DNA from: Stella humosa
GTDB taxonomy: Bacteria; Pseudomonadota; Alphaproteobacteria; ATCC43930; Allostellaceae
Assembly (NCBI RefSeq): GCF_006738645.1
Contig: NZ_AP019700.1
Coordinates: 3,764,001 to 3,828,000 of the forward strand
Direction: 5' to 3'
DNA length: 64,000 nucleotides
Shown here: positions 1 through 64,000 of the stretch, one piece after another
How positions within the stretch are numbered: position 1 is the first letter of the stretch
Layout of the letters: every line of letters begins with the position of its first letter
Made by a program: the position numbers and the translations under genes
The notes under the pieces: generated by a model
The model's database searches: none
What the model was told of the DNA's origin: nothing
The model's input: only the letters and a program-made list of their open reading frames with translations

Positions 1-474
1 GAGCGCGAAAACGATCTCGGGAACCGTGCGGCACAGTTCCAGGTAGCGCTTGGCGAGGAAGCGTGCGACCGGCCAGCGGCCGACATTGGCGGCGGCGAAG
101 AAGCACAGCGTGAACCCGCCGATGAAACCGAGCGCCGTGCCGACATAGGCGACCAGCAGCGTTTCGGCCAGGAGGCGCAGCCAGCGCGCGATGCCCCAGT
201 ACCATTCGCCGATGTCCAGCAGCACCGAGCGGCCGGCAAGCGCGCCGTCGTCGAAGACGAACAGGCGCGCGAGATAGGTCGGCAGCCGGTCGAAGTTGGC
301 GACAAGCCGCCCGAGATCGACCTCGGCGACCAGGGCCGCCGTCAGCGTGGCCAGGGCCAGGATGATGCCGCCCAGAACAGTCTGGCGGCGGCGGGCGGCA
401 ATGGTCCGTTCATAGGCACGGACGAGAGGCACCAGCGCCTCGTCCGGCAGCCGCTGGGGACTGGTGAGGGTCAT
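1..474 (-). CDS. phnE: Phosphonate ABC transporter permease PhnE (N-terminal part)
   Basis: Inner-membrane permease of a phosphonate or phosphate-ester ABC importer. The window edge cuts the gene, leaving 158 codons of a family that usually runs to about 260-290 residues. Visible are a hydrophobic segment after residue 30 (ALATLTAALVAEVDL) and the start of the permease core (LAETLLVAYVGTALGFIGGF), followed by RYLELCRTVPEIVFAL, which is typical of PhnE. It is the third gene of a phnC-phnD-phnE order, 55 bases after phnD. The ATG at 474 is the first in-frame start; its ribosome site is weak. Identification rests mainly on the permease motif plus the neighbours. Confidence 0.9.
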   Translation of the reverse strand, partial: MTLTSPQRLPDEALVPLVRAYERTIAARRRQTVLGGIILALATLTAALVAEVDLGRLVANFDRLPTYLARLFVFDDGALAGRSVLLDIGEWYWGIARWLRLLAETLLVAYVGTALGFIGGFTLCFFAAANVGRWPVARFLAKRYLELCRTVPEIVFAL

Positions 475-529
475 GGCATGGGAGCCCACCGGGCCGCGCA
501 TCGGCGCGGCCCGATCGCGTTCCTTCAGC

Positions 530-1447
530 TCAGCTCGCGCGGCGCTTGCGCATGTCGTCGACGAAACGGTTCAGCTCGACGATCGGCTCGTAGTCCTTGT
601 GCGTGGTCGGCTTCCAGAGCTGCTGCTGACCGTCGGTCAGCTTGCGGAATGCCTCCGGGTCCTTCTTTTCGACCGCGAAGAAGGCATCGCGGATCGCGGT
701 CTTCAGCTCGGCAGGCAGGTCCGAGAGATAGGCGAACGGCGAGTTCACGATCTGGTCGGACTTGTAGATGATGCGGAAGTCCGAATACTTGGCCATCCCC
801 TTGCGCTCCATGCGCTTCAGGTTGGACTCCTTCTCGTCGTTCCACCAGTTGGCGGCGACGTCGACGGTGCCCTGCTGCAAGGCGATGATCGCGTTCTCGT
901 GGCTGCCGGTATAGACGAGGCGGCCGAAATACTTCTCGGTATCGATCTTCATCTTGTCGAGCGCGAAGCGCGGGACGTTGTTGCCCGAGGTGGAGTTCGG
1001 GTCGACGAGGCCGATGTTCTTGCCCTTCAGGTCCTCGATCGAACGGTAGGGGCTGTCGGCCCGCACATAGAAGACCGAGTGGTAGCCGGCGGTACCGTCG
1101 GCGTTCACTTCCATGGCGAACGGCTCGGTCTTCACGCCGGTCATGGCGGCGCGCGCGTAGGAGGCCGGGCCGTACTTGGCGATATGGACGTTGCCGGCCT
1201 TCTGGCCCTCGATCACGGCGGCATAGTCGTTGGCGACGCGCAGCGTCACCTTGGTGCCCAGTTCGCGTGACAGGTACTCGACGAACTTCTCGAAGCGCCC
1301 GGTCATGCCGGACGCATTCTCGTCCGGGATCGCGGCCAGCACGAGTTCAGGGTACTTGGCCTTCCAGGCCTGGGCCTGGGCGGCGGTGCCGGCGAAGGAA
1401 ATGGCGGCGGCGGCGGCAAGGCCGGTCAGCAGGGTGCGCCTCAGCAT
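530..1447 (-). CDS. phnD: Phosphonate ABC transporter periplasmic binding protein PhnD
   Basis: Periplasmic solute-binding protein of 305 residues that delivers phosphonates or phosphate esters to the PhnE/PhnC importer. It has a signal peptide (RRTLLTGLAAAAAISFAG, cleavage near AQAQA), then a PhnD fold with NVHIAKYGPASYARA, GYHSVFYVRADSP and NIGLVDPNSTSGNNVP, the family's ligand-contact region. A longer in-frame reading exists upstream, but the ATG at 1447 follows an AGGAG site by about 8 bases and gives a proper signal peptide, so I chose it. It lies 25 bases after phnC and shares its Pho-box promoter. The real substrate (phosphonate, phosphite or an ester) cannot be told from sequence. Confidence 0.95.
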   Translation of the reverse strand: MLRRTLLTGLAAAAAISFAGTAAQAQAWKAKYPELVLAAIPDENASGMTGRFEKFVEYLSRELGTKVTLRVANDYAAVIEGQKAGNVHIAKYGPASYARAAMTGVKTEPFAMEVNADGTAGYHSVFYVRADSPYRSIEDLKGKNIGLVDPNSTSGNNVPRFALDKMKIDTEKYFGRLVYTGSHENAIIALQQGTVDVAANWWNDEKESNLKRMERKGMAKYSDFRIIYKSDQIVNSPFAYLSDLPAELKTAIRDAFFAVEKKDPEAFRKLTDGQQQLWKPTTHKDYEPIVELNRFVDDMRKRRAS

Positions 1448-1472
1448 GGGATGCTCCTGGGTGGAAACGAGA

Positions 1473-2282
1473 TCAGACGGTTGCGGGAATGGCGTGGCCC
1501 AGGCCGGGGCCGGGCGCGCGGGCCTGGGGGGCGTCCAGCACCTCGCCTGCCTCCAAACCGTAGAGGGTGCGGGCGACATCGTCGGTCAGGGCGGCCGGCA
1601 CGTCGTCGAACACCACCCGGCCAGCCGCCATGCCGATCAGCCGGTCGCAATAGGCGTGCGCCAGGTCGAGCGAGTGCAGGTTCACCATCACGGTGATGCC
1701 GTAGCGCCGGTTGATGCCGTGGATGGCGTCCATGACGGTGCGGGTGTTGCGCGGGTCGAGCGAGGCGACGGGCTCGTCGGCCAGCAGGATGCGCGGCTCC
1801 TGCACCAGGGCGCGGGCGATGGCGACGCGCTGCTGCTGGCCGCCCGACAGGCTGTCGGCGCGCTGGGCGGCGATGGCGCCGATGTCGAACTGCTCGAGCG
1901 CCGAGAAGGCCAGCGCGCGGTCCTGGGACGGCCACAGGCGCAGCAGGCTGCGATGCAGCGGCACGTGGTTGAGGCGCCCCATCAGCACGTTGGTCAGCAC
2001 GTCGAGCCGGCCGATCAGGTTGAACTGCTGGAAGATCATGGCGCAGGTCTGGCGCCAGCGCCGCAGTTCGGCCCCGCGCAGCGCCGACACCTCGCGGCCG
2101 TTGTGCAGGATGCGCCCGGCGGACGGATCGACCAGGCGGTTGATCATGCGCAGCAGCGTCGACTTGCCGGCGCCCGATCGCCCGATCACGCCGACGAACT
2201 GGCCGTCCGGCACCCGGAGGGTCGCCCCCGTCACCGCCCAGCGATCGCCGAAGCGCCGTCCGACATCCTGGAGTTCGAGCAT
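1473..2282 (-). CDS. phnC: Phosphonate ABC transporter ATPase PhnC
   Basis: Cytoplasmic ATPase of 269 residues that powers the phosphonate importer. Walker A is GRSGAGKST, the Q-loop lies in [18 protein letters not shown], the ABC signature is LSGGQQQR and Walker B is [13 protein letters not shown]. The [18 protein letters not shown] stretch is characteristic of PhnC. The chosen ATG at 2282 gives the usual MLELQDV opening; a longer in-frame reading would run through the Pho-box promoter and is unlikely. First gene of phnC-D-E. The threefold Pho box ends 47 bases upstream of the start, so induction under phosphate limitation by PhoB is expected. Confidence 0.95.
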
Positions 2283-2329
2283 GCTGCACCGCACCAAAAT
2301 CCTTGCAGCCGGCAAGCTGCCAGGGGGCG

Positions 2330-2358
2330 ATGACAGGGTGATGAACGGCGCGTGACAG
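2330..2358 (-). promoter_or_regulatory. Pho box (three 11-bp-spaced repeats) upstream of phnC
   Basis: Read on the minus strand, the stretch is CTGTCAC-N4-CGTTCAT-N4-CTGTCAT: three 7-base units at exact 11-base spacing, as in PhoB binding sites (consensus CTGTCAT-N4-CTGTCAT). The outer units match the consensus at 6/7 and 7/7. It ends 47 bases before the phnC start, the place where a PhoB site substitutes for a -35 element. Spacing and position are seen; PhoB binding is inferred. Confidence 0.8.
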
Positions 2359-2462
2359 TCCGATGCCGACATCACAACCGCGTGACCGTCGCTGGCCGGA
2401 ACACAACCTTGGGTCTACCGATTCAGGCGGCCGTCCTGCAGCGGCCGCAACGGGAGGGATGC

Positions 2463-2795
2463 ATGCCTTTGCGGAAATCGGTTCTGGGGCCGGCCTTCGG
2501 CGCGATCGCACTCTTGGCAGCGGCCGGCGCCTCGGCGGCCGAACACACCGTCACCATGGCCGGCAGCATCTACGGGCCGGACATCCTGAAGGCCAAGGTC
2601 GGCGACACCGTCGTCTTCGACAATGACGACGACATGAGCCACGCCGTCTTCGTGCCGACCGTCGGCCACGGCGTCGACCTCGGCACGCAGAAAGGTGGCG
2701 AGAAACGCAGCCTGGTGCTGCGCCGTGCCGGCCGGTTCGAGGTCGAGTGCGTGGTGCACGAGGACATGAAGATGGTGGTGGAGGTCAGCCGATGA
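2463..2795 (+). CDS. Amicyanin-like periplasmic blue copper protein
   Basis: Small type-1 copper electron carrier of 110 residues. A signal peptide (about residues 1-26, ending ASAAE) precedes a single cupredoxin domain. Likely copper ligands are His60 (in MSHAVF), Cys96, His99 and Met102 in CVVHEDM, i.e. the short C-x2-H-x2-M loop found in amicyanin. Start chosen at the ATG 2463, which follows GGAGGG by 4-5 bases; a longer frame would lose the signal peptide. Its stop overlaps the start of the P460-like gene by 4 bases (ATGA), so the two are translationally coupled. No methylamine dehydrogenase genes are present, so the redox partner is probably the P460-like protein or an unseen enzyme. Confidence 0.85.
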   Translation: MPLRKSVLGPAFGAIALLAAAGASAAEHTVTMAGSIYGPDILKAKVGDTVVFDNDDDMSHAVFVPTVGHGVDLGTQKGGEKRSLVLRRAGRFEVECVVHEDMKMVVEVSR

Positions 2796-3328
2796 CCCGC
2801 CCCCTCATCGCAATCGCCCTGCTGGCCGGAGCCGTCCTCCTGCCGCTGCCGGCACTGGCCGGACCTGAGCGCGTCGCCTTCCCGGCCGACTACCAGACGC
2901 GCTTCGTGCAGTACAATCAGGTGGAGCGGCCGGACCGCAAGCCCCCGGTCATCCGCTTCTTCTATGCCAACCCGGAAGCCTTTGCCGCCATGGGGCCGGG
3001 CATGCCGTCGCCCGAGGGCACGGTCCTGGTGATGGAGGACCGCAAGGCCGCCCTTGGCGCAGATGGCCAGCCGATGCTCGATGGCGACGGCCGCTGGATC
3101 GCCACGCCCGAGATCGTGGCGATCGCGGTGCAGGAGAAGCGCAAGGGCTGGGGCGACGACTATCCGCCGTCCAAGCGCAATGCAGACTGGGAATATGCGG
3201 CCTTCACCCCGCAGGGCCAGCTTCGCACCGAGGTGAAGACCGATAGCTGCTTCACCTGCCATCTCAACCGGACGCAGCGGGACTATACCTTCACCTTCGT
3301 GAAGTTCTTCCAGGACCGCGGCAGGTAG
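2792..3328 (+). CDS. Cytochrome P460-family haem protein
   Basis: Secreted protein of 178 residues with a signal peptide (IAIALLAGAVLLPLPALAG) and a cytochrome P460-type domain. The single haem-binding motif SCFTCH (CxxCH) lies near the C-terminus, followed by a hydrophobic/aromatic tail (DYTFTFVKFF), as in P460 and cytochrome c' beta. RFFYANPEAFAAM and WEYAAFTPQG are typical of the family. P460 proteins of ammonia oxidisers oxidise hydroxylamine; many homologues elsewhere bind NO or have unknown roles. It overlaps the copper protein gene by 4 bases, which suggests the two form one periplasmic redox unit. A catalytic role is not shown here. Confidence 0.8.
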   Translation: MTRPLIAIALLAGAVLLPLPALAGPERVAFPADYQTRFVQYNQVERPDRKPPVIRFFYANPEAFAAMGPGMPSPEGTVLVMEDRKAALGADGQPMLDGDGRWIATPEIVAIAVQEKRKGWGDDYPPSKRNADWEYAAFTPQGQLRTEVKTDSCFTCHLNRTQRDYTFTFVKFFQDRGR

Positions 3329-3343
3329 CCGGCCCGTGGGGCG

Positions 3344-5734
3344 CTACGCCAGCGCCTTGCGGACCTTGGAGGCCAGCTCGGCGTCGTTGTAGGGCTTGGG
3401 CACGATGCGGTCGTCGCTGACATCGGCGAGCGCACCCAGGTCGGCGAAGCCGGTGATGAACATGACGGCGAGGTCGGGCCGGCGCTGGGCCGCCTCGCGG
3501 GCGACCTCGGCCCCGTTCATGCCGGGCATGGCATAGTCGAGCAGCAGCAGATCGAGCGGCCGGCCGCCGTCCAGGATCTCCAGGGCGCGGCCACCGCTGC
3601 CGGCCTCGATGACCTGATAGCCCAGTTCCCTGAGGCGCGATGCCGTCACTTCCCGCACGGCCGCATCGTCGTCGACGACGAGGATGGTGCGGCCGTCGCC
3701 ACTGCCGTCGGCGCGCGCATCGGCGATGCGGGCGACCGGGCGCACGGCCTCGCCGTCCGCGCGCGGCAGGTAGACCCGGATCGTCGTGCCCTGCCCGGCC
3801 TCCGTGTCGATCGCGACGCCGCCGCCCGACTGCTTGGCGAAGCCATAGACCTGGGCCAGGCCGAGCCCCGATCCCTCCCCCACCTTCTTGGTGGTGAAGA
3901 ACGGCTCGAAGGCCTTGGCCAGGACGTCCGGCGTCATGCCGGTGCCGGTATCCATGACCGAAAGCATGACGTATTCGCCCGGCCCCGGCTCCTCCGGCCG
4001 GCGGTGCTCGGCCGCCAGCGTCGTGTTGGCCGTGGAAATGGTCAGGCTGCCGCCCACCCGCATGGCATCGCGTGCGTTGATGGCCAGGTTGAGGATGATC
4101 AGCTCGATCTGCGTCGGGTCCACCAGGGCCGGCCACAGGTCCGGCGCCAGCATCCGGCGCAGGCGGACGCTGCCGCCCAGCGTGCTCTGGAGCAGTTCGC
4201 GCATGCCCTCGACCGTCTCGTTGAGGTCGGTCGGCTTGGGCTCCAGCCGCTGGCGGCGCGAGAAGGACAACAACTGGTCCGTCAGCTTGGCACCGCGCTC
4301 GGCCGCCGTGCGCATATGGCCCAGCCGGCGGCGGAGCTGCTCGGCCGCACCCTCGCGCTCCAGCGCCCGCTCGGCGAAGCCGATATTGCCCAGGATGATG
4401 GTCAGCAGGTTGTTGAAATCATGGGCGACGCCCGACGTGAGCTGGCCCACCGCCTCCAGCCGCTGCATCTGGCGCAAGGTCGCCTCGATCCGCTCGCGCT
4501 CCTCGATCTGGGCCAGAAGCTGACGGTTGGCGGCGGCCAGCTCGGCCGTGGCCAGCTTCTCCTCCGTCACGTCGCGGCCGACGGCGTAGATAAGGTCGTC
4601 GGCCGGCACCGCCGTCCAGGCGATCCAGCGGTAGCTGCCGTCCCGCCGACGATAGCGGTTCTCGAACCGCTCGATCAGGCCGCGATCGCGCATCGCCTGG
4701 ACCGCCGCCACGGCGATCGGCTGGTCGTCGGGATGGACCAGCTCGACCAGCCGGCCGCCCATCAGCTCGCCCTCGCGCCAGCCGAGCACGTCCTGCCAGG
4801 CCGGGTTGAGGGCGACCGGCGTGGTGTCCAGCCGCTTGACGACCATCAGGTCGCGCGACAGGCGCCAGGCGCGGTCGCGCTCACGGGTACGCTCCTCGAC
4901 CCGCGCGCCCAGCGCCTCGTTCAGGCGGCGCAGCTCGGCCTCGGTCCGCTGCCGCTCGGTCACGTCCTGGACGACGCCGATCACGCGCGTGCAGACGCCG
5001 TTCTCGAAGAAGGCCCGGCCATGGGTCGCGACCCAGCGTTCCCCGCCATCGGGGCGAAGGGTGCGATGCTCCTCGACCACTTCGCCCGTGCCGGTCGGAT
5101 CGGTCGCCGCCAGGATGGCGACCCGCACCGCCGCGCGGTCGTCGGCATGACAGCCGCCAAGGAAATCGTCGAAATCGAAGTCGCCGTCGCCCGGGATGCC
5201 GAACAGGCTGCGGCAGCGCCGGTCGCAGGCCATGCGCCCCGTCGCCGGCTCGAAATCCCACAGACCGAGCCGCGCAGCATCGACCGCCAGCCGCAGCCCG
5301 ACCTCGCTCGCGCGCAAGGCCAGTTCCGCCCGCCGCCGCTCGTTGCGCTCGCGGGCCTCGGTCAGCGCGCGGTCGACGGCGGCCGGCAGGCGTTGCAGGT
5401 TGCGCTTCATCACATAGTCCGTGGCGCCCTGCTTCAGGGCGTCGGTCGCGAATTCCTCGCCGACGACACCCGAGACGAACAGGAACGGCACGTCCGGCGC
5501 GTAGATACGGGCCAGCCGCAGCGCCTGGAGCCCGTCGAACCCGGGCAGCAGATAGTCCGCCAGGACGAGGTCGAGTCCGCCCGCCTCCAGGCTGGCCACG
5601 AAGCCGGCGCGGTCGGTCGCATGGACGATCTGGTATTCGTGTCTTCCGGCGGCGAGATGAAGCCGGGTGAGTTCGGCGTCGATCTCGCTGTCCTCGAGCA
5701 GGAGGATGGTGACGCGGCCCTGCGGGTCCGGCAC
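3344..5734 (-). CDS. Hybrid sensor histidine kinase (REC-PAS-PAS-HisKA-HATPase-REC)
   Basis: Cytoplasmic signalling protein of 796 residues without membrane segments. In order: an N-terminal receiver (Asp60 in LVLADYLLPGFDG), two PAS domains (about residues 145-275 and 300-395), a HisKA box with phospho-acceptor His in LTSGVAHDFNNLL, a HATPase_c domain (NLAINARDAM, DTGTGM, GEGSGLGLAQVYGF), and a C-terminal receiver (LLLLDYAMPGMNG, FITGFAD, PKPYND). It starts with GTG one base after the stop of the upstream response regulator, with GGGAG as ribosome site. A receiver at the front suggests that it receives phosphate from the bacteriophytochrome or the regulator and passes it on, making a relay. 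No DNA-binding output is present in the operon. Confidence 0.9.
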   Translation of the reverse strand: MPDPQGRVTILLLEDSEIDAELTRLHLAAGRHEYQIVHATDRAGFVASLEAGGLDLVLADYLLPGFDGLQALRLARIYAPDVPFLFVSGVVGEEFATDALKQGATDYVMKRNLQRLPAAVDRALTEARERNERRRAELALRASEVGLRLAVDAARLGLWDFEPATGRMACDRRCRSLFGIPGDGDFDFDDFLGGCHADDRAAVRVAILAATDPTGTGEVVEEHRTLRPDGGERWVATHGRAFFENGVCTRVIGVVQDVTERQRTEAELRRLNEALGARVEERTRERDRAWRLSRDLMVVKRLDTTPVALNPAWQDVLGWREGELMGGRLVELVHPDDQPIAVAAVQAMRDRGLIERFENRYRRRDGSYRWIAWTAVPADDLIYAVGRDVTEEKLATAELAAANRQLLAQIEERERIEATLRQMQRLEAVGQLTSGVAHDFNNLLTIILGNIGFAERALEREGAAEQLRRRLGHMRTAAERGAKLTDQLLSFSRRQRLEPKPTDLNETVEGMRELLQSTLGGSVRLRRMLAPDLWPALVDPTQIELIILNLAINARDAMRVGGSLTISTANTTLAAEHRRPEEPGPGEYVMLSVMDTGTGMTPDVLAKAFEPFFTTKKVGEGSGLGLAQVYGFAKQSGGGVAIDTEAGQGTTIRVYLPRADGEAVRPVARIADARADGSGDGRTILVVDDDAAVREVTASRLRELGYQVIEAGSGGRALEILDGGRPLDLLLLDYAMPGMNGAEVAREAAQRRPDLAVMFITGFADLGALADVSDDRIVPKPYNDAELASKVRKALA

Positions 5735-5735
5735 G

Positions 5736-6194
5736 TCAACTCCCGCGCCGCGGCAAGGGCGGCGGCTCGTTCAGGATCGCCCAGAACATGCCGAGGTCCT
5801 GAATGGCCTCATGGAATTCGTTGAAGTTGACCGGCTTCACCACGAAGGCGTTCACGCCCAGCTCGTAGCTGCGGACCAGATCGCGCTCCTCGCGCGACGA
5901 GGTCAGCATGACGACCGGGATGCGTCGGCGCTCCGGGTCGTGCTTGACGTGCTCCAGCACCTCCAGCCCGTCCACCTTCGGCAGCTTCAGGTCGAGCAGC
6001 ACCACGGCCGGATCGCCTGGGTCGCGGCCCGCAAAGCCGTTCCGGCAATGCAGGTAGTCCAGCGCCTCGGCGCCGTCGCGGGTGACGACGATCTCGTTCG
6101 CGAGGTTGCACTTGGCGAGTGCCGCCAAGGTGAGCTCGAGGTCCCTCGGATTGTCTTCGACCAGCAGGATCGGTCTAAGGTCCGCCAACGCCAT
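5736..6194 (-). CDS. Single-domain response regulator (Rcp1-like)
   Basis: A stand-alone receiver of 152 residues with acidic pair Glu13-Asp14, phospho-acceptor Asp68 in VVLLDLKLPKVDG, Thr/Ser in VMLTSSREE and Lys in FVVKPVNF. This form, with the FNEFHEAIQDLGMFW tail, is the Rcp1-type regulator that partners phytochrome kinases. The frame overlaps the end of the bacteriophytochrome gene by 20 bases. Start is not settled: the ATG at 6194 sits directly against AGGAGG, whereas a TTG two codons later (6188) has ideal 6-base spacing and would yield a 150-residue product. Probable role: phosphate shuttle between the phytochrome and the downstream hybrid kinase. Confidence 0.9.
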   Translation of the reverse strand: MALADLRPILLVEDNPRDLELTLAALAKCNLANEIVVTRDGAEALDYLHCRNGFAGRDPGDPAVVLLDLKLPKVDGLEVLEHVKHDPERRRIPVVMLTSSREERDLVRSYELGVNAFVVKPVNFNEFHEAIQDLGMFWAILNEPPPLPRRGS

Positions 6195-8358
6195 CCTCCT
6201 TTCCTCTTGCAGGAAGCGCGAAGCGAAACGTCGCTCCCCGGTCCAGTGTTCCCTCTGCGTCAATTCGGCCGCCGTGACGGTCCACGATGCGTTTGGCCAG
6301 TGCCAGGCCGATGCCGGTGCCCTCGAACTCCTCGGCACGGTGCAGGCGCTGGAACACCCCGAACAGCTTGCCGACATAGGCCATGTCGAAGCCGACACCG
6401 TTGTCGCGGACGCTGTATTCGACCTCGTTGCCCAGCTCGCGGCCGTCGATCTCGATGACCGCCGGGTCGCGCGCGCGGCTGTACTTGGCGGCATTGCCGA
6501 CGAGATTGAGCAGCGCCTGCCGCAGCAGTCCGGCATCGCCCCAGGCCGGCGGCAGGCGGCCGATGCGCCATTCGATGGCGCGGCCGGGCTCGTCATGCTC
6601 GACCGCCCGGCGCACCTCGGCCGCCAGCTTCGTCATGTCCACCCGGGTCATCGACAGGCTGGCCCGGCCCAGATGGCTGAAGCGCAGCAGGTCGTCGACG
6701 AGGCGGCCGGCCGACAGGGCCGAATCGACGATGCTGCCGATATAGTGGCGGGACTTTTCGTCCAGCCCGGCCTCCTTCTGCCGCAGCAGTTCGGCATAGC
6801 CGACGATGTGGCGGAAGGGCGCGCGCAGATCGTGGGACACCGAATAGGAGAAGGATTCCAGTTCCTTGTTGGTGCGCTGCAGTTCCTCGGTCAGGGCCGC
6901 GCGTTCCTCGGCCCGGCGCAGCACGAAATCGACGATGGCGTTGCGCACGTCGCGCGCGCTCTCGATCTCGGCCTCCGACCAGGGCAATGCGCGACCGCGC
7001 AGCAGCTCCCTCCACTGGTCGAAGGAGTGCCGGGGGTGGATGCGCCCGTCGCTGCCGGGCTCGGCCTTGCGGCGGTCGCCGGCCCATTGCACGGTGCGCA
7101 CCACCTCCGGCCGGAACCAGAACATGGCGTCGTCGTGGATGCCCGAGATGGAAACGGCGACGATGCCGGCCGCGGTCCCGGCATGCGGCTCCATCTCGAC
7201 CAGGTCGTGGCCGGACTGGTCGGTGACGAAGACCGGCCCGCGGCCCTCCTGCCGGATCCAGGCAGCCAGCCGGCGGATGGTGTCCGCGGGCGGCGCCTGG
7301 CCGGCGGCGACGACCTCGCCCTCGAAAAGGACGGCAGCACCGGCCGCGCCCGTCAGGCGCATCCAGTCGGCGGCATTGGCGAACAGGCCCCCGGGCAGGC
7401 TGGGCGCGCGCGCCAGTTCCACCAGCAGCCCGCTCTCGATGCGTTTCAACGCGATTCGCCGGGTCGCCATCCGGCTGCGTTCGCGCGCGCCGATCTGGTG
7501 CGAGACGATGCGGCCGAGGAAATCGCAGGCGGCCCGGATCGGCGGCGCGATGCGGCGCGGATCGGCGTGGTGGCACGACACCAGTCCCCACAGCCGCCCG
7601 TCGACCACCAGCGACAGCGACATCGAGGCGCCGGTGCCCATGTTGCGCATGTATTCGAGATGGACCGGCGAGACGCTGCGCAGGCCGCAGGCGCCGAGAT
7701 CCAGCGGCGCGCCGTCCAGCGGGCTCGCCGCCGGCTCGATCGGCACCGGCTGGTAGCCCGCATCGGGAATGATGCGCAGCCGGTTGGTGAGATAGAGCTG
7801 CCGCGCCTGGGCCGGGATGTCGGACGCCGGAAACCGCAGGTCGAGATAGGATGGCAGAACGCCGTCGCCATCCTCGGCCACGACCGTGCCATGCAGGTCG
7901 TCGTCGAAGCGATAGACCAGCACCCGGTTGAAGCCGGTCAACGCGCGCACTTCCACGGCCGTCGCCGCCGCGATCTCGGCGATCTCGACCATCGGATCGA
8001 TGCGGTCGATGAAGCGGCGCAGCCGGGGGTGGAGCGCATCGAGGCTGAGGGCGGGACCACCCCCCGCTTCCTCGAACTCGACGATGGCGCCTTGCGCGGT
8101 CCGGTGAACGGCGACCTGAAAAGCCTGCCCGGCGACCGTCCAGGGACGATGGCCCTCGGCCATGTCGTCCTCGGCGAGCAGGGCCGCCACGGCGGCGGGC
8201 CAGTCCTCGCTGGGTATGCCCAGGAACGAAGCCGCGTTGGCACTGGCCTGCAGGACGCGGCCGTCGTCGGGGTCGACCACCAGGATGCAGCCGTGGGGCT
8301 GGATGCTGCCGGGGATCCGTATCGGCTCCCGGGCGCAGAAGTCGAGATCGTCCGTCAT
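6175..8358 (-). CDS. bphP: Bacteriophytochrome sensor histidine kinase
   Basis: Red/far-red photoreceptor kinase of 727 residues. The N-terminal PAS carries Cys8 in DFCAREPIRIPGSIQPHG, the usual biliverdin attachment site. The GAF domain shows FPASDIPAQARQLY (PASDIP motif) and SPVHLEYMRNMGTGASMSLS, with the conserved GLVSCHH. A PHY domain with FWFRPEVVRTVQWAG (contains the PRxSF-region counterpart HPRHSF) follows, then HisKA (SYSVSHDLRAPFRHI) and HATPase_c (NLVGNAAKYS, DNGVGFD, GTGIGLALAKRIV). The ATG at 8358 fits the known short distance to the Cys, though its ribosome site is weak; an upstream ATG near 8424 is possible. It is first in a three-gene signalling operon. No heme oxygenase gene for biliverdin is in the window. 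Confidence 0.95.
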   Translation of the reverse strand: MTDDLDFCAREPIRIPGSIQPHGCILVVDPDDGRVLQASANAASFLGIPSEDWPAAVAALLAEDDMAEGHRPWTVAGQAFQVAVHRTAQGAIVEFEEAGGGPALSLDALHPRLRRFIDRIDPMVEIAEIAAATAVEVRALTGFNRVLVYRFDDDLHGTVVAEDGDGVLPSYLDLRFPASDIPAQARQLYLTNRLRIIPDAGYQPVPIEPAASPLDGAPLDLGACGLRSVSPVHLEYMRNMGTGASMSLSLVVDGRLWGLVSCHHADPRRIAPPIRAACDFLGRIVSHQIGARERSRMATRRIALKRIESGLLVELARAPSLPGGLFANAADWMRLTGAAGAAVLFEGEVVAAGQAPPADTIRRLAAWIRQEGRGPVFVTDQSGHDLVEMEPHAGTAAGIVAVSISGIHDDAMFWFRPEVVRTVQWAGDRRKAEPGSDGRIHPRHSFDQWRELLRGRALPWSEAEIESARDVRNAIVDFVLRRAEERAALTEELQRTNKELESFSYSVSHDLRAPFRHIVGYAELLRQKEAGLDEKSRHYIGSIVDSALSAGRLVDDLLRFSHLGRASLSMTRVDMTKLAAEVRRAVEHDEPGRAIEWRIGRLPPAWGDAGLLRQALLNLVGNAAKYSRARDPAVIEIDGRELGNEVEYSVRDNGVGFDMAYVGKLFGVFQRLHRAEEFEGTGIGLALAKRIVDRHGGRIDAEGTLDRGATFRFALPARGKEDGVGGP

Positions 8359-8600
8359 GGACTGGCCGGACGTGCGGCCGGACCCACGCGGGCTTCCGGC
8401 TGGCGGGCGCAGGCGCCCTTGCATGCTGATTCCATCGCCCCCGTCCCCGCGGCAAGCGTTGCGATGCAGGCCCCTATGCCCTGCACCCTCGTCGCCCGCC
8501 GACGGCATGTCCGGCGGGTCCGACCACGGGGCGTGGAACAAGCGCGAGCGGAATCGGTTCCCCGACTTCCGCCCGCGCCGGCAATGCCGGAAGGCTGGTG
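8359..8600 (-). promoter_or_regulatory. Leader region of the bacteriophytochrome operon, possible EcfG-like promoter
   Basis: No gene fits these 242 bases between bphP and the aldolase. On the minus strand GGAAC (8561-8557) is followed after 16 bases by TGTT (8540-8537), one base off the EcfG consensus GGAAC-N16/17-CGTT; this could serve bphP with a leader of about 170 bases. A 7-bp inverted repeat (CCCGCCG/CGGCGGG, 8495-8518) lies between. The promoter is a weak candidate only. Confidence 0.25.
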
Positions 8601-9383
8601 CTAGGAGAAGCTGGCGACGAACTTCGCGCGCTGGGTGGCGGCCGCCATCAGCAGCGACAGGTCGTTGCCGGACAGGATCATGCGCACGCCCATGTCGACA
8701 TACTTCTTCATTGGCTCCTCGACATAGACGCCACCCATGCCGGCCCACTTGCCGTGCTTCTTGCAGGCGGCGATCACCGTCTCGTAGGCGGCGACCACGT
8801 CGGGATGGGTGAGCTGGCCCGACAGGCCCATCTCCATGGTGAGGTCGCTGGTGCCGATCATCAGCACGTCGATGCCGGGGACGGCCGCGATGGCATCGGC
8901 GTTGGCGATGGCCGTCGGCGTCTCCAGCATCACCACCACCAGCATCGCCTTGTTGAAGGCGGCGGCGGCCTCGGCGTTGGAGACGGGGGCGAAGTTGAGC
9001 TGCGGCATGCCGCCCGCGACCGAGCGATGGCCCTGCGGCGGGTAGCGCAGGCGGTCGGCCACGGTGGCGGCCTCCTCGCCCGTGTCGACATGGGGGATGA
9101 CGATGCCCATGGCGCCACCGTCCAGCACGCGGGTCGCCATGTCGTACTGGCCGTTGGGCACCCGCACGATGGGGGCGATGCCGACGCCGTTGGCCGCGAC
9201 CGAGATCTGGACGGCCATGTCGAGCGACATGGCATTGTGCTCCAGGTCGATGAAGAGCCAGTCGAAGCCGGCCGTCTTCATCGCCGGCGCGATATCGACC
9301 GTACGGGCCTGGCGCAGGCCGATTCCGGCCGCGACCTTGCCGGCCTCCAGGCGCTTGCGCGCGGAATTCGCGATCTCGACCAT
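8601..9383 (-). CDS. HpcH/HpaI-family aldolase (2-keto-3-deoxy sugar acid or hydroxy-oxo acid aldolase)
   Basis: Class II metal-dependent aldolase of 260 residues that cleaves 2-keto-4-hydroxy acids to pyruvate or a related keto acid plus an aldehyde. Family marks are FDWLFIDLEHNAM, the metal-binding Glu in VVVMLETPTAIANADAIA, and Asp in DVLMIGTSDLTMEMG. Its length matches HpaI, GarL and RhmA. Start at the ATG 9383, which follows CAGGAGG by about 8 bases. It lies downstream of the polyamine-type ABC operon but a terminator-like hairpin (9487-9513) and 130 bases separate them, so it may have its own promoter. The substrate cannot be assigned. Confidence 0.85.
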   Translation of the reverse strand: MVEIANSARKRLEAGKVAAGIGLRQARTVDIAPAMKTAGFDWLFIDLEHNAMSLDMAVQISVAANGVGIAPIVRVPNGQYDMATRVLDGGAMGIVIPHVDTGEEAATVADRLRYPPQGHRSVAGGMPQLNFAPVSNAEAAAAFNKAMLVVVMLETPTAIANADAIAAVPGIDVLMIGTSDLTMEMGLSGQLTHPDVVAAYETVIAACKKHGKWAGMGGVYVEEPMKKYVDMGVRMILSGNDLSLLMAAATQRAKFVASFS

Positions 9384-9486
9384 GCTGGCATTTCCTCCTG
9401 GTGGGCGGCAGGCCCGGGCGTTGCCGGGCCGCCGAAGATCCATCCGGTATAAGGCGCCGCGGCGCGGCGACCAAGCCCGGCCAGGG

Positions 9487-9513
9487 GGAAAATGCGGGGG
9501 GCGCGTCGCCCCC
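9487..9513 (-). terminator. Rho-independent-type terminator after the ABC permease operon
   Basis: Immediately past the second permease stop, minus-strand reading gives GGGGGCG-ACG-CGCCCCC (7-bp perfect stem) followed by CGCATTTT. The T-run is short, so termination may be partial. Confidence 0.6.
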
Positions 9514-10326
9514 TCAGGTCGCCGGCTTGCGCCGCTGGTCGGCCGACACGAACAGCTCCAGCCCGATCACCCGGTCGAGCAGCAGGATGATGATGATGGT
9601 GAAGCCGATCAGGATGGCCGAGATGGCGGCGATGACGGGGCTGCCGCTGTCCTGGATGGTCGAGAAGATCTTCACCGGCAGGGTCGACAGGTCGGGGCCG
9701 ACGAGGAACAGGCTGACCGTCACCTCGTCGAACGAGATGATGAAGGTGAAGAGGAGTGCGGTCACCAGCCCCGGCCGCAGCAGCGGCAGCGTCACCTTGC
9801 GGAAGGTGTAGAAGGGCGGCGCGCCCAGCGACATCGCCGCCTCCTCCACCGCCAGGTCGTGCTTGCGCATGGCGGCCACGATCGGGCGCCAGGCATAGGG
9901 GATGGTCAGAATGAAATGGGCCAGCAGCAGGCCCAGGAACTCGCCCGTCCAGCCGAACATGCCGACCAGCCCCAGCATGATCACGCCGAGTGCGGCATGC
10001 GGGAAGATCAGCGGCAGCAGGACCAGCGTCTCCAGCGTCGAGCCCAGGGGCAGGCGCCGGCGCGTTACCACCAGCGCGCCCAGGAAGGTGACCAACGTCG
10101 ACAGAATGGCGGCCAGTGCCGCCAGCAGCGTGCTGAGGCCCAGGGTCGCCAGCCAGTCGGCGCTGCCGAAGAATTCCGCATACCAGCGCAGCGACAGCTC
10201 GCCCGGCGGAAAGCCGATATAGCCGGCCTTGGTGAAGGACGACAGGACGACGATCAGGATCGGCGCCGGCAGGAACAGCAGGACGGCGGCGACGACCAGG
10301 CGGTGGGCGGCGATCCAGCCGGTCAT
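9514..10326 (-). CDS. Spermidine/putrescine-type ABC transporter permease (PotC-like)
   Basis: Inner-membrane permease of 270 residues with about six membrane segments. The EAA loop is EEAAMSLGAPPFYTFRKVTLPLLRPGL, and TFIISFDEVTVSLFL is a PotC-type signature. The ATG at 10326 overlaps the stop of the preceding permease by 4 bases (ATGA), so the two subunits are translationally coupled and probably form the heterodimeric channel. Belongs to the ATPase-binding protein-permease-permease operon at 9.5-13.4 kb. Family members import polyamines, Fe3+, 2-aminoethylphosphonate or other small cations; the substrate here is open. Confidence 0.9.
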   Translation of the reverse strand: MTGWIAAHRLVVAAVLLFLPAPILIVVLSSFTKAGYIGFPPGELSLRWYAEFFGSADWLATLGLSTLLAALAAILSTLVTFLGALVVTRRRLPLGSTLETLVLLPLIFPHAALGVIMLGLVGMFGWTGEFLGLLLAHFILTIPYAWRPIVAAMRKHDLAVEEAAMSLGAPPFYTFRKVTLPLLRPGLVTALLFTFIISFDEVTVSLFLVGPDLSTLPVKIFSTIQDSGSPVIAAISAILIGFTIIIILLLDRVIGLELFVSADQRRKPAT

Positions 10327-11156
10327 GCCGCACCCTTCAGGTTGCGCGACACCCGCCGCTCCAGCCATTGCAGCGGCAGCACCACCAGGAAGGCGGTGAC
10401 GGTCAGGATGACGGCCAGGGTGGCCGCCTTGGGGAAGTCGAAGAGCTGGAACATTTCCTGGTAGATCTGGGTGCCCAGCATGCGGTCGCGCAGGCCGCCC
10501 AGCAGCAGGGGCGTGATGATGGCGCCGGTCGACATCAGATAGACCAGCATGACGCCCGAGATGACGCCCGGCAGCGACAGGGGCAGGACGACGCGCCAGA
10601 AGGTCTCCACCGGGCCGGCGCCGAGGCTCATGCTCGCCTCCTCCAGCGCGCGCTCGAGCTGGAGGAAGACCGCGAGGATGGCCAGGATCATGAACGGGCA
10701 GAAGACGTGGACCAGCCCGATGACCACGCCCGAGGTGTTGAACAGCAGCCGCAGCGGCGTGTCGATCACGCCGAGCCAGCCGAGGAAGCCGTTCAGCAGC
10801 CCGCGATTGCCGAGGATGACGATCCAGCCATAGGTGCGCACGACGACGCTAACCAGCCATGGCAGCAGGATCAGCACCAGCAGCCAGTCCTTGCGGCCCG
10901 GATAGCGGGCGATGAAATAGGCGACGGGGTAGCTGATGAAGAGGCTGACCACCGTCGTCAGCGCCGCCACCCACAGTGTGCGGAACAGGACGTCGATATA
11001 GTCCTGGCGCGCGAAGAACTGCCGGTAGAGGTCGAGCCCCGGCCCGTTCGGGCCGGAGAAGGACGACCATACCAGCTCGACCAGCCCGAACAGGAAGAGG
11101 GCCAGCACGCCCAGCAGCGGCAGCAGGAGCAACCCTGCCCATCGACCGAGACGCAT
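10323..11156 (-). CDS. Spermidine/putrescine-type ABC transporter permease (PotB-like)
   Basis: Inner-membrane permease of 277 residues with six predicted helices. The EAA loop reads EEASMSLGAGPVETFWRVVLPLSLPG, and SYPVAYFIARYPGRKDWLLVLILLPWLVS is the typical PotB region near helix 3. It starts 38 bases after the binding-protein gene and overlaps the next permease by 4 bases. Its ribosome site is weak, so expression may depend on coupling to upstream translation. First of two permease subunits of the importer. Confidence 0.9.
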   Translation of the reverse strand: MRLGRWAGLLLLPLLGVLALFLFGLVELVWSSFSGPNGPGLDLYRQFFARQDYIDVLFRTLWVAALTTVVSLFISYPVAYFIARYPGRKDWLLVLILLPWLVSVVVRTYGWIVILGNRGLLNGFLGWLGVIDTPLRLLFNTSGVVIGLVHVFCPFMILAILAVFLQLERALEEASMSLGAGPVETFWRVVLPLSLPGVISGVMLVYLMSTGAIITPLLLGGLRDRMLGTQIYQEMFQLFDFPKAATLAVILTVTAFLVVLPLQWLERRVSRNLKGAA

Positions 11157-11194
11157 CTAGACCGTGCCCCCCACCCGTCCCGAACCGTCCGCGA

Positions 11195-12244
11195 TCAGCG
11201 CGACAGCAACTGCTCGACCTGCGCCACCCGCTCCTTGTGGGTCTGCGCGATCACGTCCCAGTCGGGCTGGTACAGGCGCCCCAACAGGGCCGGCAGCTTC
11301 ATGCCGAAATTGGCCTCGTGCTCGGCCGAGATCGGGGTCGTGGTGTTGAGCGGGATGTAGCCCGACAGGTCCAGCATCTTGGCCTGCTGGGTCGTCTCCA
11401 GCGACGCCTTCAGGAAGGCCTTGTAGGCTTCCGGATGCTTGGCGCCTTTGGGCACCACCAGGATGTAGGGGATGGCGAGGCTGCCTTCCTTGGGCAGGAT
11501 GAACTCGATGTTCTTCACGCCCGACTGCTTCAGGCCCCAGACTCGGGTGACGTAGTAGGGCGCGGCCGCCACCTCGCCACGGGTCAGCAGCGTGTTGAGG
11601 TGGGCCATCGAGTTGTAGACGTTGAGCGCATTGGCCCCCAGCGCCTTCAGCAGCGGCAGGCCCGGCTCGATGTTCTTCTCGTCGCCGCCATTGATCTTGG
11701 CGAAGATCACGAGGTCATAGGTCGAGGCATAGATCGGCCGCGTGACCGACAGCTTGCCCTTCCACTTCGGATTGGCCAGGTCGTTCCAGGACTGGAAATC
11801 CGACACCTTGGCCAGGTCGGTGTTCACGGCAATGCCGTAATACTGGAAGTAGGCCGGGATGCCGATGACGCGGCCGTCGGCCGCCTTCATCTTGTAGCTC
11901 TCCGGCACGTTCTTCAGGTCGGGGAACTCAGCCGGGTCGAACGTCTCCAGCAGGCCGTCGCGATGCAGGTTGGCAGCGTTGAAGTAGGTCGCGACCGCCA
12001 TGTTGTACTGCGGATTGGCGCGCTGGGCGCGGATCTGCGGCTCCGGATCGGGCCACTCGTTGATCTTGACCGGGATGCCGGTCGCCTTGGTGAAGGGCTC
12101 GGCCACGCCCGCGCGCCAGGTGGCGCTGGTGCCGCCGCCCCAGGCGCCCATGACGATCTCGCCCTTGCCCTGGGCGGCCACGGGCCCGGCCGACAGCGCC
12201 AGGGCCAAGCCGGCCGCGGCGGTCACGAATGAACGTCGATGCAT
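11195..12244 (-). CDS. Polyamine-type ABC transporter substrate-binding protein (PotD/PotF-like)
   Basis: Periplasmic binding protein of 349 residues. It begins with a twin-arginine-looking signal (MHRRSFVTAAAGLALALSAG, cleavage near VAAQG), then an extracellular solute-binding fold (EIVMGAWGGGTSATWRAGV, GIPAYFQYYGIAVNTD, LANPKWKGKLSVTRPIYAS). The ATG at 12244 follows GGGAG by 6-7 bases. The opening GAWGGG and WKGKL are shared by PotD/PotF relatives that bind polyamines, gamma-aminobutyrate or other small ligands. It sits 21 bases after the ATPase gene. Confidence 0.9.
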   Translation of the reverse strand: MHRRSFVTAAAGLALALSAGPVAAQGKGEIVMGAWGGGTSATWRAGVAEPFTKATGIPVKINEWPDPEPQIRAQRANPQYNMAVATYFNAANLHRDGLLETFDPAEFPDLKNVPESYKMKAADGRVIGIPAYFQYYGIAVNTDLAKVSDFQSWNDLANPKWKGKLSVTRPIYASTYDLVIFAKINGGDEKNIEPGLPLLKALGANALNVYNSMAHLNTLLTRGEVAAAPYYVTRVWGLKQSGVKNIEFILPKEGSLAIPYILVVPKGAKHPEAYKAFLKASLETTQQAKMLDLSGYIPLNTTTPISAEHEANFGMKLPALLGRLYQPDWDVIAQTHKERVAQVEQLLSR

Positions 12245-12265
12245 GGAAATCTCCCTATCCTGCAA

Positions 12266-13372
12266 TCAGTGGGCGGAGGCGGGCAACAGCACCGCGTTCT
12301 CCGGGGTCCAGGTCAAGGACACGCGATGGCCGATGGCGAGCGGCGCGGTGCCCGGGCTGGCGGGGGCGGCCACCTGGAGGCGCGTCTGGCCGGCCTCGAC
12401 GGTGTAGCGGTGGGCCGCCCCGGCATAGACGACCTCCAGCACGCGCGCGTCCATCTGCCAGGGGCTTGCGGCGTCAGCGAAACGGATGTTCTCGGGCCGG
12501 ATCGACAGGCGGACGCCGGCACCGCTGGCCGTGCCCTCGGCCGGCGCCGGCACGTCGCGGCCGAGAGCAGGGATCGCCACGGTGGCAACCGGCCCGCTGG
12601 TCGCCGTGACCCGGCCGGTCAGCAGGTTGGTGTCGCCGACGAAGGTCGCGACGAACTCGGTCGCCGGGCGGTTGTAGACGCGGTCGGCGGTATCGAGCTG
12701 CTCCACCCGCCCGCCATTCATCACGGCGATGCGGTCGGACATGGTGATCGCTTCTTCCTGGTCGTGCGTGACGAAGATGAAGGTCGTGCCGGTGCGCTGC
12801 TGGATCTGCTTCAGCTCAAGCTGCAACTGCCGACGCAATTTCAGGTCGAGCGCGCCCAGCGGCTCGTCCAGCAGCATGACAGCCGGCCGGATGACCAGCG
12901 CGCGGGCCAGCGCCACGCGCTGCCGCTGGCCGCCGGACAGCTCGTGCACCCGCCGCTCGCCATAGCCGGACAGCTCTACCAGGGCCAGCGCCTCGTCGAT
13001 CGAGCGGGCGATCTGGTCGGCCGGCTGGCGCCGCACGCGCAGGCCGAAGGCGATGTTCTCGCCCACCGTCAGGTGCGGGAACAGCGCCAGGTTCTGGAAC
13101 ACCAGGCCGATCGGCCGGCGATAGGGCGGGATGCCCTGGATGGGCTTGCCTTCGATCGCGATGGTGCCGGAGTCGGGATGCTCGAACCCGGCCACCATGC
13201 GCAGGATCGTCGTCTTGCCGCAGCCGGACGGCCCGAGCAGCGTCAGGAACTCTCCCCTGCGCACGGCGAGCGACACCCCATCCACCGCGCGGTGGCGGCC
13301 GAAGGTCTTCACCACCCCGTCTAGGGCCAAAAGCGTATCGAGTTGGGCCAAGGCAGTTCCTGAAACCGGCAT
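12266..13372 (-). CDS. Spermidine/putrescine-type ABC transporter ATPase (PotA-like)
   Basis: ATPase of 368 residues with Walker A LLGPSGCGKTT, signature LSGGQRQR, Walker B VMLLDEPLGALD, switch His in FVTHDQEEA, and a C-terminal TOBE domain (from about residue 270, VRLSIRPENIRFA). It opens the ABC operon at 9.5-13.4 kb and faces an esterase gene across 145 bases. Start is unsettled: ATG 13372 (or GTG 13375) lacks a ribosome site, whereas TTG 13351 sits 6 bases after AGGAA and would shorten the protein by 7 residues. Confidence 0.9.
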   Translation of the reverse strand: MPVSGTALAQLDTLLALDGVVKTFGRHRAVDGVSLAVRRGEFLTLLGPSGCGKTTILRMVAGFEHPDSGTIAIEGKPIQGIPPYRRPIGLVFQNLALFPHLTVGENIAFGLRVRRQPADQIARSIDEALALVELSGYGERRVHELSGGQRQRVALARALVIRPAVMLLDEPLGALDLKLRRQLQLELKQIQQRTGTTFIFVTHDQEEAITMSDRIAVMNGGRVEQLDTADRVYNRPATEFVATFVGDTNLLTGRVTATSGPVATVAIPALGRDVPAPAEGTASGAGVRLSIRPENIRFADAASPWQMDARVLEVVYAGAAHRYTVEAGQTRLQVAAPASPGTAPLAIGHRVSLTWTPENAVLLPASAH

Positions 13373-13517
13373 CACGGAATTTCATTATGACGTGAATGTC
13401 GCTTCCGGCGCCAGACCGTTCCGCCAATTCGTCCGCAGCGCGAGAGGAAGCACGAGGAAGCCGTTGTCGCCCCGCGCCGGGCCGTGCCAGGGTTGCCGTC
13501 CACGCCCCTCCCCAATC

Positions 13518-14456
13518 ATGAGCCCCGCCATGTTCGAGCCCGGAACCGAAGCCTATCTCGCCCGCATCGCCGAAGTCTGCGGCCCGCCGCAGCCGCCGCG
13601 CTCGATCGAGGAACGGCGCGATGCCTTCGACCGGCGCGGCCGGGTGTGGTGGCGGCCGGCGCCCGACACGCTGGACGTCCGCAACTGGCAGATCGGCATG
13701 GGCGGGCACGAGATCCCCGTCCGTCTTTATCGCCGCCGCGACGCGGTGAAACCGCCGGTCGTGCTCTACTTCCACGGCGGCGGCTTCGTGAACGGCTCGA
13801 TCGACAGCCACGACGCGGTCACCTGGGGCCTGGCCGAAGAAACCGGCGCGCTGGTCGTCAGCGTGCAGTATCGCCGCCCGCCCGAGAGCCCCTACCCCGC
13901 CGCCACCGACGATTGCTGGTCGGCCTTCCAGTGGGTGCTGCGCAACGGCGACTGGCTGGATGCCGATGCCGGCCGCATCGCCGTGGCGGGCGACAGCGCC
14001 GGCGGCTGCCTGGCGGCCTCGCTGGCGATCCAGGCGCGCGACCGGCAGGCGCCGCCGCTGCGCCTCCAGGCCCTGCTCTATCCCTGCATCGACACCAATA
14101 CCGACCGCAAGATCTACGAGGGCGCCAAGGACCCGTTCGTCAGCCGCCCCGGCATGCGCTTCTACTGGGAGCAGTACCTGCAGGGCCGGCTCGACACGAC
14201 CGACCCTATCGCCGCCCCGCACCAAGCGCGCAACCTGGTCGGTCTCGCCCCCGCCTACGTCCAGACCGCCGAGCACGACCCGCTGGCCGAGGAAGGCGAG
14301 GAGTATGCCGCCCGGCTGGAGGCCGCCGGCGTGCCGGTGACACTGGACCGGGTGGCGGGCACCATCCACGGCCTGATGCGCGCGCGCTTCGCCAGCGAGG
14401 CGTGCAACGCGGCGTTTGCCCGCGTCTCGGCCGCGCTCCGCAGCGCGCTCACCTGA
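13518..14456 (+). CDS. Alpha/beta hydrolase, hormone-sensitive-lipase-type esterase
   Basis: Cytoplasmic carboxylesterase-like enzyme of 312 residues. The oxyanion motif HGGGF (in LYFHGGGFVNGS), nucleophile elbow GDSAGG, acid in QTAEHDPLAEEGEEYA and catalytic His in GTIHGLM place it in the HSL family (family IV). Two starts are possible, ATG 13518 and ATG 13530, both without a clear ribosome site. It is followed 13 bases later by an SDR gene on the same strand, which suggests ester hydrolysis followed by alcohol oxidation. Divergent from the ABC operon. The natural ester is unknown. Confidence 0.85.
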   Translation: MSPAMFEPGTEAYLARIAEVCGPPQPPRSIEERRDAFDRRGRVWWRPAPDTLDVRNWQIGMGGHEIPVRLYRRRDAVKPPVVLYFHGGGFVNGSIDSHDAVTWGLAEETGALVVSVQYRRPPESPYPAATDDCWSAFQWVLRNGDWLDADAGRIAVAGDSAGGCLAASLAIQARDRQAPPLRLQALLYPCIDTNTDRKIYEGAKDPFVSRPGMRFYWEQYLQGRLDTTDPIAAPHQARNLVGLAPAYVQTAEHDPLAEEGEEYAARLEAAGVPVTLDRVAGTIHGLMRARFASEACNAAFARVSAALRSALT

Positions 14457-14469
14457 AGGGGAGCGGGAC

Positions 14470-15243
14470 ATGATCGCCAAGGGTCGTTTTGCCGAGAAGG
14501 TCGTCGTCGTCACCGGGGCCGCCAGCGGCATCGGCCTGGCGACCGCCGTCCGCTTCGCCGAGGAGGGTGCGCGCGGTGTGATCGCCGTCGACATCGACGG
14601 CGAGCGGCTGACGCGGGTGATCGCCACCACCGGCCTCGCCAACCTGTTGCACCTCTGCGTCGACGTGGCCGCCGACGAATCGCCCGCCACCATCGTCGGC
14701 ATGGCGAACGACCGCTTCGGCCGGCTCGACGTACTGGTGAACAATGCCGGCATCGGCGGCTCCCGCCCGATCGACGAGGTGACGGACGAGGCCATGGACC
14801 GCATGCTGTCGGTCAACCTGCGCAGCATCATGCGACTGACCCGGGCGGCCCTGCCGTTGCTGCCGCGGCCGGGCGGGCGGATCATCAACACGGGCTCGGT
14901 CTTCGGCCTGTCGGGCTTTCCCGGCAGTGCTGTCTATGGCGCGACCAAGGCCGCCGTCATGCAGCTAACCCGGCAGATGGCCTCCGACTATGCCGGCCAG
15001 GGCATCCTGGTGAACGGCGTGGCGCCGGGCTGCATCGACACCGGCATGACAGGAAGGCGCATCCGCGAGGACGCCTGGTACCAGAAGGCGATGATCGAGA
15101 CGACGCCGATGGGCCGTGTCGGCCGGCCGGAGGAAATCGCCTCGGTGGTGGCCTTCCTGGCCTCGGACGACGCCTCCTTCATCGCCGGCGCCATCATCCC
15201 GGTCGATGGCGGCTGGAGCGGAAATCACTTCATGCCGCGATAG
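14470..15243 (+). CDS. Short-chain dehydrogenase/reductase
   Basis: Classical SDR of 257 residues. The cofactor motif is TGAASGIG with Asp at the end of strand 2 (IAVDIDGERL, favouring NAD), then NNAGIGG, and the active site has Ser in NTGSVFG with YGATK (Tyr-x3-Lys). It starts at ATG 14470 after GGGGAGCGGG and runs with the esterase. Its last 14 bases overlap the tail of the convergent DHFR-like gene. Substrate not assignable; the pairing with an esterase suggests a hydroxy product of that enzyme. Confidence 0.85.
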   Translation: MIAKGRFAEKVVVVTGAASGIGLATAVRFAEEGARGVIAVDIDGERLTRVIATTGLANLLHLCVDVAADESPATIVGMANDRFGRLDVLVNNAGIGGSRPIDEVTDEAMDRMLSVNLRSIMRLTRAALPLLPRPGGRIINTGSVFGLSGFPGSAVYGATKAAVMQLTRQMASDYAGQGILVNGVAPGCIDTGMTGRRIREDAWYQKAMIETTPMGRVGRPEEIASVVAFLASDDASFIAGAIIPVDGGWSGNHFMPR

Positions 15244-15820
15244 CCAAATCGCCAGTGCGCCCATAGCGCAGGAGGAGGATGCCGGAACCGAACCGCCGGC
15301 TCTCCTCCAGCGCCAGGGTCGATCGCATTCCATCCGGGAAGAGCCGCGTCCCGTGCCCAAGCACGGTCGGATAGACCATGAGGGTGTAGGCGTCGACGAG
15401 GTTATGCCGCGCCAGCGCATGCACCAGGGCGGCACTGCCATAGACCAGCAGGTCGCCGCCCTCCCCGGCCTTCAGCCCGCGTACCTGGCCGATGACGTCG
15501 CCCGCCAGGATGGTGGTGTTGTGCCAATCGGCCCGGCGCAGGCTGTTCGAGGCCACGAACTTGGGCAGGGCATTGATCCGGTCCGCGAAGCCCACCTCGT
15601 CGCGCACCCGCGGCCATACGGCGGCGAAGGCGCCGTATGTGACACGGCCGAGCAGCAAGGCCTCGCAGGCGAGCAGTTCCTCCAGCTTGAAGCGGTCGCC
15701 CTCGGCCCCGCGACGGAACGGCCCGGTCCAGTCGCCCAGGCCCGACCCTTCCATGCCGACCGGGTCCTGCACGACCCCGTCCAGCGAGACATACTGGGTG
15801 ACGACGATCCTCCGCCCCAT
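15230..15820 (-). CDS. Dihydrofolate reductase-family protein (RibD C-terminal type)
   Basis: Protein of 196 residues with the RibD_C/DHFR fold: RIVVTQYVSLDGVVQDP at the start, ALLLGRVTYGAFA, LVYGSAALVHALARHNLVDAY and PTVLGHGTRLF. Homologues such as YyaP/YwjB are widespread and lack a settled function; RibD itself reduces a riboflavin precursor, but no rib genes are nearby. The tail overlaps the convergent SDR by 14 bases. It probably forms a pair with the DUF1772 gene upstream, 11 bases away. Confidence 0.85.
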   Translation of the reverse strand: MGRRIVVTQYVSLDGVVQDPVGMEGSGLGDWTGPFRRGAEGDRFKLEELLACEALLLGRVTYGAFAAVWPRVRDEVGFADRINALPKFVASNSLRRADWHNTTILAGDVIGQVRGLKAGEGGDLLVYGSAALVHALARHNLVDAYTLMVYPTVLGHGTRLFPDGMRSTLALEESRRFGSGILLLRYGRTGDLAIAA

Positions 15821-15831
15821 GCGATTTCCTT

Positions 15832-16290
15832 TCAGTGGGTCAGCGCCAGCGCAAAGCCGGCGGCAGCCGCCAGCGAGGCCGCCGTGCGCAGGTGGTTCCA
15901 GGCCGTCCAGCGGCCGCGATAGAGCCGCCAGGCTGCCGCCGGGTCCCCCGACCCCAGTCGTGCGAGGCGATCGTTGAGCGGCACGTTGCCGGCGATGGTC
16001 ACCAGGACACAGCCCGCCAGATAGGCAAAGGCCGCTGCCAGGACCGTGGGCGACGGCCGGACGATCGCCGCCAGCAACGACAGCCCGACCGTGCCGAAGA
16101 AAGCCGCGAAGAACAGCGGGTTCAGCACCGTGACGTTGATCGCCTGCATGGCGGCCACCGCCTGGGCGGGCGGCAGGCGGTCAAGCGCGGCCATGACGAA
16201 GGCCGAGAAGGCGAAGAAGATGCCGCCGACCAGACCGCAGCCGACCGCGGCAGCCAGCAGCAAAGCGGTCGCCATTACCTCCCTGGTCAT
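15832..16290 (-). CDS. DUF1772 (anthrone oxygenase-like) membrane protein
   Basis: Small integral membrane protein of 152 residues with four hydrophobic segments (ATALLLAAAVGCGLVGGIFF; VLNPLFFAAFFGTVGLSLLA; VLAAAFAYLAGCVLV; AASLAAAAGFALAL). The sequence NVPLNDRLAR is the DUF1772 hallmark. Fungal relatives oxidise anthrones; bacterial function is unknown. Start at ATG 16290, 6 bases after GGAGG; a second ATG at 16275 is possible. It is divergent from the MocR regulator 97 bases away, which could control it. Confidence 0.8.
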   Translation of the reverse strand: MTREVMATALLLAAAVGCGLVGGIFFAFSAFVMAALDRLPPAQAVAAMQAINVTVLNPLFFAAFFGTVGLSLLAAIVRPSPTVLAAAFAYLAGCVLVTIAGNVPLNDRLARLGSGDPAAAWRLYRGRWTAWNHLRTAASLAAAAGFALALTH

Positions 16291-16387
16291 CGCCAGCCTC
16301 CGTCGCTGTCCGCCATGATCCCACACCATGGCTACCGATCGTTCCCACCACCTTGAAGAGCCAATCGCGGTCGAATATGGGGAGCCA

Positions 16388-17872
16388 ATGGATTCCGGCC
16401 CGCTGCCGACGCACCCGCTCTTCGCGCTCGACCTGGCCGTGCCGGCCCAGGGGTCGCGCGCCCGCCTGCGCGAACTGCATCGCCAGCTTCGCGCCGCCAT
16501 CGTCGCCGGCCGGCTGCAATCCGGCCTGCGCCTGCCATCCAGCCGGGCCTTCGCCGGCCACCTCGCGATCTCGCGCAACACGGCCCTGGCCGTCTACGAC
16601 CTGCTGCTGAGCGAGGGCTTCCTGACCACGCGCCCCGGCGCCGGCACCTTCGTGGCCGGGCAGCCGCGCAGCGGCGTGCCGGTGGCACCGGCAAGCCCGC
16701 CCACCCGGCCCGATCCGCGCATCGCGCTGCGACCGTTCGAGAGCGACTGGGCCTGCCACGGCCCGGCGCCCCTGCCGATCGAGATCGACATGCGCGTCGG
16801 CATCCCCGACCGCAGCCTCTTCCCGTTCGACGCGTGGCGCCGGCTGTCGAACCGGGTGCTGCGCACCTTCTCGCGCGGCGGGCGGGCCGACCTCGACCCG
16901 GCCGGGCCGGCCGTCTTCCGCCGGGCGATCGCGGCCCATGTATCCTTTACCCGGGCGGTCGCCGCAGCACCCGAGGACGTGCTGGCGACGACCGGCGCGC
17001 AGCAGGCCTTCGACCTGATCGCCCGCATCCTGGTCCGACCCGGCGAAACCCTGGTGGCCGTGGAGGATCCGGGCTACCCGCCCGTGCGCGCGGCCTTCGC
17101 CGCCGCCGGTGCCAGGCTGCATCCGGTCCCGGTCGACGACGAGGGGATCGACGTGGCGCGGATACCGGCCGATGCCGCCATCGTCTGCGTGACGCCGTCC
17201 CACCAGTTCCCGACCGGGGTGGCCCTGTCGCTGCGTCGGCGGCACGCCCTGCTGGAGTTCGCCGCCCGCACCGGTGCCGTGGTGGTCGAGGACGACTATG
17301 ATGGTGAGTTCCGCTTCGGCGGCCGCCCGCTCGATGCGCTCCAGACGCTCGATCGGCACCGAAGCGTCTTCTATGTCGGGACCTTCTCGAAGAGCCTGTT
17401 CCTGGCCCTGCGGCTGGGCTTCCTGGTGGCCCCGGCCTGGGCGCGGCCGGCCCTGCTGGCCGCCCGTAGCGCGGCCGACCGGCACGGGGCCACCCTGCCA
17501 CAACTGGTGCTGGCCGATTTCATCGCCGAGGGCCACCTCGCCCGGCATGTCCGGCGCATGAGCCGCAGCTATGGCGAGCGCCGCCGGCTGCTGCTGGCGG
17601 CGCTGGCCCGCCATTGCGGGGGCCGGCTGCGGCCGATCGCATCGGAAGCGGGCCTGCACCTAGCTGCCCGACTGGCGCCGGGGCTCGATGCCCAGGCCGT
17701 GGTGGAGCGTGCGGCCGAGATGGGCGTCGCCATGGATCGGGTCGGCCGCTACGCCATCGGCCCGGTCGCGCAGGATGCCCTGGCCTTCGGCTTCAGCGGC
17801 TGCGCCGCCGATGCGATCGAGCCCGGCATCCAGCGGGTGGCCCGCGCCATCGCGCTGGCCGATGGGCGGTAG
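16388..17872 (+). CDS. MocR/PdxR-type transcriptional regulator (GntR HTH plus aminotransferase domain)
   Basis: Regulator of 494 residues. A winged helix at about residues 25-95 (LRLPSSRAFAGHLAISRNTALAVYDLLLSEGFL) is fused to a fold-type I aminotransferase domain with PLP lysine in YVGTFSKSLF and EDDYDGEFRF. Such proteins bind PLP and sometimes an amine or amino acid as effector, as in PdxR, GabR and TauR. Start at ATG 16388 after GGGGAG; a longer reading from 16328 is possible. It diverges from the DUF1772/DHFR-like pair. No pyridoxine genes are nearby, so the regulated pathway is open. Confidence 0.9.
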   Translation: MDSGPLPTHPLFALDLAVPAQGSRARLRELHRQLRAAIVAGRLQSGLRLPSSRAFAGHLAISRNTALAVYDLLLSEGFLTTRPGAGTFVAGQPRSGVPVAPASPPTRPDPRIALRPFESDWACHGPAPLPIEIDMRVGIPDRSLFPFDAWRRLSNRVLRTFSRGGRADLDPAGPAVFRRAIAAHVSFTRAVAAAPEDVLATTGAQQAFDLIARILVRPGETLVAVEDPGYPPVRAAFAAAGARLHPVPVDDEGIDVARIPADAAIVCVTPSHQFPTGVALSLRRRHALLEFAARTGAVVVEDDYDGEFRFGGRPLDALQTLDRHRSVFYVGTFSKSLFLALRLGFLVAPAWARPALLAARSAADRHGATLPQLVLADFIAEGHLARHVRRMSRSYGERRRLLLAALARHCGGRLRPIASEAGLHLAARLAPGLDAQAVVERAAEMGVAMDRVGRYAIGPVAQDALAFGFSGCAADAIEPGIQRVARAIALADGR

Positions 17873-17878
17873 CGAGGG

Positions 17879-19024
17879 CTACTGCAGCCGTTCGAACAGC
17901 CCGGCCAGCAGGCGCGCGCGCGGCGCCAGCGACGAGACCAGCAGGTGTTCGCCATGGGTGTGGGCGCCATCGCCGCACACGCCCAGCCCGTCCAGGGTCG
18001 GGATGCCGAGCGCGCCGGTGAAGTTGCCGTCGCTGCCGCCGCCGAACTGGCCATGCTCCAGCGCGAAGCCCAGGCCCTCGGCCACCGCGCGGGCGGATTC
18101 GAAGAGGTCGAGCGTCCCGGCATGGGGCCGGAACAGCGGGCGGACCGAGCCGGCCTCGACCTCGACCCGGACGCCGTCCGCCTCGCCCGCCAGGGACGCC
18201 ATGCGCTCGCGAACCAAGTCCATGTCGGCCTCGGTCGGTGCGACGCACAGGACCTCGGCATAGCATTCGATCGGGATCACGTTGACGAAGGTGCCGCCGC
18301 GCACGACGCCGACGCTGTAGGTCTGGCCACGGGTACGGTCCGACCAGCCCTCGATCTGCTCGATCAGGTTGGCCATGGCGCGCACCGCGCTCCGGCCCAG
18401 GCGATTGTTCTCCGACCCGGCATGGGCCGGCCGGCCATGCGTGCGCAGTTTGTATCGCAGGAAGGCATGCCGGCCGGTGACGACGCGGCCCGCCTCGCCC
18501 TTGGCCGGTTCCGGCACCAGGACGAAGGCGTGGCGCCGGGCCTCGTCCTCGATCAGGCGTCGGGTCGACGGGCTGCCGACCTCCTCGTCGGGAATGAACA
18601 TGAAGGTGACCGGCAGTTCCGGCCCGCCGCTGCGCTCCACCACCCGGCGCATGGCGTGGCAGGCCAGGTACATGCCGCCCTTCATGTCGTAGGTGCCGGG
18701 GCCGAAGAAGCGGTCGCCGTCGCGCCGCATCGGCATCGGCCCGTCCAGCGTGCCCACCAGGTGGACGGTGTCGAGATGGCCCAGCACCAGGATGCCGGGG
18801 CCGTCCTTGCGGCCCGGGATGGTGGCGCGGACGACGTCGCCATAGCCGTCGGTGCCGGGAATGCGCTCGATGGCGGCACCTGCCGCGGCCATGGCCTGCT
18901 CGGCCAGGTCCATCATCCGGTTGACGCCCGCTGGATGTACGGTCGGGCTCTCGACCCCGATCCACTCGCGGATGCCGGCCAGGATATCCTCGCCGTCGAA
19001 GCCGTCGTCGTTGTGCATGTCCAT
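17879..19024 (-). CDS. M20-family metallopeptidase (glutamate carboxypeptidase/CPG2-like)
   Basis: Zinc-dependent amidohydrolase or carboxypeptidase of 381 residues. Metal-site motifs are GHLDTV, GTYDMKGG (bridging Asp) and PDEEVGS (catalytic Glu pair), with a second-shell His in HGRPAHAG from the dimerisation domain. It ends a minus-strand operon with a TauD-type dioxygenase (7 bases upstream), a flavin amine oxidase and hydantoinase subunits. M20 enzymes remove acyl or glutamyl groups from amides, so it could hydrolyse an N-carbamoyl or N-acyl amino acid formed by the hydantoinase. No signal peptide is visible, so it is probably cytoplasmic. Confidence 0.85.
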   Translation of the reverse strand: MDMHNDDGFDGEDILAGIREWIGVESPTVHPAGVNRMMDLAEQAMAAAGAAIERIPGTDGYGDVVRATIPGRKDGPGILVLGHLDTVHLVGTLDGPMPMRRDGDRFFGPGTYDMKGGMYLACHAMRRVVERSGGPELPVTFMFIPDEEVGSPSTRRLIEDEARRHAFVLVPEPAKGEAGRVVTGRHAFLRYKLRTHGRPAHAGSENNRLGRSAVRAMANLIEQIEGWSDRTRGQTYSVGVVRGGTFVNVIPIECYAEVLCVAPTEADMDLVRERMASLAGEADGVRVEVEAGSVRPLFRPHAGTLDLFESARAVAEGLGFALEHGQFGGGSDGNFTGALGIPTLDGLGVCGDGAHTHGEHLLVSSLAPRARLLAGLFERLQ

Positions 19025-19031
19025 CGGGTTC

Positions 19032-19913
19032 TCAAGCTGTCTGGGCGGCCGGCTCGCGATAGGGTAGACGGCCGACGACCGTGCGGGACTGGGGGAAGCG
19101 ACGTTCACCCTCGGGGTCGCCGATCGGGGTGCGCCGCAAGGTGCGGCGATGGCTGGTGTCGAAGGGCTCGCGCGCGTGCTGGAGGATGATGTTGTCCCAC
19201 AGCAGCATGTCGCCGGGCTGCCAGCGGTGGCGGTAGCCGAAGCGGGGATCGGCGATCCAGCCGCGAAGCTCGGCGATCAGCGCCTCTCCTTCGGCGATCG
19301 GCAACTCGTTGATCCGGACAGTGGTGTGCTCGCTGAGGAAGACCGCCTTGGTACCGGTATCCGGATCGGTCCACACCAGGGGATGCACCGCACGGGCCGC
19401 ACTCTCGGGCGTGCCCTCCTCGACCGAGCGCTTGTTGTAGTCCCCGTCATAGTCGAAGAGCTGGTAGGAACTGAGCCCCTCCAGCCGACGACGCAGCCCG
19501 TCCGGCAGTGCCGCATGGACGGCCGCGCAGTTGGAGAACAGGGTATCGCCGCCCGCGGGCGGTATCTCGATGCCATAGAGGCCGATCGCCTTCAGCGGGT
19601 GGACGAAGAAGGTGTTGTCGGAGTGGAAATGCAGCTCGCCCTGCCCCAGCACGCCATCGGCGCGGGAGTTCGACACATAGGCGGTCTTGGCCTTCTGCAT
19701 CGCCGGACTGCGGCGCGAGATCGGCCCGAACACCTCCGCGAACCGAAGCTGCTCGTCCTCGCCCATCTGCTGGCCGCGCAGCAGCAGCAGATGGTGACGG
19801 CGATAGAGGTCCAGCAGTTCCGCCGCGGTGGCCTCGGAGAACGGCTGCGACAGGTCCAGGCCAAAGATCTCCACGCCAAGGGCGGGGGCAAGGGGTCGGG
19901 TGCTGAGTGTCAT
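19032..19913 (-). CDS. TauD/TfdA-family Fe(II)/2-oxoglutarate dioxygenase
   Basis: Non-haem iron dioxygenase of 293 residues. Fe ligands are His97 and Asp99 in the HFHSDNTF motif and a distal His in NIILQHAREPFD; the arginine in RRTLRRT likely binds 2-oxoglutarate. It hydroxylates an unactivated carbon, often leading to loss of a sulfonate, ether or N-alkyl group. It lies 26 bases after the flavin oxidase and 7 before the M20 gene. In this context oxidative N-dealkylation or C-hydroxylation of an amide/amine substrate is plausible but not shown. Confidence 0.85.
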   Translation of the reverse strand: MTLSTRPLAPALGVEIFGLDLSQPFSEATAAELLDLYRRHHLLLLRGQQMGEDEQLRFAEVFGPISRRSPAMQKAKTAYVSNSRADGVLGQGELHFHSDNTFFVHPLKAIGLYGIEIPPAGGDTLFSNCAAVHAALPDGLRRRLEGLSSYQLFDYDGDYNKRSVEEGTPESAARAVHPLVWTDPDTGTKAVFLSEHTTVRINELPIAEGEALIAELRGWIADPRFGYRHRWQPGDMLLWDNIILQHAREPFDTSHRRTLRRTPIGDPEGERRFPQSRTVVGRLPYREPAAQTA

Positions 19914-19939
19914 TGCAGCTCTCCGGCTTTAGGCACGGG

Positions 19940-21235
19940 TCAGGCCGCGAAGCCGAGCGCGTCGCGGAACTTGTACCAGGCGATGGCCCCGGCCACGCCC
20001 GGGCCGCGGAAGGCGTGGAACGGCACGGTCGCCAGCGGCGTATCGGGGAAATCGAGCGCCGGGTCGCTGCCGCCGGCCAGCTTGTCGGCCATCACGGCGC
20101 CCATGGTGCTGGCGAGCGCGATGCCGCGGCCGTTGTAGCCGACCACCGTCCACAGGCCGGGCGCCGGACGGTGGATGCGCGGCATCTCGTCCAGGGTCAT
20201 GTCGATGCGCCCGCACCAGGCATGCTTCCAGGTGATCTTGCCCAGCATCGGGAAGCGCCGCTCGGCCGCCCGCGCGATGGCCGCCAGCGTGGACGGGCTG
20301 GGCGTGTCGCCCAGCGGGCCACGCCCGCCCATGACAAGGCGCCCGGTAGCATCGACCCGGAAATAGTTCGACAGCTTGCGGGTGTCCGAGACGACCGCCC
20401 GGCACGGCAGGATCGATGCCCGCAGGTTGCTCGACAAGGGGTCGGTCGCCATCTGCGCGCTCTGCACGCCGATGAAGGTCTGGGCCAGGCCGGGCCACAG
20501 CCGGTCGGTATAGGCGCCCGTCGCCAGGAGCACCTGGCCGGCCGTCACGCTGCCGCGCCCTGCCGTGACCCGCCACTTGCCATCCTGCGGCTTCAGGCCG
20601 GTGACGGGGCTGCGGGCGAAGATCGTCGCCCCCTGCGCCACGGCCGCGCGGGCCAGACCGCGGACATAGGACAGCGGCTGGATCGCGCCGGCGCGCCGGT
20701 CGTGCAGGCCGCCGACATACTGGTCGGTGCCCAGCATGCGCTCGGTCCCGGCCCGGTCGACCAGCACGGCGTCGATGCCGCGGGCGGCCATCTCCTTGTG
20801 GGTCTTCTCCAGGTAGGCCATGGCCATCGGCGAATGGGCGCCGCGGAACCAGCCGTTGCGCTCCAGCCCGCAATCGATGCCGTGGCGGGCGATCAGGTCG
20901 TACACGCGGGCGGCCGCACCGTCGCCCAACGCCACCATCCGCTCGGCCCGCTCGGCCCCGAAGCGCTGGGCCAGTTCCTCGCGGCTCCGCTTCAGGCCGG
21001 GAATGACCTGGCCGCCATTCAGCCCCGATGCGCCCTCGCCGATCTCGCGCGCCTCGACCACGACCGCGCGCACGCCGCGCTCGGCCAGGTGGAGGGCGGT
21101 CGACAGGCCCGTGAAGCCGCCGCCGACGATGGCGACGTCGGCAGTCACCGCGTCTTCGAGCGCCGGCAGCTCCGGACCGGGAGTGGCCGTGGCTGACCAC
21201 AGCGACCCCCGCCCGAGCAGGGCTGCACCATCCAT
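19940..21235 (-). CDS. FAD-dependent amine oxidase (DAO family, PuuB/sarcosine oxidase-like)
   Basis: Flavoenzyme of 431 residues with the dinucleotide fold VAIVGGGFTGLSTALHLAERG, a second FAD contact at EGASGLNGGQVIPGLKR, and a C-terminal ATS-type segment YNGRGIALASTMGAVMADKL. The LNGGQ stretch and overall length resemble gamma-glutamylputrescine oxidase (PuuB), while sarcosine and glycine oxidases belong to the same family. It uses oxygen or another acceptor to oxidise a C-N bond. Start at ATG 21235, 7 bases after GGGAGC. It follows hyuB by 12 bases, so an amino acid or N-methyl amino acid released by the hydantoinase would be a reasonable substrate. Confidence 0.85.
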   Translation of the reverse strand: MDGAALLGRGSLWSATATPGPELPALEDAVTADVAIVGGGFTGLSTALHLAERGVRAVVVEAREIGEGASGLNGGQVIPGLKRSREELAQRFGAERAERMVALGDGAAARVYDLIARHGIDCGLERNGWFRGAHSPMAMAYLEKTHKEMAARGIDAVLVDRAGTERMLGTDQYVGGLHDRRAGAIQPLSYVRGLARAAVAQGATIFARSPVTGLKPQDGKWRVTAGRGSVTAGQVLLATGAYTDRLWPGLAQTFIGVQSAQMATDPLSSNLRASILPCRAVVSDTRKLSNYFRVDATGRLVMGGRGPLGDTPSPSTLAAIARAAERRFPMLGKITWKHAWCGRIDMTLDEMPRIHRPAPGLWTVVGYNGRGIALASTMGAVMADKLAGGSDPALDFPDTPLATVPFHAFRGPGVAGAIAWYKFRDALGFAA

Positions 21236-21247
21236 GCTGTCCGCTCC

Positions 21248-22915
21248 CTACTCGGCTGCCTCTGCCCGGCGATAGCGTCGCGCAGCCTCGACACCCAAGA
21301 GGCCATCGGCCACGTCGCGCTCGACATCGCGGGGGTCCCGCATTTCGGGATGGCCGTAGCCGCCACCGCCCCCCAGCAGCACCTCGACGATGTCGCCCTT
21401 GCGCACCGGGTTGGCCGATTTGGAGCGCAGTTTGATCGTCTCGTCGCCGCGCAGGATTCGGGCATGGCCCAGCATGCCGGGCGAACCACCTGCCAGGCCG
21501 GCCGCCGGGTGGCTGAAATGGTCCGCATACATCGAGAAGGTGACGCCATCCTTCAGGATCTCGTACCGGCGGAAGAAGCCGGCCCCGCCGCGATGGGCGC
21601 CATGGCCGAACGAATCCGTCGCCAGCTCGTAGCTGTGGATGCGGAAGAAGTCGTAGCCGGAATCCAGCGCCTCGACCGGCGTGTTGGCGCAGTTGGAAAG
21701 GCCGTTGTCGACGCCATCGCAGCCGTCGACCGCGCGCGAGCCGCCATAGCCGCCACCCATCGGCTCCAGATGCACGGCATAGCCGTTCTCGCCCATGTGG
21801 GCGAGGCAGGTGACCGTCGTGGTGTTGAATCCCAGTGCCGGCACCAGTTCCGGGACCGCCTGGGACAGCGCCATCATCACCGCGTCATAGGCGCGATAGG
21901 CCGACAGCATGCGCGCGCGCACCGGCGCCGGCGGCTTGGGATTGACGATGCTGCCATAGGGTGCCGTGACCGAGATCGGCCGCTTCAGTCCCTCGTTGAA
22001 CGGGATGTCGGGGCTGGTCAGGACCGACTTCACCGCCGACAGGGCGGCCGAGATGGTCGACGAGAACGGGCAGTTGATGTTGCGGCCGACCTGGGGTGCG
22101 CTGCCCTCGAAATCGATCGACACGCTCTCGCCCGAAATGGTCAGGCGGCAGCGGATCGGGATCGCCTCGAAGCCGATGCCGTCATCGTCGAGCACCGCTT
22201 CACCCGTATAGGTGCCGTCCGGCACCTTGGCGATGGCCGCGCGCACGCGGCGCTCGGAATAGTCGAGCAGCTCGCGCATCGTCTCCTTGAAGGCCGCGAC
22301 GCCGTACTTCTCGCAAAGCTGGCGGACGCGCGCGGCACCCATGGCATTGGCCGCGAACTGGGCGTTGAAGTCGCCGATCGTCTGGTCGGGGACGCGGATG
22401 TTGTGGGCCACCAGCCGTTCCAGCCGGCCGCCGTTCCAATCCTTGTCCATGTTCCAGCAGGAGGGCGGGATGCGCAGCCCCTCGGCGATGACATCGGTCG
22501 CCTCGGCCGTCAGGCCCGCACTGCCGCCGCCGACATCGAGGTGATGGGCGACGCTGGCGCTGAAGCCAACGACCTCGCCCTCCACGAAGATCGGCGTGAA
22601 GATGAAGACGTCCTGCAGGTGCTGGCCACCGGCATAGGGGTCGTTGTTGATGAAGAAGTCGCCCTCGGACAGCGTGTCCGCGGGGTGCAGCTCCAGGCAT
22701 GGCTTGATGGTGGCGCCGATGGGGCCAAGCTGCATCGGGATCAGCTCGGCCTGGGCCACGACATTGCCGTCGCGGTCGAGCAGGGCGGCCGAGCCGTCGC
22801 GCGCCTCGCGCAGGATGGTGGAATAGGCCGAACGGATGAGCTTCACGCCCATCTCGCGGGCGGCCGCCTGGAGGCTCTGGCTGATGACGGCGTAGTCGAT
22901 CGGATCGAGTTTCAT
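21248..22915 (-). CDS. hyuB: Hydantoinase/oxoprolinase family, subunit B (HyuB)
   Basis: Subunit of 555 residues of an ATP-dependent amidohydrolase that opens hydantoin, N-methylhydantoin or 5-oxoproline rings. Family marks are SAYSTILREARDGSAALLDRDG, FFINNDPYAGGQHLQDVF, AHHLDVGG and PMGGGYGGSRAVDG with the late GGGGGYG. It starts 3 bases after the hyuA stop. Homologues include N-methylhydantoinase B and acetone carboxylase subunits; the acetone carboxylase third subunit is absent here, which favours a hydantoinase. Confidence 0.9.
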   Translation of the reverse strand: MKLDPIDYAVISQSLQAAAREMGVKLIRSAYSTILREARDGSAALLDRDGNVVAQAELIPMQLGPIGATIKPCLELHPADTLSEGDFFINNDPYAGGQHLQDVFIFTPIFVEGEVVGFSASVAHHLDVGGGSAGLTAEATDVIAEGLRIPPSCWNMDKDWNGGRLERLVAHNIRVPDQTIGDFNAQFAANAMGAARVRQLCEKYGVAAFKETMRELLDYSERRVRAAIAKVPDGTYTGEAVLDDDGIGFEAIPIRCRLTISGESVSIDFEGSAPQVGRNINCPFSSTISAALSAVKSVLTSPDIPFNEGLKRPISVTAPYGSIVNPKPPAPVRARMLSAYRAYDAVMMALSQAVPELVPALGFNTTTVTCLAHMGENGYAVHLEPMGGGYGGSRAVDGCDGVDNGLSNCANTPVEALDSGYDFFRIHSYELATDSFGHGAHRGGAGFFRRYEILKDGVTFSMYADHFSHPAAGLAGGSPGMLGHARILRGDETIKLRSKSANPVRKGDIVEVLLGGGGGYGHPEMRDPRDVERDVADGLLGVEAARRYRRAEAAE

Positions 22916-22918
22916 GGC

Positions 22919-24928
22919 TCAGCCCTTTCGCATGACGATGTTGTCGGCGGCGTCGCGCTCGGCCGACCATCCGCTCGGCAGATAGGTGGTGGCGGTGGCA
23001 CCGGACAGGATCAGCGGCCCCGCGACCGCCTCGCCCACCACCATGCGCCCGGCCGGCAGGTGCCGGCAGGAAATCCAGGCGCCGTTCTCGTAGAGATCAT
23101 GCGCCGATTCCGCCGTGCCGTCGTCGGCCGGCATGGTCAGCGGCTGGCGAGCGGCGACCGGCACCGAGGCGCCGACCCGGAAGGAGACGATCTCGACCTT
23201 CTGGTTGGCGCCCAGCCCGTGGAAGAAGACGCGGTAGTGCGCCTCCTCGAACGACTTCAGCAGCGACTGCTGGGTGATCGCCCCCAGCCCCGCCTCGTCG
23301 AAATCGACCGAGATCTCGAAGGCCTGGCCGACGAAGCGCATCTCGGCGGTGAAGGTGAAGTCGAGATCGCCCGCGAAGCCCATCTCGCGGAAATTGTCGG
23401 CCAGTTCCTTCTGCAGGCCGCGGAACACGGCGACGCCGTCGGTGGCGCCGCGCTCCAGCCGCATCAGGGCCGTGCGGGTGGCGTACTTGGTGAAGTCCGA
23501 CGCGATCAGGCCATAGGCCGAGATGACGCCCGGATTGGGCGGCACGACGATGGTGCGCACGCCCAACTGGTCGGCGATCGAGGCCGCGTGCAGCGGCCCG
23601 CCGCCGCCGAACGGCAGCAGGGCATAGTCGCGCGGGTCGCGCCCGCGCTCGGTCGAGACGAGCTGGATGGCGCGCACGATGTTGGCATTGACCAGCTTGA
23701 TGGCGCTTTCGGCCATGCCCTCGATCGACAGGCCGAAGCGTTCGGCCAGCGGCGCGAAGGCCTTGCGCGCCAGTTCGGTGTCGATCGTCATGCGCCCGCC
23801 GAGGAACGCCTCCGGCCGGACCGCGCCGACGATGAGCTGGGCATCGGTGATGGTGGGCTCGGTGCCGCCGCGCATGTAGCAGGCAGGCCCGGGATCGGCG
23901 CCGGCACTGCGCGGGCCGACCCGCAGCATGCCGCCATCGTCGACCCAGACGATCGAGCCGCCGCCACCGCCGACGGTGACGATGTCCAGCACCGGCGTCT
24001 GGATCGGCAGGCCGTCGATCTCGGTCTCGTTGGCGAGTGCGGCCTTGCCCGCATCGGCCAGGCACACATCGGTCGAGGTGCCGCCCATGTCGAAGGTGAT
24101 GACGTCGGCGAAGCCAGAGCGCATCGACTGGCGCACCGCGCCGACGACGCCGGCGGCCGGACCCGAGAAGAGCGCCGTGATGGCGCTCTTGCGCATGGCC
24201 GATGCCGGCAGGCGACCGCCGTTCGACTGCATGACGCTGAAACGGCCGGCAAAGCCGTCGCCCGCCAGCCGCTGCTCGAAGCCGCCGAGATAGCGGTCTA
24301 TCACCGGCTGCACGAAGGCCGACAGCGTCGTCGTCGAAGCGCGCTCGAACTCGCGGAAGACCCGGCTGACGTCGTGCGAGCAGGTGACGAGGATGCCAGG
24401 CAGGGCTGCCTCGACGATCTCGGAGATGCGGCGCTCATGCTCGGGATTGGCATAGGCGTTGAGCAGGCACACGGCGATGGCGCCGTACTTGCCGTCGACC
24501 AGCTTCGGCAGCACGTCGCGGCGGAAGGCCGCCTCGTCGAACCCGGTCACGACCGAGCCGTCGCCCTTCACCCGCTCGACCACCTCGAAGGTGTCGCGGC
24601 GCGCCACCACCGGCACCGGCTTGCGGTATTCCAGGTCGTAGATCTGCCGCCGGTCGTGGCGCTGGAGCTGGAGGATGTCGCGGAAGCCCGCGGTGACGAC
24701 GAAGGCCAGCCGCGCGCCCTTGCGCTCCAGCACCGCGTTCGTGGCCACGGTCGACCCGTGGGCCAGGTCCTCGATGCCGGTGAAGTCGAGCCCCGCGGCC
24801 TTCAGCGCGTTGTGCGCGCCGATGTCCGGGCTCCTGGGGGTGCTGGGCACCTTGGTGATGATGATCCGGTCGCCGTCGAACGCCACCAGATCGGTGAAGG
24901 TGCCGCCGACTTCTACGCCAACTCGCAT
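22919..24928 (-). CDS. hyuA: Hydantoinase/oxoprolinase family, subunit A (HyuA)
   Basis: ATP-binding subunit of 669 residues. The N-terminus MRVGVEVGGTFTDLVAF and the internal FDMGGTSTDVCLAD are the actin/hsp70-like phosphate loops of this family; TVATNAVLERKGARLAFV and GGGGGSIVWVDDGG are also typical. With HyuB it cleaves a cyclic amide at the cost of ATP. The start at 24928 gives the canonical opening; a much longer reading frame upstream runs through the TRAP gene in another frame and is spurious. It lies 23 bases after dctM, so uptake and ring opening are probably co-expressed. Confidence 0.92.
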   Translation of the reverse strand: MRVGVEVGGTFTDLVAFDGDRIIITKVPSTPRSPDIGAHNALKAAGLDFTGIEDLAHGSTVATNAVLERKGARLAFVVTAGFRDILQLQRHDRRQIYDLEYRKPVPVVARRDTFEVVERVKGDGSVVTGFDEAAFRRDVLPKLVDGKYGAIAVCLLNAYANPEHERRISEIVEAALPGILVTCSHDVSRVFREFERASTTTLSAFVQPVIDRYLGGFEQRLAGDGFAGRFSVMQSNGGRLPASAMRKSAITALFSGPAAGVVGAVRQSMRSGFADVITFDMGGTSTDVCLADAGKAALANETEIDGLPIQTPVLDIVTVGGGGGSIVWVDDGGMLRVGPRSAGADPGPACYMRGGTEPTITDAQLIVGAVRPEAFLGGRMTIDTELARKAFAPLAERFGLSIEGMAESAIKLVNANIVRAIQLVSTERGRDPRDYALLPFGGGGPLHAASIADQLGVRTIVVPPNPGVISAYGLIASDFTKYATRTALMRLERGATDGVAVFRGLQKELADNFREMGFAGDLDFTFTAEMRFVGQAFEISVDFDEAGLGAITQQSLLKSFEEAHYRVFFHGLGANQKVEIVSFRVGASVPVAARQPLTMPADDGTAESAHDLYENGAWISCRHLPAGRMVVGEAVAGPLILSGATATTYLPSGWSAERDAADNIVMRKG

Positions 24929-24951
24929 CGCTGCAGTGCCTCTCACGATCG

Positions 24952-26259
24952 TCAGTTCATGAAGCTGGGAAGATAAAGGGCGATCATCGGGAACGAGATC
25001 AGCAGGGCCAGCGTCACCAGGTCGGTGGCGATGAACCAGAACGCGCCGCGAAAGATCGTCGTCAGCGAGACCGCGTTCCCGAGGGTACTTTTTATGACGA
25101 AGACGTTGAGCCCGACCGGCGGCGTCACCAGCCCGATCTCCAACAGCTTCACCACGATGATCCCGAACCAGATGAGGTCGATGCCCACCTGCTGGAGGAT
25201 CGGGATCATGATGGGCGCGGTCAGCAGCATGATGCCGATGGAATCGATGAAGCAGCCCAGCAGCAGGTAGACTGCGCAGATGATGAGCACGACCAGCAGC
25301 GGCGAAGCTTCCGCGCCGACCAGCAGTCCGGTCAGCGAGCCGGGCACCCCCGTCAGGCCAAGGAAGCGGGCATAGAGCCCGGCGCCGACGGCGATGATGA
25401 ACAGCGAGGCGGTCCCCTCGGCGGCCAGGCGCACGGCATCGCCCAGGGCCTTGGTGCGGAGCTGCCGGCGCAGCATGGCGATCAAGACCGCCAGGGCGGC
25501 GCCAATGGCGCCAGCTTCCGTCGGCGTGCACCAGCCGGAATAGATGCCGCCCAGCACGCCCACGATCAGCACCGGCAGCGGCCAGGCATCGCGCACGGCC
25601 GAGACGCGCTCTGCCATGGTCGGCCGATGCTCCATGTCGGGGGCGAGCGAGGGCTTCAGCTTCACCCGCACGACGATCATCAGCGAGAACATCAGCGCGG
25701 ACAGCAGGCCGGGGAGGATGCCGGCCACGAACAGCTTGCTGACGGAGACACCGGCGAAGACGGCGTACACCACCATGAGGATGCTGGGCGGGATCAGCGA
25801 CCCCAGCGTGCCGGCCGAAGCGACGCAGCCAGCCGCCAGGCCAGGGTCATAGCGATGGCGAAGCATTTCCGGCACGGCGATGCGGCTCATGCCGGCAGCG
25901 GTCGCCACCGACGATCCGGATGCGGCGGCGAAGAGCGTACAGGCGGCCACCGAGGAGACCGCGAGCCCGCCGGGCATCCCCGCCAGGAAGACGCGGGCCG
26001 CTCGAAAGAGGTTGGTCGTCAACCCGGTTTCCGTGCAGATGTATCCCATCAGCATGAACATCGGCACGGCCGACAGCGACCAGTCGCCGATCAGTTCAAA
26101 AGGCACGGTGGTGAGCAGCGAGAAAGCGACCCGCATATTGGCGATGATCGCCAGGCCGACGAAGGCGATCAACGAGAGCGCCACGCCGATCGGCACCCGC
26201 AACAGCAGCAGCACAATCAGCATCGGCATGCTGAGATAACCGATCGTCAAGCTGCTCAT
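24952..26259 (-). CDS. dctM: TRAP transporter large permease (DctM-like)
   Basis: Large inner-membrane subunit of a TRAP transporter, 435 residues, about 12 membrane helices. Motifs include SAVPMFMLMGYICTETGL, AAASGSSVATAAGMSRIAVPEM, SLIPPSILMVVYAV and TPTEAGAIGA, all characteristic of DctM. It starts at ATG 26259 after GGGGGAG and leads a six-gene minus-strand operon with hyuAB, the flavin oxidase, the TauD-type dioxygenase and the M20 hydrolase. Its likely partners DctP and DctQ are encoded 0.8 and 3.3 kb away on either strand, an unusual split. Confidence 0.92.
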   Translation of the reverse strand: MSSLTIGYLSMPMLIVLLLLRVPIGVALSLIAFVGLAIIANMRVAFSLLTTVPFELIGDWSLSAVPMFMLMGYICTETGLTTNLFRAARVFLAGMPGGLAVSSVAACTLFAAASGSSVATAAGMSRIAVPEMLRHRYDPGLAAGCVASAGTLGSLIPPSILMVVYAVFAGVSVSKLFVAGILPGLLSALMFSLMIVVRVKLKPSLAPDMEHRPTMAERVSAVRDAWPLPVLIVGVLGGIYSGWCTPTEAGAIGAALAVLIAMLRRQLRTKALGDAVRLAAEGTASLFIIAVGAGLYARFLGLTGVPGSLTGLLVGAEASPLLVVLIICAVYLLLGCFIDSIGIMLLTAPIMIPILQQVGIDLIWFGIIVVKLLEIGLVTPPVGLNVFVIKSTLGNAVSLTTIFRGAFWFIATDLVTLALLISFPMIALYLPSFMN

Positions 26260-26315
26260 GCGCCGTGGCTCCCCCGTCAACCCAGGTCTGGCAGCGGCGA
26301 TGCGGTCGGCCGGGA

Positions 26316-26339
26316 CACGGTTCCGGCAGCAAAACCGTG
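26316..26339. promoter_or_regulatory. Candidate operator (dyad 1) between dctM and the XRE-cupin gene
   Basis: Perfect 7-bp inverted repeat CACGGTT-N10-AACCGTG within the 181-base divergent region. Candidate site for the adjacent XRE-cupin regulator; inferred from position only. Confidence 0.35.
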
Positions 26340-26351
26340 ACCGCACGGCCC

Positions 26352-26380
26352 TTTTTCACTATAGGAATTGGGGTGAAGAA
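26352..26380. promoter_or_regulatory. Candidate operator (dyad 2) between dctM and the XRE-cupin gene
   Basis: Inverted repeat TTTTTCAC-N13-GTGAAGAA (7 of 8 positions paired) in the most AT-rich part of the divergent region, where promoters for both genes should lie. Could bind the XRE-cupin regulator. Confidence 0.35.
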
Positions 26381-26440
26381 ATGTCACGAAAATTTCAGCG
26401 CCGAATGGCGCTGTAGCGACCAGGGGAGCGACAACGACCC

Positions 26441-27052
26441 ATGGCACGGCAAAACTCTTCCCAGGCTGCAGCGGAACTGGAACCGCCGGCCGACCTCCAG
26501 GGCTGGAACGGGCGCCAGTTGCACGAACTGCGCCGCGCCCGCGGCCTCACGCTGAAGGAATTGTCGATCGCGAGCGGCCTGTCGATCGGCCTGCTGAGCC
26601 AACTGGAGCGCGGCATCTCGGCGCCGACCATCCGGTCGCTGCAGGCCGTGTCGGACGCCCTGAAGATCCCTCCAAGCTGGTTCTTCCAGCCGCGCGAGGG
26701 CGCCGATCCAGGCGAGCAGAGCATCATCGTGCGCCGCGGCCGCGGCCGGATGATGGCATTCTCCAGCGACTTCCGGAAGGAACTGGTGACGCCGGACCTG
26801 TCCGGCGCGCTCGAGGGCCTGCTCGTCACGATCGAGCCTGGCGGATCGTCCGGCCAGCAGCCCTATCACCATCCCGGCGAGGAGATGGGCTACGTCCTCT
26901 CGGGCGAGATGGAACTGTGGGTCGAGGAAGAGCGCTTCCACCTGCGCACCGGCGACAGCTTCCGGTTCCGCAGCGAGCGCCCGCACCGCTTCGCCAATCC
27001 GGGCAGCAAGCCGGCCCAGGTGCTGTGGGTGGTCACCCCACCCTTCTACTGA
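26441..27052 (+). CDS. XRE-family transcriptional regulator with C-terminal cupin
   Basis: Regulator of 203 residues. The HTH (about residues 24-78: LHELRRARGLTLKELSIASGLSIGLLSQLERGISAPTIRSL) is joined to a cupin_2 effector domain (PYHHPGEEMGYVLSGEMELWVEEERFHLRTGD). This PuuR-like design usually represses amine or amino-acid catabolic genes and senses the substrate with the cupin. It is divergent from the dctM-hyuAB operon and convergent with dctP, so it is the best candidate controller of both TRAP parts. Start at ATG 26441 after AGGGGAG. Confidence 0.9.
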   Translation: MARQNSSQAAAELEPPADLQGWNGRQLHELRRARGLTLKELSIASGLSIGLLSQLERGISAPTIRSLQAVSDALKIPPSWFFQPREGADPGEQSIIVRRGRGRMMAFSSDFRKELVTPDLSGALEGLLVTIEPGGSSGQQPYHHPGEEMGYVLSGEMELWVEEERFHLRTGDSFRFRSERPHRFANPGSKPAQVLWVVTPPFY

Positions 27053-27055
27053 GCG

Positions 27056-27095
27056 CCGGCCGGGCTGGGTGATCGCAACCACCCGGCCCGGCCGG
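27056..27095. terminator. Strong hairpin between convergent XRE-cupin and dctP genes
   Basis: A 16-bp stem with one mismatch (left arm 27056-27071, right arm 27080-27095, 8-base loop) fills the 47-base gap between two facing stops. No T-run follows on either side, so it is terminator-like by position and stability rather than a textbook intrinsic terminator. Confidence 0.6.
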
Positions 27096-27099
27096 GACC

Positions 27100-28239
27100 T
27101 CAGTTGAGGCCGTACGTCTTGGGGTCGATCTTGTCGAACAGTTCCTTCTTCAGGATCTCGTAGCGCTTCTGCTCGTCCATCGGGTCGACCCCGGCGAACA
27201 GCTTCTCCCACTTGGCGACCGATGCCTTGTACTCGGCCACCACGCCCTCGGCGACGGCCAGGTCCACCTTGAACTTCTGCTGGGACATCTTGCCCAGCTC
27301 CTTGGCGTCGGCGTCGATGAACTTGTCGCTGGCGGCCACGAGGTCGGCCGTCGGCTTCAGCATCTGGACGCCCTTGGCGCCCATCTCTTTCTCGGTCTCG
27401 AGCGTGTTGCGGATGTAAGCCATCGACGACCGCACCGACGCGCGCGCCGAATGGTCCAGCAGCATCGCCCGCTGTTCCGGCTTCAGGCCCTTCCAGAAGC
27501 CGGGATTGTAGCCCCACATCGGGCCCGAGAAATAGACGCCGAGCGGCAGGTCGACGACGTACTTGGCCACGTCCCACCAGCTCCGCGACTTCAGCGATTC
27601 CAGCGGGTTCATGCCGCAGTCGAGCGTGCCGCGCTCCAGACCGGTGAAGATCTCGCTCGACGGCACGTTGACCGACACCGCGCCGAGTGCCACGCCCCAG
27701 CGATCCCAGAGGCTGCCCGGCATGCGCAGGCGCTTGCCCTTCAGCTCCGCCAGCGACGACACCTTGGTCCGGCACAGCAGCAGGTAGGGCGAGGTCGAGT
27801 AGCCGCCGCCATAGACGACGCCGACCTTCTTGTATTCGGCCTGGATGGCCGCGTTCTTGAACGAGACCTCGGTGCTGGCGGCCAGCGTGACGTAGATGTC
27901 CGAATTGTAGAGGGACATGTCGGCCAGCACGTTGGTGATCGGCAGCTCCGACGGCGTGTAGGTACCGGCGTGATAGGCCACCGTGGCCAGCCCGTCGCGG
28001 ATGCCGGGCAGGGTCGAGCGCGCCGGCACCAGGGAGCCGCCGAGGAAGACCTTGAAGGTCAGGTCGCCGTTGGTCGCCTTGGCGACGTCCTTGGCCCACT
28101 CGGTGTAGTTGAAGACCGAGAACGGGTGGTTCTGGTCGAGGAAGTTGTTGGCGATATATTCCGCCCCTGCCGCCGGGGCGGCGATCGCGCCGGAGAGCGT
28201 GATCGCCAGGGCAGCGCCGCGTATCGTGGCCAGCTTCAT
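27100..28239 (-). CDS. dctP: TRAP transporter substrate-binding protein (DctP-like)
   Basis: Periplasmic binding protein of 379 residues. Signal peptide MKLATIRGAALAITLSGAIAAPAAGAE, then a DctP fold with FKVFLGGSLVPARSTLPGIRDGLATV and the ligand-contact region LKGKRLRMPGSLWDRWGVALGA, and ERGTLDCGMNPLESLKSRSWWDV. Start at ATG 28239, 7 bases after AGGAGG. It precedes no permease gene directly; its partners are most likely dctM (minus strand, beyond the XRE gene) and dctQ (plus strand, 1.3 kb away). Ligand unknown. Confidence 0.92.
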   Translation of the reverse strand: MKLATIRGAALAITLSGAIAAPAAGAEYIANNFLDQNHPFSVFNYTEWAKDVAKATNGDLTFKVFLGGSLVPARSTLPGIRDGLATVAYHAGTYTPSELPITNVLADMSLYNSDIYVTLAASTEVSFKNAAIQAEYKKVGVVYGGGYSTSPYLLLCRTKVSSLAELKGKRLRMPGSLWDRWGVALGAVSVNVPSSEIFTGLERGTLDCGMNPLESLKSRSWWDVAKYVVDLPLGVYFSGPMWGYNPGFWKGLKPEQRAMLLDHSARASVRSSMAYIRNTLETEKEMGAKGVQMLKPTADLVAASDKFIDADAKELGKMSQQKFKVDLAVAEGVVAEYKASVAKWEKLFAGVDPMDEQKRYEILKKELFDKIDPKTYGLN

Positions 28240-28280
28240 GTTTGTGCCTCCTGTTCGTTCAGACTTGCTTGCGCCCGTCT

Positions 28281-29441
28281 CTACTCCGCCGCCGCCTGGG
28301 AAACGGCGAGCGTCCTGCTGCGCACCTTCAGCCACCAGCCATAGGCGGGCGGCCAGCCGTCGAAGGCATCGGGACCCCGGAGGGTGACCGCCGCCTGCGC
28401 TGGCCAGTGCGGGTTGAACAGTGCTTCGCGGCCGATCGCGACGAAATCGGCCCGGCCATCGGCGACGATCGCCTCCGCCAGAGCCGGTTCGCGGATCAAT
28501 CCCACCGCCATCGTCCGCATGCCGGTGTCGCGCCGCACGCGCTCGGCATACGGCACCTGGTAGCCGGGCTCTCGCCGGACGACGGCGGTCGTCGTCCGCC
28601 GGCCGAGCCCGCCCGACGAGCAGTCGACCACATCGACGCCATGGTCGGCGAAGGCCCGCGACAGCGTCACCGTCTCGTCCAGGGTCCAGCCGCCATCGAC
28701 ATCGTCGATGCAGGACAGCCGGAAGAATATCGGCAGGTCGGACGGCCATTCGGAGCGCGCGGCATCGGCCACCTCCAGCGCGTAGCGCATCCGGTTTTCC
28801 AGGCTGCCGCCATACTCGTCATCGCGCTGGTTCGACAGCGGCGACAGGAACGAGTGGATCAGGTAGCCGTGGGCACCGTGGATGTTGAGCGCCTGGAAGC
28901 CGGCCTTGCGCACACGGGCAGTGGCCGCCGCGAACTGCTCCAGGCTGCGTCGGATCTCGTCGCGGCCGATGGCGCGCGGCGTCGGCCAGCCAGGATTGGC
29001 CGGCAGGGCCGACGCCGAGACCGTCTCCCACGGATGTTCGCCGCGCAAGGCGACGTCGGCCTGCGACATCGGCTCGAACCCGTGCCAGGGCCGCTGGACG
29101 CTGCCCTTGCGGCCGGCATGGTTGATCTGGGCGCCCGGCACCGCGCCGTGGGCGGCGATCACCTCGGCCAGGCGCGCGAGCGGCGCAGTCTGCTGGTCGT
29201 TCCAGGCGCCGATGTCGCCCCAGGTCAATCGCCCTTCGGGACAGATGCCCAGCGCCTCGGTGAAGACCAGGCCGGCCCCGCCGGCCGCATAGGTCGACAG
29301 GTGGCGAACATGCCAGTCCGTCGGCATGCCGTCCGGCGTGCCGGCATACTGCTGCATCGGCGAGATGACGATGCGATTGGGAAACGCGACCCCGCGAACC
29401 GTCAGCGGATCAAGGACGCTTGGAGTTGGCGCGGTGCTCAT
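28281..29441 (-). CDS. NADH:flavin oxidoreductase, Old Yellow Enzyme family (YqjM-like)
   Basis: FMN-dependent ene-reductase-type TIM barrel of 386 residues. VISPMQQYAGTPDGMPTDWH, NHAGRKGSVQRPWHG, IHGAHGYLIHSFLSPLSNQR, EYGGSLENRMRY and FVAIGREALFNP match the YqjM/xenobiotic reductase class. It runs with dctP, 41 bases downstream of it in transcription order being dctP, so it may act on the transported compound. A close paralogue lies at 33.4-34.6 kb. Start at ATG 29441 after AGGAAAGG at a long spacing. The substrate is unknown; relatives reduce activated C=C or take part in N-heterocycle breakdown. Confidence 0.88.
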   Translation of the reverse strand: MSTAPTPSVLDPLTVRGVAFPNRIVISPMQQYAGTPDGMPTDWHVRHLSTYAAGGAGLVFTEALGICPEGRLTWGDIGAWNDQQTAPLARLAEVIAAHGAVPGAQINHAGRKGSVQRPWHGFEPMSQADVALRGEHPWETVSASALPANPGWPTPRAIGRDEIRRSLEQFAAATARVRKAGFQALNIHGAHGYLIHSFLSPLSNQRDDEYGGSLENRMRYALEVADAARSEWPSDLPIFFRLSCIDDVDGGWTLDETVTLSRAFADHGVDVVDCSSGGLGRRTTTAVVRREPGYQVPYAERVRRDTGMRTMAVGLIREPALAEAIVADGRADFVAIGREALFNPHWPAQAAVTLRGPDAFDGWPPAYGWWLKVRSRTLAVSQAAAE

Positions 29442-29491
29442 CGAGGCGTACCCTTTCCTGATCGACGATGCCGAGCGGCGACAATGAAACT

Positions 29492-29511
29492 TGTTGAAGG
29501 ATTTTTCAACA
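29492..29511. promoter_or_regulatory. Candidate operator upstream of dctQ
   Basis: Perfect 7-bp inverted repeat TGTTGAA-N6-TTCAACA in the 114-base divergent region between the OYE gene and dctQ, 45 bases before the dctQ start. It may be a repressor site for one or both genes; it does not match the dyads near dctM. Confidence 0.35.
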
Positions 29512-29555
29512 TGACCCATCGTCCTCCGGCGCACGACAGCGGAGGGAGCCGCGGG

Positions 29556-30092
29556 ATGGACTGGTTCGATCGTTGCACGACCGGCGCGGCCAAGCTGCTG
29601 ATGTGGGTGGGCTGCACCGCCGTGGTGCTGATGGCCGTTCACGTCACGTGGGACGTGGTCCAGCGGACCTTCTTCGGCCGCGGCATGCTGGGGACGACGG
29701 AGATCGTCTCCTTCTACTACATGGTCGCGGTCGTCTGCTTTCCGCTGGCCTGGATCGAGCGGCGCGACGAGCACATCAATGTCGAGATCCTGTTCCAGCG
29801 GATGTCGTCCGGCATCCAGCGCGTGATGACCCTGTTCGCCACGATTTGTTCAGCCGGCTTCTTCTCGGCATTTGCCTACCGCTCGTGGCTCGATGCGCTG
29901 AACGCGCTTTCGACCGGCGAGACGATGATGGGCTATGCCGAGATCGCCATCTGGCCAGCCCGCTTCATCCTGCCGATCTCGTTCGCGCTGGTCGTCGTCG
30001 TCTGCGTCAGCCAGATCGTGCGGCTGATCTTCCGCTACGCCCCGCCCGCGGCGGACCGGCCGATCGAGGAAGACGCCACTTTCCGCGCCTGA
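29556..30092 (+). CDS. dctQ: TRAP transporter small permease (DctQ-like)
   Basis: Small membrane subunit of a TRAP transporter, 178 residues, four hydrophobic helices (LLMWVGCTAVVLMAVHVTWD; IVSFYYMVAVVCFPLAWI; VMTLFATICSAGFFSAFAY; FILPISFALVVVVCVSQIV) and the typical WIERRDEHINVEIL loop. The ATG at 29556 follows GGAGGGAG by 7 bases; an ATG at 29511 lies inside the inverted repeat and is less likely. It stands alone on the plus strand, opposite to dctP and dctM. It is followed 33 bases later by an MFS carrier. Confidence 0.9.
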   Translation: MDWFDRCTTGAAKLLMWVGCTAVVLMAVHVTWDVVQRTFFGRGMLGTTEIVSFYYMVAVVCFPLAWIERRDEHINVEILFQRMSSGIQRVMTLFATICSAGFFSAFAYRSWLDALNALSTGETMMGYAEIAIWPARFILPISFALVVVVCVSQIVRLIFRYAPPAADRPIEEDATFRA

Positions 30093-30125
30093 TGCGACAA
30101 GGGATCGGCGGGGTCGCATAGCACC

Positions 30126-31361
30126 ATGATGCCTGCCGAGCGGCCTGCCGCTGGCAGCGTCATTGCCCTCACCCTGACGCAGCAGATCGCGGTATCCCTG
30201 GCGGCCGCAACCTTCCCCGTGCTGCTGCCGGCACTGTCCTCGGATGCGACCGGCAGCGGCCTCGGCGGTGACGCCGCCGGCGTCTATGCCGTCGCTCTCT
30301 ATGGCGGGGCAATCGTCGCCACCTTCTTCTGCCAAGCCGGGTTCTCGACGTTCGGGATCGCCAGCACCAGCACGCTCTGCGTGCTGCTGGCCGGGCTCGC
30401 CTTGCCGGCCCTGCTGCCCGGCACGCTGGCTGCGGTGATCCTGGCCGGTATCGTCATCGGGATCGGCTATGGGCCCACGACACCGGCCAGTTCCTCCATG
30501 ATCCTGCCCTTCGTGGCAGCCGGTCGCGCCAATTTCCTGTTCTCTCTGCGCCAGACCGGCGCGCCGCTCGGCGTGCTCTGTGCCGGCGTCCTGATACCGC
30601 CGCTGGTCGGCTGGATCGGATGGAGCGACACCGTCCTGATCGTGGCAGCACTGGTCGTCATCGCCAGCCTCGCCGGCGCGGCCTTCGCGCGCCGACTGGA
30701 CAAGGTGCTCGTCCGGCCGGCGATCGACCTGCGGCGCACGCCGCGCGCCGTGGTCGCCGCCCTTCGCCGCCGGCCGCTGCGCCGGCTGATCTCCGTCTCA
30801 TGCCTCTTCGCGGCGATGCTGGCCACGGTGAACGCCTACATCCCCTACAGCGTCGCGACGCTGGGCCAGACCTCGCTGACGGTCGCCGGCTGGGCGGCGG
30901 CCGCGGCCCAGGTCGGCGCGGTGGCCGGACGATTGTTCTGGGGCGCGCTGGCCGACCGCATCGGCGCGATGGGCCGGGTCCTGGCCATGCTGGGCCTGGG
31001 CATGGCCGCGGCCGTCGCGCTGGTGGCGTCGATCCGGCCGGAGTGGCCGGTGGCCGGGATGCTGGGTGCCAGCTTCCTGCTGGGGACGACCGGCGCCGGT
31101 TGGGGCGGCCTGGTCCTGGCGGAGGTCACCCGCATCGTGCCGCGCGCGGAGGTGGGAACCGCCACCACGGCGCTCATGATCTTCAACTATGTCGGCGTCT
31201 TCATCGGTCCACCGCTCGTTGCGGGGGCGCTGCTGGCAACCGGCAGCCTGCGGATAGCCCTTCTCGTTCTCACCGTCGGATCGCTGGTCGGCGCCACCAT
31301 CGCGTGGTTCGGCCTGGCAGCCGAGCCGCCAACACCCGAATCCGGAGACCACGTACCATGA
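30126..31361 (+). CDS. Major facilitator superfamily transporter
   Basis: Inner-membrane carrier of 411 residues with about 12 helices in two halves. The loop GRLFWGALADRIGAMGRVL is the MFS motif between helices (G-x3-D-R-x-G), and GIVIGIGYGPTTPASSSMILPFV is typical of the first half. Its stop overlaps the start of the deacetylase gene by 4 bases, so both products are probably used together: import of a compound followed by its hydrolysis. No substrate can be assigned. Confidence 0.88.
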   Translation: MMPAERPAAGSVIALTLTQQIAVSLAAATFPVLLPALSSDATGSGLGGDAAGVYAVALYGGAIVATFFCQAGFSTFGIASTSTLCVLLAGLALPALLPGTLAAVILAGIVIGIGYGPTTPASSSMILPFVAAGRANFLFSLRQTGAPLGVLCAGVLIPPLVGWIGWSDTVLIVAALVVIASLAGAAFARRLDKVLVRPAIDLRRTPRAVVAALRRRPLRRLISVSCLFAAMLATVNAYIPYSVATLGQTSLTVAGWAAAAAQVGAVAGRLFWGALADRIGAMGRVLAMLGLGMAAAVALVASIRPEWPVAGMLGASFLLGTTGAGWGGLVLAEVTRIVPRAEVGTATTALMIFNYVGVFIGPPLVAGALLATGSLRIALLVLTVGSLVGATIAWFGLAAEPPTPESGDHVP

Positions 31362-32206
31362 TCGTGCCGTCCATGCTGCAGATCGAGGATCCGCCCCCCA
31401 TCCGCTGGCCCAACGGCGCCAAGTGCGCCGTCATGCTGACGTTCGACTTCGATGCGGAGACTTTGTGGCTGGCGCGCGACCCCGAGAACGCCAAGCGCCC
31501 CGGCCTGCTGTCCATGGGCCTCTACGGCGCCCGCGTCGGCGTGCCGAAGATACTGGAACTGCTGAATGACTTCGAGCTCAAGGCAACATTCTTCGTTCCC
31601 GGCTGGACGGCCGAGCGCCACACCGCCCGCTGCGAGGCAATGCTGAAGAACGGGCACGAGATCGGCCACCATGGCTATCTGCACGAATGGATCGATCCGG
31701 ATTTTCCGGACAAGGAGGTCGAGGCCCTCGATCGCGGGCTGGAAGCGCTGCACCGCGTTCTGGGCGTGCGGCCGGCCGGCTATCGGTCGCCCGCGGGCGA
31801 GACCAGCGCCAACATGATCCGGCTGCTGGCCGAACGCGGCTTCCTCTACGACACATCCATGATGGATACCATCACTCCCTACCGCCATCGCCTGGACGAT
31901 GGCAGCCCCGGGCCGATCGAACTGCCCTGGCGTTGGATGATCGACGACGCCGTCTATACGCTCTTCTCGATCAAGACGCCGCGCGCCCTCTTTCCGCCGA
32001 GCCAGATCCTCGACACCTGGCAGACCGAGTTCGAGGAGATCTATCGCTGGGGCGGCCTGTTCGACCTGGTCATGCACCCGCAATTCATCGGTCAGCCCAA
32101 CCGGCTGGCGATGTTGCGCCGATTCATCCAGTTCATGCAGAAGTTCCCCGACGTCTGGTTTGCGACCGGCGAGGAGATCGCCCGATGCGCCGCAGAGCAG
32201 ATGTGA
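31358..32206 (+). CDS. Polysaccharide deacetylase-family hydrolase (PuuE/allantoinase-like)
   Basis: NodB-homology metal-dependent amidohydrolase of 282 residues. Catalytic/metal motifs are VMLTFDFDAE (Asp-Asp), HEIGHHGYLHEW (His pair) and VRPAGYRSPAGE, ending with LVMHPQFIG. The arrangement, with TFDFDAE and a C-terminal FDLVMHPQ, resembles the PuuE/imidase subgroup that cuts cyclic amides or formyl/acetyl groups, not extracellular chitin-type enzymes; there is no signal peptide. Coupled to the MFS gene by a 4-base overlap. Activity on allantoin or another cyclic imide is an inference. Confidence 0.8.
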   Translation: MIVPSMLQIEDPPPIRWPNGAKCAVMLTFDFDAETLWLARDPENAKRPGLLSMGLYGARVGVPKILELLNDFELKATFFVPGWTAERHTARCEAMLKNGHEIGHHGYLHEWIDPDFPDKEVEALDRGLEALHRVLGVRPAGYRSPAGETSANMIRLLAERGFLYDTSMMDTITPYRHRLDDGSPGPIELPWRWMIDDAVYTLFSIKTPRALFPPSQILDTWQTEFEEIYRWGGLFDLVMHPQFIGQPNRLAMLRRFIQFMQKFPDVWFATGEEIARCAAEQM

Positions 32207-32229
32207 GCCGCCAGCCGGGGTAGCGGCGG

Positions 32230-32231
<2 letters not shown>
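32206..32231. terminator. Hairpin between convergent deacetylase and ABC ATPase genes
   Basis: AGCCGCC-N12-GGCGGCT, a perfect 7-bp stem that spans the gap between two facing stop codons. No T-run, so only a possible bidirectional terminator. Confidence 0.4.
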
Positions 32232-33390
<1,159 letters not shown>

Positions 33391-33420
33391 CCAAGCGCTG
33401 TCAGAGCAGGAACCGTACCA

Positions 33421-34587
33421 TCAAGTTCGCGCCTCGTCGGCCGAATTGCTCCGGATCCGGTCCAGAACCGCCTGCCTTCGTTCCAGCCACCAGCCGTACT
33501 GGCGCGGCCAGCGGTCGAAGCCGCCGCCCGGCAGTCCCAGCGCGCGGGCCGCATGCACGGGCCAGTTGGGCTCGTTCATCAGCTCGCGGCCGATGGCGAT
33601 GATGTCGGCCTGGCCCCGGGCCAGGATCGCCTCGGCCTGTTCGGCGTCCACGATCAGGCCGACGGCCATGGTGGCGATACCCGCATCGGCCCGGATGCGC
33701 TCGGCATAGGGCACCTGGAAGCCCAGCCCGCGTGGAGCGGAGCGCCCCAGCGTCGCCGAACCGGCAAGCCCGCCGGTCGAGCAGTCGACGACATCGACGC
33801 CCCGCGCCTTCAACTCGCGGGCATAGGCGACGCTGTCCTCCACCGTCCAGCCGCCCTCCATGCCGTCGACAGCCGAGATGCGCACGAAGAGCGGCCGATC
33901 GGCCGGCCAGGCCTCGCGCACGGTTTCCACCACCGACAGGGGAAAGCGCATGCGCCCCGCGAGGTCGCCGCCATGGGCGTCGTTGCGCCGGTTCGTCAGC
34001 GGCGACAGGAAGGAATGCAGCAGGTAGCCGTGCGCGGAATGCACATCCAGGATGCCGAAGCCGGCATCGGCGGCCCGCAGGGTCGCGGCACGCCACGCCT
34101 GGCGCACGGTCTCCATGCCGGCGGCATCCAGCGCCTCGGGCACCAGCCAGCCATCGTCGAGCGGGATGGCGCTGGCGGCCACCACCGGCCATGCCGTCTC
34201 GCCGCCCGCCTGGTCGGCCGCCGTCATCGGCCCGTTGCCCTGCCAGGGGCGCTGCATGCTGGCCTTGCGCCCGGCATGGGCAAGCTGGATCGCCGGGACC
34301 GCACCATTGGCGGCCAGGAAATCGGCGATGCGGCCGAGCGGTGCCGCATGGGCATCGGACCACAGGCCGACATCGCCGTGGGTGATGCGACCCCGCGCCT
34401 CGACCGCCGTCGCCTCGACGAAGACGATCCCGGCGCCGCCCTGGGCGAACTTGCCCAGATGGACCAGATGCCAGTCGTCCGCGAAGCCGCCCGTCGCCGA
34501 ATACTGGCACATCGGCGACAGCGCGATGCGGTTGCGCGCGGTCACCCCGCGCAGCGCGATCGGGGTGAAGAGATGCGGGGTCGCCAT
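33421..34587 (-). CDS. NADH:flavin oxidoreductase, Old Yellow Enzyme family (second copy)
   Basis: FMN enzyme of 388 residues closely related to the one at 28.3-29.4 kb: RIALSPMCQYSATGGFADDWH, AHAGRKASMQRPWQG, VHSAHGYLLHSFLSPLTNRR and IIAIGRELMNEP. The first motif has the Cys (SPMCQYS) that tunes FMN in YqjM; the other copy has Gln there (SPMQQYA), so the two probably differ in redox behaviour. It is the fourth gene of the GntR-HpxZ-RidA-OYE-ATPase operon, 10 bases after ridA. Substrate unknown. Confidence 0.88.
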   Translation of the reverse strand: MATPHLFTPIALRGVTARNRIALSPMCQYSATGGFADDWHLVHLGKFAQGGAGIVFVEATAVEARGRITHGDVGLWSDAHAAPLGRIADFLAANGAVPAIQLAHAGRKASMQRPWQGNGPMTAADQAGGETAWPVVAASAIPLDDGWLVPEALDAAGMETVRQAWRAATLRAADAGFGILDVHSAHGYLLHSFLSPLTNRRNDAHGGDLAGRMRFPLSVVETVREAWPADRPLFVRISAVDGMEGGWTVEDSVAYARELKARGVDVVDCSTGGLAGSATLGRSAPRGLGFQVPYAERIRADAGIATMAVGLIVDAEQAEAILARGQADIIAIGRELMNEPNWPVHAARALGLPGGGFDRWPRQYGWWLERRQAVLDRIRSNSADEART

Positions 34588-34597
34588 GCCCGGGCCC

Positions 34598-34945
34598 CTA
34601 CTTCGCCGCGACCACCACCACCTCGACCAGGACGCCCGGGCCGAGGTCGGCCACGCCGATGCCGGCCCGGGTCGGCAGATGATCGGCGTTCAGCCATTCC
34701 TTCCAGACGACGTTCAACGCCGGCTTCATGGAGAGGTCGGTCATGTAGATGGTGGCCGACAGGATGCGATCCTTGTTCGAGCCGTGGGCCGCCAGCAGCG
34801 CGTCGATCTGCTCGGTGATGCTGCGCATCTGGCCGGTGATGTCGGCCGTGGTGTCCTCGCCGACGGTGCCCGCCAGGTAGAGCGTGCCGTTGTGCTCGAC
34901 GACCTCGTGGAGGATGCCGCCATAGCTGCTGTCGCGCTTGATCAT
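34598..34945 (-). CDS. RidA-family enamine/imine deaminase
   Basis: Small cytoplasmic protein of 115 residues of the RidA (YjgF/YER057c/UK114) family: LYLAGTVGEDTTADITGQMRSI, and NKDRILSATIYMTDLSMKP ending with TRAGIGVADLGPGVLVEVVVVA. The usual C-terminal CxE motif appears as LVEV without the Cys, so it may belong to a divergent Rid subgroup (Rid1-7). It starts at ATG 34945 after GGAGACGG. RidA proteins hydrolyse reactive enamines formed during amine catabolism; co-location with HpxZ-like and OYE genes suits a role in nitrogen-compound breakdown. Confidence 0.85.
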   Translation of the reverse strand: MIKRDSSYGGILHEVVEHNGTLYLAGTVGEDTTADITGQMRSITEQIDALLAAHGSNKDRILSATIYMTDLSMKPALNVVWKEWLNADHLPTRAGIGVADLGPGVLVEVVVVAAK

Positions 34946-35025
34946 CGTGCCGTCTCCGGAAATCAATGGGCCGGGGCCGGTTGCCCGCCCTCCGCCAAGG
35001 ACATACAGGCGACGGCGGCCGGCTT

Positions 35026-35430
35026 CTACAGGATCGGCGTCTCGGCCATGGTCGAGACGTGGGCGGCGATCACCTTCCAGCCGGCATCCGGGAAGCGGAC
35101 CCAGGTCTGGCTCTGGCGGCCGACCAGCGGGCGGCCGCGCACCTTGAACTCCAGGTTCACGGTCGCGAGGTCGCGGCCGATCGTCAGGACCTCCAGCCGG
35201 ATGCGGCGCTCCTTGGTGCCGGGCCCGGGCGGCCGGGCGACGCGGTGGGCGTGGATCTCGGCAAAGCCGTAGCCGTTCTCGTTCATGCCGTAGCGCACGG
35301 TGTGCGGGCTGTCCCAGAAGCTGGCGTCGAGCACCGCCACGTCCTTCTCGACCAGCGCCACCTCGTAGCGTTCGAAGATGGCGCGGACCTCTTCCACCAC
35401 CTCCGGGATGTTCAGGGTCCGGTCATCCAT
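35026..35430 (-). CDS. hpxZ: AtzH-like/HpxZ-family protein (DUF3225)
   Basis: Protein of 134 residues with an NTF2/SnoaL-like fold: VEEVRAIFERYEVALVEKDVAVLDASFWDSPHTVRYGMNENGYG matches the DUF3225 group that includes HpxZ (oxalurate catabolism) and the AtzH amidase-associated protein. It starts one base overlapping the stop of the GntR gene, after AGGAGG. Its usual partners are amidases or oxalurate/allantoin-degrading enzymes; none is adjacent, but hydantoinase and an allantoinase-like deacetylase lie within 13 kb. Symbol given for the family, the substrate is not proven. Confidence 0.75.
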   Translation of the reverse strand: MDDRTLNIPEVVEEVRAIFERYEVALVEKDVAVLDASFWDSPHTVRYGMNENGYGFAEIHAHRVARPPGPGTKERRIRLEVLTIGRDLATVNLEFKVRGRPLVGRQSQTWVRFPDAGWKVIAAHVSTMAETPIL

Positions 35431-36179
35431 CAGGTCCTCCTGGCGGCGTCGGCGCCCGCTTCCGGATGGTGCCGGACGAAGGCCCGCCAGCCGCTCTCGA
35501 TGTGGCTTTCCATGGCGCGCGTTGCGGCCTGCACGTCGCGTGCCTGGAGCGCGTCCAGGATGTCGCGATGCTCGTCGGCCACGTCGAACTGTCGCCGCGG
35601 CAGCACCGTCAGCAGGTCGAACGGGTACTTGGCCCACAGGATGCGCACGAAATGCAGCGTCTGCGGCTGCCCCGCCATCTCGTAGAGCCGGAAATGGAAG
35701 CGGAAGTTGGCGCTGCGCGCGGCGTCGTGGTTGCCCGACCGGGCGGCGACCAGGATGGCGTCGTTCAGTTCCTCCAGCGCCCGCACGCCGGCATCGTCGA
35801 TGCCGGCCGCGGCTGCCCGGGTCAGGCGCGATTCCAGGTCGAGGCGCAGCTCGTACAGCTCGGCCGCCTCGCCGACCTGGAAGGGGGCGACGACGGCGCC
35901 GCGATGGGAGGAACCGACAACGTAGCCCTGCGCCTCCAGCAGCTTGAGCGCCTCGCGCACCGGCGTGATCGACAGGTCCAGCATCTGCGCGATCTCGGCC
36001 TGTTTCAGCTTCTGGCCGCGGGCGAAGAAGCCCGAGATGATGCGCTCGCGCAGGAACTCCGCCACCTGCCCCTCCTTGGTGCGGAAGGCGATCGGCTCGC
36101 GGCGCGGGGCGGCGGACGGTGCCGCGATGGCGGGGCCGGCCATCCGGGCCGGGCGATTGGTGCGGCCAGCATCTGTCAT
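35430..36179 (-). CDS. GntR-family transcriptional regulator (FCD domain)
   Basis: Regulator of 249 residues. A winged helix (about residues 38-100: FLRERIISGFFARGQKLKQAEIAQMLDLSITPVREALKLLEAQGY) is followed by an all-helical FCD ligand domain (ELYELRLDLESRLTRAAA, NFRFHFRLYEMAGQ, DEHRDILDALQARD). FCD members bind metal plus a small organic acid. First gene of a five-gene minus-strand operon, divergent from an SDR 84 bases away, so it probably controls both. Start at 36179. Confidence 0.9.
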   Translation of the reverse strand: MTDAGRTNRPARMAGPAIAAPSAAPRREPIAFRTKEGQVAEFLRERIISGFFARGQKLKQAEIAQMLDLSITPVREALKLLEAQGYVVGSSHRGAVVAPFQVGEAAELYELRLDLESRLTRAAAAGIDDAGVRALEELNDAILVAARSGNHDAARSANFRFHFRLYEMAGQPQTLHFVRILWAKYPFDLLTVLPRRQFDVADEHRDILDALQARDVQAATRAMESHIESGWRAFVRHHPEAGADAARRT

Positions 36180-36263
36180 CCCTGCACCATTAGCACGGGA
36201 ATCACGCTATTGGCACAGCCACCATCCCTGACAGCCAGACACCCCGCACAAGGATCACCCGCG

Positions 36264-37031
36264 ATGCAGATTCCCGATCTCCAGGGCAAGGTCGCCCTCG
36301 TCACCGGCTCGTCGACCGGCATCGGTGCCGCCGTCGCCACCGCTTTCGGCCAGCAGGGCATGGCGGTCGCCGTCCACTGCAACCGCACCCGGGCCGAGGC
36401 CGAAGCGGTCGCCGCCGCGATCGAGGCCGCCGGCGGGCGGGCAATCGTCCTGCAGGGTGACGTCAGCGACGCCGCACGGCAGGCCGAACTGGTGGAGGAG
36501 ACGGTGGCCGCCTTCGGCCGCCTCGACATCCTGGTCGCCAATGCGGGCTCGGTCGTCGAGCGCAAGCCGATCGAGCAAGCCGGCGACGACCTCTACGACC
36601 AAGTGATGGACCTGAACGCGCGGTCGGTCTTCGTGGCCGCCAGGGCCGCCATCCCGCACCTGCGGGCGGCGGGCGGCGGCTCGATCATCTCGACCACGTC
36701 GCTGGCGGCGCGCAACGGCGGCGGCGGTGGCTCGGTGCTCTACGCCGCGGCCAAGGGCTTCGTGTCGAGCTTCACGCGCGGGCTGGCCAAGGAGGTCGCA
36801 CGCGACCGCATCCGGGTGAATGCGGTCGCGCCGGGCGTCATCATGACCCCGCTCCAGGAGCGGCTGACCCCGGCCAAGCAGATCGAGGCCGCCATCCGCC
36901 TGACGCCGATGCGCCGCACCGGCACCACCGACGAGTGCGTCGGCGCCTATCTCTACCTGGCGTCCGACGCGCTGTCGGGCTTCGTCACCGGCCAGGTGAT
37001 CGAGGTGAATGGCGGCATCATCATGCCGTAG
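36264..37031 (+). CDS. Short-chain dehydrogenase/reductase
   Basis: Classical SDR of 255 residues: TGSSTGIG cofactor loop, HCNRTRAEAE after strand 2 (Asn-Arg, typical of NADP users), VANAGSVVE, Ser in STTSLAA and YAAAK as active Tyr-x3-Lys. Resembles FabG-type enzymes. Start ATG 36264 after AAGGA. Divergent from the GntR regulator, so likely part of its regulon. Its last 11 bases overlap the convergent GNAT gene. Confidence 0.87.
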   Translation: MQIPDLQGKVALVTGSSTGIGAAVATAFGQQGMAVAVHCNRTRAEAEAVAAAIEAAGGRAIVLQGDVSDAARQAELVEETVAAFGRLDILVANAGSVVERKPIEQAGDDLYDQVMDLNARSVFVAARAAIPHLRAAGGGSIISTTSLAARNGGGGGSVLYAAAKGFVSSFTRGLAKEVARDRIRVNAVAPGVIMTPLQERLTPAKQIEAAIRLTPMRRTGTTDECVGAYLYLASDALSGFVTGQVIEVNGGIIMP

Positions 37032-37731
37032 CGCGTAGCTGGGCGAGGCCGGCCTTCTGGCGGCCGTCGGCTTCGAAGTTGGACGGGTCGAGCCAGCGCT
37101 CGAACCCGGCCTTCACGGCCGGCCATTCCTTGTCGGTGATCGAGAACCAGGCGGTGTCGCGATTGCGGCCCTTGTAGACCACCGCCTGGAGGAAGATGCC
37201 CTCGAAGCGAAAGCCGTAGCGGGCGGCGGCCGCCCGCGACGGCGCGTTCAGGCTGTCGCATTTCCACTCGTAGCGGCGATAGCCCAGTTCGTCGAATACC
37301 CGGCGCATCATCAGGTACATGGCCTCGGTCGCGGCCGGCTTGCGCTGGAGGCGGGGGGAATAGTTGATGTGGCCGACCTCGATCACGCCGTTGGGCGGGT
37401 CGATGCGCAGGTAGGTGGCAACACCGACCGCCTTGCCCGACGCGTCGATGATCGCATGGAACTGCGGGTCCCGGCCGGCCGACATCTTCTCCAGCCAGGC
37501 GGTATAGGCCGGCAGGTCGGGCAGCGCGTCGACGCCGAGATAGGTCCAGTTGGCGCCGGCCGCGTCCTCGGACGCCGCCTCGAAGAGCTGGGCCGCATGG
37601 CGGCCGACATCGACCGGCTCCAGGCGACAGAAACGGCCTTCCATCGGCGTCAGCGGCGGCCACGGGCGCGCCGTCCAGTCGGGAACCGGCTCGCCGATGG
37701 GCTGGCCGAAGGAGTTGAGGAGCTGGGTCAT
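37021..37731 (-). CDS. GNAT-family N-acetyltransferase (RimJ/RimL-like)
   Basis: Acetyltransferase of 236 residues. An Acetyltransf_3 domain covers about residues 30-200: RFCRLEPVDVGRHAAQLFEA, GVATYLRIDPPNGVIEVGHINYSPRLQRKPAATEAMYLM (acetyl-CoA site), YEWKCDSLNAPSRAAAARYGFRFEG and a C-terminal DTAWFSITDKEW. Members acetylate ribosomal proteins, other proteins or small amines; the WFSI/DKEW tail is widespread in proteobacterial homologues with unknown targets. Convergent with the SDR (11-base overlap) and divergent from the DUF3309 gene. Confidence 0.87.
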   Translation of the reverse strand: MTQLLNSFGQPIGEPVPDWTARPWPPLTPMEGRFCRLEPVDVGRHAAQLFEAASEDAAGANWTYLGVDALPDLPAYTAWLEKMSAGRDPQFHAIIDASGKAVGVATYLRIDPPNGVIEVGHINYSPRLQRKPAATEAMYLMMRRVFDELGYRRYEWKCDSLNAPSRAAAARYGFRFEGIFLQAVVYKGRNRDTAWFSITDKEWPAVKAGFERWLDPSNFEADGRQKAGLAQLRATA

Positions 37732-37797
37732 GGCGCGATCTCGAAGCTGAGGGGGCCGCGACGATAGCGCGGGCCACGAGAAGACGGTAGCGCTGGC

Positions 37798-37822
37798 GGA
37801 ACTTCGCGGTCGGGTCGGCGTT
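37798..37822 (+). promoter_or_regulatory. EcfG-type (general stress response) promoter for the DUF3309 gene
   Basis: GGAAC at 37798-37802, a 16-base spacer, then CGTT at 37819-37822: an exact match to the alphaproteobacterial sigma-EcfG consensus GGAAC-N16/17-CGTT. It lies 35 bases before the GTG start of the DUF3309 gene, a normal distance, and only about 1.8 kb from the ecfG gene. Match and position are seen; use by EcfG is inferred. Confidence 0.75.
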
Positions 37823-37857
37823 CAACCCTGCGTCGCAGCCCGTGGAGGCATACGCCC

Positions 37858-38013
37858 GTGCTTAGCACCGTCCTCATCGTCGTCCTGATCCTCATCCTCA
37901 TCGGCGCGCTGCCGACCTGGAACTACAGCCGCAACTGGGGCTACGCGCCCACCGGCCTGCTCGGCACGGTGCTGATCGTGCTGCTGATCCTGGTGTTGCT
38001 GGGCCGCGTGTAG
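37858..38013 (+). CDS. DUF3309-family small membrane protein
   Basis: A 51-residue protein starting with GTG (37858) nine bases after GGAGG. It is built from two hydrophobic stretches (LSTVLIVVLILILIGALP and LLGTVLIVLLILVLLGRV) around a conserved polar turn TWNYSRNWGYAPTG. This layout is the DUF3309 family, common in alpha- and betaproteobacteria and without a known role. An exact EcfG promoter lies upstream and a strong hairpin follows the stop, so it is probably a single-gene stress-induced transcript. Confidence 0.85.
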   Translation: MLSTVLIVVLILILIGALPTWNYSRNWGYAPTGLLGTVLIVLLILVLLGRV

Positions 38014-38020
38014 CGGTCGT

Positions 38021-38051
38021 CGGCGGCGGGCGCCGATGGCGTCCGCCGCCG
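38021..38051 (+). terminator. Strong GC hairpin after the DUF3309 gene
   Basis: A 14-bp stem (arms 38021-38034 and 38038-38051, one G-T wobble) with a 3-base loop, 8 bases after the stop. No T-run follows. Likely ends or stabilises the short DUF3309 mRNA and separates it from the SemiSWEET gene. Confidence 0.6.
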
Positions 38052-38084
38052 CCCCTGCCGCAAGCGCCCGATCGAGGGGGAGCA

Positions 38085-38426
38085 ATGGACCTCGCGCCAT
38101 GGCTGGGCGGTGCCGCGACGCTGGCATCGACCATCAGCTTCGCACCCCAGGCATGGAAGGTGATCCGCACCCGCCGCACCGAGGGCATATCCGTCAAGAC
38201 CTACTCCGTCACCGTGGCGGCCTTCGCCTGCTGGCTGGCCTATGGCTTCGCGCTGGGGGAGTGGCCGATCATCGTGTCGAACATCGTCTGCCTGGTCTTC
38301 TCGATCTTCATCCTGACCATGACGATCCTGCCGCGCCGCAGCCGCGAGGCCGTGGCAGACGCCATCGTGCCCGCCGATGCCGATGCGGATCAGCCCGCCG
38401 ACGCGGATGCGCAGAACAAGGCCTGA
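38085..38426 (+). CDS. SemiSWEET sugar transporter (PQ-loop family)
   Basis: Membrane protein of 113 residues with three helices in one triple-helix bundle. The first carries the PQ motif in ISFAPQAWKVIRTRRTEGIS, followed by SVKTYSVTVAAFACWLAYGFAL and PIIVSNIVCLVFSIFILTMT. SemiSWEETs dimerise to move sugars through the membrane. The C-terminus is an unusual acidic tail rich in Asp/Ala (ADADADQPADADAQNKA), with 37 bases overlapping the convergent phyR gene. Start ATG 38085 after GAGGGGGAG. Confidence 0.88.
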   Translation: MDLAPWLGGAATLASTISFAPQAWKVIRTRRTEGISVKTYSVTVAAFACWLAYGFALGEWPIIVSNIVCLVFSIFILTMTILPRRSREAVADAIVPADADADQPADADAQNKA

Positions 38427-39190
38427 GAGACCGCCACCTGCAATACATCTGGCTCGAACGGCTTGGAGACGATGAAGGTCGGCTCCACCCGGTCGCCGGT
38501 CAGCAGCCGTTCCGGGAACGCCGTGACGAAGACGACCGGCAGCCTGGCATGCTCCAGGATGGCCGCCACCGCAGCGATGCCCGTGTTGCCGTCTTCGAGC
38601 TGGATGTCGGCCAGGATCAGGCTGGGATTGCCCGTCCGCGCCAGCCGGATCGCCTCGTCGGAGCGGGCGGCCACGCCTGCGACGTGGTGCCCCATCTCGG
38701 TGACGATGCCGGCGATGTCGAGCGCGATCACCGCCTCGTCCTCGATGATGAGGACGCGGGCCGGCTCCTCCTTCTTCAGCGCCGTCCAGGCCTCGTCCAG
38801 CAGCCGCCCCAGCGCGTCGGGCGAGATCCCCAGGACATGGGCCGCCTCGGACCGTGGAAAGCCCTCGTTATGGACGAGCAGCAACGCTGCGCGCCCCAGC
38901 GGCGGCAAGCGGGACACGCGCTCTTCCAGCGCCTGCTGCACCGGATCCCCTTCGCTCCCATGCGCGACCGTTGAGCGAGGAACCGGAAGCAGATCCGACA
39001 CGTTGTGCAGGCATCGGAACAGATCGGCCCGCGTCAGCGGCTCCGGGCTGGCTCCGGCCTGGACGATAATCTCCTGGAGGGCGCGCTTGACGAAATCGTC
39101 ACCGATCTCCTGCGAACCCGTCAGGGCCCGCGCGTGGCGCCGCAGGAATGGAAGCTGCGCCGCGATCCGGCCCTTTTGCGTTTCGTCCAT
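38390..39190 (-). CDS. phyR: PhyR, response regulator/anti-anti-sigma factor of the general stress response
   Basis: Protein of 266 residues. The N-terminal sigma-like half (region 2- and 4-like, about residues 1-130, RLPPLGRAALLLVHNEGFPRSEAAHVLGIS) mimics EcfG; the C-terminal receiver has phospho-acceptor Asp in LILADIQLEDGNTG, and VVFVTAFPERLL with VSKPFEP. When phosphorylated it binds NepR and frees EcfG. It is divergent from nepR-ecfG, the standard arrangement. Start at ATG 39190. No exact EcfG promoter is visible; a degenerate GGGAC-N16-CGCT lies at 39241-39265 on this strand. Confidence 0.95.
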   Translation of the reverse strand: MDETQKGRIAAQLPFLRRHARALTGSQEIGDDFVKRALQEIIVQAGASPEPLTRADLFRCLHNVSDLLPVPRSTVAHGSEGDPVQQALEERVSRLPPLGRAALLLVHNEGFPRSEAAHVLGISPDALGRLLDEAWTALKKEEPARVLIIEDEAVIALDIAGIVTEMGHHVAGVAARSDEAIRLARTGNPSLILADIQLEDGNTGIAAVAAILEHARLPVVFVTAFPERLLTGDRVEPTFIVSKPFEPDVLQVAVSQALFCASASAG

Positions 39191-39249
39191 GACCGACCCC
39201 GTACGTTCCAGGCAAAGCAAATATCGCAGCTTTGGCCACGAGCGGTAGA

Positions 39250-39267
39250 TGGGGATTGCGGTCCCCA
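39250..39267. promoter_or_regulatory. Inverted repeat in the phyR-nepR divergent region
   Basis: TGGGGA-N6-TCCCCA, a perfect 6-bp dyad midway between phyR and nepR. It would overlap an alternative nepR start (ATG 39249), which argues that nepR really begins downstream. Function unknown. Confidence 0.35.
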
Positions 39268-39320
39268 TTGAAAGAAGCGGCCGCCGCTCTGGCGGTGCGT
39301 CGAACGAAGGGTGTGCGATC

Positions 39321-39653
39321 GTGAGTAGACTGGAAAGGATTTCCCTGGGTCCGCGGAGGGACGACGACGCCGGCCATTCCATGGCCGGGGCGGTCGGCGA
39401 TCACCCCACGTCCGCCCGCCCCGACCCGGCGCGGCCCGCCATGGCCCAGCCTTCCATGGCCAAGTCCCCACCATCCAAGCCACTGCCCGCCCGGCCGGAC
39501 CAGCCGCCGCGCACCGGCAGCGGCGGCCGCAAGCCCGGCGGGCCGCAGCGCCAGGATTGGCTCGAGCTGAAGCTGAAGGGACTGTATGACGAGGTTGCCG
39601 GCGAACCCCTGCCGCCCTCGCTGCAGAAGCTGATCGATGAACTCGATGGATAG
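39321..39653 (+). CDS. nepR: NepR anti-sigma factor
   Basis: Small anti-sigma factor, 110 residues from the GTG at 39321 (preceded by GAAGG). The C-terminal segment ELKLKGLYDEVAGEPLPPSL followed by QKLIDELDG is the conserved NepR helix-turn-helix that clamps EcfG and is captured by phospho-PhyR. The first 80 residues are Pro/Ala-rich and probably disordered, longer than in most NepR proteins (about 60-70 residues). ATG 39249 and internal ATGs (39381 and beyond) are other possible starts. The end overlaps ecfG by 17 bases, so the pair is coupled. Confidence 0.9.
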   Translation: MSRLERISLGPRRDDDAGHSMAGAVGDHPTSARPDPARPAMAQPSMAKSPPSKPLPARPDQPPRTGSGGRKPGGPQRQDWLELKLKGLYDEVAGEPLPPSLQKLIDELDG

Positions 39654-40296
39654 CGCCGGCGATCAGACGCTCATCCGGTCCGCCTCCGGCGATCGCGAGA
39701 CACCGGTCGCGGGCACGTCCGCGTCCAACTCGGCACCGAGCGGCGCTGCGGCCGCGATCGGCATCCGCGAAGAGCTCATCGCCTGCCTGCCGCAGTTGCG
39801 CGCATTCGCGCGTTCGCTGGCCGGGCAGCGCGAACTGGCTGACGATCTGGTCCAGGATGCGATCGTGCGCGCCCTGGCGGCCCAGGACTCGTTCCGGCCC
39901 GGCACCAACTTCCGCGCCTGGATATTCACCATCCTGCGCAACCTCTTCTTCACCGAGCGGCGCAAGAGCCGAATGGTGGTGCAGTCGATCGACACCATGG
40001 ACCAGGACCTGATCCCGGTGGCCGCCTCGCAGGAGAGCACGGTCGAGTTCGACGATTTCCGCATCGCCCTGATGAAGCTGCCGCACGACCAGCGCGAAGC
40101 CCTGATCCTCGTCGGCGCGAGCGGAATGAGCTATGAAGAGGCGGCGCAAGTGTCCGGATGCGCGGTCGGAACGGTGAAGAGCCGTGTCTCCCGTGCGCGA
40201 AAGACGCTCGTGCAACTGACCGGTCGCACCGAAGAGGGCGAGCGGGAAGCAGCCGAGTTGCCCTTGCCTCGCGACCGTCCGGCCGGGGTTGGCTGA
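39637..40296 (+). CDS. ecfG: EcfG-family sigma factor of the general stress response
   Basis: ECF sigma factor (ECF15 type) of 219 residues. Region 2 covers IACLPQLRAFARSLAGQRELADDLVQDAIVRAL and NFRAWIFTILRNLFFTERRK, region 4 DQREALILVGASGMSYEEAAQVSGCAVGTVKSRVSRARK. It drives promoters of the form GGAAC-N16/17-CGTT and is held by NepR. The gene begins inside nepR (ATG 39637 or 39646). An N-terminal extension of about 40 residues (Ala/Ser-rich) precedes region 2. Confidence 0.95.
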   Translation: MNSMDSAGDQTLIRSASGDRETPVAGTSASNSAPSGAAAAIGIREELIACLPQLRAFARSLAGQRELADDLVQDAIVRALAAQDSFRPGTNFRAWIFTILRNLFFTERRKSRMVVQSIDTMDQDLIPVAASQESTVEFDDFRIALMKLPHDQREALILVGASGMSYEEAAQVSGCAVGTVKSRVSRARKTLVQLTGRTEEGEREAAELPLPRDRPAGVG

Positions 40297-40313
40297 CACT
40301 AGATCGCGGTATC

Positions 40314-40339
40314 AGCCGGCGGGCGACAAGCCGCCGGCT
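40314..40339 (+). terminator. Hairpin between ecfG and the sensor kinase
   Basis: AGCCGGCGG-N8-CCGCCGGCT, a perfect 9-bp stem, 17 bases after the ecfG stop. No T-run follows, so it may lower read-through into the kinase gene rather than stop transcription fully. Confidence 0.5.
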
Positions 40340-40365
40340 GCCCGCACATCCCGGACGGTTGGAAC

Positions 40366-42180
40366 GTGTGGACCTGGTTGACCAACTTCTTCGATCCGTT
40401 GCGAGCAAGATTGGCTCTGGCGCTCGCCGTGGCACTCGTTCCGATCGTGATCTATGACCTCATCCTGGCCTATCGCGGCTATCAGGATGCGGAAGCCCGC
40501 GGCTGGGCCACCGTCCGGCAACTGGCCATCGTGGCGTCGGCGAACCAGAACGCGCTGATCGAGGGCACCCGGCGCCTGATGGTGGGCCTGGGCGAGAGTG
40601 CCGCCGTGCGCGCCGCCGCCGATGGCAGTCCGACGCCCGACTGCTCGCGCACCATGGCGCGGGTTCTGACCACGCTGCCCGAATATAGCGACCTGGCCGT
40701 CGTCGACCGCCAGGGCCGGGTGCAGTGCAGCGCCGTCGACCGCAGCATCGGCGCCAGCGTGGTCGACACCCCCTGGTTCAAGGGCATGACCGAAACCCAG
40801 GGCTTCACGCTGGGCTACTTTACGCTGTCGCGCGAAACGGCGGAGCCGATCGTCAGTGCGCTGCTGCCGGCGTCCGGTTCCGATGGCACGCCGGCCGGCG
40901 CGATCGTGGCCGGCATCCGCCTGCCCTGGCTCGGCAGCCTCGCCCAGAAGCACGGGCTGCCCGAGAACGGCATCGTCTACCTGCTCGATTCGAAGGGCAC
41001 GGTGATGACCAGCTCGGACCGCTTCCTGGCCGTACCCGAGCCGGCCCATGGCATTCCCCAAAGCCGCAAGTCGCCGGCCGACGAAGCCGCGCCCGACAAG
41101 GCCATCCTGACGGAGGTTGCCCAGCGCCGGGTGACCGAGTTCGTATCAACCGGTGCCGATGGGCGGGAGCGGTTCTTCAGCGCCGCCAACCTGCAGAACG
41201 GCAGCCTCTACATCCTCTTCGGCATGCCCAGCGTCAGCGCCATGAGCTGGAGCTTCTACCAGACTCTGGCCTTCATCATCGGCCCGCTGCTGATGCTGAT
41301 GATCGCCATCGGCGTGGCGGTGGTGGGCGGCGAGCTGTTGATCGCGCGCGGCATCCGCGCCCTGCTGGCCACGGTCGACGCCTATGGCCGCGACGAGCTC
41401 GACGCCAAGCCCGATGTCGGCCGCAGCCCGCGCGAGATCCGCCAGTTTGCCGACGCCTTCGCCGGCATGGCGCGCAAGATCTCCGACCGCGAGACAGAAT
41501 TGCGGCGATCGCTGGACGAGAAGGACGCGCTGCTGCGCGAGGTTCATCACCGGGTAAAGAACAACCTGCAGATCGTCACCAGCTTCCTGAATCTGCAGTC
41601 CAAGAGTACCAAGGATGGCGCCGCGCGCGAGGTGCTGACCGAGGCCCGGGTGCGGGTGCGCACCCTGGCGCTGGTCCACCGCTATCTCTACGAGAGCGCC
41701 GACGTCCGCCAGGTCGACTTTGCCTCGATCACCGAGGCGCTGGCCGACCAGCTCGGCCATGCCCACAGCCTGGGGCAGCGCGGCATCAGCATCCGGCTTG
41801 CGCTCGACAGCGTGCCGATCCCGGCCGCCGCCGCGGTGCCGGTGGCGTTGCTGATCACCGAGGCGCTCAGCAACGCCGTCAAGCACGGCTATCCCGACGG
41901 CGCGCGCGGCGTGATCGACCTGTCCTTCAGCCGTGGCGAGGACGGCAATGCCGAACTGCGCATCGCCGACGACGGCGCCGGCCTGCCGGTCGCCGAGGAT
42001 GGTCAGGCCCGCATCCAGCCCGGCATCGGCATGGCCCTGATGCAGGCATTCGCCCGCCAGCTCGGCGGCAAGATGCGGCTGGAGGCGGGCGATCCCAGCG
42101 GCGCGGTGGTGGTGGTCGATTTCCCCCTGGCGGCGGAAACCGACGATCACGGCGAGGAAGGCGCGGACGCGGCCGCCTGA
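40366..42180 (+). CDS. Membrane sensor histidine kinase, HisKA_2/HWE class (stress response kinase)
   Basis: Kinase of 604 residues. A first membrane helix (about residues 14-33, LALALAVALVPIVIYDLIL) and a second near residue 300-325 (FIIGPLLMLMIAIGVAVVGG) flank a large periplasmic dCache-like sensor. A HAMP-like linker precedes the HisKA_2 box LLREVHHRVKNNLQIVTSFL (phospho-acceptor His) and HATPase_c (LITEALSNAVKHGYPDG, ADDGAGL, GIGMALM). Kinases of this class (PhyK, PhyT-type) phosphorylate PhyR. It begins with GTG at 40366, 70 bases after ecfG. The sensed signal is unknown. Confidence 0.92.
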   Translation: MWTWLTNFFDPLRARLALALAVALVPIVIYDLILAYRGYQDAEARGWATVRQLAIVASANQNALIEGTRRLMVGLGESAAVRAAADGSPTPDCSRTMARVLTTLPEYSDLAVVDRQGRVQCSAVDRSIGASVVDTPWFKGMTETQGFTLGYFTLSRETAEPIVSALLPASGSDGTPAGAIVAGIRLPWLGSLAQKHGLPENGIVYLLDSKGTVMTSSDRFLAVPEPAHGIPQSRKSPADEAAPDKAILTEVAQRRVTEFVSTGADGRERFFSAANLQNGSLYILFGMPSVSAMSWSFYQTLAFIIGPLLMLMIAIGVAVVGGELLIARGIRALLATVDAYGRDELDAKPDVGRSPREIRQFADAFAGMARKISDRETELRRSLDEKDALLREVHHRVKNNLQIVTSFLNLQSKSTKDGAAREVLTEARVRVRTLALVHRYLYESADVRQVDFASITEALADQLGHAHSLGQRGISIRLALDSVPIPAAAAVPVALLITEALSNAVKHGYPDGARGVIDLSFSRGEDGNAELRIADDGAGLPVAEDGQARIQPGIGMALMQAFARQLGGKMRLEAGDPSGAVVVVDFPLAAETDDHGEEGADAAA

Positions 42181-42181
42181 C

Positions 42182-42877
42182 TCAGGCTGCGCCGCAGCAG
42201 GTGGAGTGGCGCAGCCGGCGCTCGCCGCGGGCGGTCAGGACCTGCCGCAGCATCATGCTGAGGCCGCGGTCGACATACTCCTCGACATCCATGCGGCTGG
42301 CGAAGCGCCAGGCCTTCAACGCCCAGCCGTGCGAGAACATGACGATCTGGTGGGTAAAGAGTTCGACGTCGACGGCGTCGAACAGGCCGGCCTCAACGCA
42401 GTCGCGGACGCAGGCGGCGATCAGCTCGTTGGTCTCGACCTCGGTCTGCTTGATCAGGTTGCGCCGTTCCTTGCGCAGCGACTTGGTCTCGCGATAGGCC
42501 AGCACGGTGGCCGCCACCGACTCCCCATTGACGCGGCAATAGGTGCGCACGGCCGTGCAAAAGCGGTCGAGCGGCTCGGCCACGCCGTCCAGCGCCACGG
42601 GAATGCGCGCCTTGTAGCTGTCGAGCACCTGGGCCAGTGCCAAGTAGAGGAGATCCTCCTTGTCCTCGACATACTGGTAGATGAGCCCGATGCTGACATT
42701 GGCGCGCTCGGCCACGTCGCGGATGGTCGTGGTGTGATAGCCGCGCTCGCTGAAGAGCTCGATCGCCGCCTCGGTCAGTTGCTGACGCCGGCGCAGGATC
42801 AGTTCCGGGTCGTCGACCTTGCTCTTGATCGTGTCCGGGCTCTTGATCGTATCGGGACTCTTGATGGTATCGGACAA
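42182..42877 (-). CDS. TetR-family transcriptional regulator
   Basis: Repressor-type protein of 231 residues. HTH at about residues 30-75: LTEAAIELFSERGYHTTTIRDVAERANVSIGLIYQYVEDKEDLL; the rest is a TetR ligand domain. It likely begins with TTG at 42877, since no ATG or GTG fits before the HTH without crossing the terminator; ribosome site GAGGCGG is close. Its first 20 residues hold three tandem copies of DTIKSP. It closes the livHMGFK operon, so I propose it binds the two matching dyads at 47645-47668 and 59443-59460. It ends 2 bases from the convergent kinase gene. Confidence 0.88.
   Translation of the reverse strand: MSDTIKSPDTIKSPDTIKSKVDDPELILRRRQQLTEAAIELFSERGYHTTTIRDVAERANVSIGLIYQYVEDKEDLLYLALAQVLDSYKARIPVALDGVAEPLDRFCTAVRTYCRVNGESVAATVLAYRETKSLRKERRNLIKQTEVETNELIAACVRDCVEAGLFDAVDVELFTHQIVMFSHGWALKAWRFASRMDVEEYVDRGLSMMLRQVLTARGERRLRHSTCCGAA
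42821..42874 (-). repeat. Three tandem 18-bp repeats at the start of the TetR gene
   Basis: Units 42821-42838, 42839-42856 and 42857-42874 differ at a few bases and encode DTIKSP, DTIKSP, DTIKSK. Amino acids are better kept than bases, so the repeat may be under selection at protein level. Confidence 0.85.
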
Positions 42878-42893
42878 TGCCGCCTCAGATGGG

Positions 42894-42920
42894 AAAAGGG
42901 GGCCGGGACGGCTCGGCCCC
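42894..42920 (-). terminator. Intrinsic terminator-like hairpin between livK and the TetR gene
   Basis: Minus-strand reading gives GGGGCCG-N8-CGGCCCC followed by CC and TTTT, 17 bases before the proposed TTG start of the TetR gene. It would reduce read-through from the liv operon into its regulator gene. Confidence 0.55.
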
Positions 42921-42946
42921 GACCCCCTCGGAAGCACTAATGCAAG

Positions 42947-42980
42947 GCCGGTGCCCGCGGCAATCGCCACGGGCACCGGC
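42947..42980 (-). terminator. Long hairpin just after livK
   Basis: GCCGGTGCCCG-N12-CGGGCACCGGC, a perfect 11-bp stem 9 bases after the livK stop. No T-run. It may protect the liv mRNA 3' end or, with the next hairpin, attenuate transcription. Confidence 0.5.
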
Positions 42981-42988
42981 GGGCCCGT

Positions 42989-44182
42989 TCAGCCCGGCAT
43001 CTTGCAGGCGGCGTCGGCCGGCGGCGTCGCCGTCTCGGGCGGGACCGACATGGTGACGATCGGCTTCAGCTTGCCGTCCTTCTCGCCGACATAGCCGAAG
43101 AAGTTCGGACCGACGAGCTGGTGATCCTCCTTGCGCATCAGCTGCTTGCCGAGGATCGTGTCGAAGGTCGTGCCCTCCATCGCCTTGGCGACGTCGGCCG
43201 GCTTGCTGCTGCCCGCCTTGGCGATGGCCTGCAGCAACACCTGCATGCCGATATAGGTCTCGCCCTCGAAATTCGACGGCTCGGTGCCGGGATACTTCTT
43301 GGCCCAGTCTGCGACGAACTTCTTGTTGGCGGGGTTGTCCAGTGTGGAGCTGTAGTTGATGATCCCCCAGATGCCCTTGGACACGTCGCCCAGGGTCTTC
43401 ACCGTGTTGTCGGTGACGAAGCTGACGCCCGCGGTGAAGATGCTGTCGAACAGGCCGAACTGCTTGGCCTGCGTCGCGAAGTTGATGGCATCGCGCCCGG
43501 CCAGCGCCACCCACAGCCCCTCCGCACCCGAATCCTTGATCTTCTGGATGTAAGGGGCGAAGTCGTTGGTGCCGAAGGGCGAGTAGTTCTCCGACGCGAT
43601 GGTGCGCTTGTTGGCCTGGGCCGACTTGATGAAGCTGGCGCCGGAATCACGGCCCCAGGCGATGTCGGCGGCCATGATCGCCCACTTCGTCTCCTTGCGC
43701 TCGGCCAGCCACGGGGTAACGACGGCGCCGTCCGAAGCATCCAGACGGTTGGCGCGGAACATGCGCGGCTGGCAGGCCGACCCGGTGATCTGGTTGGCCT
43801 TGTTGATGGTGGAGATGTAGAGGGCGTCCCAGCGCTGGAGCATCGGCCCCATCGCCAGCCCCTCGCCCGAAGCGACCGTGCCGATCAGCAGCTTGTAGCC
43901 TTCGAGCGCCAGCTTCTCGCCCTGGCGGCGGGCCAGGTCGGGCTTGGCCTCGGTGTCGAGGAAGCGGGCCTCGGCCTTCTGGCCGCGGATGCCGCCGGCG
44001 GCGTTGATCTCGTCCACCGCGAACATGATCGCGCGCCGGGACTGCTCGCCCAGGTCGGCATAGGTGCCGGTGAGTGCGACCGGCACGCCGATCTTGATCG
44101 TCTCCTGCGCTGCGGTCGAACCCGCCGCCGCCAGCACGGTCGCCGCGGCAAGGCCCAGGCGCCTCATCCAAACCGTCTGCAT
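42989..44182 (-). CDS. livK: Branched-chain amino acid-type ABC transporter binding protein (LivK-like)
   Basis: Periplasmic binding protein of 397 residues with signal peptide (MRRLGLAAATVLAAAGSTAAQE) and a type I fold: IKIGVPVALTGTYADLGEQSRRAIMFAVDEINAAGGIRGQ, DTEAKPDLARRQGEKL, and TNDFAPYIQKIKDSGAEGLWVAL. Start ATG 44182, 7 bases after AAGGAG. Last of the transport genes in livH-M-G-F-K. In many soil bacteria such proteins bind aromatic or alicyclic acids rather than amino acids; operator sharing with a CoA-ester operon favours that here. Confidence 0.92.
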   Translation of the reverse strand: MQTVWMRRLGLAAATVLAAAGSTAAQETIKIGVPVALTGTYADLGEQSRRAIMFAVDEINAAGGIRGQKAEARFLDTEAKPDLARRQGEKLALEGYKLLIGTVASGEGLAMGPMLQRWDALYISTINKANQITGSACQPRMFRANRLDASDGAVVTPWLAERKETKWAIMAADIAWGRDSGASFIKSAQANKRTIASENYSPFGTNDFAPYIQKIKDSGAEGLWVALAGRDAINFATQAKQFGLFDSIFTAGVSFVTDNTVKTLGDVSKGIWGIINYSSTLDNPANKKFVADWAKKYPGTEPSNFEGETYIGMQVLLQAIAKAGSSKPADVAKAMEGTTFDTILGKQLMRKEDHQLVGPNFFGYVGEKDGKLKPIVTMSVPPETATPPADAACKMPG

Positions 44183-44244
44183 GCTCGTCTCCTTCCTCAG
44201 CGTTTCCCTTTTCGGGGCCTTCTCGTTCCCTGCGATGCCACCCG

Positions 44245-44940
44245 TCAGACCGCGACGTGCCGCTTCAGGGTCTCCATCGACAGGCCGGCCAGCTCGCCGG
44301 CCTCGATCACCGTCCCCTTGGAGAGGACGTAGTAGCGATCGGCCACGCGGCGAACGAGGCCGAAATTCTGCTCGATCAGGAGGATGCCGGTGCCCTCGGC
44401 GGCCAGCCGGCGGAAGATCTCCGCCAGCTCGTCGACGATGACCGGGGCCAGGCCCTCGCTCGGCTCGTCCAGCACCAGCAGGCTGGGGTTGGCCATGAGC
44501 GCGCGACCGATCGCCAGCATCTGCTGCTGCCCGCCGCTCAAGGCGGTGCCGGGCGTGTCGGCGCGCTCGCGCAGGATGGGGAACAGGTCGAACACGCGCT
44601 CCAGGTTCCAGCCGCCGCGCCGGCCGACGGCCGCCCCCAGCAGCAGGTTCTCACGGATCGACAGGCCGGGAATGATCCGGCGCCCCTGCGGCACGACGGC
44701 GATGCCGCTGCGGGCGGCGGTGAAGTGCTGGAAGCGGCTGGCGGTGCGGCCGGCCAGGTCGACCTCGCCCCGGCGGATCGTGGCAATGCCGAGGAAGGCG
44801 TTCACGACCGTGGTCTTGCCGACGCCGTTGCGCCCCAGGATCGCCACCCGCTCCTCGGGCCGGATGTCGAAGGTGACGCCGTGCAGCACCTGGGCGCGGC
44901 CGTAATAGGCGTCGACGTCGCGGAAGGCGAGCAGGCTCAT
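44245..44940 (-). CDS. livF: Branched-chain amino acid-type ABC ATPase LivF
   Basis: ATPase of 231 residues: Walker A ILGRNGVGKTT, signature LSGGQQQM, Walker B LLVLDEPSEGLAP, and the LivF tail GTVIEAGELAGLSM. It follows livG by 13 bases and precedes livK by 62. Forms the ATPase pair with LivG on the cytoplasmic face of LivHM. Confidence 0.93.
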   Translation of the reverse strand: MSLLAFRDVDAYYGRAQVLHGVTFDIRPEERVAILGRNGVGKTTVVNAFLGIATIRRGEVDLAGRTASRFQHFTAARSGIAVVPQGRRIIPGLSIRENLLLGAAVGRRGGWNLERVFDLFPILRERADTPGTALSGGQQQMLAIGRALMANPSLLVLDEPSEGLAPVIVDELAEIFRRLAAEGTGILLIEQNFGLVRRVADRYYVLSKGTVIEAGELAGLSMETLKRHVAV

Positions 44941-44953
44941 CAGCCCATGCTCC

Positions 44954-45670
44954 TCATTCTACCGAACTTCCGAGATAGGCGGTGATGACCTCCGGGATGC
45001 GACGGATCTCGTCCGGCGTGCCGTCGGCCAGGATCTTGCCCAGGTGCAGCACGGTCACCCGGCTGCAGATCGAGAAGATCACCTCCATGTCGTGCTCGAC
45101 CAGCAGCACGGTCACGCCCCAGCGCCCGGCGAGGTCGCGCAGGATGCCGGCCAGCACCATCGATTCCTGCATCGACAGGCCGGCTGCCGGCTCGTCCAGC
45201 AGCAGCACGCGCGGCCGGCCTACCAGGGCCAGGGCCAGGTCCAGCCGGCGCTGGTCGCCGTAGGAGACATCGGCGGCGCGGCGGTGGGCCAGCTCGGTCA
45301 GGCCCAGCTCGGCCATCACCTCGTCGCTGTTGTCCTGCTCGGCGGTAGCGGCCGCCAGGCGCACCTGCTCGTCGATGGTGAGGTCGGGGAAGATGTTGGT
45401 GCGCTGGAAGGAGCGCGCGAGGCCGGCACGACGACGCTCGACCGCGCCCAGGCCGCTGATGTCGCGGCCGTCCATGGCGACCTTGCCGCTCCAGTTCTGG
45501 GCACGGCCGGAAAGCACGTCCATCAGGGTCGACTTGCCGGCCCCGTTGGGGCCGATCAGGCCGCGGATCTCGCCGTGGGGAACCGCCAGGGATACGCCGT
45601 CCAGCGCCGCGAAGCCGCCGAACCGGCGCGTCATGCCGACGCCCTCGATGGCGAAGGTCGAGGCGGTCAT
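44954..45670 (-). CDS. livG: Branched-chain amino acid-type ABC ATPase LivG
   Basis: ATPase of 238 residues: Walker A LIGPNGAGKST, signature VSYGDQRRLDLALAL, Walker B VLLLDEPAAGLSMQE, and the LivG-typical LARSFQRTNIFPDLTIDEQVRLA. Start ATG 45670 overlaps the livM stop by 4 bases (ATGA). It would pair with LivF. Confidence 0.93.
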   Translation of the reverse strand: MTASTFAIEGVGMTRRFGGFAALDGVSLAVPHGEIRGLIGPNGAGKSTLMDVLSGRAQNWSGKVAMDGRDISGLGAVERRRAGLARSFQRTNIFPDLTIDEQVRLAAATAEQDNSDEVMAELGLTELAHRRAADVSYGDQRRLDLALALVGRPRVLLLDEPAAGLSMQESMVLAGILRDLAGRWGVTVLLVEHDMEVIFSICSRVTVLHLGKILADGTPDEIRRIPEVITAYLGSSVE

Positions 45671-46665
45671 CGCTCCCTCCTCCCGGTCAGCCGGTCCGTG
45701 GCCCAGACGATGATGCCGCCGACGCCACGCGGCAGCAGCACCGTCACCAGGATCAGGGTGATGCCGATGACGGCCGGCCAGTGATCGGTGAAGTCGCCGG
45801 CCGCGTTCTTGATGAAGAAGAAGATGACGCCGCCCAGCGCCGGCCCCCACACCAGCCGCGGGCCGCCGATGATGGCCATGATCAGGGCCTCGCCCGACAG
45901 GCTCCAGTGCAGCGTGCCGGGCGACACGAAGCCGTTGTAGAGGGCGAACAGCAGGCCGGCGACCGAGGCGATGGCGGCCGAGACGGCATAGACGATCGCC
46001 CGCGGGACCACCGTGCGGTAGCCGATGTAGCGCGCGCGTTCCTCGTTCTCGCGGATGGCCAGGGTCAGCGTGCCGAAATGGCTGCGCTGCAACAGCCACA
46101 GGCCCAGAATGATCGCCACCAGGGTCATCCAGGAGATGAGGAACATGCTGGCCGGCTGCTGGAACGTCGCCATGTCGATGCCGAACACGCGCGACGGAAA
46201 GGCAATGGCCATGCCGTCGTCGCCGTTGGCGAGTTCGCGCCACTTCAGCACCAGCTCGTGGAACGCCTGGGCGACGGCCAGCGTCAGCATCGAGAAGGCG
46301 ACGCCGGTGACGCGCACGATGACCACGCCCAGCGCCAGCGCAAACAGCGTCGGCAGCAGGACCGCCAGCACGATCGCCGCCTCGGCGGGCAGGCCGAACT
46401 TGATCAGCAGCGCGGTGGCATAGGCCGACAGGCCGAAGAAGGCGGCATGGCCGAAGCTGACATTGCCGCTCTGGCGCACCAGGAACCCCACGCCGGTGGC
46501 CAGCACCGCATTGATCGCGGCCTGGGTCATCAGGGTCAGGAAGAGCTGGGACTTGACCACGAACGGCAGGGCGCAGCCCGCCACCGCGAAGGCGAGGAGG
46601 ACGACCAGGAAGCCCAGCCGGCGCGCGCGTGGCCGGGCCGGCATGGTTGCGGCGATCGGCGTCAT
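45667..46665 (-). CDS. livM: Branched-chain amino acid-type ABC permease LivM
   Basis: Permease of 332 residues with about eight to ten helices. Motifs: AVLATGVGFLVRQSGNVSFGHAAFFGLSAYATALL, and the coupling loop LTLAIRENEERARYIGYRTV, then GEALIMAIIGGPRLVWGPALGGVIFFF. Overlaps livH by 4 bases and livG by 4 bases. Forms the channel with LivH. Confidence 0.93.
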   Translation of the reverse strand: MTPIAATMPARPRARRLGFLVVLLAFAVAGCALPFVVKSQLFLTLMTQAAINAVLATGVGFLVRQSGNVSFGHAAFFGLSAYATALLIKFGLPAEAAIVLAVLLPTLFALALGVVIVRVTGVAFSMLTLAVAQAFHELVLKWRELANGDDGMAIAFPSRVFGIDMATFQQPASMFLISWMTLVAIILGLWLLQRSHFGTLTLAIRENEERARYIGYRTVVPRAIVYAVSAAIASVAGLLFALYNGFVSPGTLHWSLSGEALIMAIIGGPRLVWGPALGGVIFFFIKNAAGDFTDHWPAVIGITLILVTVLLPRGVGGIIVWATDRLTGRRER

Positions 46666-47510
46666 GCGCGGCCTCCCGCCAGGCCGGTCGGGCGCCAGAT
46701 CAGCACCGCCACCATCAGCAGGAAGGGGATCAGCGACGCCGCCCAGGGGACATAGACGATCCCGAAATTATGCACCTGGCCGATCAGCAGTGCTGCGATG
46801 AAAGCGCCGGTGAAACTGCCGAGGCCGCCCACGACCACCACGATGAAGCTGTCGATCAGGATGAAGCTGCCCATCGACGGCGACAGTGCCATCAAGGGGG
46901 CGGCAATGGTGCCCGACAGGCCGGCGAGGCCGGCACCGATGGCGACCACCACGGCGCTGACGCGATCGGTGTCGACACCCTGCATGCCCGTCGTCACCGG
47001 ATCGACGCTGGAGGCGCGGACATAGAGGCCGATGCGGCTGAACCGCAGCCAGAGGCTGAGCCCGGCGGCAACCAGGACGGCCACGCCGATCACCATCAGG
47101 CGATAGACGGGGAAGGTCTCGCCCGCGATCGACACGGTGCCGGACAGCAGGGGCGGGGCGGCCAGCGACAGGAAGTCCTTGCCCCAGATCGTCTTCACCA
47201 CGTCTTCGAGCACCAGCAGCAGGCCGAAGGTGACCAGCACGGTCGCGATCGGATCCTCGTGCTGGAGCGGGCGGAAGACGAAACGGTCGAGGATGACTCC
47301 CAGTATCGCCAGGGCGGCGATCGCGACCGGCAGGGCGACCCAGAAGCCGCCATGGGCGGCGACCGCGAACGCGATATAGCCGCCGACCATGAACAGGCTG
47401 CCATGGGCGAAGTTGACGACCCGGCGCAGGCCGAAGATCAGCACCAGGCCAACGGAGAGGATGTAGAGCAGCCCGCCATAGACAAGGCCGTTCAGGACGT
47501 TGATCACCAT
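46662..47510 (-). CDS. livH: Branched-chain amino acid-type ABC permease LivH
   Basis: Permease of 282 residues with about eight helices: NGLVYGGLLYILSVGLVLIFGLRRVVNFAHGSLFMVGGYIA, and VRASSVDPVTTGMQGVDTDRVSAVVVAIGAGLAGLSG (coupling loop). Start ATG 47510 gives the standard LivH opening; an in-frame extension upstream lies in the promoter leader. First gene of livHMGFK, 135 bases downstream of a TetR-type operator overlapping its promoter. Confidence 0.93.
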   Translation of the reverse strand: MVINVLNGLVYGGLLYILSVGLVLIFGLRRVVNFAHGSLFMVGGYIAFAVAAHGGFWVALPVAIAALAILGVILDRFVFRPLQHEDPIATVLVTFGLLLVLEDVVKTIWGKDFLSLAAPPLLSGTVSIAGETFPVYRLMVIGVAVLVAAGLSLWLRFSRIGLYVRASSVDPVTTGMQGVDTDRVSAVVVAIGAGLAGLSGTIAAPLMALSPSMGSFILIDSFIVVVVGGLGSFTGAFIAALLIGQVHNFGIVYVPWAASLIPFLLMVAVLIWRPTGLAGGRA

Positions 47511-47644
47511 GGGGAATGCGCCCTGCGGCGTTGGCCCGGGGGCGCGCCGCGTCCGTGTGGCGCCGGCGTCAGCATGCTTCGCGTCTCCCTCCTCCGGTGC
47601 GGCCTTTCCCATTGTCCCGCTCGTTGGCGGAGGGCCGCTTTATC

Positions 47645-47668
47645 GACTGAATGATGGTTCATTCAGTC
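47645..47668. promoter_or_regulatory. TetR-type operator upstream of livHMGFK
   Basis: Perfect 10-bp inverted repeat GACTGAATGA-N4-TCATTCAGTC. Its core TGAATGA-N4-TCATTCA matches the dyad upstream of the acyl-CoA dehydrogenase operon (59443-59460) and overlaps the predicted -10 of the liv promoter, as expected for a repressor. It is the best candidate target of the TetR protein at 42.2-42.9 kb. Confidence 0.75.
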
Positions 47669-47680
47669 AGGACAAGTCAA
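47651..47680 (-). promoter_or_regulatory. Predicted sigma-70 promoter of livHMGFK
   Basis: TTGACT (47680-47675), an 18-base spacer and CATCAT (47656-47651). The same -10 sequence and spacer length occur at the catabolic operon promoter. The operator overlies spacer and -10. The -10 match is moderate (4/6). Confidence 0.45.
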
Positions 47681-47693
47681 TCGGGGCCAGGCC

Positions 47694-48461
47694 CTAGGTG
47701 GCGGTGAATCCGCCGTCGACATGCAGAATCTGCCCGGTCACGAAGGCCGAAGCGGGTGCTGCCAGGAACACCAGCGCGCCCGCCAGGTCCTCGGGCTGGC
47801 CCAGCCGGCCGAGCGGCATGCGCGCCAGCACGGTGCCGTAGACCTGCGGCTGCTTCTCGATCAGGTGGCGGTTGAGGTCGGTGACGAAGACGGTGGGCGC
47901 CACCGCGTTCACGTTGATGCCCTTGGGACCCAGCTCGACCGCCATCGCCCGCGTCAGGTTGGCCACCGCCGCCTTGGCCGCGCAGTAGGGCGAGCGGTTC
48001 GGGATGCCGTGGGAAGCGAGGATGGACGCCATGTTGATGATGCGGCCCGACCCGCGTGCCGCCATCTGCGGCACGAGCGCGCGCACGCAGAGCCAGGTGC
48101 CCTTGGCGCTGACGTCCATGACGTCGTCCCAGGCATCCTCCTCGAGGTCCGTCACGGTCGCGGTCGCGATGACGCCGGCATTGTTGAAGAGGATGTCGAC
48201 CCGGCCGAAGGCGTCGAGCGCCCTGGCCGCCATGGCATCCACCGACTCGCGCCGGCGCACGTCGACTTCCAGCGCCAGCGCACGGCGGCCGGTCGCGCGG
48301 ATTTCCGCCGCCACCTGCTCGCCCTGCTCCAGGCCGCGGGCGGCGACGATCACGTCGGCGCCGGCGGCGGCGAAAGCCCGGGCGCCAAGGGCGCCGAGCC
48401 CACGATTGCCGCCGGTCACGAGCGCCACCTGGCCATCCAGGCGGAAGCTGGGAAAGTTCAT
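47694..48461 (-). CDS. Short-chain dehydrogenase/reductase (last gene of the catabolic operon)
   Basis: Classical SDR of 255 residues: TGGNRGLG cofactor loop, NNAGVIATATVTD, Ser in NMASILAS with YCAAK, and a C-terminal FVTGQILHVDGGF. Start ATG 48461 after AAGGA. Ends 14 bases before the liv promoter. In a CoA-ester operon it most likely oxidises a 3-hydroxyacyl-CoA or a sugar-acid-like alcohol. Confidence 0.87.
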   Translation of the reverse strand: MNFPSFRLDGQVALVTGGNRGLGALGARAFAAAGADVIVAARGLEQGEQVAAEIRATGRRALALEVDVRRRESVDAMAARALDAFGRVDILFNNAGVIATATVTDLEEDAWDDVMDVSAKGTWLCVRALVPQMAARGSGRIINMASILASHGIPNRSPYCAAKAAVANLTRAMAVELGPKGINVNAVAPTVFVTDLNRHLIEKQPQVYGTVLARMPLGRLGQPEDLAGALVFLAAPASAFVTGQILHVDGGFTAT

Positions 48462-48480
48462 CGCAGTATCCTTCGGGATA

Positions 48481-49269
48481 TCAACCGGCCATCTGCCCGC
48501 CATCGACCGGCAGGGCGACGCCGGTCAACATGCGGGCCTCGTCGGAGGCAAGGAAGAGGGCCGCGTTCGCGGTGTCGATCGGCTCCGGCATGCGGCCGAG
48601 CGGAATGGTGGCGCGGAAGCGGCGGCGGGCCTCGTCCATGTCGGCGGCCATGCCGGGCAGGAACTTGGGCAACATCGCCGTCTCGGTCACGGTGGGGCAG
48701 ATGGCGTTCACGCGGATATTGGCCGGCGCCAGTTCCAGGGCCAGGCTGCGCACCAGACCGACGATGCCGTGCTTGGCGGCCGTGTAGATGCTGAAGTTGG
48801 GCCTGGCCTTGATCCCCTGCAGCGAGGAGGTGAAGAGGATCGCGGCCCCGCCCGGCCGCGCCTCGCCGGCGCGGCGCAGCGACGGCAGAGCGGCCTGGGT
48901 CATCTTCATCACGCCCAGCAGGTTGACGCCGACCACGCGCTCCAGCGTCTGGTCGTCGGCCGTCTCGAAGGCGCCCGCGAACGGGCCGCCGGCATTGTTG
49001 TGCAGGATGTCGAGGCCGCCGAACTCCGCCTCGGTGGCGGCCACGGCGGCCTCGTTCTGCGCCCGGTCGGTATGGTCGCAGGTGACGAAGGCCGCCCCGT
49101 CGCCCAGGTGGCGGGCGAGCGAGCGGCCGCGCTGCACGTCGATGTCGGCGATCATCACCCAGGCGCCCTCGGCATGGAACCGGCGCACCGTCGCCTCGCC
49201 CAGCCCGGAGGCGCCGCCCGTGATCAGGGCCACCCTTCCGGCCAGGCGCGTGCCCTTGGGGTCAGTCAT
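48481..49269 (-). CDS. Short-chain dehydrogenase/reductase
   Basis: Classical SDR of 262 residues: TGGASGLG, IADIDVQRG (Asp favours NAD), HNNAGGPFAGAF, Ser in FTSSLQG with YTAAK. It starts overlapping the small gene's stop by 4 bases (ATGA) and is followed 19 bases later by another SDR. Likely a 3-hydroxyacyl-CoA dehydrogenase-type step. Confidence 0.87.
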   Translation of the reverse strand: MTDPKGTRLAGRVALITGGASGLGEATVRRFHAEGAWVMIADIDVQRGRSLARHLGDGAAFVTCDHTDRAQNEAAVAATEAEFGGLDILHNNAGGPFAGAFETADDQTLERVVGVNLLGVMKMTQAALPSLRRAGEARPGGAAILFTSSLQGIKARPNFSIYTAAKHGIVGLVRSLALELAPANIRVNAICPTVTETAMLPKFLPGMAADMDEARRRFRATIPLGRMPEPIDTANAALFLASDEARMLTGVALPVDGGQMAG

Positions 49270-49442
49270 CCGACGTCCTCTCCCTTGATCGCCAGCAGTG
49301 CTGTGACGCGGCCGGCCAGATGCTGGTACTGCCCGCGCATCAGCGGGTCGGCGCTGGCGCACAGAACCCGCGCCCGCTCCTCGATCTCGCGCAGCAGCCG
49401 GATCTCGTCGGCATCGCTCAGGACGGGCCGGTCGTCGGTCAT
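49266..49442 (-). CDS. Uncharacterised 58-residue protein embedded in the catabolic operon
   Basis: Not recognised. The frame is tied into the operon by 4-base ATGA overlaps at both ends: with the CoA ligase stop (49439-49442) and with the SDR start (49266-49269), which strongly supports translation. The product is mostly helical and charged: an acidic N-terminus (MTDDRPVLSDADEIRLLREI) then ERARVLCASADPLMRGQYQH with one Cys, then a hydrophobic LAGRVTALLAI end. No membrane segment. It could be a small accessory subunit of the neighbouring ligase or dehydrogenase. Confidence 0.75.
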   Translation of the reverse strand: MTDDRPVLSDADEIRLLREIEERARVLCASADPLMRGQYQHLAGRVTALLAIKGEDVG

Positions 49443-50842
49443 GCCCGCAGCCCTTCCTTGCGTTCGTCGGTCCAGCGCCTGGCCTTGTAGGTGAAGACCG
49501 GCAGCTCGGCGCGCGGCACCAGCGTCAGTTCCATCTGCACGTTGGTGCGCTCCTTGATCCGCCGGCCGATGCGGCCGAGCAGCGCCTCGCACTGCTCCGG
49601 CGCAATGCCCGCATGGGTGTCCTTCAAGGCCAGGCGCAGGGCGACCCGGGTGCGGCCGGATTCGTCGATGAAGACACGGCCGACATACTCGGCCAGCTCG
49701 GCCTCGGCGAAGACGGCCGTATCGACCGCCAGCGGCCAGACATTGTTGCCGCGGATCTTCAGCATGTCGTCGTAGCGGCCGATGGTGCCCGCCTCCAGGC
49801 AGTTCCACGCCCGTCCTGTCCCGCATTCCTGCCAGGGCACGAAGCGGGCGCGGTCGCGGGTGGAGAAGCGCAGCACCGGCGAGCCGTGGATGTCGAGGTT
49901 GGTCAGCACGATCTCCCCCTCCTCGCCCGGCGCCACTGGCTGGCCGGTCTCGGGATCGACCACCTCGACATAGTTGATCCATTCCAGCAGGCGCATCAGG
50001 CCACGGCGGCCGTCGGCACGGACGACCCCTTCCTCGCAGGTCGATGCGATGAAGCCCGCCCCCTGCGTGCTGCCATATCCCTCATGCAGGCGACAGCCCC
50101 AGAAGGCCTCGGTCGCGCGCGCCCATTCCTGCGGGTAGCCCTCGGCCACGATGTGGATGGCGCGCATCATCGGGAAGCGCTCGGCCGGCACGATGCCGCG
50201 TCGGCGCAGGGCCTCACTCAGCGTGTGCAGGTAGTTGGTCGAGGCATAGATGAAATGCATCTCGCCGAAGCGCAGCATCAGGTCGATCTTGGCATCGGTC
50301 GACAGGGTGCCGCCGGCATGGAAGGCGGTCGCCCCGGCGATGCGGAAGCCCTCGGGCGGCCCCCAGCCGCCGGTCGTCAGCCCGCCGGTCGGCACGCAGT
50401 TCAGCGCCATCTGCCCCGGCCGCAGCCCGGCCATGAACCAGGGCAGGAGGTGCAGGTAGCCCTGGACGGCGATGTCGTGGTCGGTCCGGCCATAGACCTC
50501 CTGCCCCTGGCCCGACGTGCCGCCGGTCATGTTGACCAGCGTCACCTGATCGCGCGGCACGCCCAGGCGGCGGCCGAAAGGCGGGTGCTCCTGCTGGTCG
50601 GCCAGGAAATCGGCCTTGGTCGACAGGGGCACCCGGGCGTTGAAATCGGCCAGCGAGCGGATGTCGTCCGGCACGACCTTCGCGGCCTCCAGCTTGGCGC
50701 GGTAGAAGGGGTTGGTGTGCCACAGCCGCTCGAGCTGGCGGCGCAGGCGGCGCAGTTGCAGCGCCTCCAGATCCGGCCGGCTCAGCCGCTCGACCGGCCC
50801 CAGTGTCGCCGAGGCGTCGCGGAATGCGAGTGCCGGCCCCAT
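49439..50842 (-). CDS. PaaK-like phenylacetate-CoA ligase family protein
   Basis: AMP-forming CoA ligase of 467 residues. VNMTGGTSGQGQEVYGRT is the ATP loop, LHEGYGSTQGAG the motif around the adenylate site and FSTRDRARF/GRYDDMLKIRGNNVWP the C-terminal hinge of the PaaK group. FYRAKLEAAKV at the start is typical. Unlike housekeeping acyl-CoA ligases, PaaK enzymes activate aromatic acids. It follows the DUF35 gene (1-base overlap), so activation would be co-expressed with beta-oxidation enzymes. Substrate not settled. Confidence 0.87.
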   Translation of the reverse strand: MGPALAFRDASATLGPVERLSRPDLEALQLRRLRRQLERLWHTNPFYRAKLEAAKVVPDDIRSLADFNARVPLSTKADFLADQQEHPPFGRRLGVPRDQVTLVNMTGGTSGQGQEVYGRTDHDIAVQGYLHLLPWFMAGLRPGQMALNCVPTGGLTTGGWGPPEGFRIAGATAFHAGGTLSTDAKIDLMLRFGEMHFIYASTNYLHTLSEALRRRGIVPAERFPMMRAIHIVAEGYPQEWARATEAFWGCRLHEGYGSTQGAGFIASTCEEGVVRADGRRGLMRLLEWINYVEVVDPETGQPVAPGEEGEIVLTNLDIHGSPVLRFSTRDRARFVPWQECGTGRAWNCLEAGTIGRYDDMLKIRGNNVWPLAVDTAVFAEAELAEYVGRVFIDESGRTRVALRLALKDTHAGIAPEQCEALLGRIGRRIKERTNVQMELTLVPRAELPVFTYKARRWTDERKEGLRA

Positions 50843-51264
50843 CAATGCGTTCCCGGCTGCACCGGGCGGAAGCGCGGCAGCGAAATGTCGGCGGTGGCGT
50901 GATGGAAGACGACCGACAGCGGCATGCCGGCCGCCACGGCCTCCGGCGCGCAGTCGACGATGTTGGTCGCCATGCGCGGCCCTTCCTCCAGCGTCACCAG
51001 GGCCACGATGTAGGGCACCTCGTCCTGGTAGAGGTCGCGCGGCACCGGGTGGCGGACCACGATCCAGCTGAAGACGGTGGCCTTTCCCGATGCCTCGATC
51101 CAGTCGGCCTCGCGCGAGCGGCATTGCGCGCAGACAGGCCCCGCCGGGAAGCGGTGGGTGCCGCAGGCGCGGCAGCGCTGGATCAGCAGGCGGTGCGACC
51201 GGCAGCCGGCCCAGAAATGGGCGGAATCGGGATCGGGAACCGGCAGGGGCTTGGCATAGGTCAT
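50842..51264 (-). CDS. DUF35 OB-fold protein with zinc ribbon
   Basis: Protein of 140 residues: a rubredoxin-like zinc ribbon with Cys31, Cys34, Cys45 and Cys48, then an OB fold (GKATVFSWIVVRHPV, VPYIVALVTLEEGPRMATNI). DUF35 proteins accompany thiolases and thiolase-fold aldolases and bind acyl-CoA. It lies 14 bases after the thiolase-like gene, the usual pairing, and so should form a complex with it. Confidence 0.88.
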   Translation of the reverse strand: MTYAKPLPVPDPDSAHFWAGCRSHRLLIQRCRACGTHRFPAGPVCAQCRSREADWIEASGKATVFSWIVVRHPVPRDLYQDEVPYIVALVTLEEGPRMATNIVDCAPEAVAAGMPLSVVFHHATADISLPRFRPVQPGTH

Positions 51265-51278
51265 GGACTTCGTTCCCC

Positions 51279-52442
51279 TCAGCGCCGCAGCACGAGCGCG
51301 CTGCCGCAGGTCATGGCGCCGGCCGTCGTCAGCGCGATCTCGGCATCCGGCACCTGGCGGGCGCCGGCATGGCCGCGCAACTGGCTGACCGCCTCGATCA
51401 CATGGTTGAAGCCGTGGATGTAGGCCTCCGACAGCAGGCCGCCGTGGGTGTTGACCGGCAGCGACCCGTCGCGGGCGATGTTGCCGTCGGCCACGAACGG
51501 GCCACCCTCGCCTTCCCGGCAGAAGCCCAGGCCCTCCAGCTGCATCAGCACGCTGTAGGTGAAGCAGTCATAGATCTCGGCCACGTCGACATCGGCCGGG
51601 CCGACCCCGGCCTTGCCCCACAGGTCGGCCGCGATGTAGCGGGCATAGTTGTGCGAATGGTCGGGCCAGCGCAGGGCGTCGAACAGGTCCTCGCCCTGGC
51701 TGGGGCCGCCGCCATAGGCCCCGCCCATGATGTGGACCGGCGTCTGGCGCAGGTCGCGGGCGCGCTCGGCGCGGGTGACCAGCACCGCGCAGGCACCATC
51801 CGATTCCAGGCAGATGTCGTAGAGGCGGAACGGGTCGACGATGAAGCGCGAGGCCATGTAGTCGTCCATCGACATCGGCTGGCGCTGCATGGCGCGCTCG
51901 TTGAGGACGGCATTGGCCCGCATGGTGACGGCGACCTGGCCCAATTGCTCGGCGGTCGTGCCGTATTCGATCATGTGCCGCCGGCACCACATCGCCATCG
52001 CCTGGGGATAGGTGATCCAGCCGAAGGGGGCCGTGTACTGGGTGATGCCATGGGCCGACATGTCGCGCCCGCCGCCCAGCCGGAAGCCCGACCGGCCGTT
52101 CATGGCGCGATAGCACAGCACGTTCTCGGCCAGGCCCGCCTCGATCGCGGCGATCGCCTGGAGGACGATGAGGTTGGCGGCGTTGCCGCCGCCGGCCGTG
52201 TCGACCGCGTAGCGCACCGCCGGCACGCCCAACTGGGTCGCGACCGCGATCGCCGGCACCGAGTCATTGAAGTGGAAACTGACGATGCCGTCGATCTCGT
52301 CGGGCGACATGCCGGCATCGTCGAGCGCGCCCAGGCAGGCCTCGCTCGCAAGGTCGAGCACGGTGCGGCCCGACGCCTTGGAGAAGGCGGTCGAGCCGAT
52401 GCCGGCGATGCAATACTTGTCCCGGAGCTGCCACTTGGACAT
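51279..52442 (-). CDS. Thiolase-fold protein lacking the usual nucleophile (SCP2-thiolase/Ltp-like)
   Basis: Thiolase superfamily protein of 387 residues: DKYCIAGIGSTAFSKASGRT, LASEACLGALDDAGMSPDEIDGI, EIYDCFTYSVLMQLEGLGF and NTHGGLLSEAYIHGFNHVIE (His). Where thiolases carry the catalytic Cys, it has VDTAGGGNAAN (residues 80-89) with no Cys. Such Cys-less members with a DUF35 partner (for example the steroid side-chain aldolase Ltp2) cleave by a retro-aldol reaction. So this may be an aldolase acting on a branched or hydroxylated acyl-CoA, not a thiolase. Confidence 0.85.
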   Translation of the reverse strand: MSKWQLRDKYCIAGIGSTAFSKASGRTVLDLASEACLGALDDAGMSPDEIDGIVSFHFNDSVPAIAVATQLGVPAVRYAVDTAGGGNAANLIVLQAIAAIEAGLAENVLCYRAMNGRSGFRLGGGRDMSAHGITQYTAPFGWITYPQAMAMWCRRHMIEYGTTAEQLGQVAVTMRANAVLNERAMQRQPMSMDDYMASRFIVDPFRLYDICLESDGACAVLVTRAERARDLRQTPVHIMGGAYGGGPSQGEDLFDALRWPDHSHNYARYIAADLWGKAGVGPADVDVAEIYDCFTYSVLMQLEGLGFCREGEGGPFVADGNIARDGSLPVNTHGGLLSEAYIHGFNHVIEAVSQLRGHAGARQVPDAEIALTTAGAMTCGSALVLRR

Positions 52443-52456
52443 GGGAGGCCTTTCGA

Positions 52457-53238
52457 TCAGGCGCCGAAGCGCGGGCGCCGCTTTTCCTGGAATGCCACCA
52501 GCCCCTCGGTCGCGTCGGGCTCGCTGGTGGCATAGCGATGGACGTAGTCGACCTCCATCCGCAGGCCGTCGGCGAACGATCCGCGAAGGCCCTGGTTCAC
52601 CAGATGCTTCATGCCCTCGATGCCGGCGCGGCTGCGCTCCATCAGGCCGGCGACCAGCGTGTCGACATGGGTGGCGAGGTCGGCCAGCGGCACCGCCTCG
52701 GCGACCAGGCCGATGCGCTCGGCCTCCACCCCGTCGACCAGTCGCCCGCTCAGCAGCAGCAGCTTGGCCCGCTGCGCGCCGATCGCCCGCGGCAGGCGCT
52801 GCGACCCGCCGGCGCCCGGGAGCTGGCCGAAATTCAGGTGGCCGTCGCCGATCTTCGCTTCCCGCGCGGCGATCGCCAGGTCGCAGGCCAGCATCAGCTC
52901 CAGGCCGCCCGCGACGCAGAAGCCGTTGATGGCGGCGATGTAAACGAGCCGCGAGCGCTCGATCGCGGTGCCGAGCTCGAAGAAATCCTCCAGGAAGGCC
53001 CGGAAGCCCGCCGTGTCGCGATAGAGCGAGATGTACCCTGCCAGGTCGCCGCCGGCCGAGAAGGCGCGCCCCGACCCGGTGATGACGACCGCGCGCAGGG
53101 CCGGGTCGGCCTCCGCCGTCGCCACGGCCCGGCGCAGTTCCTTCACCGTCGACCCGTCGAGCGGGTTCATCCGGTCCGGCTGGCGGAAGGTGATGGTGGC
53201 CCGGCCGTCCGCGGCCTCGTAGCCGATGCGCTCGAAAT

Positions 53239-53242
<4 letters not shown>
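52457..53242 (-). CDS. Enoyl-CoA hydratase/isomerase-family protein
   Basis: Crotonase-fold enzyme of 261 residues: [33 protein letters not shown] and [19 protein letters not shown] (oxyanion hole). The segment [18 protein letters not shown] has His where hydratases have the first catalytic Glu (PE...), so simple hydration is doubtful; isomerase, hydrolase or decarboxylase activity is possible. Overlaps the preceding acyl-CoA dehydrogenase by 4 bases. Confidence 0.88.
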
Positions 53243-54399
<1,157 letters not shown>

Positions 54400-54402
54400 C
54401 GG

Positions 54403-54864
54403 TCAGGATTCCGCGAAGAGGGCTGCGGGGGAGACACCCGGGTCGGCCGGCCGGTCGAGCTGGAAGACGCCGCTCGCCCGCATGACGATATCATCGCGGC
54501 CGGTACGCAGCAGGCATTGCGCAAAGCCGGTGCGCCGCCCCTGGCGCAGCACCTCCACCCGCCCCCAAACCAGCCGGCCCTGCGGCGCGGGCGCCAGGAA
54601 ATCGGCCGTCATGCCGATCGTCGGCACGAAGCGGTCCTCGCCCAGCCGGTCGCCAAGCCCGAAGCCCATGACCACGTCGGCCAGCGTCATCAACATGCCG
54701 CCATGGCAGGCGCCAACCGGGTTGCAATGGTGGGCGCCGACCCGGAAGCCCATGGCGAGGCCGTCCGGCTCGCGTCGCCACAGCAACGGCCCGACGGCGG
54801 CGAGGAACCCCCCGCCGGCCGCCAGCGGCCGCCAGCCCTCATCGGCATGCGGAGCATCAGTCAC
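54403..54864 (-). CDS. PaaI-type hotdog thioesterase
   Basis: Acyl-CoA thioesterase of 153 residues with the hotdog motif [20 protein letters not shown] (Asn/Gly/Asp catalytic set) and a second half ([34 protein letters not shown]). It starts with GTG 54864, 8 bases inside the preceding hydratase gene; an ATG at 54857 is out of frame. A thioesterase can free CoA from dead-end aryl- or acyl-CoA. Confidence 0.85.
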
Positions 54865-55705
54865 CCTGGAAGACAGGGCGTTCCTTGGCGACAAAGGCGC
54901 GATAGGCGCGGCCATAGTCCTGCGTCTGCATGCAGATCGCCTGGGCCTGGGCCTCGGCCTCGATCGCGTCGTCGATGGTCATGCTCCATTCCTGGTGGAT
55001 GCAGCGCTTGGTCATGGCATGGGCGAAGGTCGGCCCGGCAGCCAGCGAGGTGGCGAGCTTGGTTGCCTCGGCCAGCACCTGGTCGCCGGCCACCAGGCGG
55101 TTGTAGAAGCCCCAGCGCTCGGCCTCGGCGCCATCCATGGCGCGGCCGGTGTAGAGCAACTCGGCCGCCCGGCCGGACCCGATGATCCGAGGCAGGATGT
55201 TGCACGCCCCCATGTCCGCCCCCGCCAGCCCGACGCGCACGAACAGGAACGCCACCTTGCTCTCGGGCGTGCCGACGCGCAGGTCGGATGCCATGGCGAT
55301 GATGGCGCCCGCACCCGCGCAGATGCCGTCGATGGCGGCCACGATCGTCTGCGGGCAGGCGCGCATCGCCTTCACCAGGTCGCCGGTCATGCGGGTGAAG
55401 TCCAGCAGGCCGCGCATGTCGCCCGCCTCCTGCATGCGGACCAGCGGGCCGATGATCTCATGCACGTCGCCGCCCGAGCAGAAATTGCCGCCGGCGCCGG
55501 TGACGACGACCGTCTTCACGTTGTCGGCGTAGGCCAGTTCGCGGAAGGTGTCGCGCAGTTCGGCATAGGATTCGAACGTCAGCGGGTTCTTCCGCTCCGG
55601 CCGGTTCAGCGTGATGGTGGCGACCTTGCCGTCCAGGGACCACAGGAAGTGCTTGGGCTGGTAGGTGGCGAAGTCGATGCGGTTGCTGTCGAAGGCGAGC
55701 GCCAT
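54857..55705 (-). CDS. Enoyl-CoA hydratase-family protein, non-canonical
   Basis: Crotonase-fold enzyme of 282 residues: [56 protein letters not shown] (oxyanion hole) and [20 protein letters not shown] in place of the usual PGAGGT segment, with no PE glutamate. This subgroup (HFLW-DGK start, [10 protein letters not shown]) often lies in aryl-CoA gene sets beside SDR, thioesterase, acyl-CoA dehydrogenase and RidA genes. It may be a hydratase or ring hydrolase. Start ATG 55705. Confidence 0.87.
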
Positions 55706-55736
55706 GGCGGGTCCTTGAAGATTGGGCGGTGTCGGA

Positions 55737-56486
55737 TCAGTCGACCATCGTCAGGCCGCCGCTGACGCTCAGCACTTGGCCCGTGATGTAGTCGGAGCGG
55801 CGGCCGAGGAAGAAGGTCACGGCCTCGCCGATCTCCTCGGGCTGGGCGATCCGGCGGAAGGGGATGGCGCGGGTCAGCGCGTCGCGCATCTTCTCGGGCT
55901 GGGCCTGGAACAGCGGGGTATCGGTCGGCCCCGGGCAGACGCAGTTGACGTTGATCTTGTGCCGCGCCATCTCGCGCGCCAGCGACTTGGTGAAGGCGAT
56001 GAGGCCGCCCTTGGCCGCGGCATAGACCGTCTCGCCCATGCTGCCGACGCGGCCGGCATCGCTCGCCACATGCACGATCTTGCCCTTCTGGGCGGCCATC
56101 ATCGGTTCCAGCACCGCGCGGGTCAGGCGGACGGCACCCATCAGGTTGATCTGGACGACGCGCTCCCACATCTCGGGCGTATTGTCGATGAAGGGCTGGA
56201 TGCGGTCCCAGCCGGCGGCGTTCACCAGCCCGTCGACCGGCCCGCCGATGCGGGCATGCACATCGGCTGCGAAGGCGTTGACGCCGGCCGGGTCGGTCAG
56301 GTCGAGCGGGATGTACTCGAACTTCACCCCCTGCTCGGCCGCCATCGCCTCGGTCTTGCGGCCGCCCTCCTGGTCGATGTCGCCACCGAACACGCGCGCA
56401 CCCTCGCGCCCCAGCAGCAGCGCTGTCGCCCGGCCGATGCCCGACGAGGCGCCGGTGACGACGACGTTCTTGCCTGCCATTTCCAT
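55737..56486 (-). CDS. SDR resembling BadH (2-hydroxycyclohexanecarboxyl-CoA dehydrogenase)
   Basis: Classical SDR of 249 residues: [28 protein letters not shown], Ser in [14 protein letters not shown] with YAAAK, then [13 protein letters not shown] and [14 protein letters not shown]. The WD/KPF-like turn, the ASDAxRVGSxGE stretch and the SVSGGLTM end agree with what I recall of BadH from Rhodopseudomonas, in benzoyl-CoA/cyclohexanecarboxylate degradation. That is recognition from memory, not an alignment. Start ATG 56486, 5 bases after the next hydratase. Confidence 0.82.
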
Positions 56487-56491
56487 CTGTC

Positions 56492-57250
56492 TCAGCCCTT
56501 CCGGTCGAGGAAGCGGGCGACCAGCGCCCGCGTTTCGGTCGTTTCCAAGAGTGCGGCCCCGCCCGACACCTCGCGGGCGAAGCCGTCGACGGCCGGGTCC
56601 AGCGCTGCCGCGATGCAGGCGCGCGCCTCGGCCATCGCATGCGGCGGCAGGTCGGCCAGGCGGCGCGCAATGGCGCCGGCCGCGGCCGGCAGGTCGGCCA
56701 GAGGGGCCGACCATTGCACCAGGCCCAGACGTTCGGCGGTCGCCCCGTCCACGGTCTCCGCCCCCAGAATCAGGCGCTCGGCCACCGCACGGCCGACCAG
56801 GCGGGTCAGGCGCTGGGTGCCGCCGGCGCCCGGCAGTAGGCCGAGGCGCACTTCCGGCAGGCCAAGCTGGATCTCGTGCGCGGCGATGCGGAAGGTACAG
56901 GCGAGCGCCAGCTCGAAGCCGCCGCCCATGGCATGGCCGCCGATCTCCGCCAGGGACGGGCGCGGCAGGTCCTCGATGCGCTGGAACAGCACCTGCATCG
57001 CCCGCACGCCGACCTGGAAGGCGGCCCGCCCCTCGGGCGATCCATATTGCGCGCGCATGTCCTTCAGGTCGGCCCCGGCCGAGAACAGCCGCAGGGCCGA
57101 GCGGACATGCAGCAGGTTCCAGTCGTCGCGCGCCGCCAGCTCGTCCAGCCGGGCGTGGAAACCTGCGACCCAGGCCGCATTGATGGCGTTGGCGGGCGGG
57201 CGGTCGAGAGTCAGCGTGGCGACGCGGTCGGCTATCTCCAGATGCTGCAT
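56492..57250 (-). CDS. Enoyl-CoA hydratase
   Basis: Crotonase-fold enzyme of 252 residues with full catalytic set: LRLFSAGADLKDM, GGHAMGGGFELALACTFRIA and LPEVRLGLLPGAGGTQRLTR (Glu in PE, then the GAGGT loop). It should add water to a 2,3-enoyl-CoA; in a cyclohexanecarboxylate-type route it would fill the BadK role. Sixth base after the quinone oxidoreductase-like gene. Confidence 0.9.
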   Translation of the reverse strand: MQHLEIADRVATLTLDRPPANAINAAWVAGFHARLDELAARDDWNLLHVRSALRLFSAGADLKDMRAQYGSPEGRAAFQVGVRAMQVLFQRIEDLPRPSLAEIGGHAMGGGFELALACTFRIAAHEIQLGLPEVRLGLLPGAGGTQRLTRLVGRAVAERLILGAETVDGATAERLGLVQWSAPLADLPAAAGAIARRLADLPPHAMAEARACIAAALDPAVDGFAREVSGGAALLETTETRALVARFLDRKG

Positions 57251-57256
57251 CGTCCC

Positions 57257-58270
57257 CTACTCCGCCCCGGCGGCGCGACCGGCATCGGTCACCAGCACCA
57301 GCTTGCCCTCGACCCGGCGGCCGGCGATCTCGGCCAGGGCATCGGCTGCGCGCTCCAGCGGGAAGGTCGCCATCACCGGCGGGTCGAGCCGGCCGGCCGC
57401 GGCCATGGCGAACATTTCCGCCTGCGCCCTGGCGACCCGCGCGGGGTCGCGGTCGCGATAGTCGCTCCAATGGATGCCGGTGACGGTGATGTGCTTGATC
57501 AGCAGGTAGTTGGCCTTCACCGACGGGATCGCCCCGGCGGTAAAGCCGACGACGACCAGCCGCCCGTCCCAGGCCATCGCCCGCAAGGCCGCCTCGAACA
57601 CCGGCCCGCCAACCGGGTCAATGACGACATCAGCGCCGTGCCCATCGGTCGCTTCATGGACCGCGCGGCGCAGCCCGTCGCGCAGGTCGGCCATGCCGAG
57701 GTCGACCACCGCGTCGGCGCCGTGGCGGCGCACGAAATCGGCCTTGGCCATGGTGGTGAGGCCGGCCACGACGCGCGCACCCATGGCCTTGGCCAGTTCG
57801 ACCGCAGCGATGCCGACGCCGCCCGCCGCCCCCGTCACCAGCACCCATTCGCCGGGCCGCAAGCGGGCGCGATCGGTGAGCGAGAACCAGGAGGTCTGGT
57901 AGACCAGCCCCATGCCGGCCGCGCGCACGGTCGAGAGGCCGGCCGGCACCGGGTAGCAATGGGCGGCCGGAATGGCGGCCAGTTCGGCGAAGGCGCCGGA
58001 TTCCACCTGGGCCGCCACCCGGTCGCCAACCCGGAATCCGGTCACGCCGGCCCCGAGCGCACGGACCACGCCCGCCAGTTCCTTGCCCGGCGCGAAGGGC
58101 AGCGGCGGCAGGGTCTGGTAGGTGCCGCCGATCACCAGCAGGTCGGGGAAGTTGAGGCCGATGGCGTGGATCTCGACCAGCAGTTCGCCCGCCGCCGGCA
58201 CGGGGTCGGGCAGGTCGCGGAGAACCATCTCATCCGGCTGGCCGAACTTCTCGACGAGGAGGGCCTTCAT
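57257..58270 (-). CDS. NADPH:quinone oxidoreductase-type zinc-free MDR
   Basis: Medium-chain reductase of 337 residues: MKALLVEKFGQPDEMVLRDLPDP, PFAPGKELAGVVRALGAGVT, cofactor loop VTGAAGGVGIAAVELAKAMGA and HGADVVIDPVGGPVFEAALRAM. Lacks the zinc ligands of alcohol dehydrogenases. Homologues reduce quinones, enones or enoyl-CoA (crotonyl-CoA reductase-like). Located between two CoA-ester genes, reduction of an enoyl intermediate is possible. Confidence 0.88.
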   Translation of the reverse strand: MKALLVEKFGQPDEMVLRDLPDPVPAAGELLVEIHAIGLNFPDLLVIGGTYQTLPPLPFAPGKELAGVVRALGAGVTGFRVGDRVAAQVESGAFAELAAIPAAHCYPVPAGLSTVRAAGMGLVYQTSWFSLTDRARLRPGEWVLVTGAAGGVGIAAVELAKAMGARVVAGLTTMAKADFVRRHGADAVVDLGMADLRDGLRRAVHEATDGHGADVVIDPVGGPVFEAALRAMAWDGRLVVVGFTAGAIPSVKANYLLIKHITVTGIHWSDYRDRDPARVARAQAEMFAMAAAGRLDPPVMATFPLERAADALAEIAGRRVEGKLVLVTDAGRAAGAE

Positions 58271-58280
58271 GAACCGTCCC

Positions 58281-59417
58281 TCAATGGCCGGTCAGCGCGC
58301 GGTTGATGACCAGGCGCTGGATGTCGTTGGTGCCCTCGTAGATCATCGCCACGCGGACGTCGCGATAGATGCGCTCGACCCCCATGTCAGCCATGTATCC
58401 GGCGCCGCCGAAGGTCTGGATGGCGTCGCGGCAGATACGCTCGGCCGCCTCGGACGCGAACAGCTTGGCCATCGAGGCCTCGACCAGGCAGGGCTGGCCG
58501 GCACTTTTCAGGGCGGCGGCATGGAGGACGAGCTGCTCGGCGGCGGCCAGGTGCGTCGCCATGTCGGCCAGCCGGAAGCCGACGGCCTGGTGGGCGGCGA
58601 TCGGCTTGCCGAAGGTGACGCGCTCCTTGGCATAGGCGACCGCCAGGTCGAGTGCGGCCCGCGCCATACCGACCGACTGGGCGGCAATACCGATGCGCCC
58701 ACCCTCGAGGTTGGCCAGCGCGATACGATAGCCGCCACCCTCGGCACCCAGCAGCGCGTCGGCATCGACCTCGACCCCGTCCAGGATGATCTCGCAGGTG
58801 TCGGACGCCGACTGGCCCATCTTCTTCTCGACCCGGCCGACCCGGTAGCCCGGATTGTCGGTCGGCACCAGGAAGCCGGACAGGCCGCGCTTGCCCTGGT
58901 CGGGGTCGGTCACGGCGAAGACGATCGCCATGTCGGCCGTCGAGCCCGAGGTGATGTACTGCTTGACGCCGCTGATCTTCCAGCCGCCGTTGGTGCGCAC
59001 CGCTCGGGTCCGGATCGCGCCCGCATCCGACCCGCCCTGCGGCTCGGTCAGGCAGAAGGCGACGAGCAGCTCGCCCCTGGCCATCGGCCTGAGCCAGCGT
59101 TCCTTCTGCGCGGGCGTGCCATGGTCCAGCAGCGGCATGCAGCCGACCGAATTGTGCCCGCTCATCATCGTCGAGACCGCGCCGTTGCCGGCCGCGATCT
59201 CGATCAGCGCCAGGGCATAGGCGATATAGTCGGCCCCAGACCCGCCCCACTCCTCGGGCACCGTCATGCCGAGCAGGCCGAGCCGCCCCATCTCCCCCAG
59301 GACCGCGCGCGGCACGGCGCGCGCCTCTTCCCAGGCAGCAGCATTGGGCGCCAGTGCGGCCTGCGCGAAGGACCGCGCCATGTCGCGGACGAGCAGATGC
59401 TCTTCGGCCAGGATCAA
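58281..59417 (-). CDS. Acyl-CoA dehydrogenase (first gene of the catabolic operon)
   Basis: FAD enzyme of 378 residues: AFCLTEPQGGSDAGAIRTRA and GVKQYITSGSTADMAIVFAV (FAD/substrate loops), and YRDVRVAMIYEGTNDIQRLVINRAL with the catalytic Glu. Start is TTG 59417, 6-7 bases after GGGGGAGGAACCC; this gives the normal family opening (ILAEEHLLVRDM) and length, whereas a longer frame would run through the operator. In an alicyclic acid route this would be an AliB-type cyclohexanecarboxyl-CoA dehydrogenase. Heads 14 closely spaced genes down to 47.7 kb. Confidence 0.92.
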   Translation of the reverse strand: MILAEEHLLVRDMARSFAQAALAPNAAAWEEARAVPRAVLGEMGRLGLLGMTVPEEWGGSGADYIAYALALIEIAAGNGAVSTMMSGHNSVGCMPLLDHGTPAQKERWLRPMARGELLVAFCLTEPQGGSDAGAIRTRAVRTNGGWKISGVKQYITSGSTADMAIVFAVTDPDQGKRGLSGFLVPTDNPGYRVGRVEKKMGQSASDTCEIILDGVEVDADALLGAEGGGYRIALANLEGGRIGIAAQSVGMARAALDLAVAYAKERVTFGKPIAAHQAVGFRLADMATHLAAAEQLVLHAAALKSAGQPCLVEASMAKLFASEAAERICRDAIQTFGGAGYMADMGVERIYRDVRVAMIYEGTNDIQRLVINRALTGH

Positions 59418-59442
59418 GGGTTCCTCCCCCTCACGCGATCTA

Positions 59443-59460
59443 TGAATGATCGTTCGTTCA
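59443..59460. promoter_or_regulatory. TetR-type operator upstream of the catabolic operon
   Basis: TGAATGA-N4-TCGTTCA, an imperfect inverted repeat with the same half-sites and 4-base spacer as the liv operator. It sits just downstream of the predicted -10, overlapping the likely transcription start, 25 bases before the TTG start. Suggests shared repression of both operons. Confidence 0.7.
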
Positions 59461-59468
59461 GTTGCCGG

Positions 59469-59498
59469 ATGATGGTCGCCGGGGCGGTCGGTTGTCAA
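59469..59498 (-). promoter_or_regulatory. Predicted sigma-70 promoter of the 14-gene catabolic operon
   Basis: TTGACA (59498-59493, perfect), an 18-base spacer and CATCAT (59474-59469), the same design as at the liv promoter. The operator begins 9 bases downstream. Confidence 0.5.
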
Positions 59499-59555
59499 TA
59501 TCCGGCGCGGGCTGGCATGCTGCCGCCCTGACCGAACCGACTGGATAGCGAACCC

Positions 59556-59786
59556 GTGAGTCTGATCCAGAACGAACAGGCGAAACTGACCGGGACCTTC
59601 CTGAACGGGACGGCCATCGCCGCTCTGGTGGCCGGCACGATCGCGCCGTTCGCGTCACTTCTCTATGGAGTGAACCCACCGGTGGCCTCACCGGTCGGCG
59701 TTGTAGCCAGCGCCGGTACTTTGATTCTGGTCGGAGTAGCCTTACATATTCTCGCAAGAAGCTTGCTGCGGAAACTAAAGCAATGA
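59556..59786 (+). CDS. Small two-helix membrane protein, uncharacterised
   Basis: Not recognised beyond a family of short membrane proteins in Alphaproteobacteria. It has 76 residues, GTG start at 59556, and two hydrophobic segments (GTAIAALVAGTIAPFASLLYG and GVVASAGTLILVGVALHILA), ending in a basic RSLLRKLKQ tail. Its 3' end is visibly less GC-rich than its surroundings, which hints at foreign or recently acquired origin. A 31-residue gene overlaps its stop. It stands between the catabolic operon promoter and benE. Confidence 0.6.
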   Translation: MSLIQNEQAKLTGTFLNGTAIAALVAGTIAPFASLLYGVNPPVASPVGVVASAGTLILVGVALHILARSLLRKLKQ

Positions 59787-59878
59787 CGGCATTTGAGGCT
59801 ATCGCGCTATTCGGCATGCCGCTGGTGCTGCTGGCGGTTGGCGTCGGCATGTACCTCTTCGCTTGGCGTCAGCGCTAG
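59783..59878 (+). CDS. 31-residue single-helix membrane protein coupled to the preceding gene
   Basis: ATG 59783 overlaps the stop of the 76-residue gene by 4 bases (ATGA). The product begins MTAFEAIALFGMPLVLLAVG and continues VGMYLFAWRQR: one membrane helix with a short basic tail. Such coupling of two tiny membrane proteins suggests a two-part unit (small transport subunit, or a type I toxin-like or regulatory peptide). It is short enough that chance cannot be excluded. Confidence 0.5.
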   Translation: MTAFEAIALFGMPLVLLAVGVGMYLFAWRQR

Positions 59879-59980
59879 CCATCGCCCGCGGGCACCGCGC
59901 CACCTGTCGGAATTGACGGTGCTGGAAGGACCCAGCCGGCACTCGCGCTCGATTGCGCTCCGAGACTACTGTCGGGGTCC

Positions 59981-61156
59981 ATGCTCCGCACCTTCTCCCT
60001 CCAGGCCGCGACCGCCGGCACGCTGGCGGCCTTCGTCGGCTTCGCAAGCTCGTTCGCGGTCCTGATCCAGGGCTTCATGGTGGCGGGTGCCTCGCGGGTC
60101 GAGGCGGCCTCGGGGCTGATGGCCGTCTGCGTGCTGATGGGGCTGGGGGCGGTCGTCGTGGCCCTGCGCACGCGGATGCCGATTTCAGTCGCATGGTCGA
60201 CCCCAGGCGCGGTGCTGCTGATTGCATCCGGGCCTATCGAGGGCGGATTTCCCGTCGCCGTCGGCGCCTTCGTCGTGGCCGGCGTGCTGGTGGTGCTGGC
60301 CGGGCTCTACCGGCCGCTCGGGCGGTGGGTGGCCTCGATCCCGGCACCGCTCGCCAACGCCATGCTGGCCGGCGTGCTGCTGAACCTGTGCCTGGCGCCG
60401 GTGCGCGCGGTGGGCGAGGCGCCGGTGGCCGCCCTCGTCATCATCGCCGCCTGGGCGCTGGTCGGCCGGGTCCGGCGGTTGCTGGCGGTGCCGGCGGCCG
60501 TGGTCGTGGCCGCGATCGTGATTGCCGCCACCACCGAGATCGACGCCGGCACCCTCGGTTCCCTGTGGCCGCAGCCGGCCCTGGTGCTGCCGGAGTTCCG
60601 CCTGGCGGCTGCCATCGGCATCGGCGTGCCGCTGTTCGTCGTCACCATGGCGTCCCAGAACATCCCCGGCATCGCCGTCCTCAACCTCTACGGTTATCGC
60701 CCCGACGCCAGCGCCCTGTTTCGGCTGACTGGTTTCCTCAGCCTGGTGGCCACGCCGTTCGGCGGCCATGCCATCAACCTGGCGGCGATCACGGCCGCCA
60801 TCTGCGCCGGCGACGACGCCCACCCTGACCCGGCGCGGCGCTACTGGTCGGCCGTGGTCGGCGGCATCGTCTATGTGCTGCTGGGGCTGGGCGCGGGGGC
60901 GGCCGCCGCCTTCATCGGCGCCGCTCCGCCGATCCTGATCGAGGCCGTCGCCGGCCTGGCGCTGCTGGGGCCGCTGGGGGCAGCACTGCTGGGTGCCGTC
61001 TCCGCCCCGACCGGCCGCGAGGCGGCGCTCGTGACCTTCCTGGTCGCGGCCTCCGGCCTCACGGTGCTGGGGATCGGCGGCGCCTTCTGGGGCCTGATCG
61101 CGGGCGGCGCCATGCTGGCGCTGGCGCGCGCCGGCCGGTCGGCCGGGCCGCACTGA
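59981..61156 (+). CDS. benE: BenE-family benzoate/H+ symporter
   Basis: Inner-membrane carrier of 391 residues with about 12 helices. The opening FVGFASSFAVLIQGFMVAGAS, MPISVAWSTPGAVLLIAS, PLFVVTMASQNIPGIAVLNLYGY and ATPFGGHAINLAAITAAICAG are the BenE signatures. It takes up benzoate or a related aromatic acid. It faces away from the catabolic operon, about 0.5 kb from its promoter. No obvious dyad for the TetR regulator lies upstream. Confidence 0.88.
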   Translation: MLRTFSLQAATAGTLAAFVGFASSFAVLIQGFMVAGASRVEAASGLMAVCVLMGLGAVVVALRTRMPISVAWSTPGAVLLIASGPIEGGFPVAVGAFVVAGVLVVLAGLYRPLGRWVASIPAPLANAMLAGVLLNLCLAPVRAVGEAPVAALVIIAAWALVGRVRRLLAVPAAVVVAAIVIAATTEIDAGTLGSLWPQPALVLPEFRLAAAIGIGVPLFVVTMASQNIPGIAVLNLYGYRPDASALFRLTGFLSLVATPFGGHAINLAAITAAICAGDDAHPDPARRYWSAVVGGIVYVLLGLGAGAAAAFIGAAPPILIEAVAGLALLGPLGAALLGAVSAPTGREAALVTFLVAASGLTVLGIGGAFWGLIAGGAMLALARAGRSAGPH

Positions 61157-61180
61157 AACCCGGCGGAACGGGCCGGCGAT

Positions 61181-61612
61181 CTAGGGATTGAACGAGACGA
61201 TCAGGTCCGCCCGCTCGGAATCGACGGCATAGAACGTGACAGAACACAGCGTGCCGGGGGTTCTGTCGGTGCTTTCCGAACTCGATCCCAGGGGGCGCCT
61301 CAGCGTCAGCGTAACGACGCATTCCTTTTCCACCAGCATGTCCAGGCCGTACACCCGGAGCGTAAGCCTCCACAGGCCTGAGGTAGCGTTGGTGTCGAAC
61401 TCCAGGCGCTCGCGGATCGTCGACGCGGCCGGCATTTCCTCGAACGCGAGGCTTCGGCCGGACACATTGACGGCTTCCGACGTGACGAACGCCTTCCGCT
61501 CGCCAGAATTGTTGTTGAGCTCCAGGGCAATGACAGAAGGTCGGTTCTGGGCAATCGACGGCGCCGAGCAGAGCATCGTCGCCGCCATCATGCTGACAAG
61601 CACCTTCCACAT
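61181..61612 (-). CDS. Secreted protein of unknown function
   Basis: Not recognised. 143 residues with a signal peptide (VLVSMMAATMLCSAPSIAQN) and a mature part rich in beta-type sequence (VIALELNNNSGERKAFVTSE, LTLRVYGLDMLVEKECVVTL, CSVTFYAVDS). Two Cys (Cys in KECVV and LCSV) could form a disulfide. Ribosome site GGAGGGGG before ATG 61612. Convergent with benE. Confidence 0.7.
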   Translation of the reverse strand: MWKVLVSMMAATMLCSAPSIAQNRPSVIALELNNNSGERKAFVTSEAVNVSGRSLAFEEMPAASTIRERLEFDTNATSGLWRLTLRVYGLDMLVEKECVVTLTLRRPLGSSSESTDRTPGTLCSVTFYAVDSERADLIVSFNP

Positions 61613-61663
61613 GCCATTCCCCCTCCAGCAAGGAGGCCATCATAGCTCGCCGGCCGGCCCCGC

Positions 61664-63283
61664 CTATGGCAATTGCGCGGCGGAGGGCGGCGGTGCGACA
61701 CGGTCGACAGCAGCCCCGATGCCCTCGCCGCGCAGGACTTCCTTGCGCACCTTCTCGGTCGCCGTCCGCGGCAAGGTTTCCAGCGTCCGCACGAACCTGG
61801 GTACGGCGAACCTGGGCAGGCGCGCGTCGCAATAGGACCAGATCGCCTTCGGGTCGATGGCATGGCCCGGCCGCGGCACGAGGCAGGCCATGATCTCCTC
61901 CTCGCCGTCGCCGATGTCGGACGGCACGCCCACCACGGCCGCCTCCAGCACGTCTTCCTGCTGGATCAGCGCCTGCTCGATCTCCCACGAGGACACGTTC
62001 TCGCCGCGCCGGCGGATGCAGTCGCGCATGCGGTCGACGAAAGAGTACCAGCCATCCTCGGTCGCCTTGAAGGCGTCGCCCGTATGGAACCACAGGTTGC
62101 GAAAGGCCGCCACGGTTGCCTCGGGCATGCCGCAATAGCCCTGCAGGAAGATGCCGGCGCGGGTCGGGCGGACAAGCAGTTCGCCCACCTGCCCCACCGG
62201 CACGGGGTCGTCGGTGGCGGGGTCGGCCACCCGCACCTCGAACCAGTCGGCGATCAGCCGCCCGCACGAGCCCGGCCGCAGCGGCGCCTCCAGCGGCATG
62301 TAGAAAGGGCAGTTGATCTCTGTCGTGCCGTAGAGCTCGACCGGCTTGGCGCCGAAGCGCGCCTGGAAGGGGGCGGCCAGGGCCGGCACCAGGGGCACGG
62401 CGGCCACCGCGCGCAGCCCATGGTCGCGATCCTGGGGCGTCGGGGGCTGCTTCATCAGGAAGCTCATCATGGTGCCGAGCAGGTTGGTCACCGTGACGCC
62501 GTGGCGGCGGATGTCGCCCAGCCAGCCGCTGGCGCTGAAGCGCGGCGCCAGCACCAGGGGCGCCCCCAGCATCAGCGCGCCATAGGCGCCCAGCAGCAGG
62601 GCGTTGGCATGGAAGAGCGGCAGGCAGGTGTAGAGCACGTCGTCGGCCGACATCCGCAGCACGTCGGCATAGACATGGCCGTTCAGGTGCAGGTGGCCGT
62701 GCGGCAGCAGCGGCCCCTTCGACGGCCCGCTGGTGCCCGACGTGAAGAGGATGGCGCCGACATCGCCGACCGCGACCGCCACGTCGACCCCACGGTCGGA
62801 GCCGGCGGCCAGTTCGGCGAAGTCGTGGCGGGCGATCCCGGCCGGCACCCCCACATCGTCCTCGTCCCCGCCATGCACCCACAGATGCTTCAGGTGCGGC
62901 AGGCGCGCGGCCGAGGCGGCGATCGTCGGCACATGGATGGCCGCCGCCACCATGGCCCGGGCGCCGGTCACGTTGGCGATATGCTCCAGGAAGGCGCCCT
63001 TGAAGGCGGTGTTGATCGGCACGAAGACCGCGCCCGCCCGCGCCACCCCGCACCACAGCGCGATGAAGTCGGCCGAGTTCGGCAGCATCGCCAGGACCGG
63101 GTCGCCGCGGCCGACCCCGGCCGCGATCAGCCCGTTGGCGATCCGGGTGGCGGCCCGGTCCATGGCCGCGAAGCCGACCGGCGGGCCGTCGACGGGTCGC
63201 AGATAGTCCCGGTCGCCATACCGCTCGGCCTGGCGGGCCAGCACCCGCCCCAGCACCCAGCCGGAAATATCGGTCGCGGCCAT
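61664..63283 (-). CDS. AMP-forming acyl-CoA ligase (crotonobetaine/carnitine-CoA ligase-like)
   Basis: Ligase of 539 residues: ATP loop ILFTSGTSGPSKG, adenylate motif LYGTTEINCP, FHTGD hinge, CIRRRGENVSSWEIEQA and the C-terminal Lys in PRTATEKVRKEVL. Its opening (VLARQAERYGDRDYL) and the YGTTE motif match the CaiC-like group. It follows a second ligase by 14 bases. Activates a carboxylic acid with CoA; the acid is not identifiable. Confidence 0.88.
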   Translation of the reverse strand: MAATDISGWVLGRVLARQAERYGDRDYLRPVDGPPVGFAAMDRAATRIANGLIAAGVGRGDPVLAMLPNSADFIALWCGVARAGAVFVPINTAFKGAFLEHIANVTGARAMVAAAIHVPTIAASAARLPHLKHLWVHGGDEDDVGVPAGIARHDFAELAAGSDRGVDVAVAVGDVGAILFTSGTSGPSKGPLLPHGHLHLNGHVYADVLRMSADDVLYTCLPLFHANALLLGAYGALMLGAPLVLAPRFSASGWLGDIRRHGVTVTNLLGTMMSFLMKQPPTPQDRDHGLRAVAAVPLVPALAAPFQARFGAKPVELYGTTEINCPFYMPLEAPLRPGSCGRLIADWFEVRVADPATDDPVPVGQVGELLVRPTRAGIFLQGYCGMPEATVAAFRNLWFHTGDAFKATEDGWYSFVDRMRDCIRRRGENVSSWEIEQALIQQEDVLEAAVVGVPSDIGDGEEEIMACLVPRPGHAIDPKAIWSYCDARLPRFAVPRFVRTLETLPRTATEKVRKEVLRGEGIGAAVDRVAPPPSAAQLP

Positions 63284-63297
63284 CGCCGGCCCCCGCC

Positions 63298-64000
63298 CTA
63301 GCCGCCCGCCTCCCGGGCCATGTCGCGCAGGCGGAACTTCTGGATCTTGCCGCTCGGCGTGCGCGGCATGGCGTCCACCACCTCCAGCCGCTCCGGCAGG
63401 TAGTTGCGCGTCAGCTTGTGGGTCTCCAGGAAGGCGACGAGTTCGGCCAAGGTCAGCGCCGCCCCCGGCCGCGGCACGACGAAGGCGCAGGCGCGCTCGC
63501 CCAGGCGGGCATCGGGCATGCCCACCACCGCCACCTCCGCCACGGCCGGGTGCTGGTAGATCAGCCCCTCCACCTCGACCACCGGCACGTTCTCGCCGCC
63601 GCGGATGATCACGTCCTTGGTGCGGCCGGTGATGCGGATGTAGCCCTCGGCATCCATCCGCGCGAGGTCACCGGTGTCGAACCAGCCATCGGCATCGACA
63701 CCGTACAATTCGGGGCGCTTCAGGTAGCCGAGGAAGTTGGAACAGCCGCGCAGGTGCAGCCGGCCCTCGGCGCCGGCCGGCAGCACCTGGCCGGCATCGT
63801 CGACGACGCGCAGCTCGATGCCCTCCATGGCGCGGCCATCGGTCTCGCAGGCACGCGCCGGCGGGTCGTCCAGCAGGGTGGTGGTCGCCGCCCCGTTCTC
63901 GGTCATGCCCCAGGCCGACACGATGGTGGCACCCAGATTGTCGGTCGCCCGGCGGGCGACGGCCGACGGGATCGGCGCGCCGGCCGACAGGAAGATGCGC
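63298..64000 (-). CDS. aliA: AMP-forming acyl-CoA ligase resembling AliA (cyclohexanecarboxylate-CoA ligase), C-terminal part
   Basis: The window edge cuts this gene; 233 C-terminal residues remain. Visible are SAWGMTENGAATTTLLDDPP (adenylate site), GWFDTGDLARMDAEGYIRIT, GRTKDVIIRGGENVPVVEVE, and the C-terminal catalytic Lys in PRTPSGKIQKFRLRDMA. This form closely resembles cyclohexanecarboxylate-CoA ligase AliA, as I remember it. It would activate an alicyclic acid for the operon at 47.7-59.4 kb. The symbol is a family-level guess. Confidence 0.7.
   Translation of the reverse strand, partial: RIFLSAGAPIPSAVARRATDNLGATIVSAWGMTENGAATTTLLDDPPARACETDGRAMEGIELRVVDDAGQVLPAGAEGRLHLRGCSNFLGYLKRPELYGVDADGWFDTGDLARMDAEGYIRITGRTKDVIIRGGENVPVVEVEGLIYQHPAVAEVAVVGMPDARLGERACAFVVPRPGAALTLAELVAFLETHKLTRNYLPERLEVVDAMPRTPSGKIQKFRLRDMAREAGG

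What the first reader, a model, noticed from the sequence alone, without database searches (positions are those of the whole stretch)
42182..59460. One TetR regulon may join a liv transporter and a 14-gene CoA-ester operon
The dyads at 47645-47668 (perfect 10-bp arms) and 59443-59460 share half-sites TGAA[TC]GA and a 4-base spacer; both sit on promoters of the same design (TTGACW-N18-CATCAT). A TetR gene closes the liv operon between them. The sequences and spacing are seen; that this TetR protein binds them, and that uptake and breakdown are co-controlled, is inference. As a self-contained 17-kb uptake/breakdown unit it may be undescribed.
Basis: partly seen in the sequence, partly recalled or inferred. 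Interest (0 to 1): 0.78.

Follow-up and report, generated by a model that had tools for sequence, protein, structure and literature searches.

The report
TetR regulon for acid uptake, breakdown
In a star-shaped soil bacterium, one repressor protein probably switches on both an importer and a long set of breakdown genes for an unidentified organic acid; the kind of circuit is ordinary, but this repressor, its DNA mark and its pathway look undescribed.

Summary
The two dyads are where stated, they are the only exact TGAAYGA-N4-TCRTTCA sites in the 5.83-Mb Stella humosa genome, and each adjoins a TTGACW-N18-CATCAT promoter-like element. The inference that the local TetR ties both operons together is supported by comparison, not by binding data. 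Both dyads are conserved in four Stella genomes. Outside Stella, 16 of 18 loci with this TetR have the dyad (0-1 mismatch) within 6 kb, against a mean of 0.09 of 18 for 419 permuted half-sites; 20 of 23 such sites lie just upstream of homologues of the same genes. Corrections: I count 13 catabolic genes, not 14; tetR is downstream of both dyads; and the unit is not self-contained. A third, weaker but conserved site lies 1.8 kb past the window, between a hydratase/CoA-ligase operon and an AcsA-like ligase gene. Most likely mechanism: an acyl-CoA-released repressor, co-transcribed with liv, controls uptake, activation and ring-type beta-oxidation of a probably alicyclic or aromatic acid. The kind is known (MbdR of Azoarcus CIB is closest); this regulator, operator and pathway were not found described in the papers searched.

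The parts
42182..42976 (-). TetR-family regulator gene; true start uncertain, conserved protein begins near residue 46
   Evidence: TetR_N E 3.1e-15 and TetR_C_24 E 1.2e-9; orthologues 82-90% in two other Stella genomes
42989..44182 (-). livK-like substrate-binding protein
   Evidence: Peripla_BP_6 E 8e-79; below the NCBIfam UrtA and LivK cut-offs
44245..44940 (-). livF-like ATPase
   Evidence: ABC_tran
44954..45700 (-). livG-like ATPase; the mechanical ORF runs to 46243 but overlaps livM, so the start is approximate
   Evidence: ABC_tran and BCA_ABC_TP_C
45667..46665 (-). livM-like permease
   Evidence: BPD_transp_2 E 9.8e-33
46662..47510 (-). livH-like permease; start placed at the ATG conserved in four Stella genomes, mechanical ORF to 47612
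   Evidence: BPD_transp_2; alignment
47645..47668 (.). Dyad/operator P1 in front of liv-tetR, covering the -10 element
   Evidence: conserved in 4 of 4 Stella genomes
47651..47680 (-). Promoter-like TTGACT-N18-CATCAT
   Evidence: TTGAC conserved in 4 of 4 Stella genomes
47694..48503 (-). SDR oxidoreductase 1
   Evidence: adh_short_C2
48481..49362 (-). SDR oxidoreductase 2
   Evidence: adh_short_C2
49439..50845 (-). PaaK-like CoA ligase; the first about 93 residues of the mechanical ORF (to 51124) overlap the OB-fold gene and are probably not translated
   Evidence: TIGR02155 171 bits, below its cut-off of 646
50842..51264 (-). ChsH2-type OB-fold/zinc-ribbon protein, likely partner of the thiolase
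   Evidence: OB_ChsH2_C E 2.2e-21, zf-ChsH2 E 2.3e-11
51279..52442 (-). SCP2-type thiolase
   Evidence: Thiolase_C_1 E 2.5e-41; the SCP2-type label is recalled
52457..53242 (-). enoyl-CoA hydratase ech1
   Evidence: ECH_1
53239..54399 (-). acyl-CoA dehydrogenase acd2
   Evidence: Acyl-CoA_dh; 62-65% to genes beside ech2 homologues elsewhere
54403..54915 (-). hotdog thioesterase
   Evidence: 4HBT
54857..55705 (-). enoyl-CoA hydratase of family PRK08258, ech2; the best conserved enzyme in the tetR loci outside Stella
   Evidence: NF006107 485 bits over a cut-off of 330; 63-87% there, some over part of the gene
55737..56486 (-). BadH-like SDR3
   Evidence: TIGR03206 267 bits, below its cut-off of 431
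56492..57250 (-). enoyl-CoA hydratase ech3
   Evidence: ECH_1 E 1.3e-36
57257..58270 (-). zinc-type quinone/enoyl reductase-like protein
   Evidence: ADH_zinc_N; TIGR02824 249 bits, below its cut-off of 297
58281..59417 (-). acyl-CoA dehydrogenase acd1, first gene of the catabolic operon; TTG start, GTG at the same codon in the other three Stella genomes
   Evidence: Acyl-CoA_dh; alignment
59443..59460 (.). Dyad/operator P2, just downstream of the -10 element
   Evidence: exact in 2 and with one mismatch in 2 of 4 Stella genomes
59469..59498 (-). Promoter-like TTGACA-N18-CATCAT
   Evidence: TTGACA conserved in 4 of 4 Stella genomes, CATCAT in 3 of 4
61664..63283 (-). acyl-CoA ligase, probable third gene of the operon behind operator P3
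   Evidence: NCBIfam PRK06155 512 bits, below its cut-off of 722; synteny in L107 and L108
63298..63999 (-). AliA-like (cyclohexanecarboxylate) CoA ligase, cut by the window end; operator P3 lies at window coordinate 65809-65826, outside the window (L106:7810-7827)
   Evidence: whole protein: TIGR03208 790.8 bits against a cut-off of 792.3

Best explanation
The TetR protein encoded at 42182-42976 is a dimeric repressor that binds TGAAYGA-N4-TCRTTCA. In Stella humosa it controls at least two, and probably three, promoters: P1 (liv transporter plus tetR itself, so it is autoregulated), P2 (the 13-gene catabolic operon from acd1 to SDR1) and P3, outside the window (a hydratase / AliA-like ligase / acyl-CoA ligase operon, with a divergent AcsA-like ligase gene). 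P1 and P2 are blocked by occupying the -10 or start region. A CoA thioester made from the imported acid, probably alicyclic or aromatic, most likely releases it, so uptake, activation and ring-type beta-oxidation rise together. Shown: the sites, their positions, their conservation and their association with this TetR. Inferred: binding, repression, the ligand class and the substrate class.
For: Only two exact sites in the genome, both here, control 0. P1 and P2 conserved in four Stella genomes while flanking non-coding sequence diverges. Outside Stella 16 of 18 tetR loci have a site with at most one mismatch within 6 kb; over 419 permuted half-sites the mean is 0.09 of 18 and only YGAATGA, a near-copy of the motif, ties. 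20 of 23 of these sites lie within 350 bp upstream of a homologue of a regulon gene, where 6.8% of the sequence qualifies. The dyads adjoin the only two promoter-like elements found in 47400-59900. The third site is conserved, between the same two genes, in the four Stella genomes, and a dyad precedes an AliA-like ligase (54%) in L122 as well. Profile hits include regulators of acyl-CoA metabolism: Fatty acid metabolism regulator 3whb E 7e-17, KstR2 E 3e-16, 3vpr E 7.5e-15, though the best hit, 3dcf E 5.6e-25, has no named function; that KstR2, FadR and 3vpr (PfmR) answer to CoA esters is recalled. YR[ES]TKSL and H-WALK-W stretches are largely conserved in the family.
Against: No binding or expression data. 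The closest non-Stella tetR locus, L019 (67%), has only 2-mismatch sites, and so has L081. None of five plasmid homologues (31-50%) has a site with at most one mismatch within 6 kb, although pJP4 and pDB1 carry the variant TGAGTGA-N4-TCACTCA, within a 24-bp perfect palindrome, in front of livK. The dyad is not exclusive to this TetR: it occurs in 26 of 387 class genomes (reversed control 4 of 387), and in 4 of the 6 that have the TetR, two of those being Stella genomes that gave the pattern; of 22 loci from genomes without it, 5 have a distant TetR gene beside the site (L043, L044, L053, L061, L062). In G002 no tetR was found at E 1e-30 although liv and the three sites are there; its liv contig ends inside livK. 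P3 is weak (2 mismatches in S. humosa and S. vacuolata). CATCAT of P2 is not kept in G002.
Confidence: 0.82

Rival explanations
1. The dyads are operators, but of another TetR paralogue encoded elsewhere in the genome; the neighbouring tetR is a bystander.
For: S. humosa encodes at least 9 other TetR-like proteins matched by this one, and distant TetRs sit beside the same dyad in other genomes.
Against: The dyad follows orthologues of this TetR across Alpha- and Betaproteobacteria, often beside tetR itself. Four of the nine paralogues were looked at: they align over the HTH region only, at 38-42%, and lack the S-GLIYQY stretch conserved in this family. The other five were not examined.
Confidence: 0.08
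2. Each dyad regulates only its own operon, and uptake and breakdown respond to different signals because P1 and P2 bind the repressor with different affinity or carry other regulators.
For: Dyad position relative to the -10 differs (covering it at P1, downstream at P2), and P1 has 10-bp arms whereas P2 has one arm difference.
Against: Same half-sites, same spacer, same promoter design and one neighbouring tetR; tetR is itself in the P1 unit.
Confidence: 0.12
3. The dyads act as RNA hairpins or terminators, or are chance palindromes.
For: P2 lies downstream of its -10 and could be transcribed.
Against: P1 covers the -10 and would not be transcribed whole; no terminator-like site is called at either dyad; conservation and controls speak against chance.
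Confidence: 0.02

Closest known systems
mbd cluster and MbdR of Azoarcus sp. CIB (PMC4424350, passages read)
   Same: TetR repressor; one regulon with a putative ABC transporter, a CoA ligase and CoA-ester catabolic genes; several operators over -10, -35 or start sites; an operator at its own promoter; released by the first CoA intermediate.
   Different: Operator ATACN10GTAT, not TGAAYGA-N4-TCRTTCA; our profile matches MbdR (4uds) only over positions 21-77 of 211, about the HTH (E 6.4e-10); mbd encodes anaerobic 3-methylbenzoyl-CoA degradation.
bad-ali cyclohexanecarboxylate pathway with BadR (PMC9795900, passages read)
   Same: AliA-like ligase (1.5 bits short of the AliA cut-off), BadH-like SDR, acyl-CoA dehydrogenases and hydratases; repressor released by a CoA ester.
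   Different: BadR is MarR-type with operator CAAN4TTG; no BadI over the cut-off in S. humosa (0 of 26 hits). The passages read mention a TetR-like gene for bad-ali clusters of Gram-positive bacteria and badR for Gram-negative ones.
Clusters with 'bifunctional salicylyl-CoA 5-hydroxylase/oxidoreductase' (link to the 2-aminobenzoyl-CoA pathway is recalled) on plasmids of Ruegeria pomeroyi, Paracoccus denitrificans, Comamonas odontotermitis
   Same: Adjacent ech2 (67-70%) and acd2 (62-64%) homologues, CoA ligase, and a liv-type transporter in two of the three stretches.
   Different: A MarR gene, no TetR gene, is annotated in the stretches; a hydroxylase heads the cluster; the SDR there is 29-37% to each of the three SDRs, so not an SDR3 orthologue.
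TetR-liv clusters on pAZKH of Azoarcus KH32C and on pJP4 of Cupriavidus pinatubonensis
   Same: TetR homologue (50% and 47%) next to liv genes, SDR and CoA-ligase genes.
   Different: No site with at most two mismatches on the pAZKH stretch; on pJP4 the variant TGAGTGA-N4-TCACTCA.

Membership tests
TetR family of repressors | N-terminal TetR HTH domain | tested here: met
   TetR_N 56 bits over the curated cut-off of 24
TetR family of repressors | binds a palindromic operator near its target promoters | tested here: inconclusive
   Association across genomes is strong, but binding was not measured
TetR family of repressors | small-molecule release from DNA | not testable with these tools
   Ligand inferred only from relatives
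MbdR orthologues | full-length orthology to MbdR | tested here: not met
   Profile match to 4uds covers only profile positions 21-77 of 211
MbdR orthologues | operator ATACN10GTAT | tested here: not met
   The two dyads read TGAAYGA-N4-TCRTTCA
bad-ali cyclohexanecarboxylate pathway | BadI ring hydrolase | tested here: not met
   TIGR03210: 0 of 26 hits over the cut-off, best 141.7 of 467.6 bits
bad-ali cyclohexanecarboxylate pathway | AliA ligase | tested here: inconclusive
   TIGR03208 790.8 bits against a cut-off of 792.3, over the whole profile
bad-ali cyclohexanecarboxylate pathway | BadH dehydrogenase | tested here: not met
   SDR3 scores 267 bits against a cut-off of 431; the rest of the genome was not searched for BadH
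Liv/HAAT ABC importer | one binding protein, two permeases, two ATPases in one operon | tested here: met
   same order in S. vacuolata and Stella sp. ATCC 35155
Liv/HAAT ABC importer | branched-chain amino acid as substrate | not testable with these tools
   Binding protein below the LivK and UrtA cut-offs; context argues for an organic acid

The most novel reading that the evidence does not exclude
This TetR defines an undescribed regulator family of Alpha- and Betaproteobacteria whose core regulon (SDR3, ech2 of family PRK08258, acd2, ech3 and a CoA ligase, AliA-like in Stella and in L122) is an undescribed aerobic route for opening an alicyclic CoA ester without BadI, to which Stella has added its own liv importer and a thiolase/OB-fold branch.
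Probability: 0.35. Interest if true: 0.58.

Novelty: new member of a known kind. Interest (0 to 1): 0.42.

Why it matters
It gives a specific, testable regulator-operator pair for a conserved but uncharacterised acid-degradation module, and a way to find its other members and substrate: search for the dyad, then test which acid induces it. It also gives a regulatory hypothesis for uptake and catabolism in the star-shaped genus Stella. The general principle, a CoA-ester-sensing TetR joining a transporter to a pathway, is already known.

Tried and rejected
Other S. humosa sites: the two 1-mismatch places elsewhere (1595185 and 5082581) looked unrelated. The first lies just after the end of a 177-codon ORF, the second inside a 408-codon ORF, and neither has a homologue of a regulon gene within its 3-kb locus. 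Of the 40 two-mismatch places only the one at 3829809 was followed.

FadP/LiuQ (regulators named in RegPrecise work): considered as the possible name of this regulator. PMC5343134 names them but the passages read print no motif for them, and the 2009 paper is not held. Not resolved. PA3973 of Pseudomonas aeruginosa was considered because of its TGAA half-sites; its motif SAAGRNMTGAACG and 14-bp palindromes differ (PMC9736018, passages). A Rhodococcus n-alkane paper holding TGAATGA (PMC6921075, passages) has it in a primer.

Literature: exact-letter searches for forms of the operator found 0 papers. 'TetR + TGAATGA + operator' held 49 papers, 15 listed; among those 15 none is on this system by title or start of abstract. 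Searches on acyl-CoA dehydrogenase with ABC transporter and TetR, on MbdR, on LiuR/FadP, on 2-aminobenzoyl-CoA, on cyclohexanecarboxylate with TetR and on TetR with aromatic CoA ligase (listings only) gave the precedents named but not this regulon. RegPrecise itself could not be searched. The held library lacks most subscription journals, so absence in print is not shown.

Rows dropped before the main count: the 5 plasmid homologues L034-L038 were left out of the 18 loci (0 of 5 with at most one mismatch within 6 kb; L038 has one about 6.7 kb away), so the figure including them is 16 of 23. In one search, with short flanks for the six Burkholderiales loci, the count was 13 of 18; it rose to 16 of 18 after longer stretches were fetched. 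L021, L022 and L023 are close relatives and not independent. In one search overlapping registers of one site were counted once; 3 of 23 sites had no regulon homologue within 350 bp.

Structure prediction was not run: it could not decide ligand or operator.
Full report
Source. The window lies in a single-contig genome of 5,832,650 bp. That is the length published for Stella humosa ATCC 43930, AP019700 (PMC6687932, whole text read); the name rests on this match of length. The closest relatives searched are G001 and G003, whose lengths are those of Stella sp. ATCC 35155 and S. vacuolata, and a fragmented genome of the same genus (G002).

Observation. Both dyads are at the stated coordinates. TGAAYGA-N4-TCRTTCA occurs exactly twice in the genome, both times here, and the reversed control pattern zero times. 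Dyad 1 contains the -10 hexamer of the liv promoter; dyad 2 begins 8 bases beyond the -10 of the acd1 promoter.

Genes. The genes of the unit, from 59417 down to 42182, are on the minus strand. The catabolic part has 13 genes by my count: acd1, a zinc-type reductase, ech3, SDR3, ech2, a hotdog thioesterase, acd2, ech1, a thiolase, its ChsH2-like OB-fold neighbour, a PaaK-like ligase, SDR2 and SDR1. The liv part has livH, livM, livG, livF and livK, followed by tetR, whose longest ORF begins 12 bases after livK. tetR is therefore probably transcribed from P1 and negatively autoregulated (inference). No terminator-like site on the minus strand separates SDR1 from livH, so read-through from P2 into liv is also possible.

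Conservation in Stella. P1 is identical over the 18-bp site in three genomes and differs at one consensus-allowed base in G002. P2 is exact in S. humosa and ATCC 35155 and has one mismatch in S. vacuolata and G002. TTGAC (P1) and TTGACA (P2) are kept in the four genomes, while much of the surrounding non-coding sequence has diverged; CATCAT of P2 is not kept in G002.

A third site. TGAACGAACGTTCACTCG (two mismatches) lies at genome position 3829809, window coordinate 65809, 1.8 kb past the window's end. It sits between an enoyl-CoA hydratase gene (PRK07327, 450 bits, over its cut-off), followed by the AliA-like and acyl-CoA ligase genes, and a divergent AcsA-like ligase gene. The site, between the same two genes, recurs in ATCC 35155 (one mismatch), S. 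vacuolata (two) and G002 (one). It is weaker than P1 and P2, so I treat its membership as probable only.

Beyond Stella. Orthologues of this TetR are rare: 6 of 43 genomes of the order, three of them Stella (E 1e-25); 6 of 387 sampled genomes of the class, two of them Stella (E 1e-35); 7 of 349 of the order of Bordetella sp. BOR01, that genome included (E 1e-45). The 18 loci outside Stella were tested. A site with at most one mismatch lies within 6 kb of tetR in 16 (exact in 8). For 419 permuted half-sites the mean is 0.09 of 18; one permutation, YGAATGA, reaches 16, and it differs from the motif only by exchanging T and Y. Of 23 such sites, 20 lie within 350 bp upstream of a homologue of a regulon gene; such positions make up 6.8% of the sequence. 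Targets are homologues of ech3, SDR3, ech2, acd2, acd1, thiolase, CoA-ligase and tetR genes, the CoA ligases at 30-32% except 54% in L122. In L122 the arrangement is compact: dyad, SDR3, ech2, acd2, tetR, then a dyad before the AliA-like ligase. The motif was taken from Stella and tested on other genomes; L021-L023 are close kin and not independent.

Results against. L019, the closest non-Stella locus (67%), has only 2-mismatch sites, and L081 likewise. Five plasmid homologues lack near-exact sites within 6 kb; pJP4 and pDB1 have a 24-bp perfect palindrome with TGAGTGA-N4-TCACTCA in front of livK, which could be a co-evolved variant (inference). The dyad also occurs in class genomes without this TetR (26 of 387 have it; 4 of the 6 with the TetR do, two of them Stella; reversed control 4 of 387). 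Of 22 loci from genomes without it, 5 have a distant TetR gene beside the site. So the operator is shared by a wider set of TetR proteins, and the claim for this protein rests on association, not exclusivity. G002 has the three sites but no tetR was found in it; its liv contig ends inside livK.

Mechanism. By position both dyads would block transcription initiation. The largely conserved C-terminal stretches (YR[ES]TKSL, H.WALK.W) and profile matches to regulators of acyl-CoA metabolism, among others, make a CoA-thioester inducer likely (inference). The substrate is unknown. An AliA-like ligase at 790.8 bits, 1.5 bits short of the cyclohexanecarboxylate-CoA ligase cut-off, a BadH-like SDR, and the ech2/acd2 pair shared with 'salicylyl-CoA 5-hydroxylase' clusters (62-70%) point to a ring-containing acid. 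The classical bad-ali route looks incomplete: no BadI over the cut-off in the genome, and SDR3 is below the BadH cut-off.

Comparison with the known. The circuit works like MbdR of Azoarcus CIB (PMC4424350, passages) but does not pass as a member of that family: the operator differs and the sequence match covers only about the HTH. It is not BadR (MarR, CAAN4TTG; PMC9795900, passages). Paper searches for the operator letters found nothing on this system, within the limits of the held library. I file it as a new member of a known kind, with an operator and a pathway that I did not find described as the interesting part.

Noticed in passing
L106:7810-7827 (window coordinate 65809-65826, outside the window): Third conserved operator-like site between a hydratase/AliA-like ligase operon and a divergent AcsA-like ligase gene; it suggests the regulon extends past the window.
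   Followed up: yes
L035:8502-8525 (plasmid pJP4) and L036:8491-8514 (plasmid pDB1): A 24-bp perfect palindrome, ATTTGAGTGAAGCTTCACTCAAAT, just upstream of the liv genes and near a TetR homologue on two catabolic plasmids; possibly a variant operator.
   Followed up: partly
window 42818-42871: The TetR N-terminus of S. humosa holds a tandem repeat DTIKSP-DTIKSP-DTIKSK; this part is poorly conserved, so the longest-ORF start may be wrong.
   Followed up: no
G106 (C18, C24, C36, C38, C149, C151, C152, C157, C160): The near-site TGAATCACAATTCGTTCA recurs 9 times, several at contig ends, perhaps the end of a repeat or mobile element unrelated to the regulon.
   Followed up: no
L043, L044, L053, L061, L062: Distant TetR genes (24-42% over short stretches) lie beside exact copies of the dyad in genomes without this TetR, so the operator is shared by a wider TetR subgroup.
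   Followed up: partly
L107:8396-10250: The AcsA-like gene of Stella sp. ATCC 35155 aligns in two overlapping pieces, suggesting a frame change or sequencing error.
   Followed up: no
window 40366-42180: A sensor histidine kinase gene resembling PhyK (297 bits, below the cut-off of 750) ends beside the end of tetR, convergent with it.
   Followed up: no
L106:9837-11993: A protein matching the ELWxxDGT repeat model lies next to the AcsA-like ligase gene.
   Followed up: no
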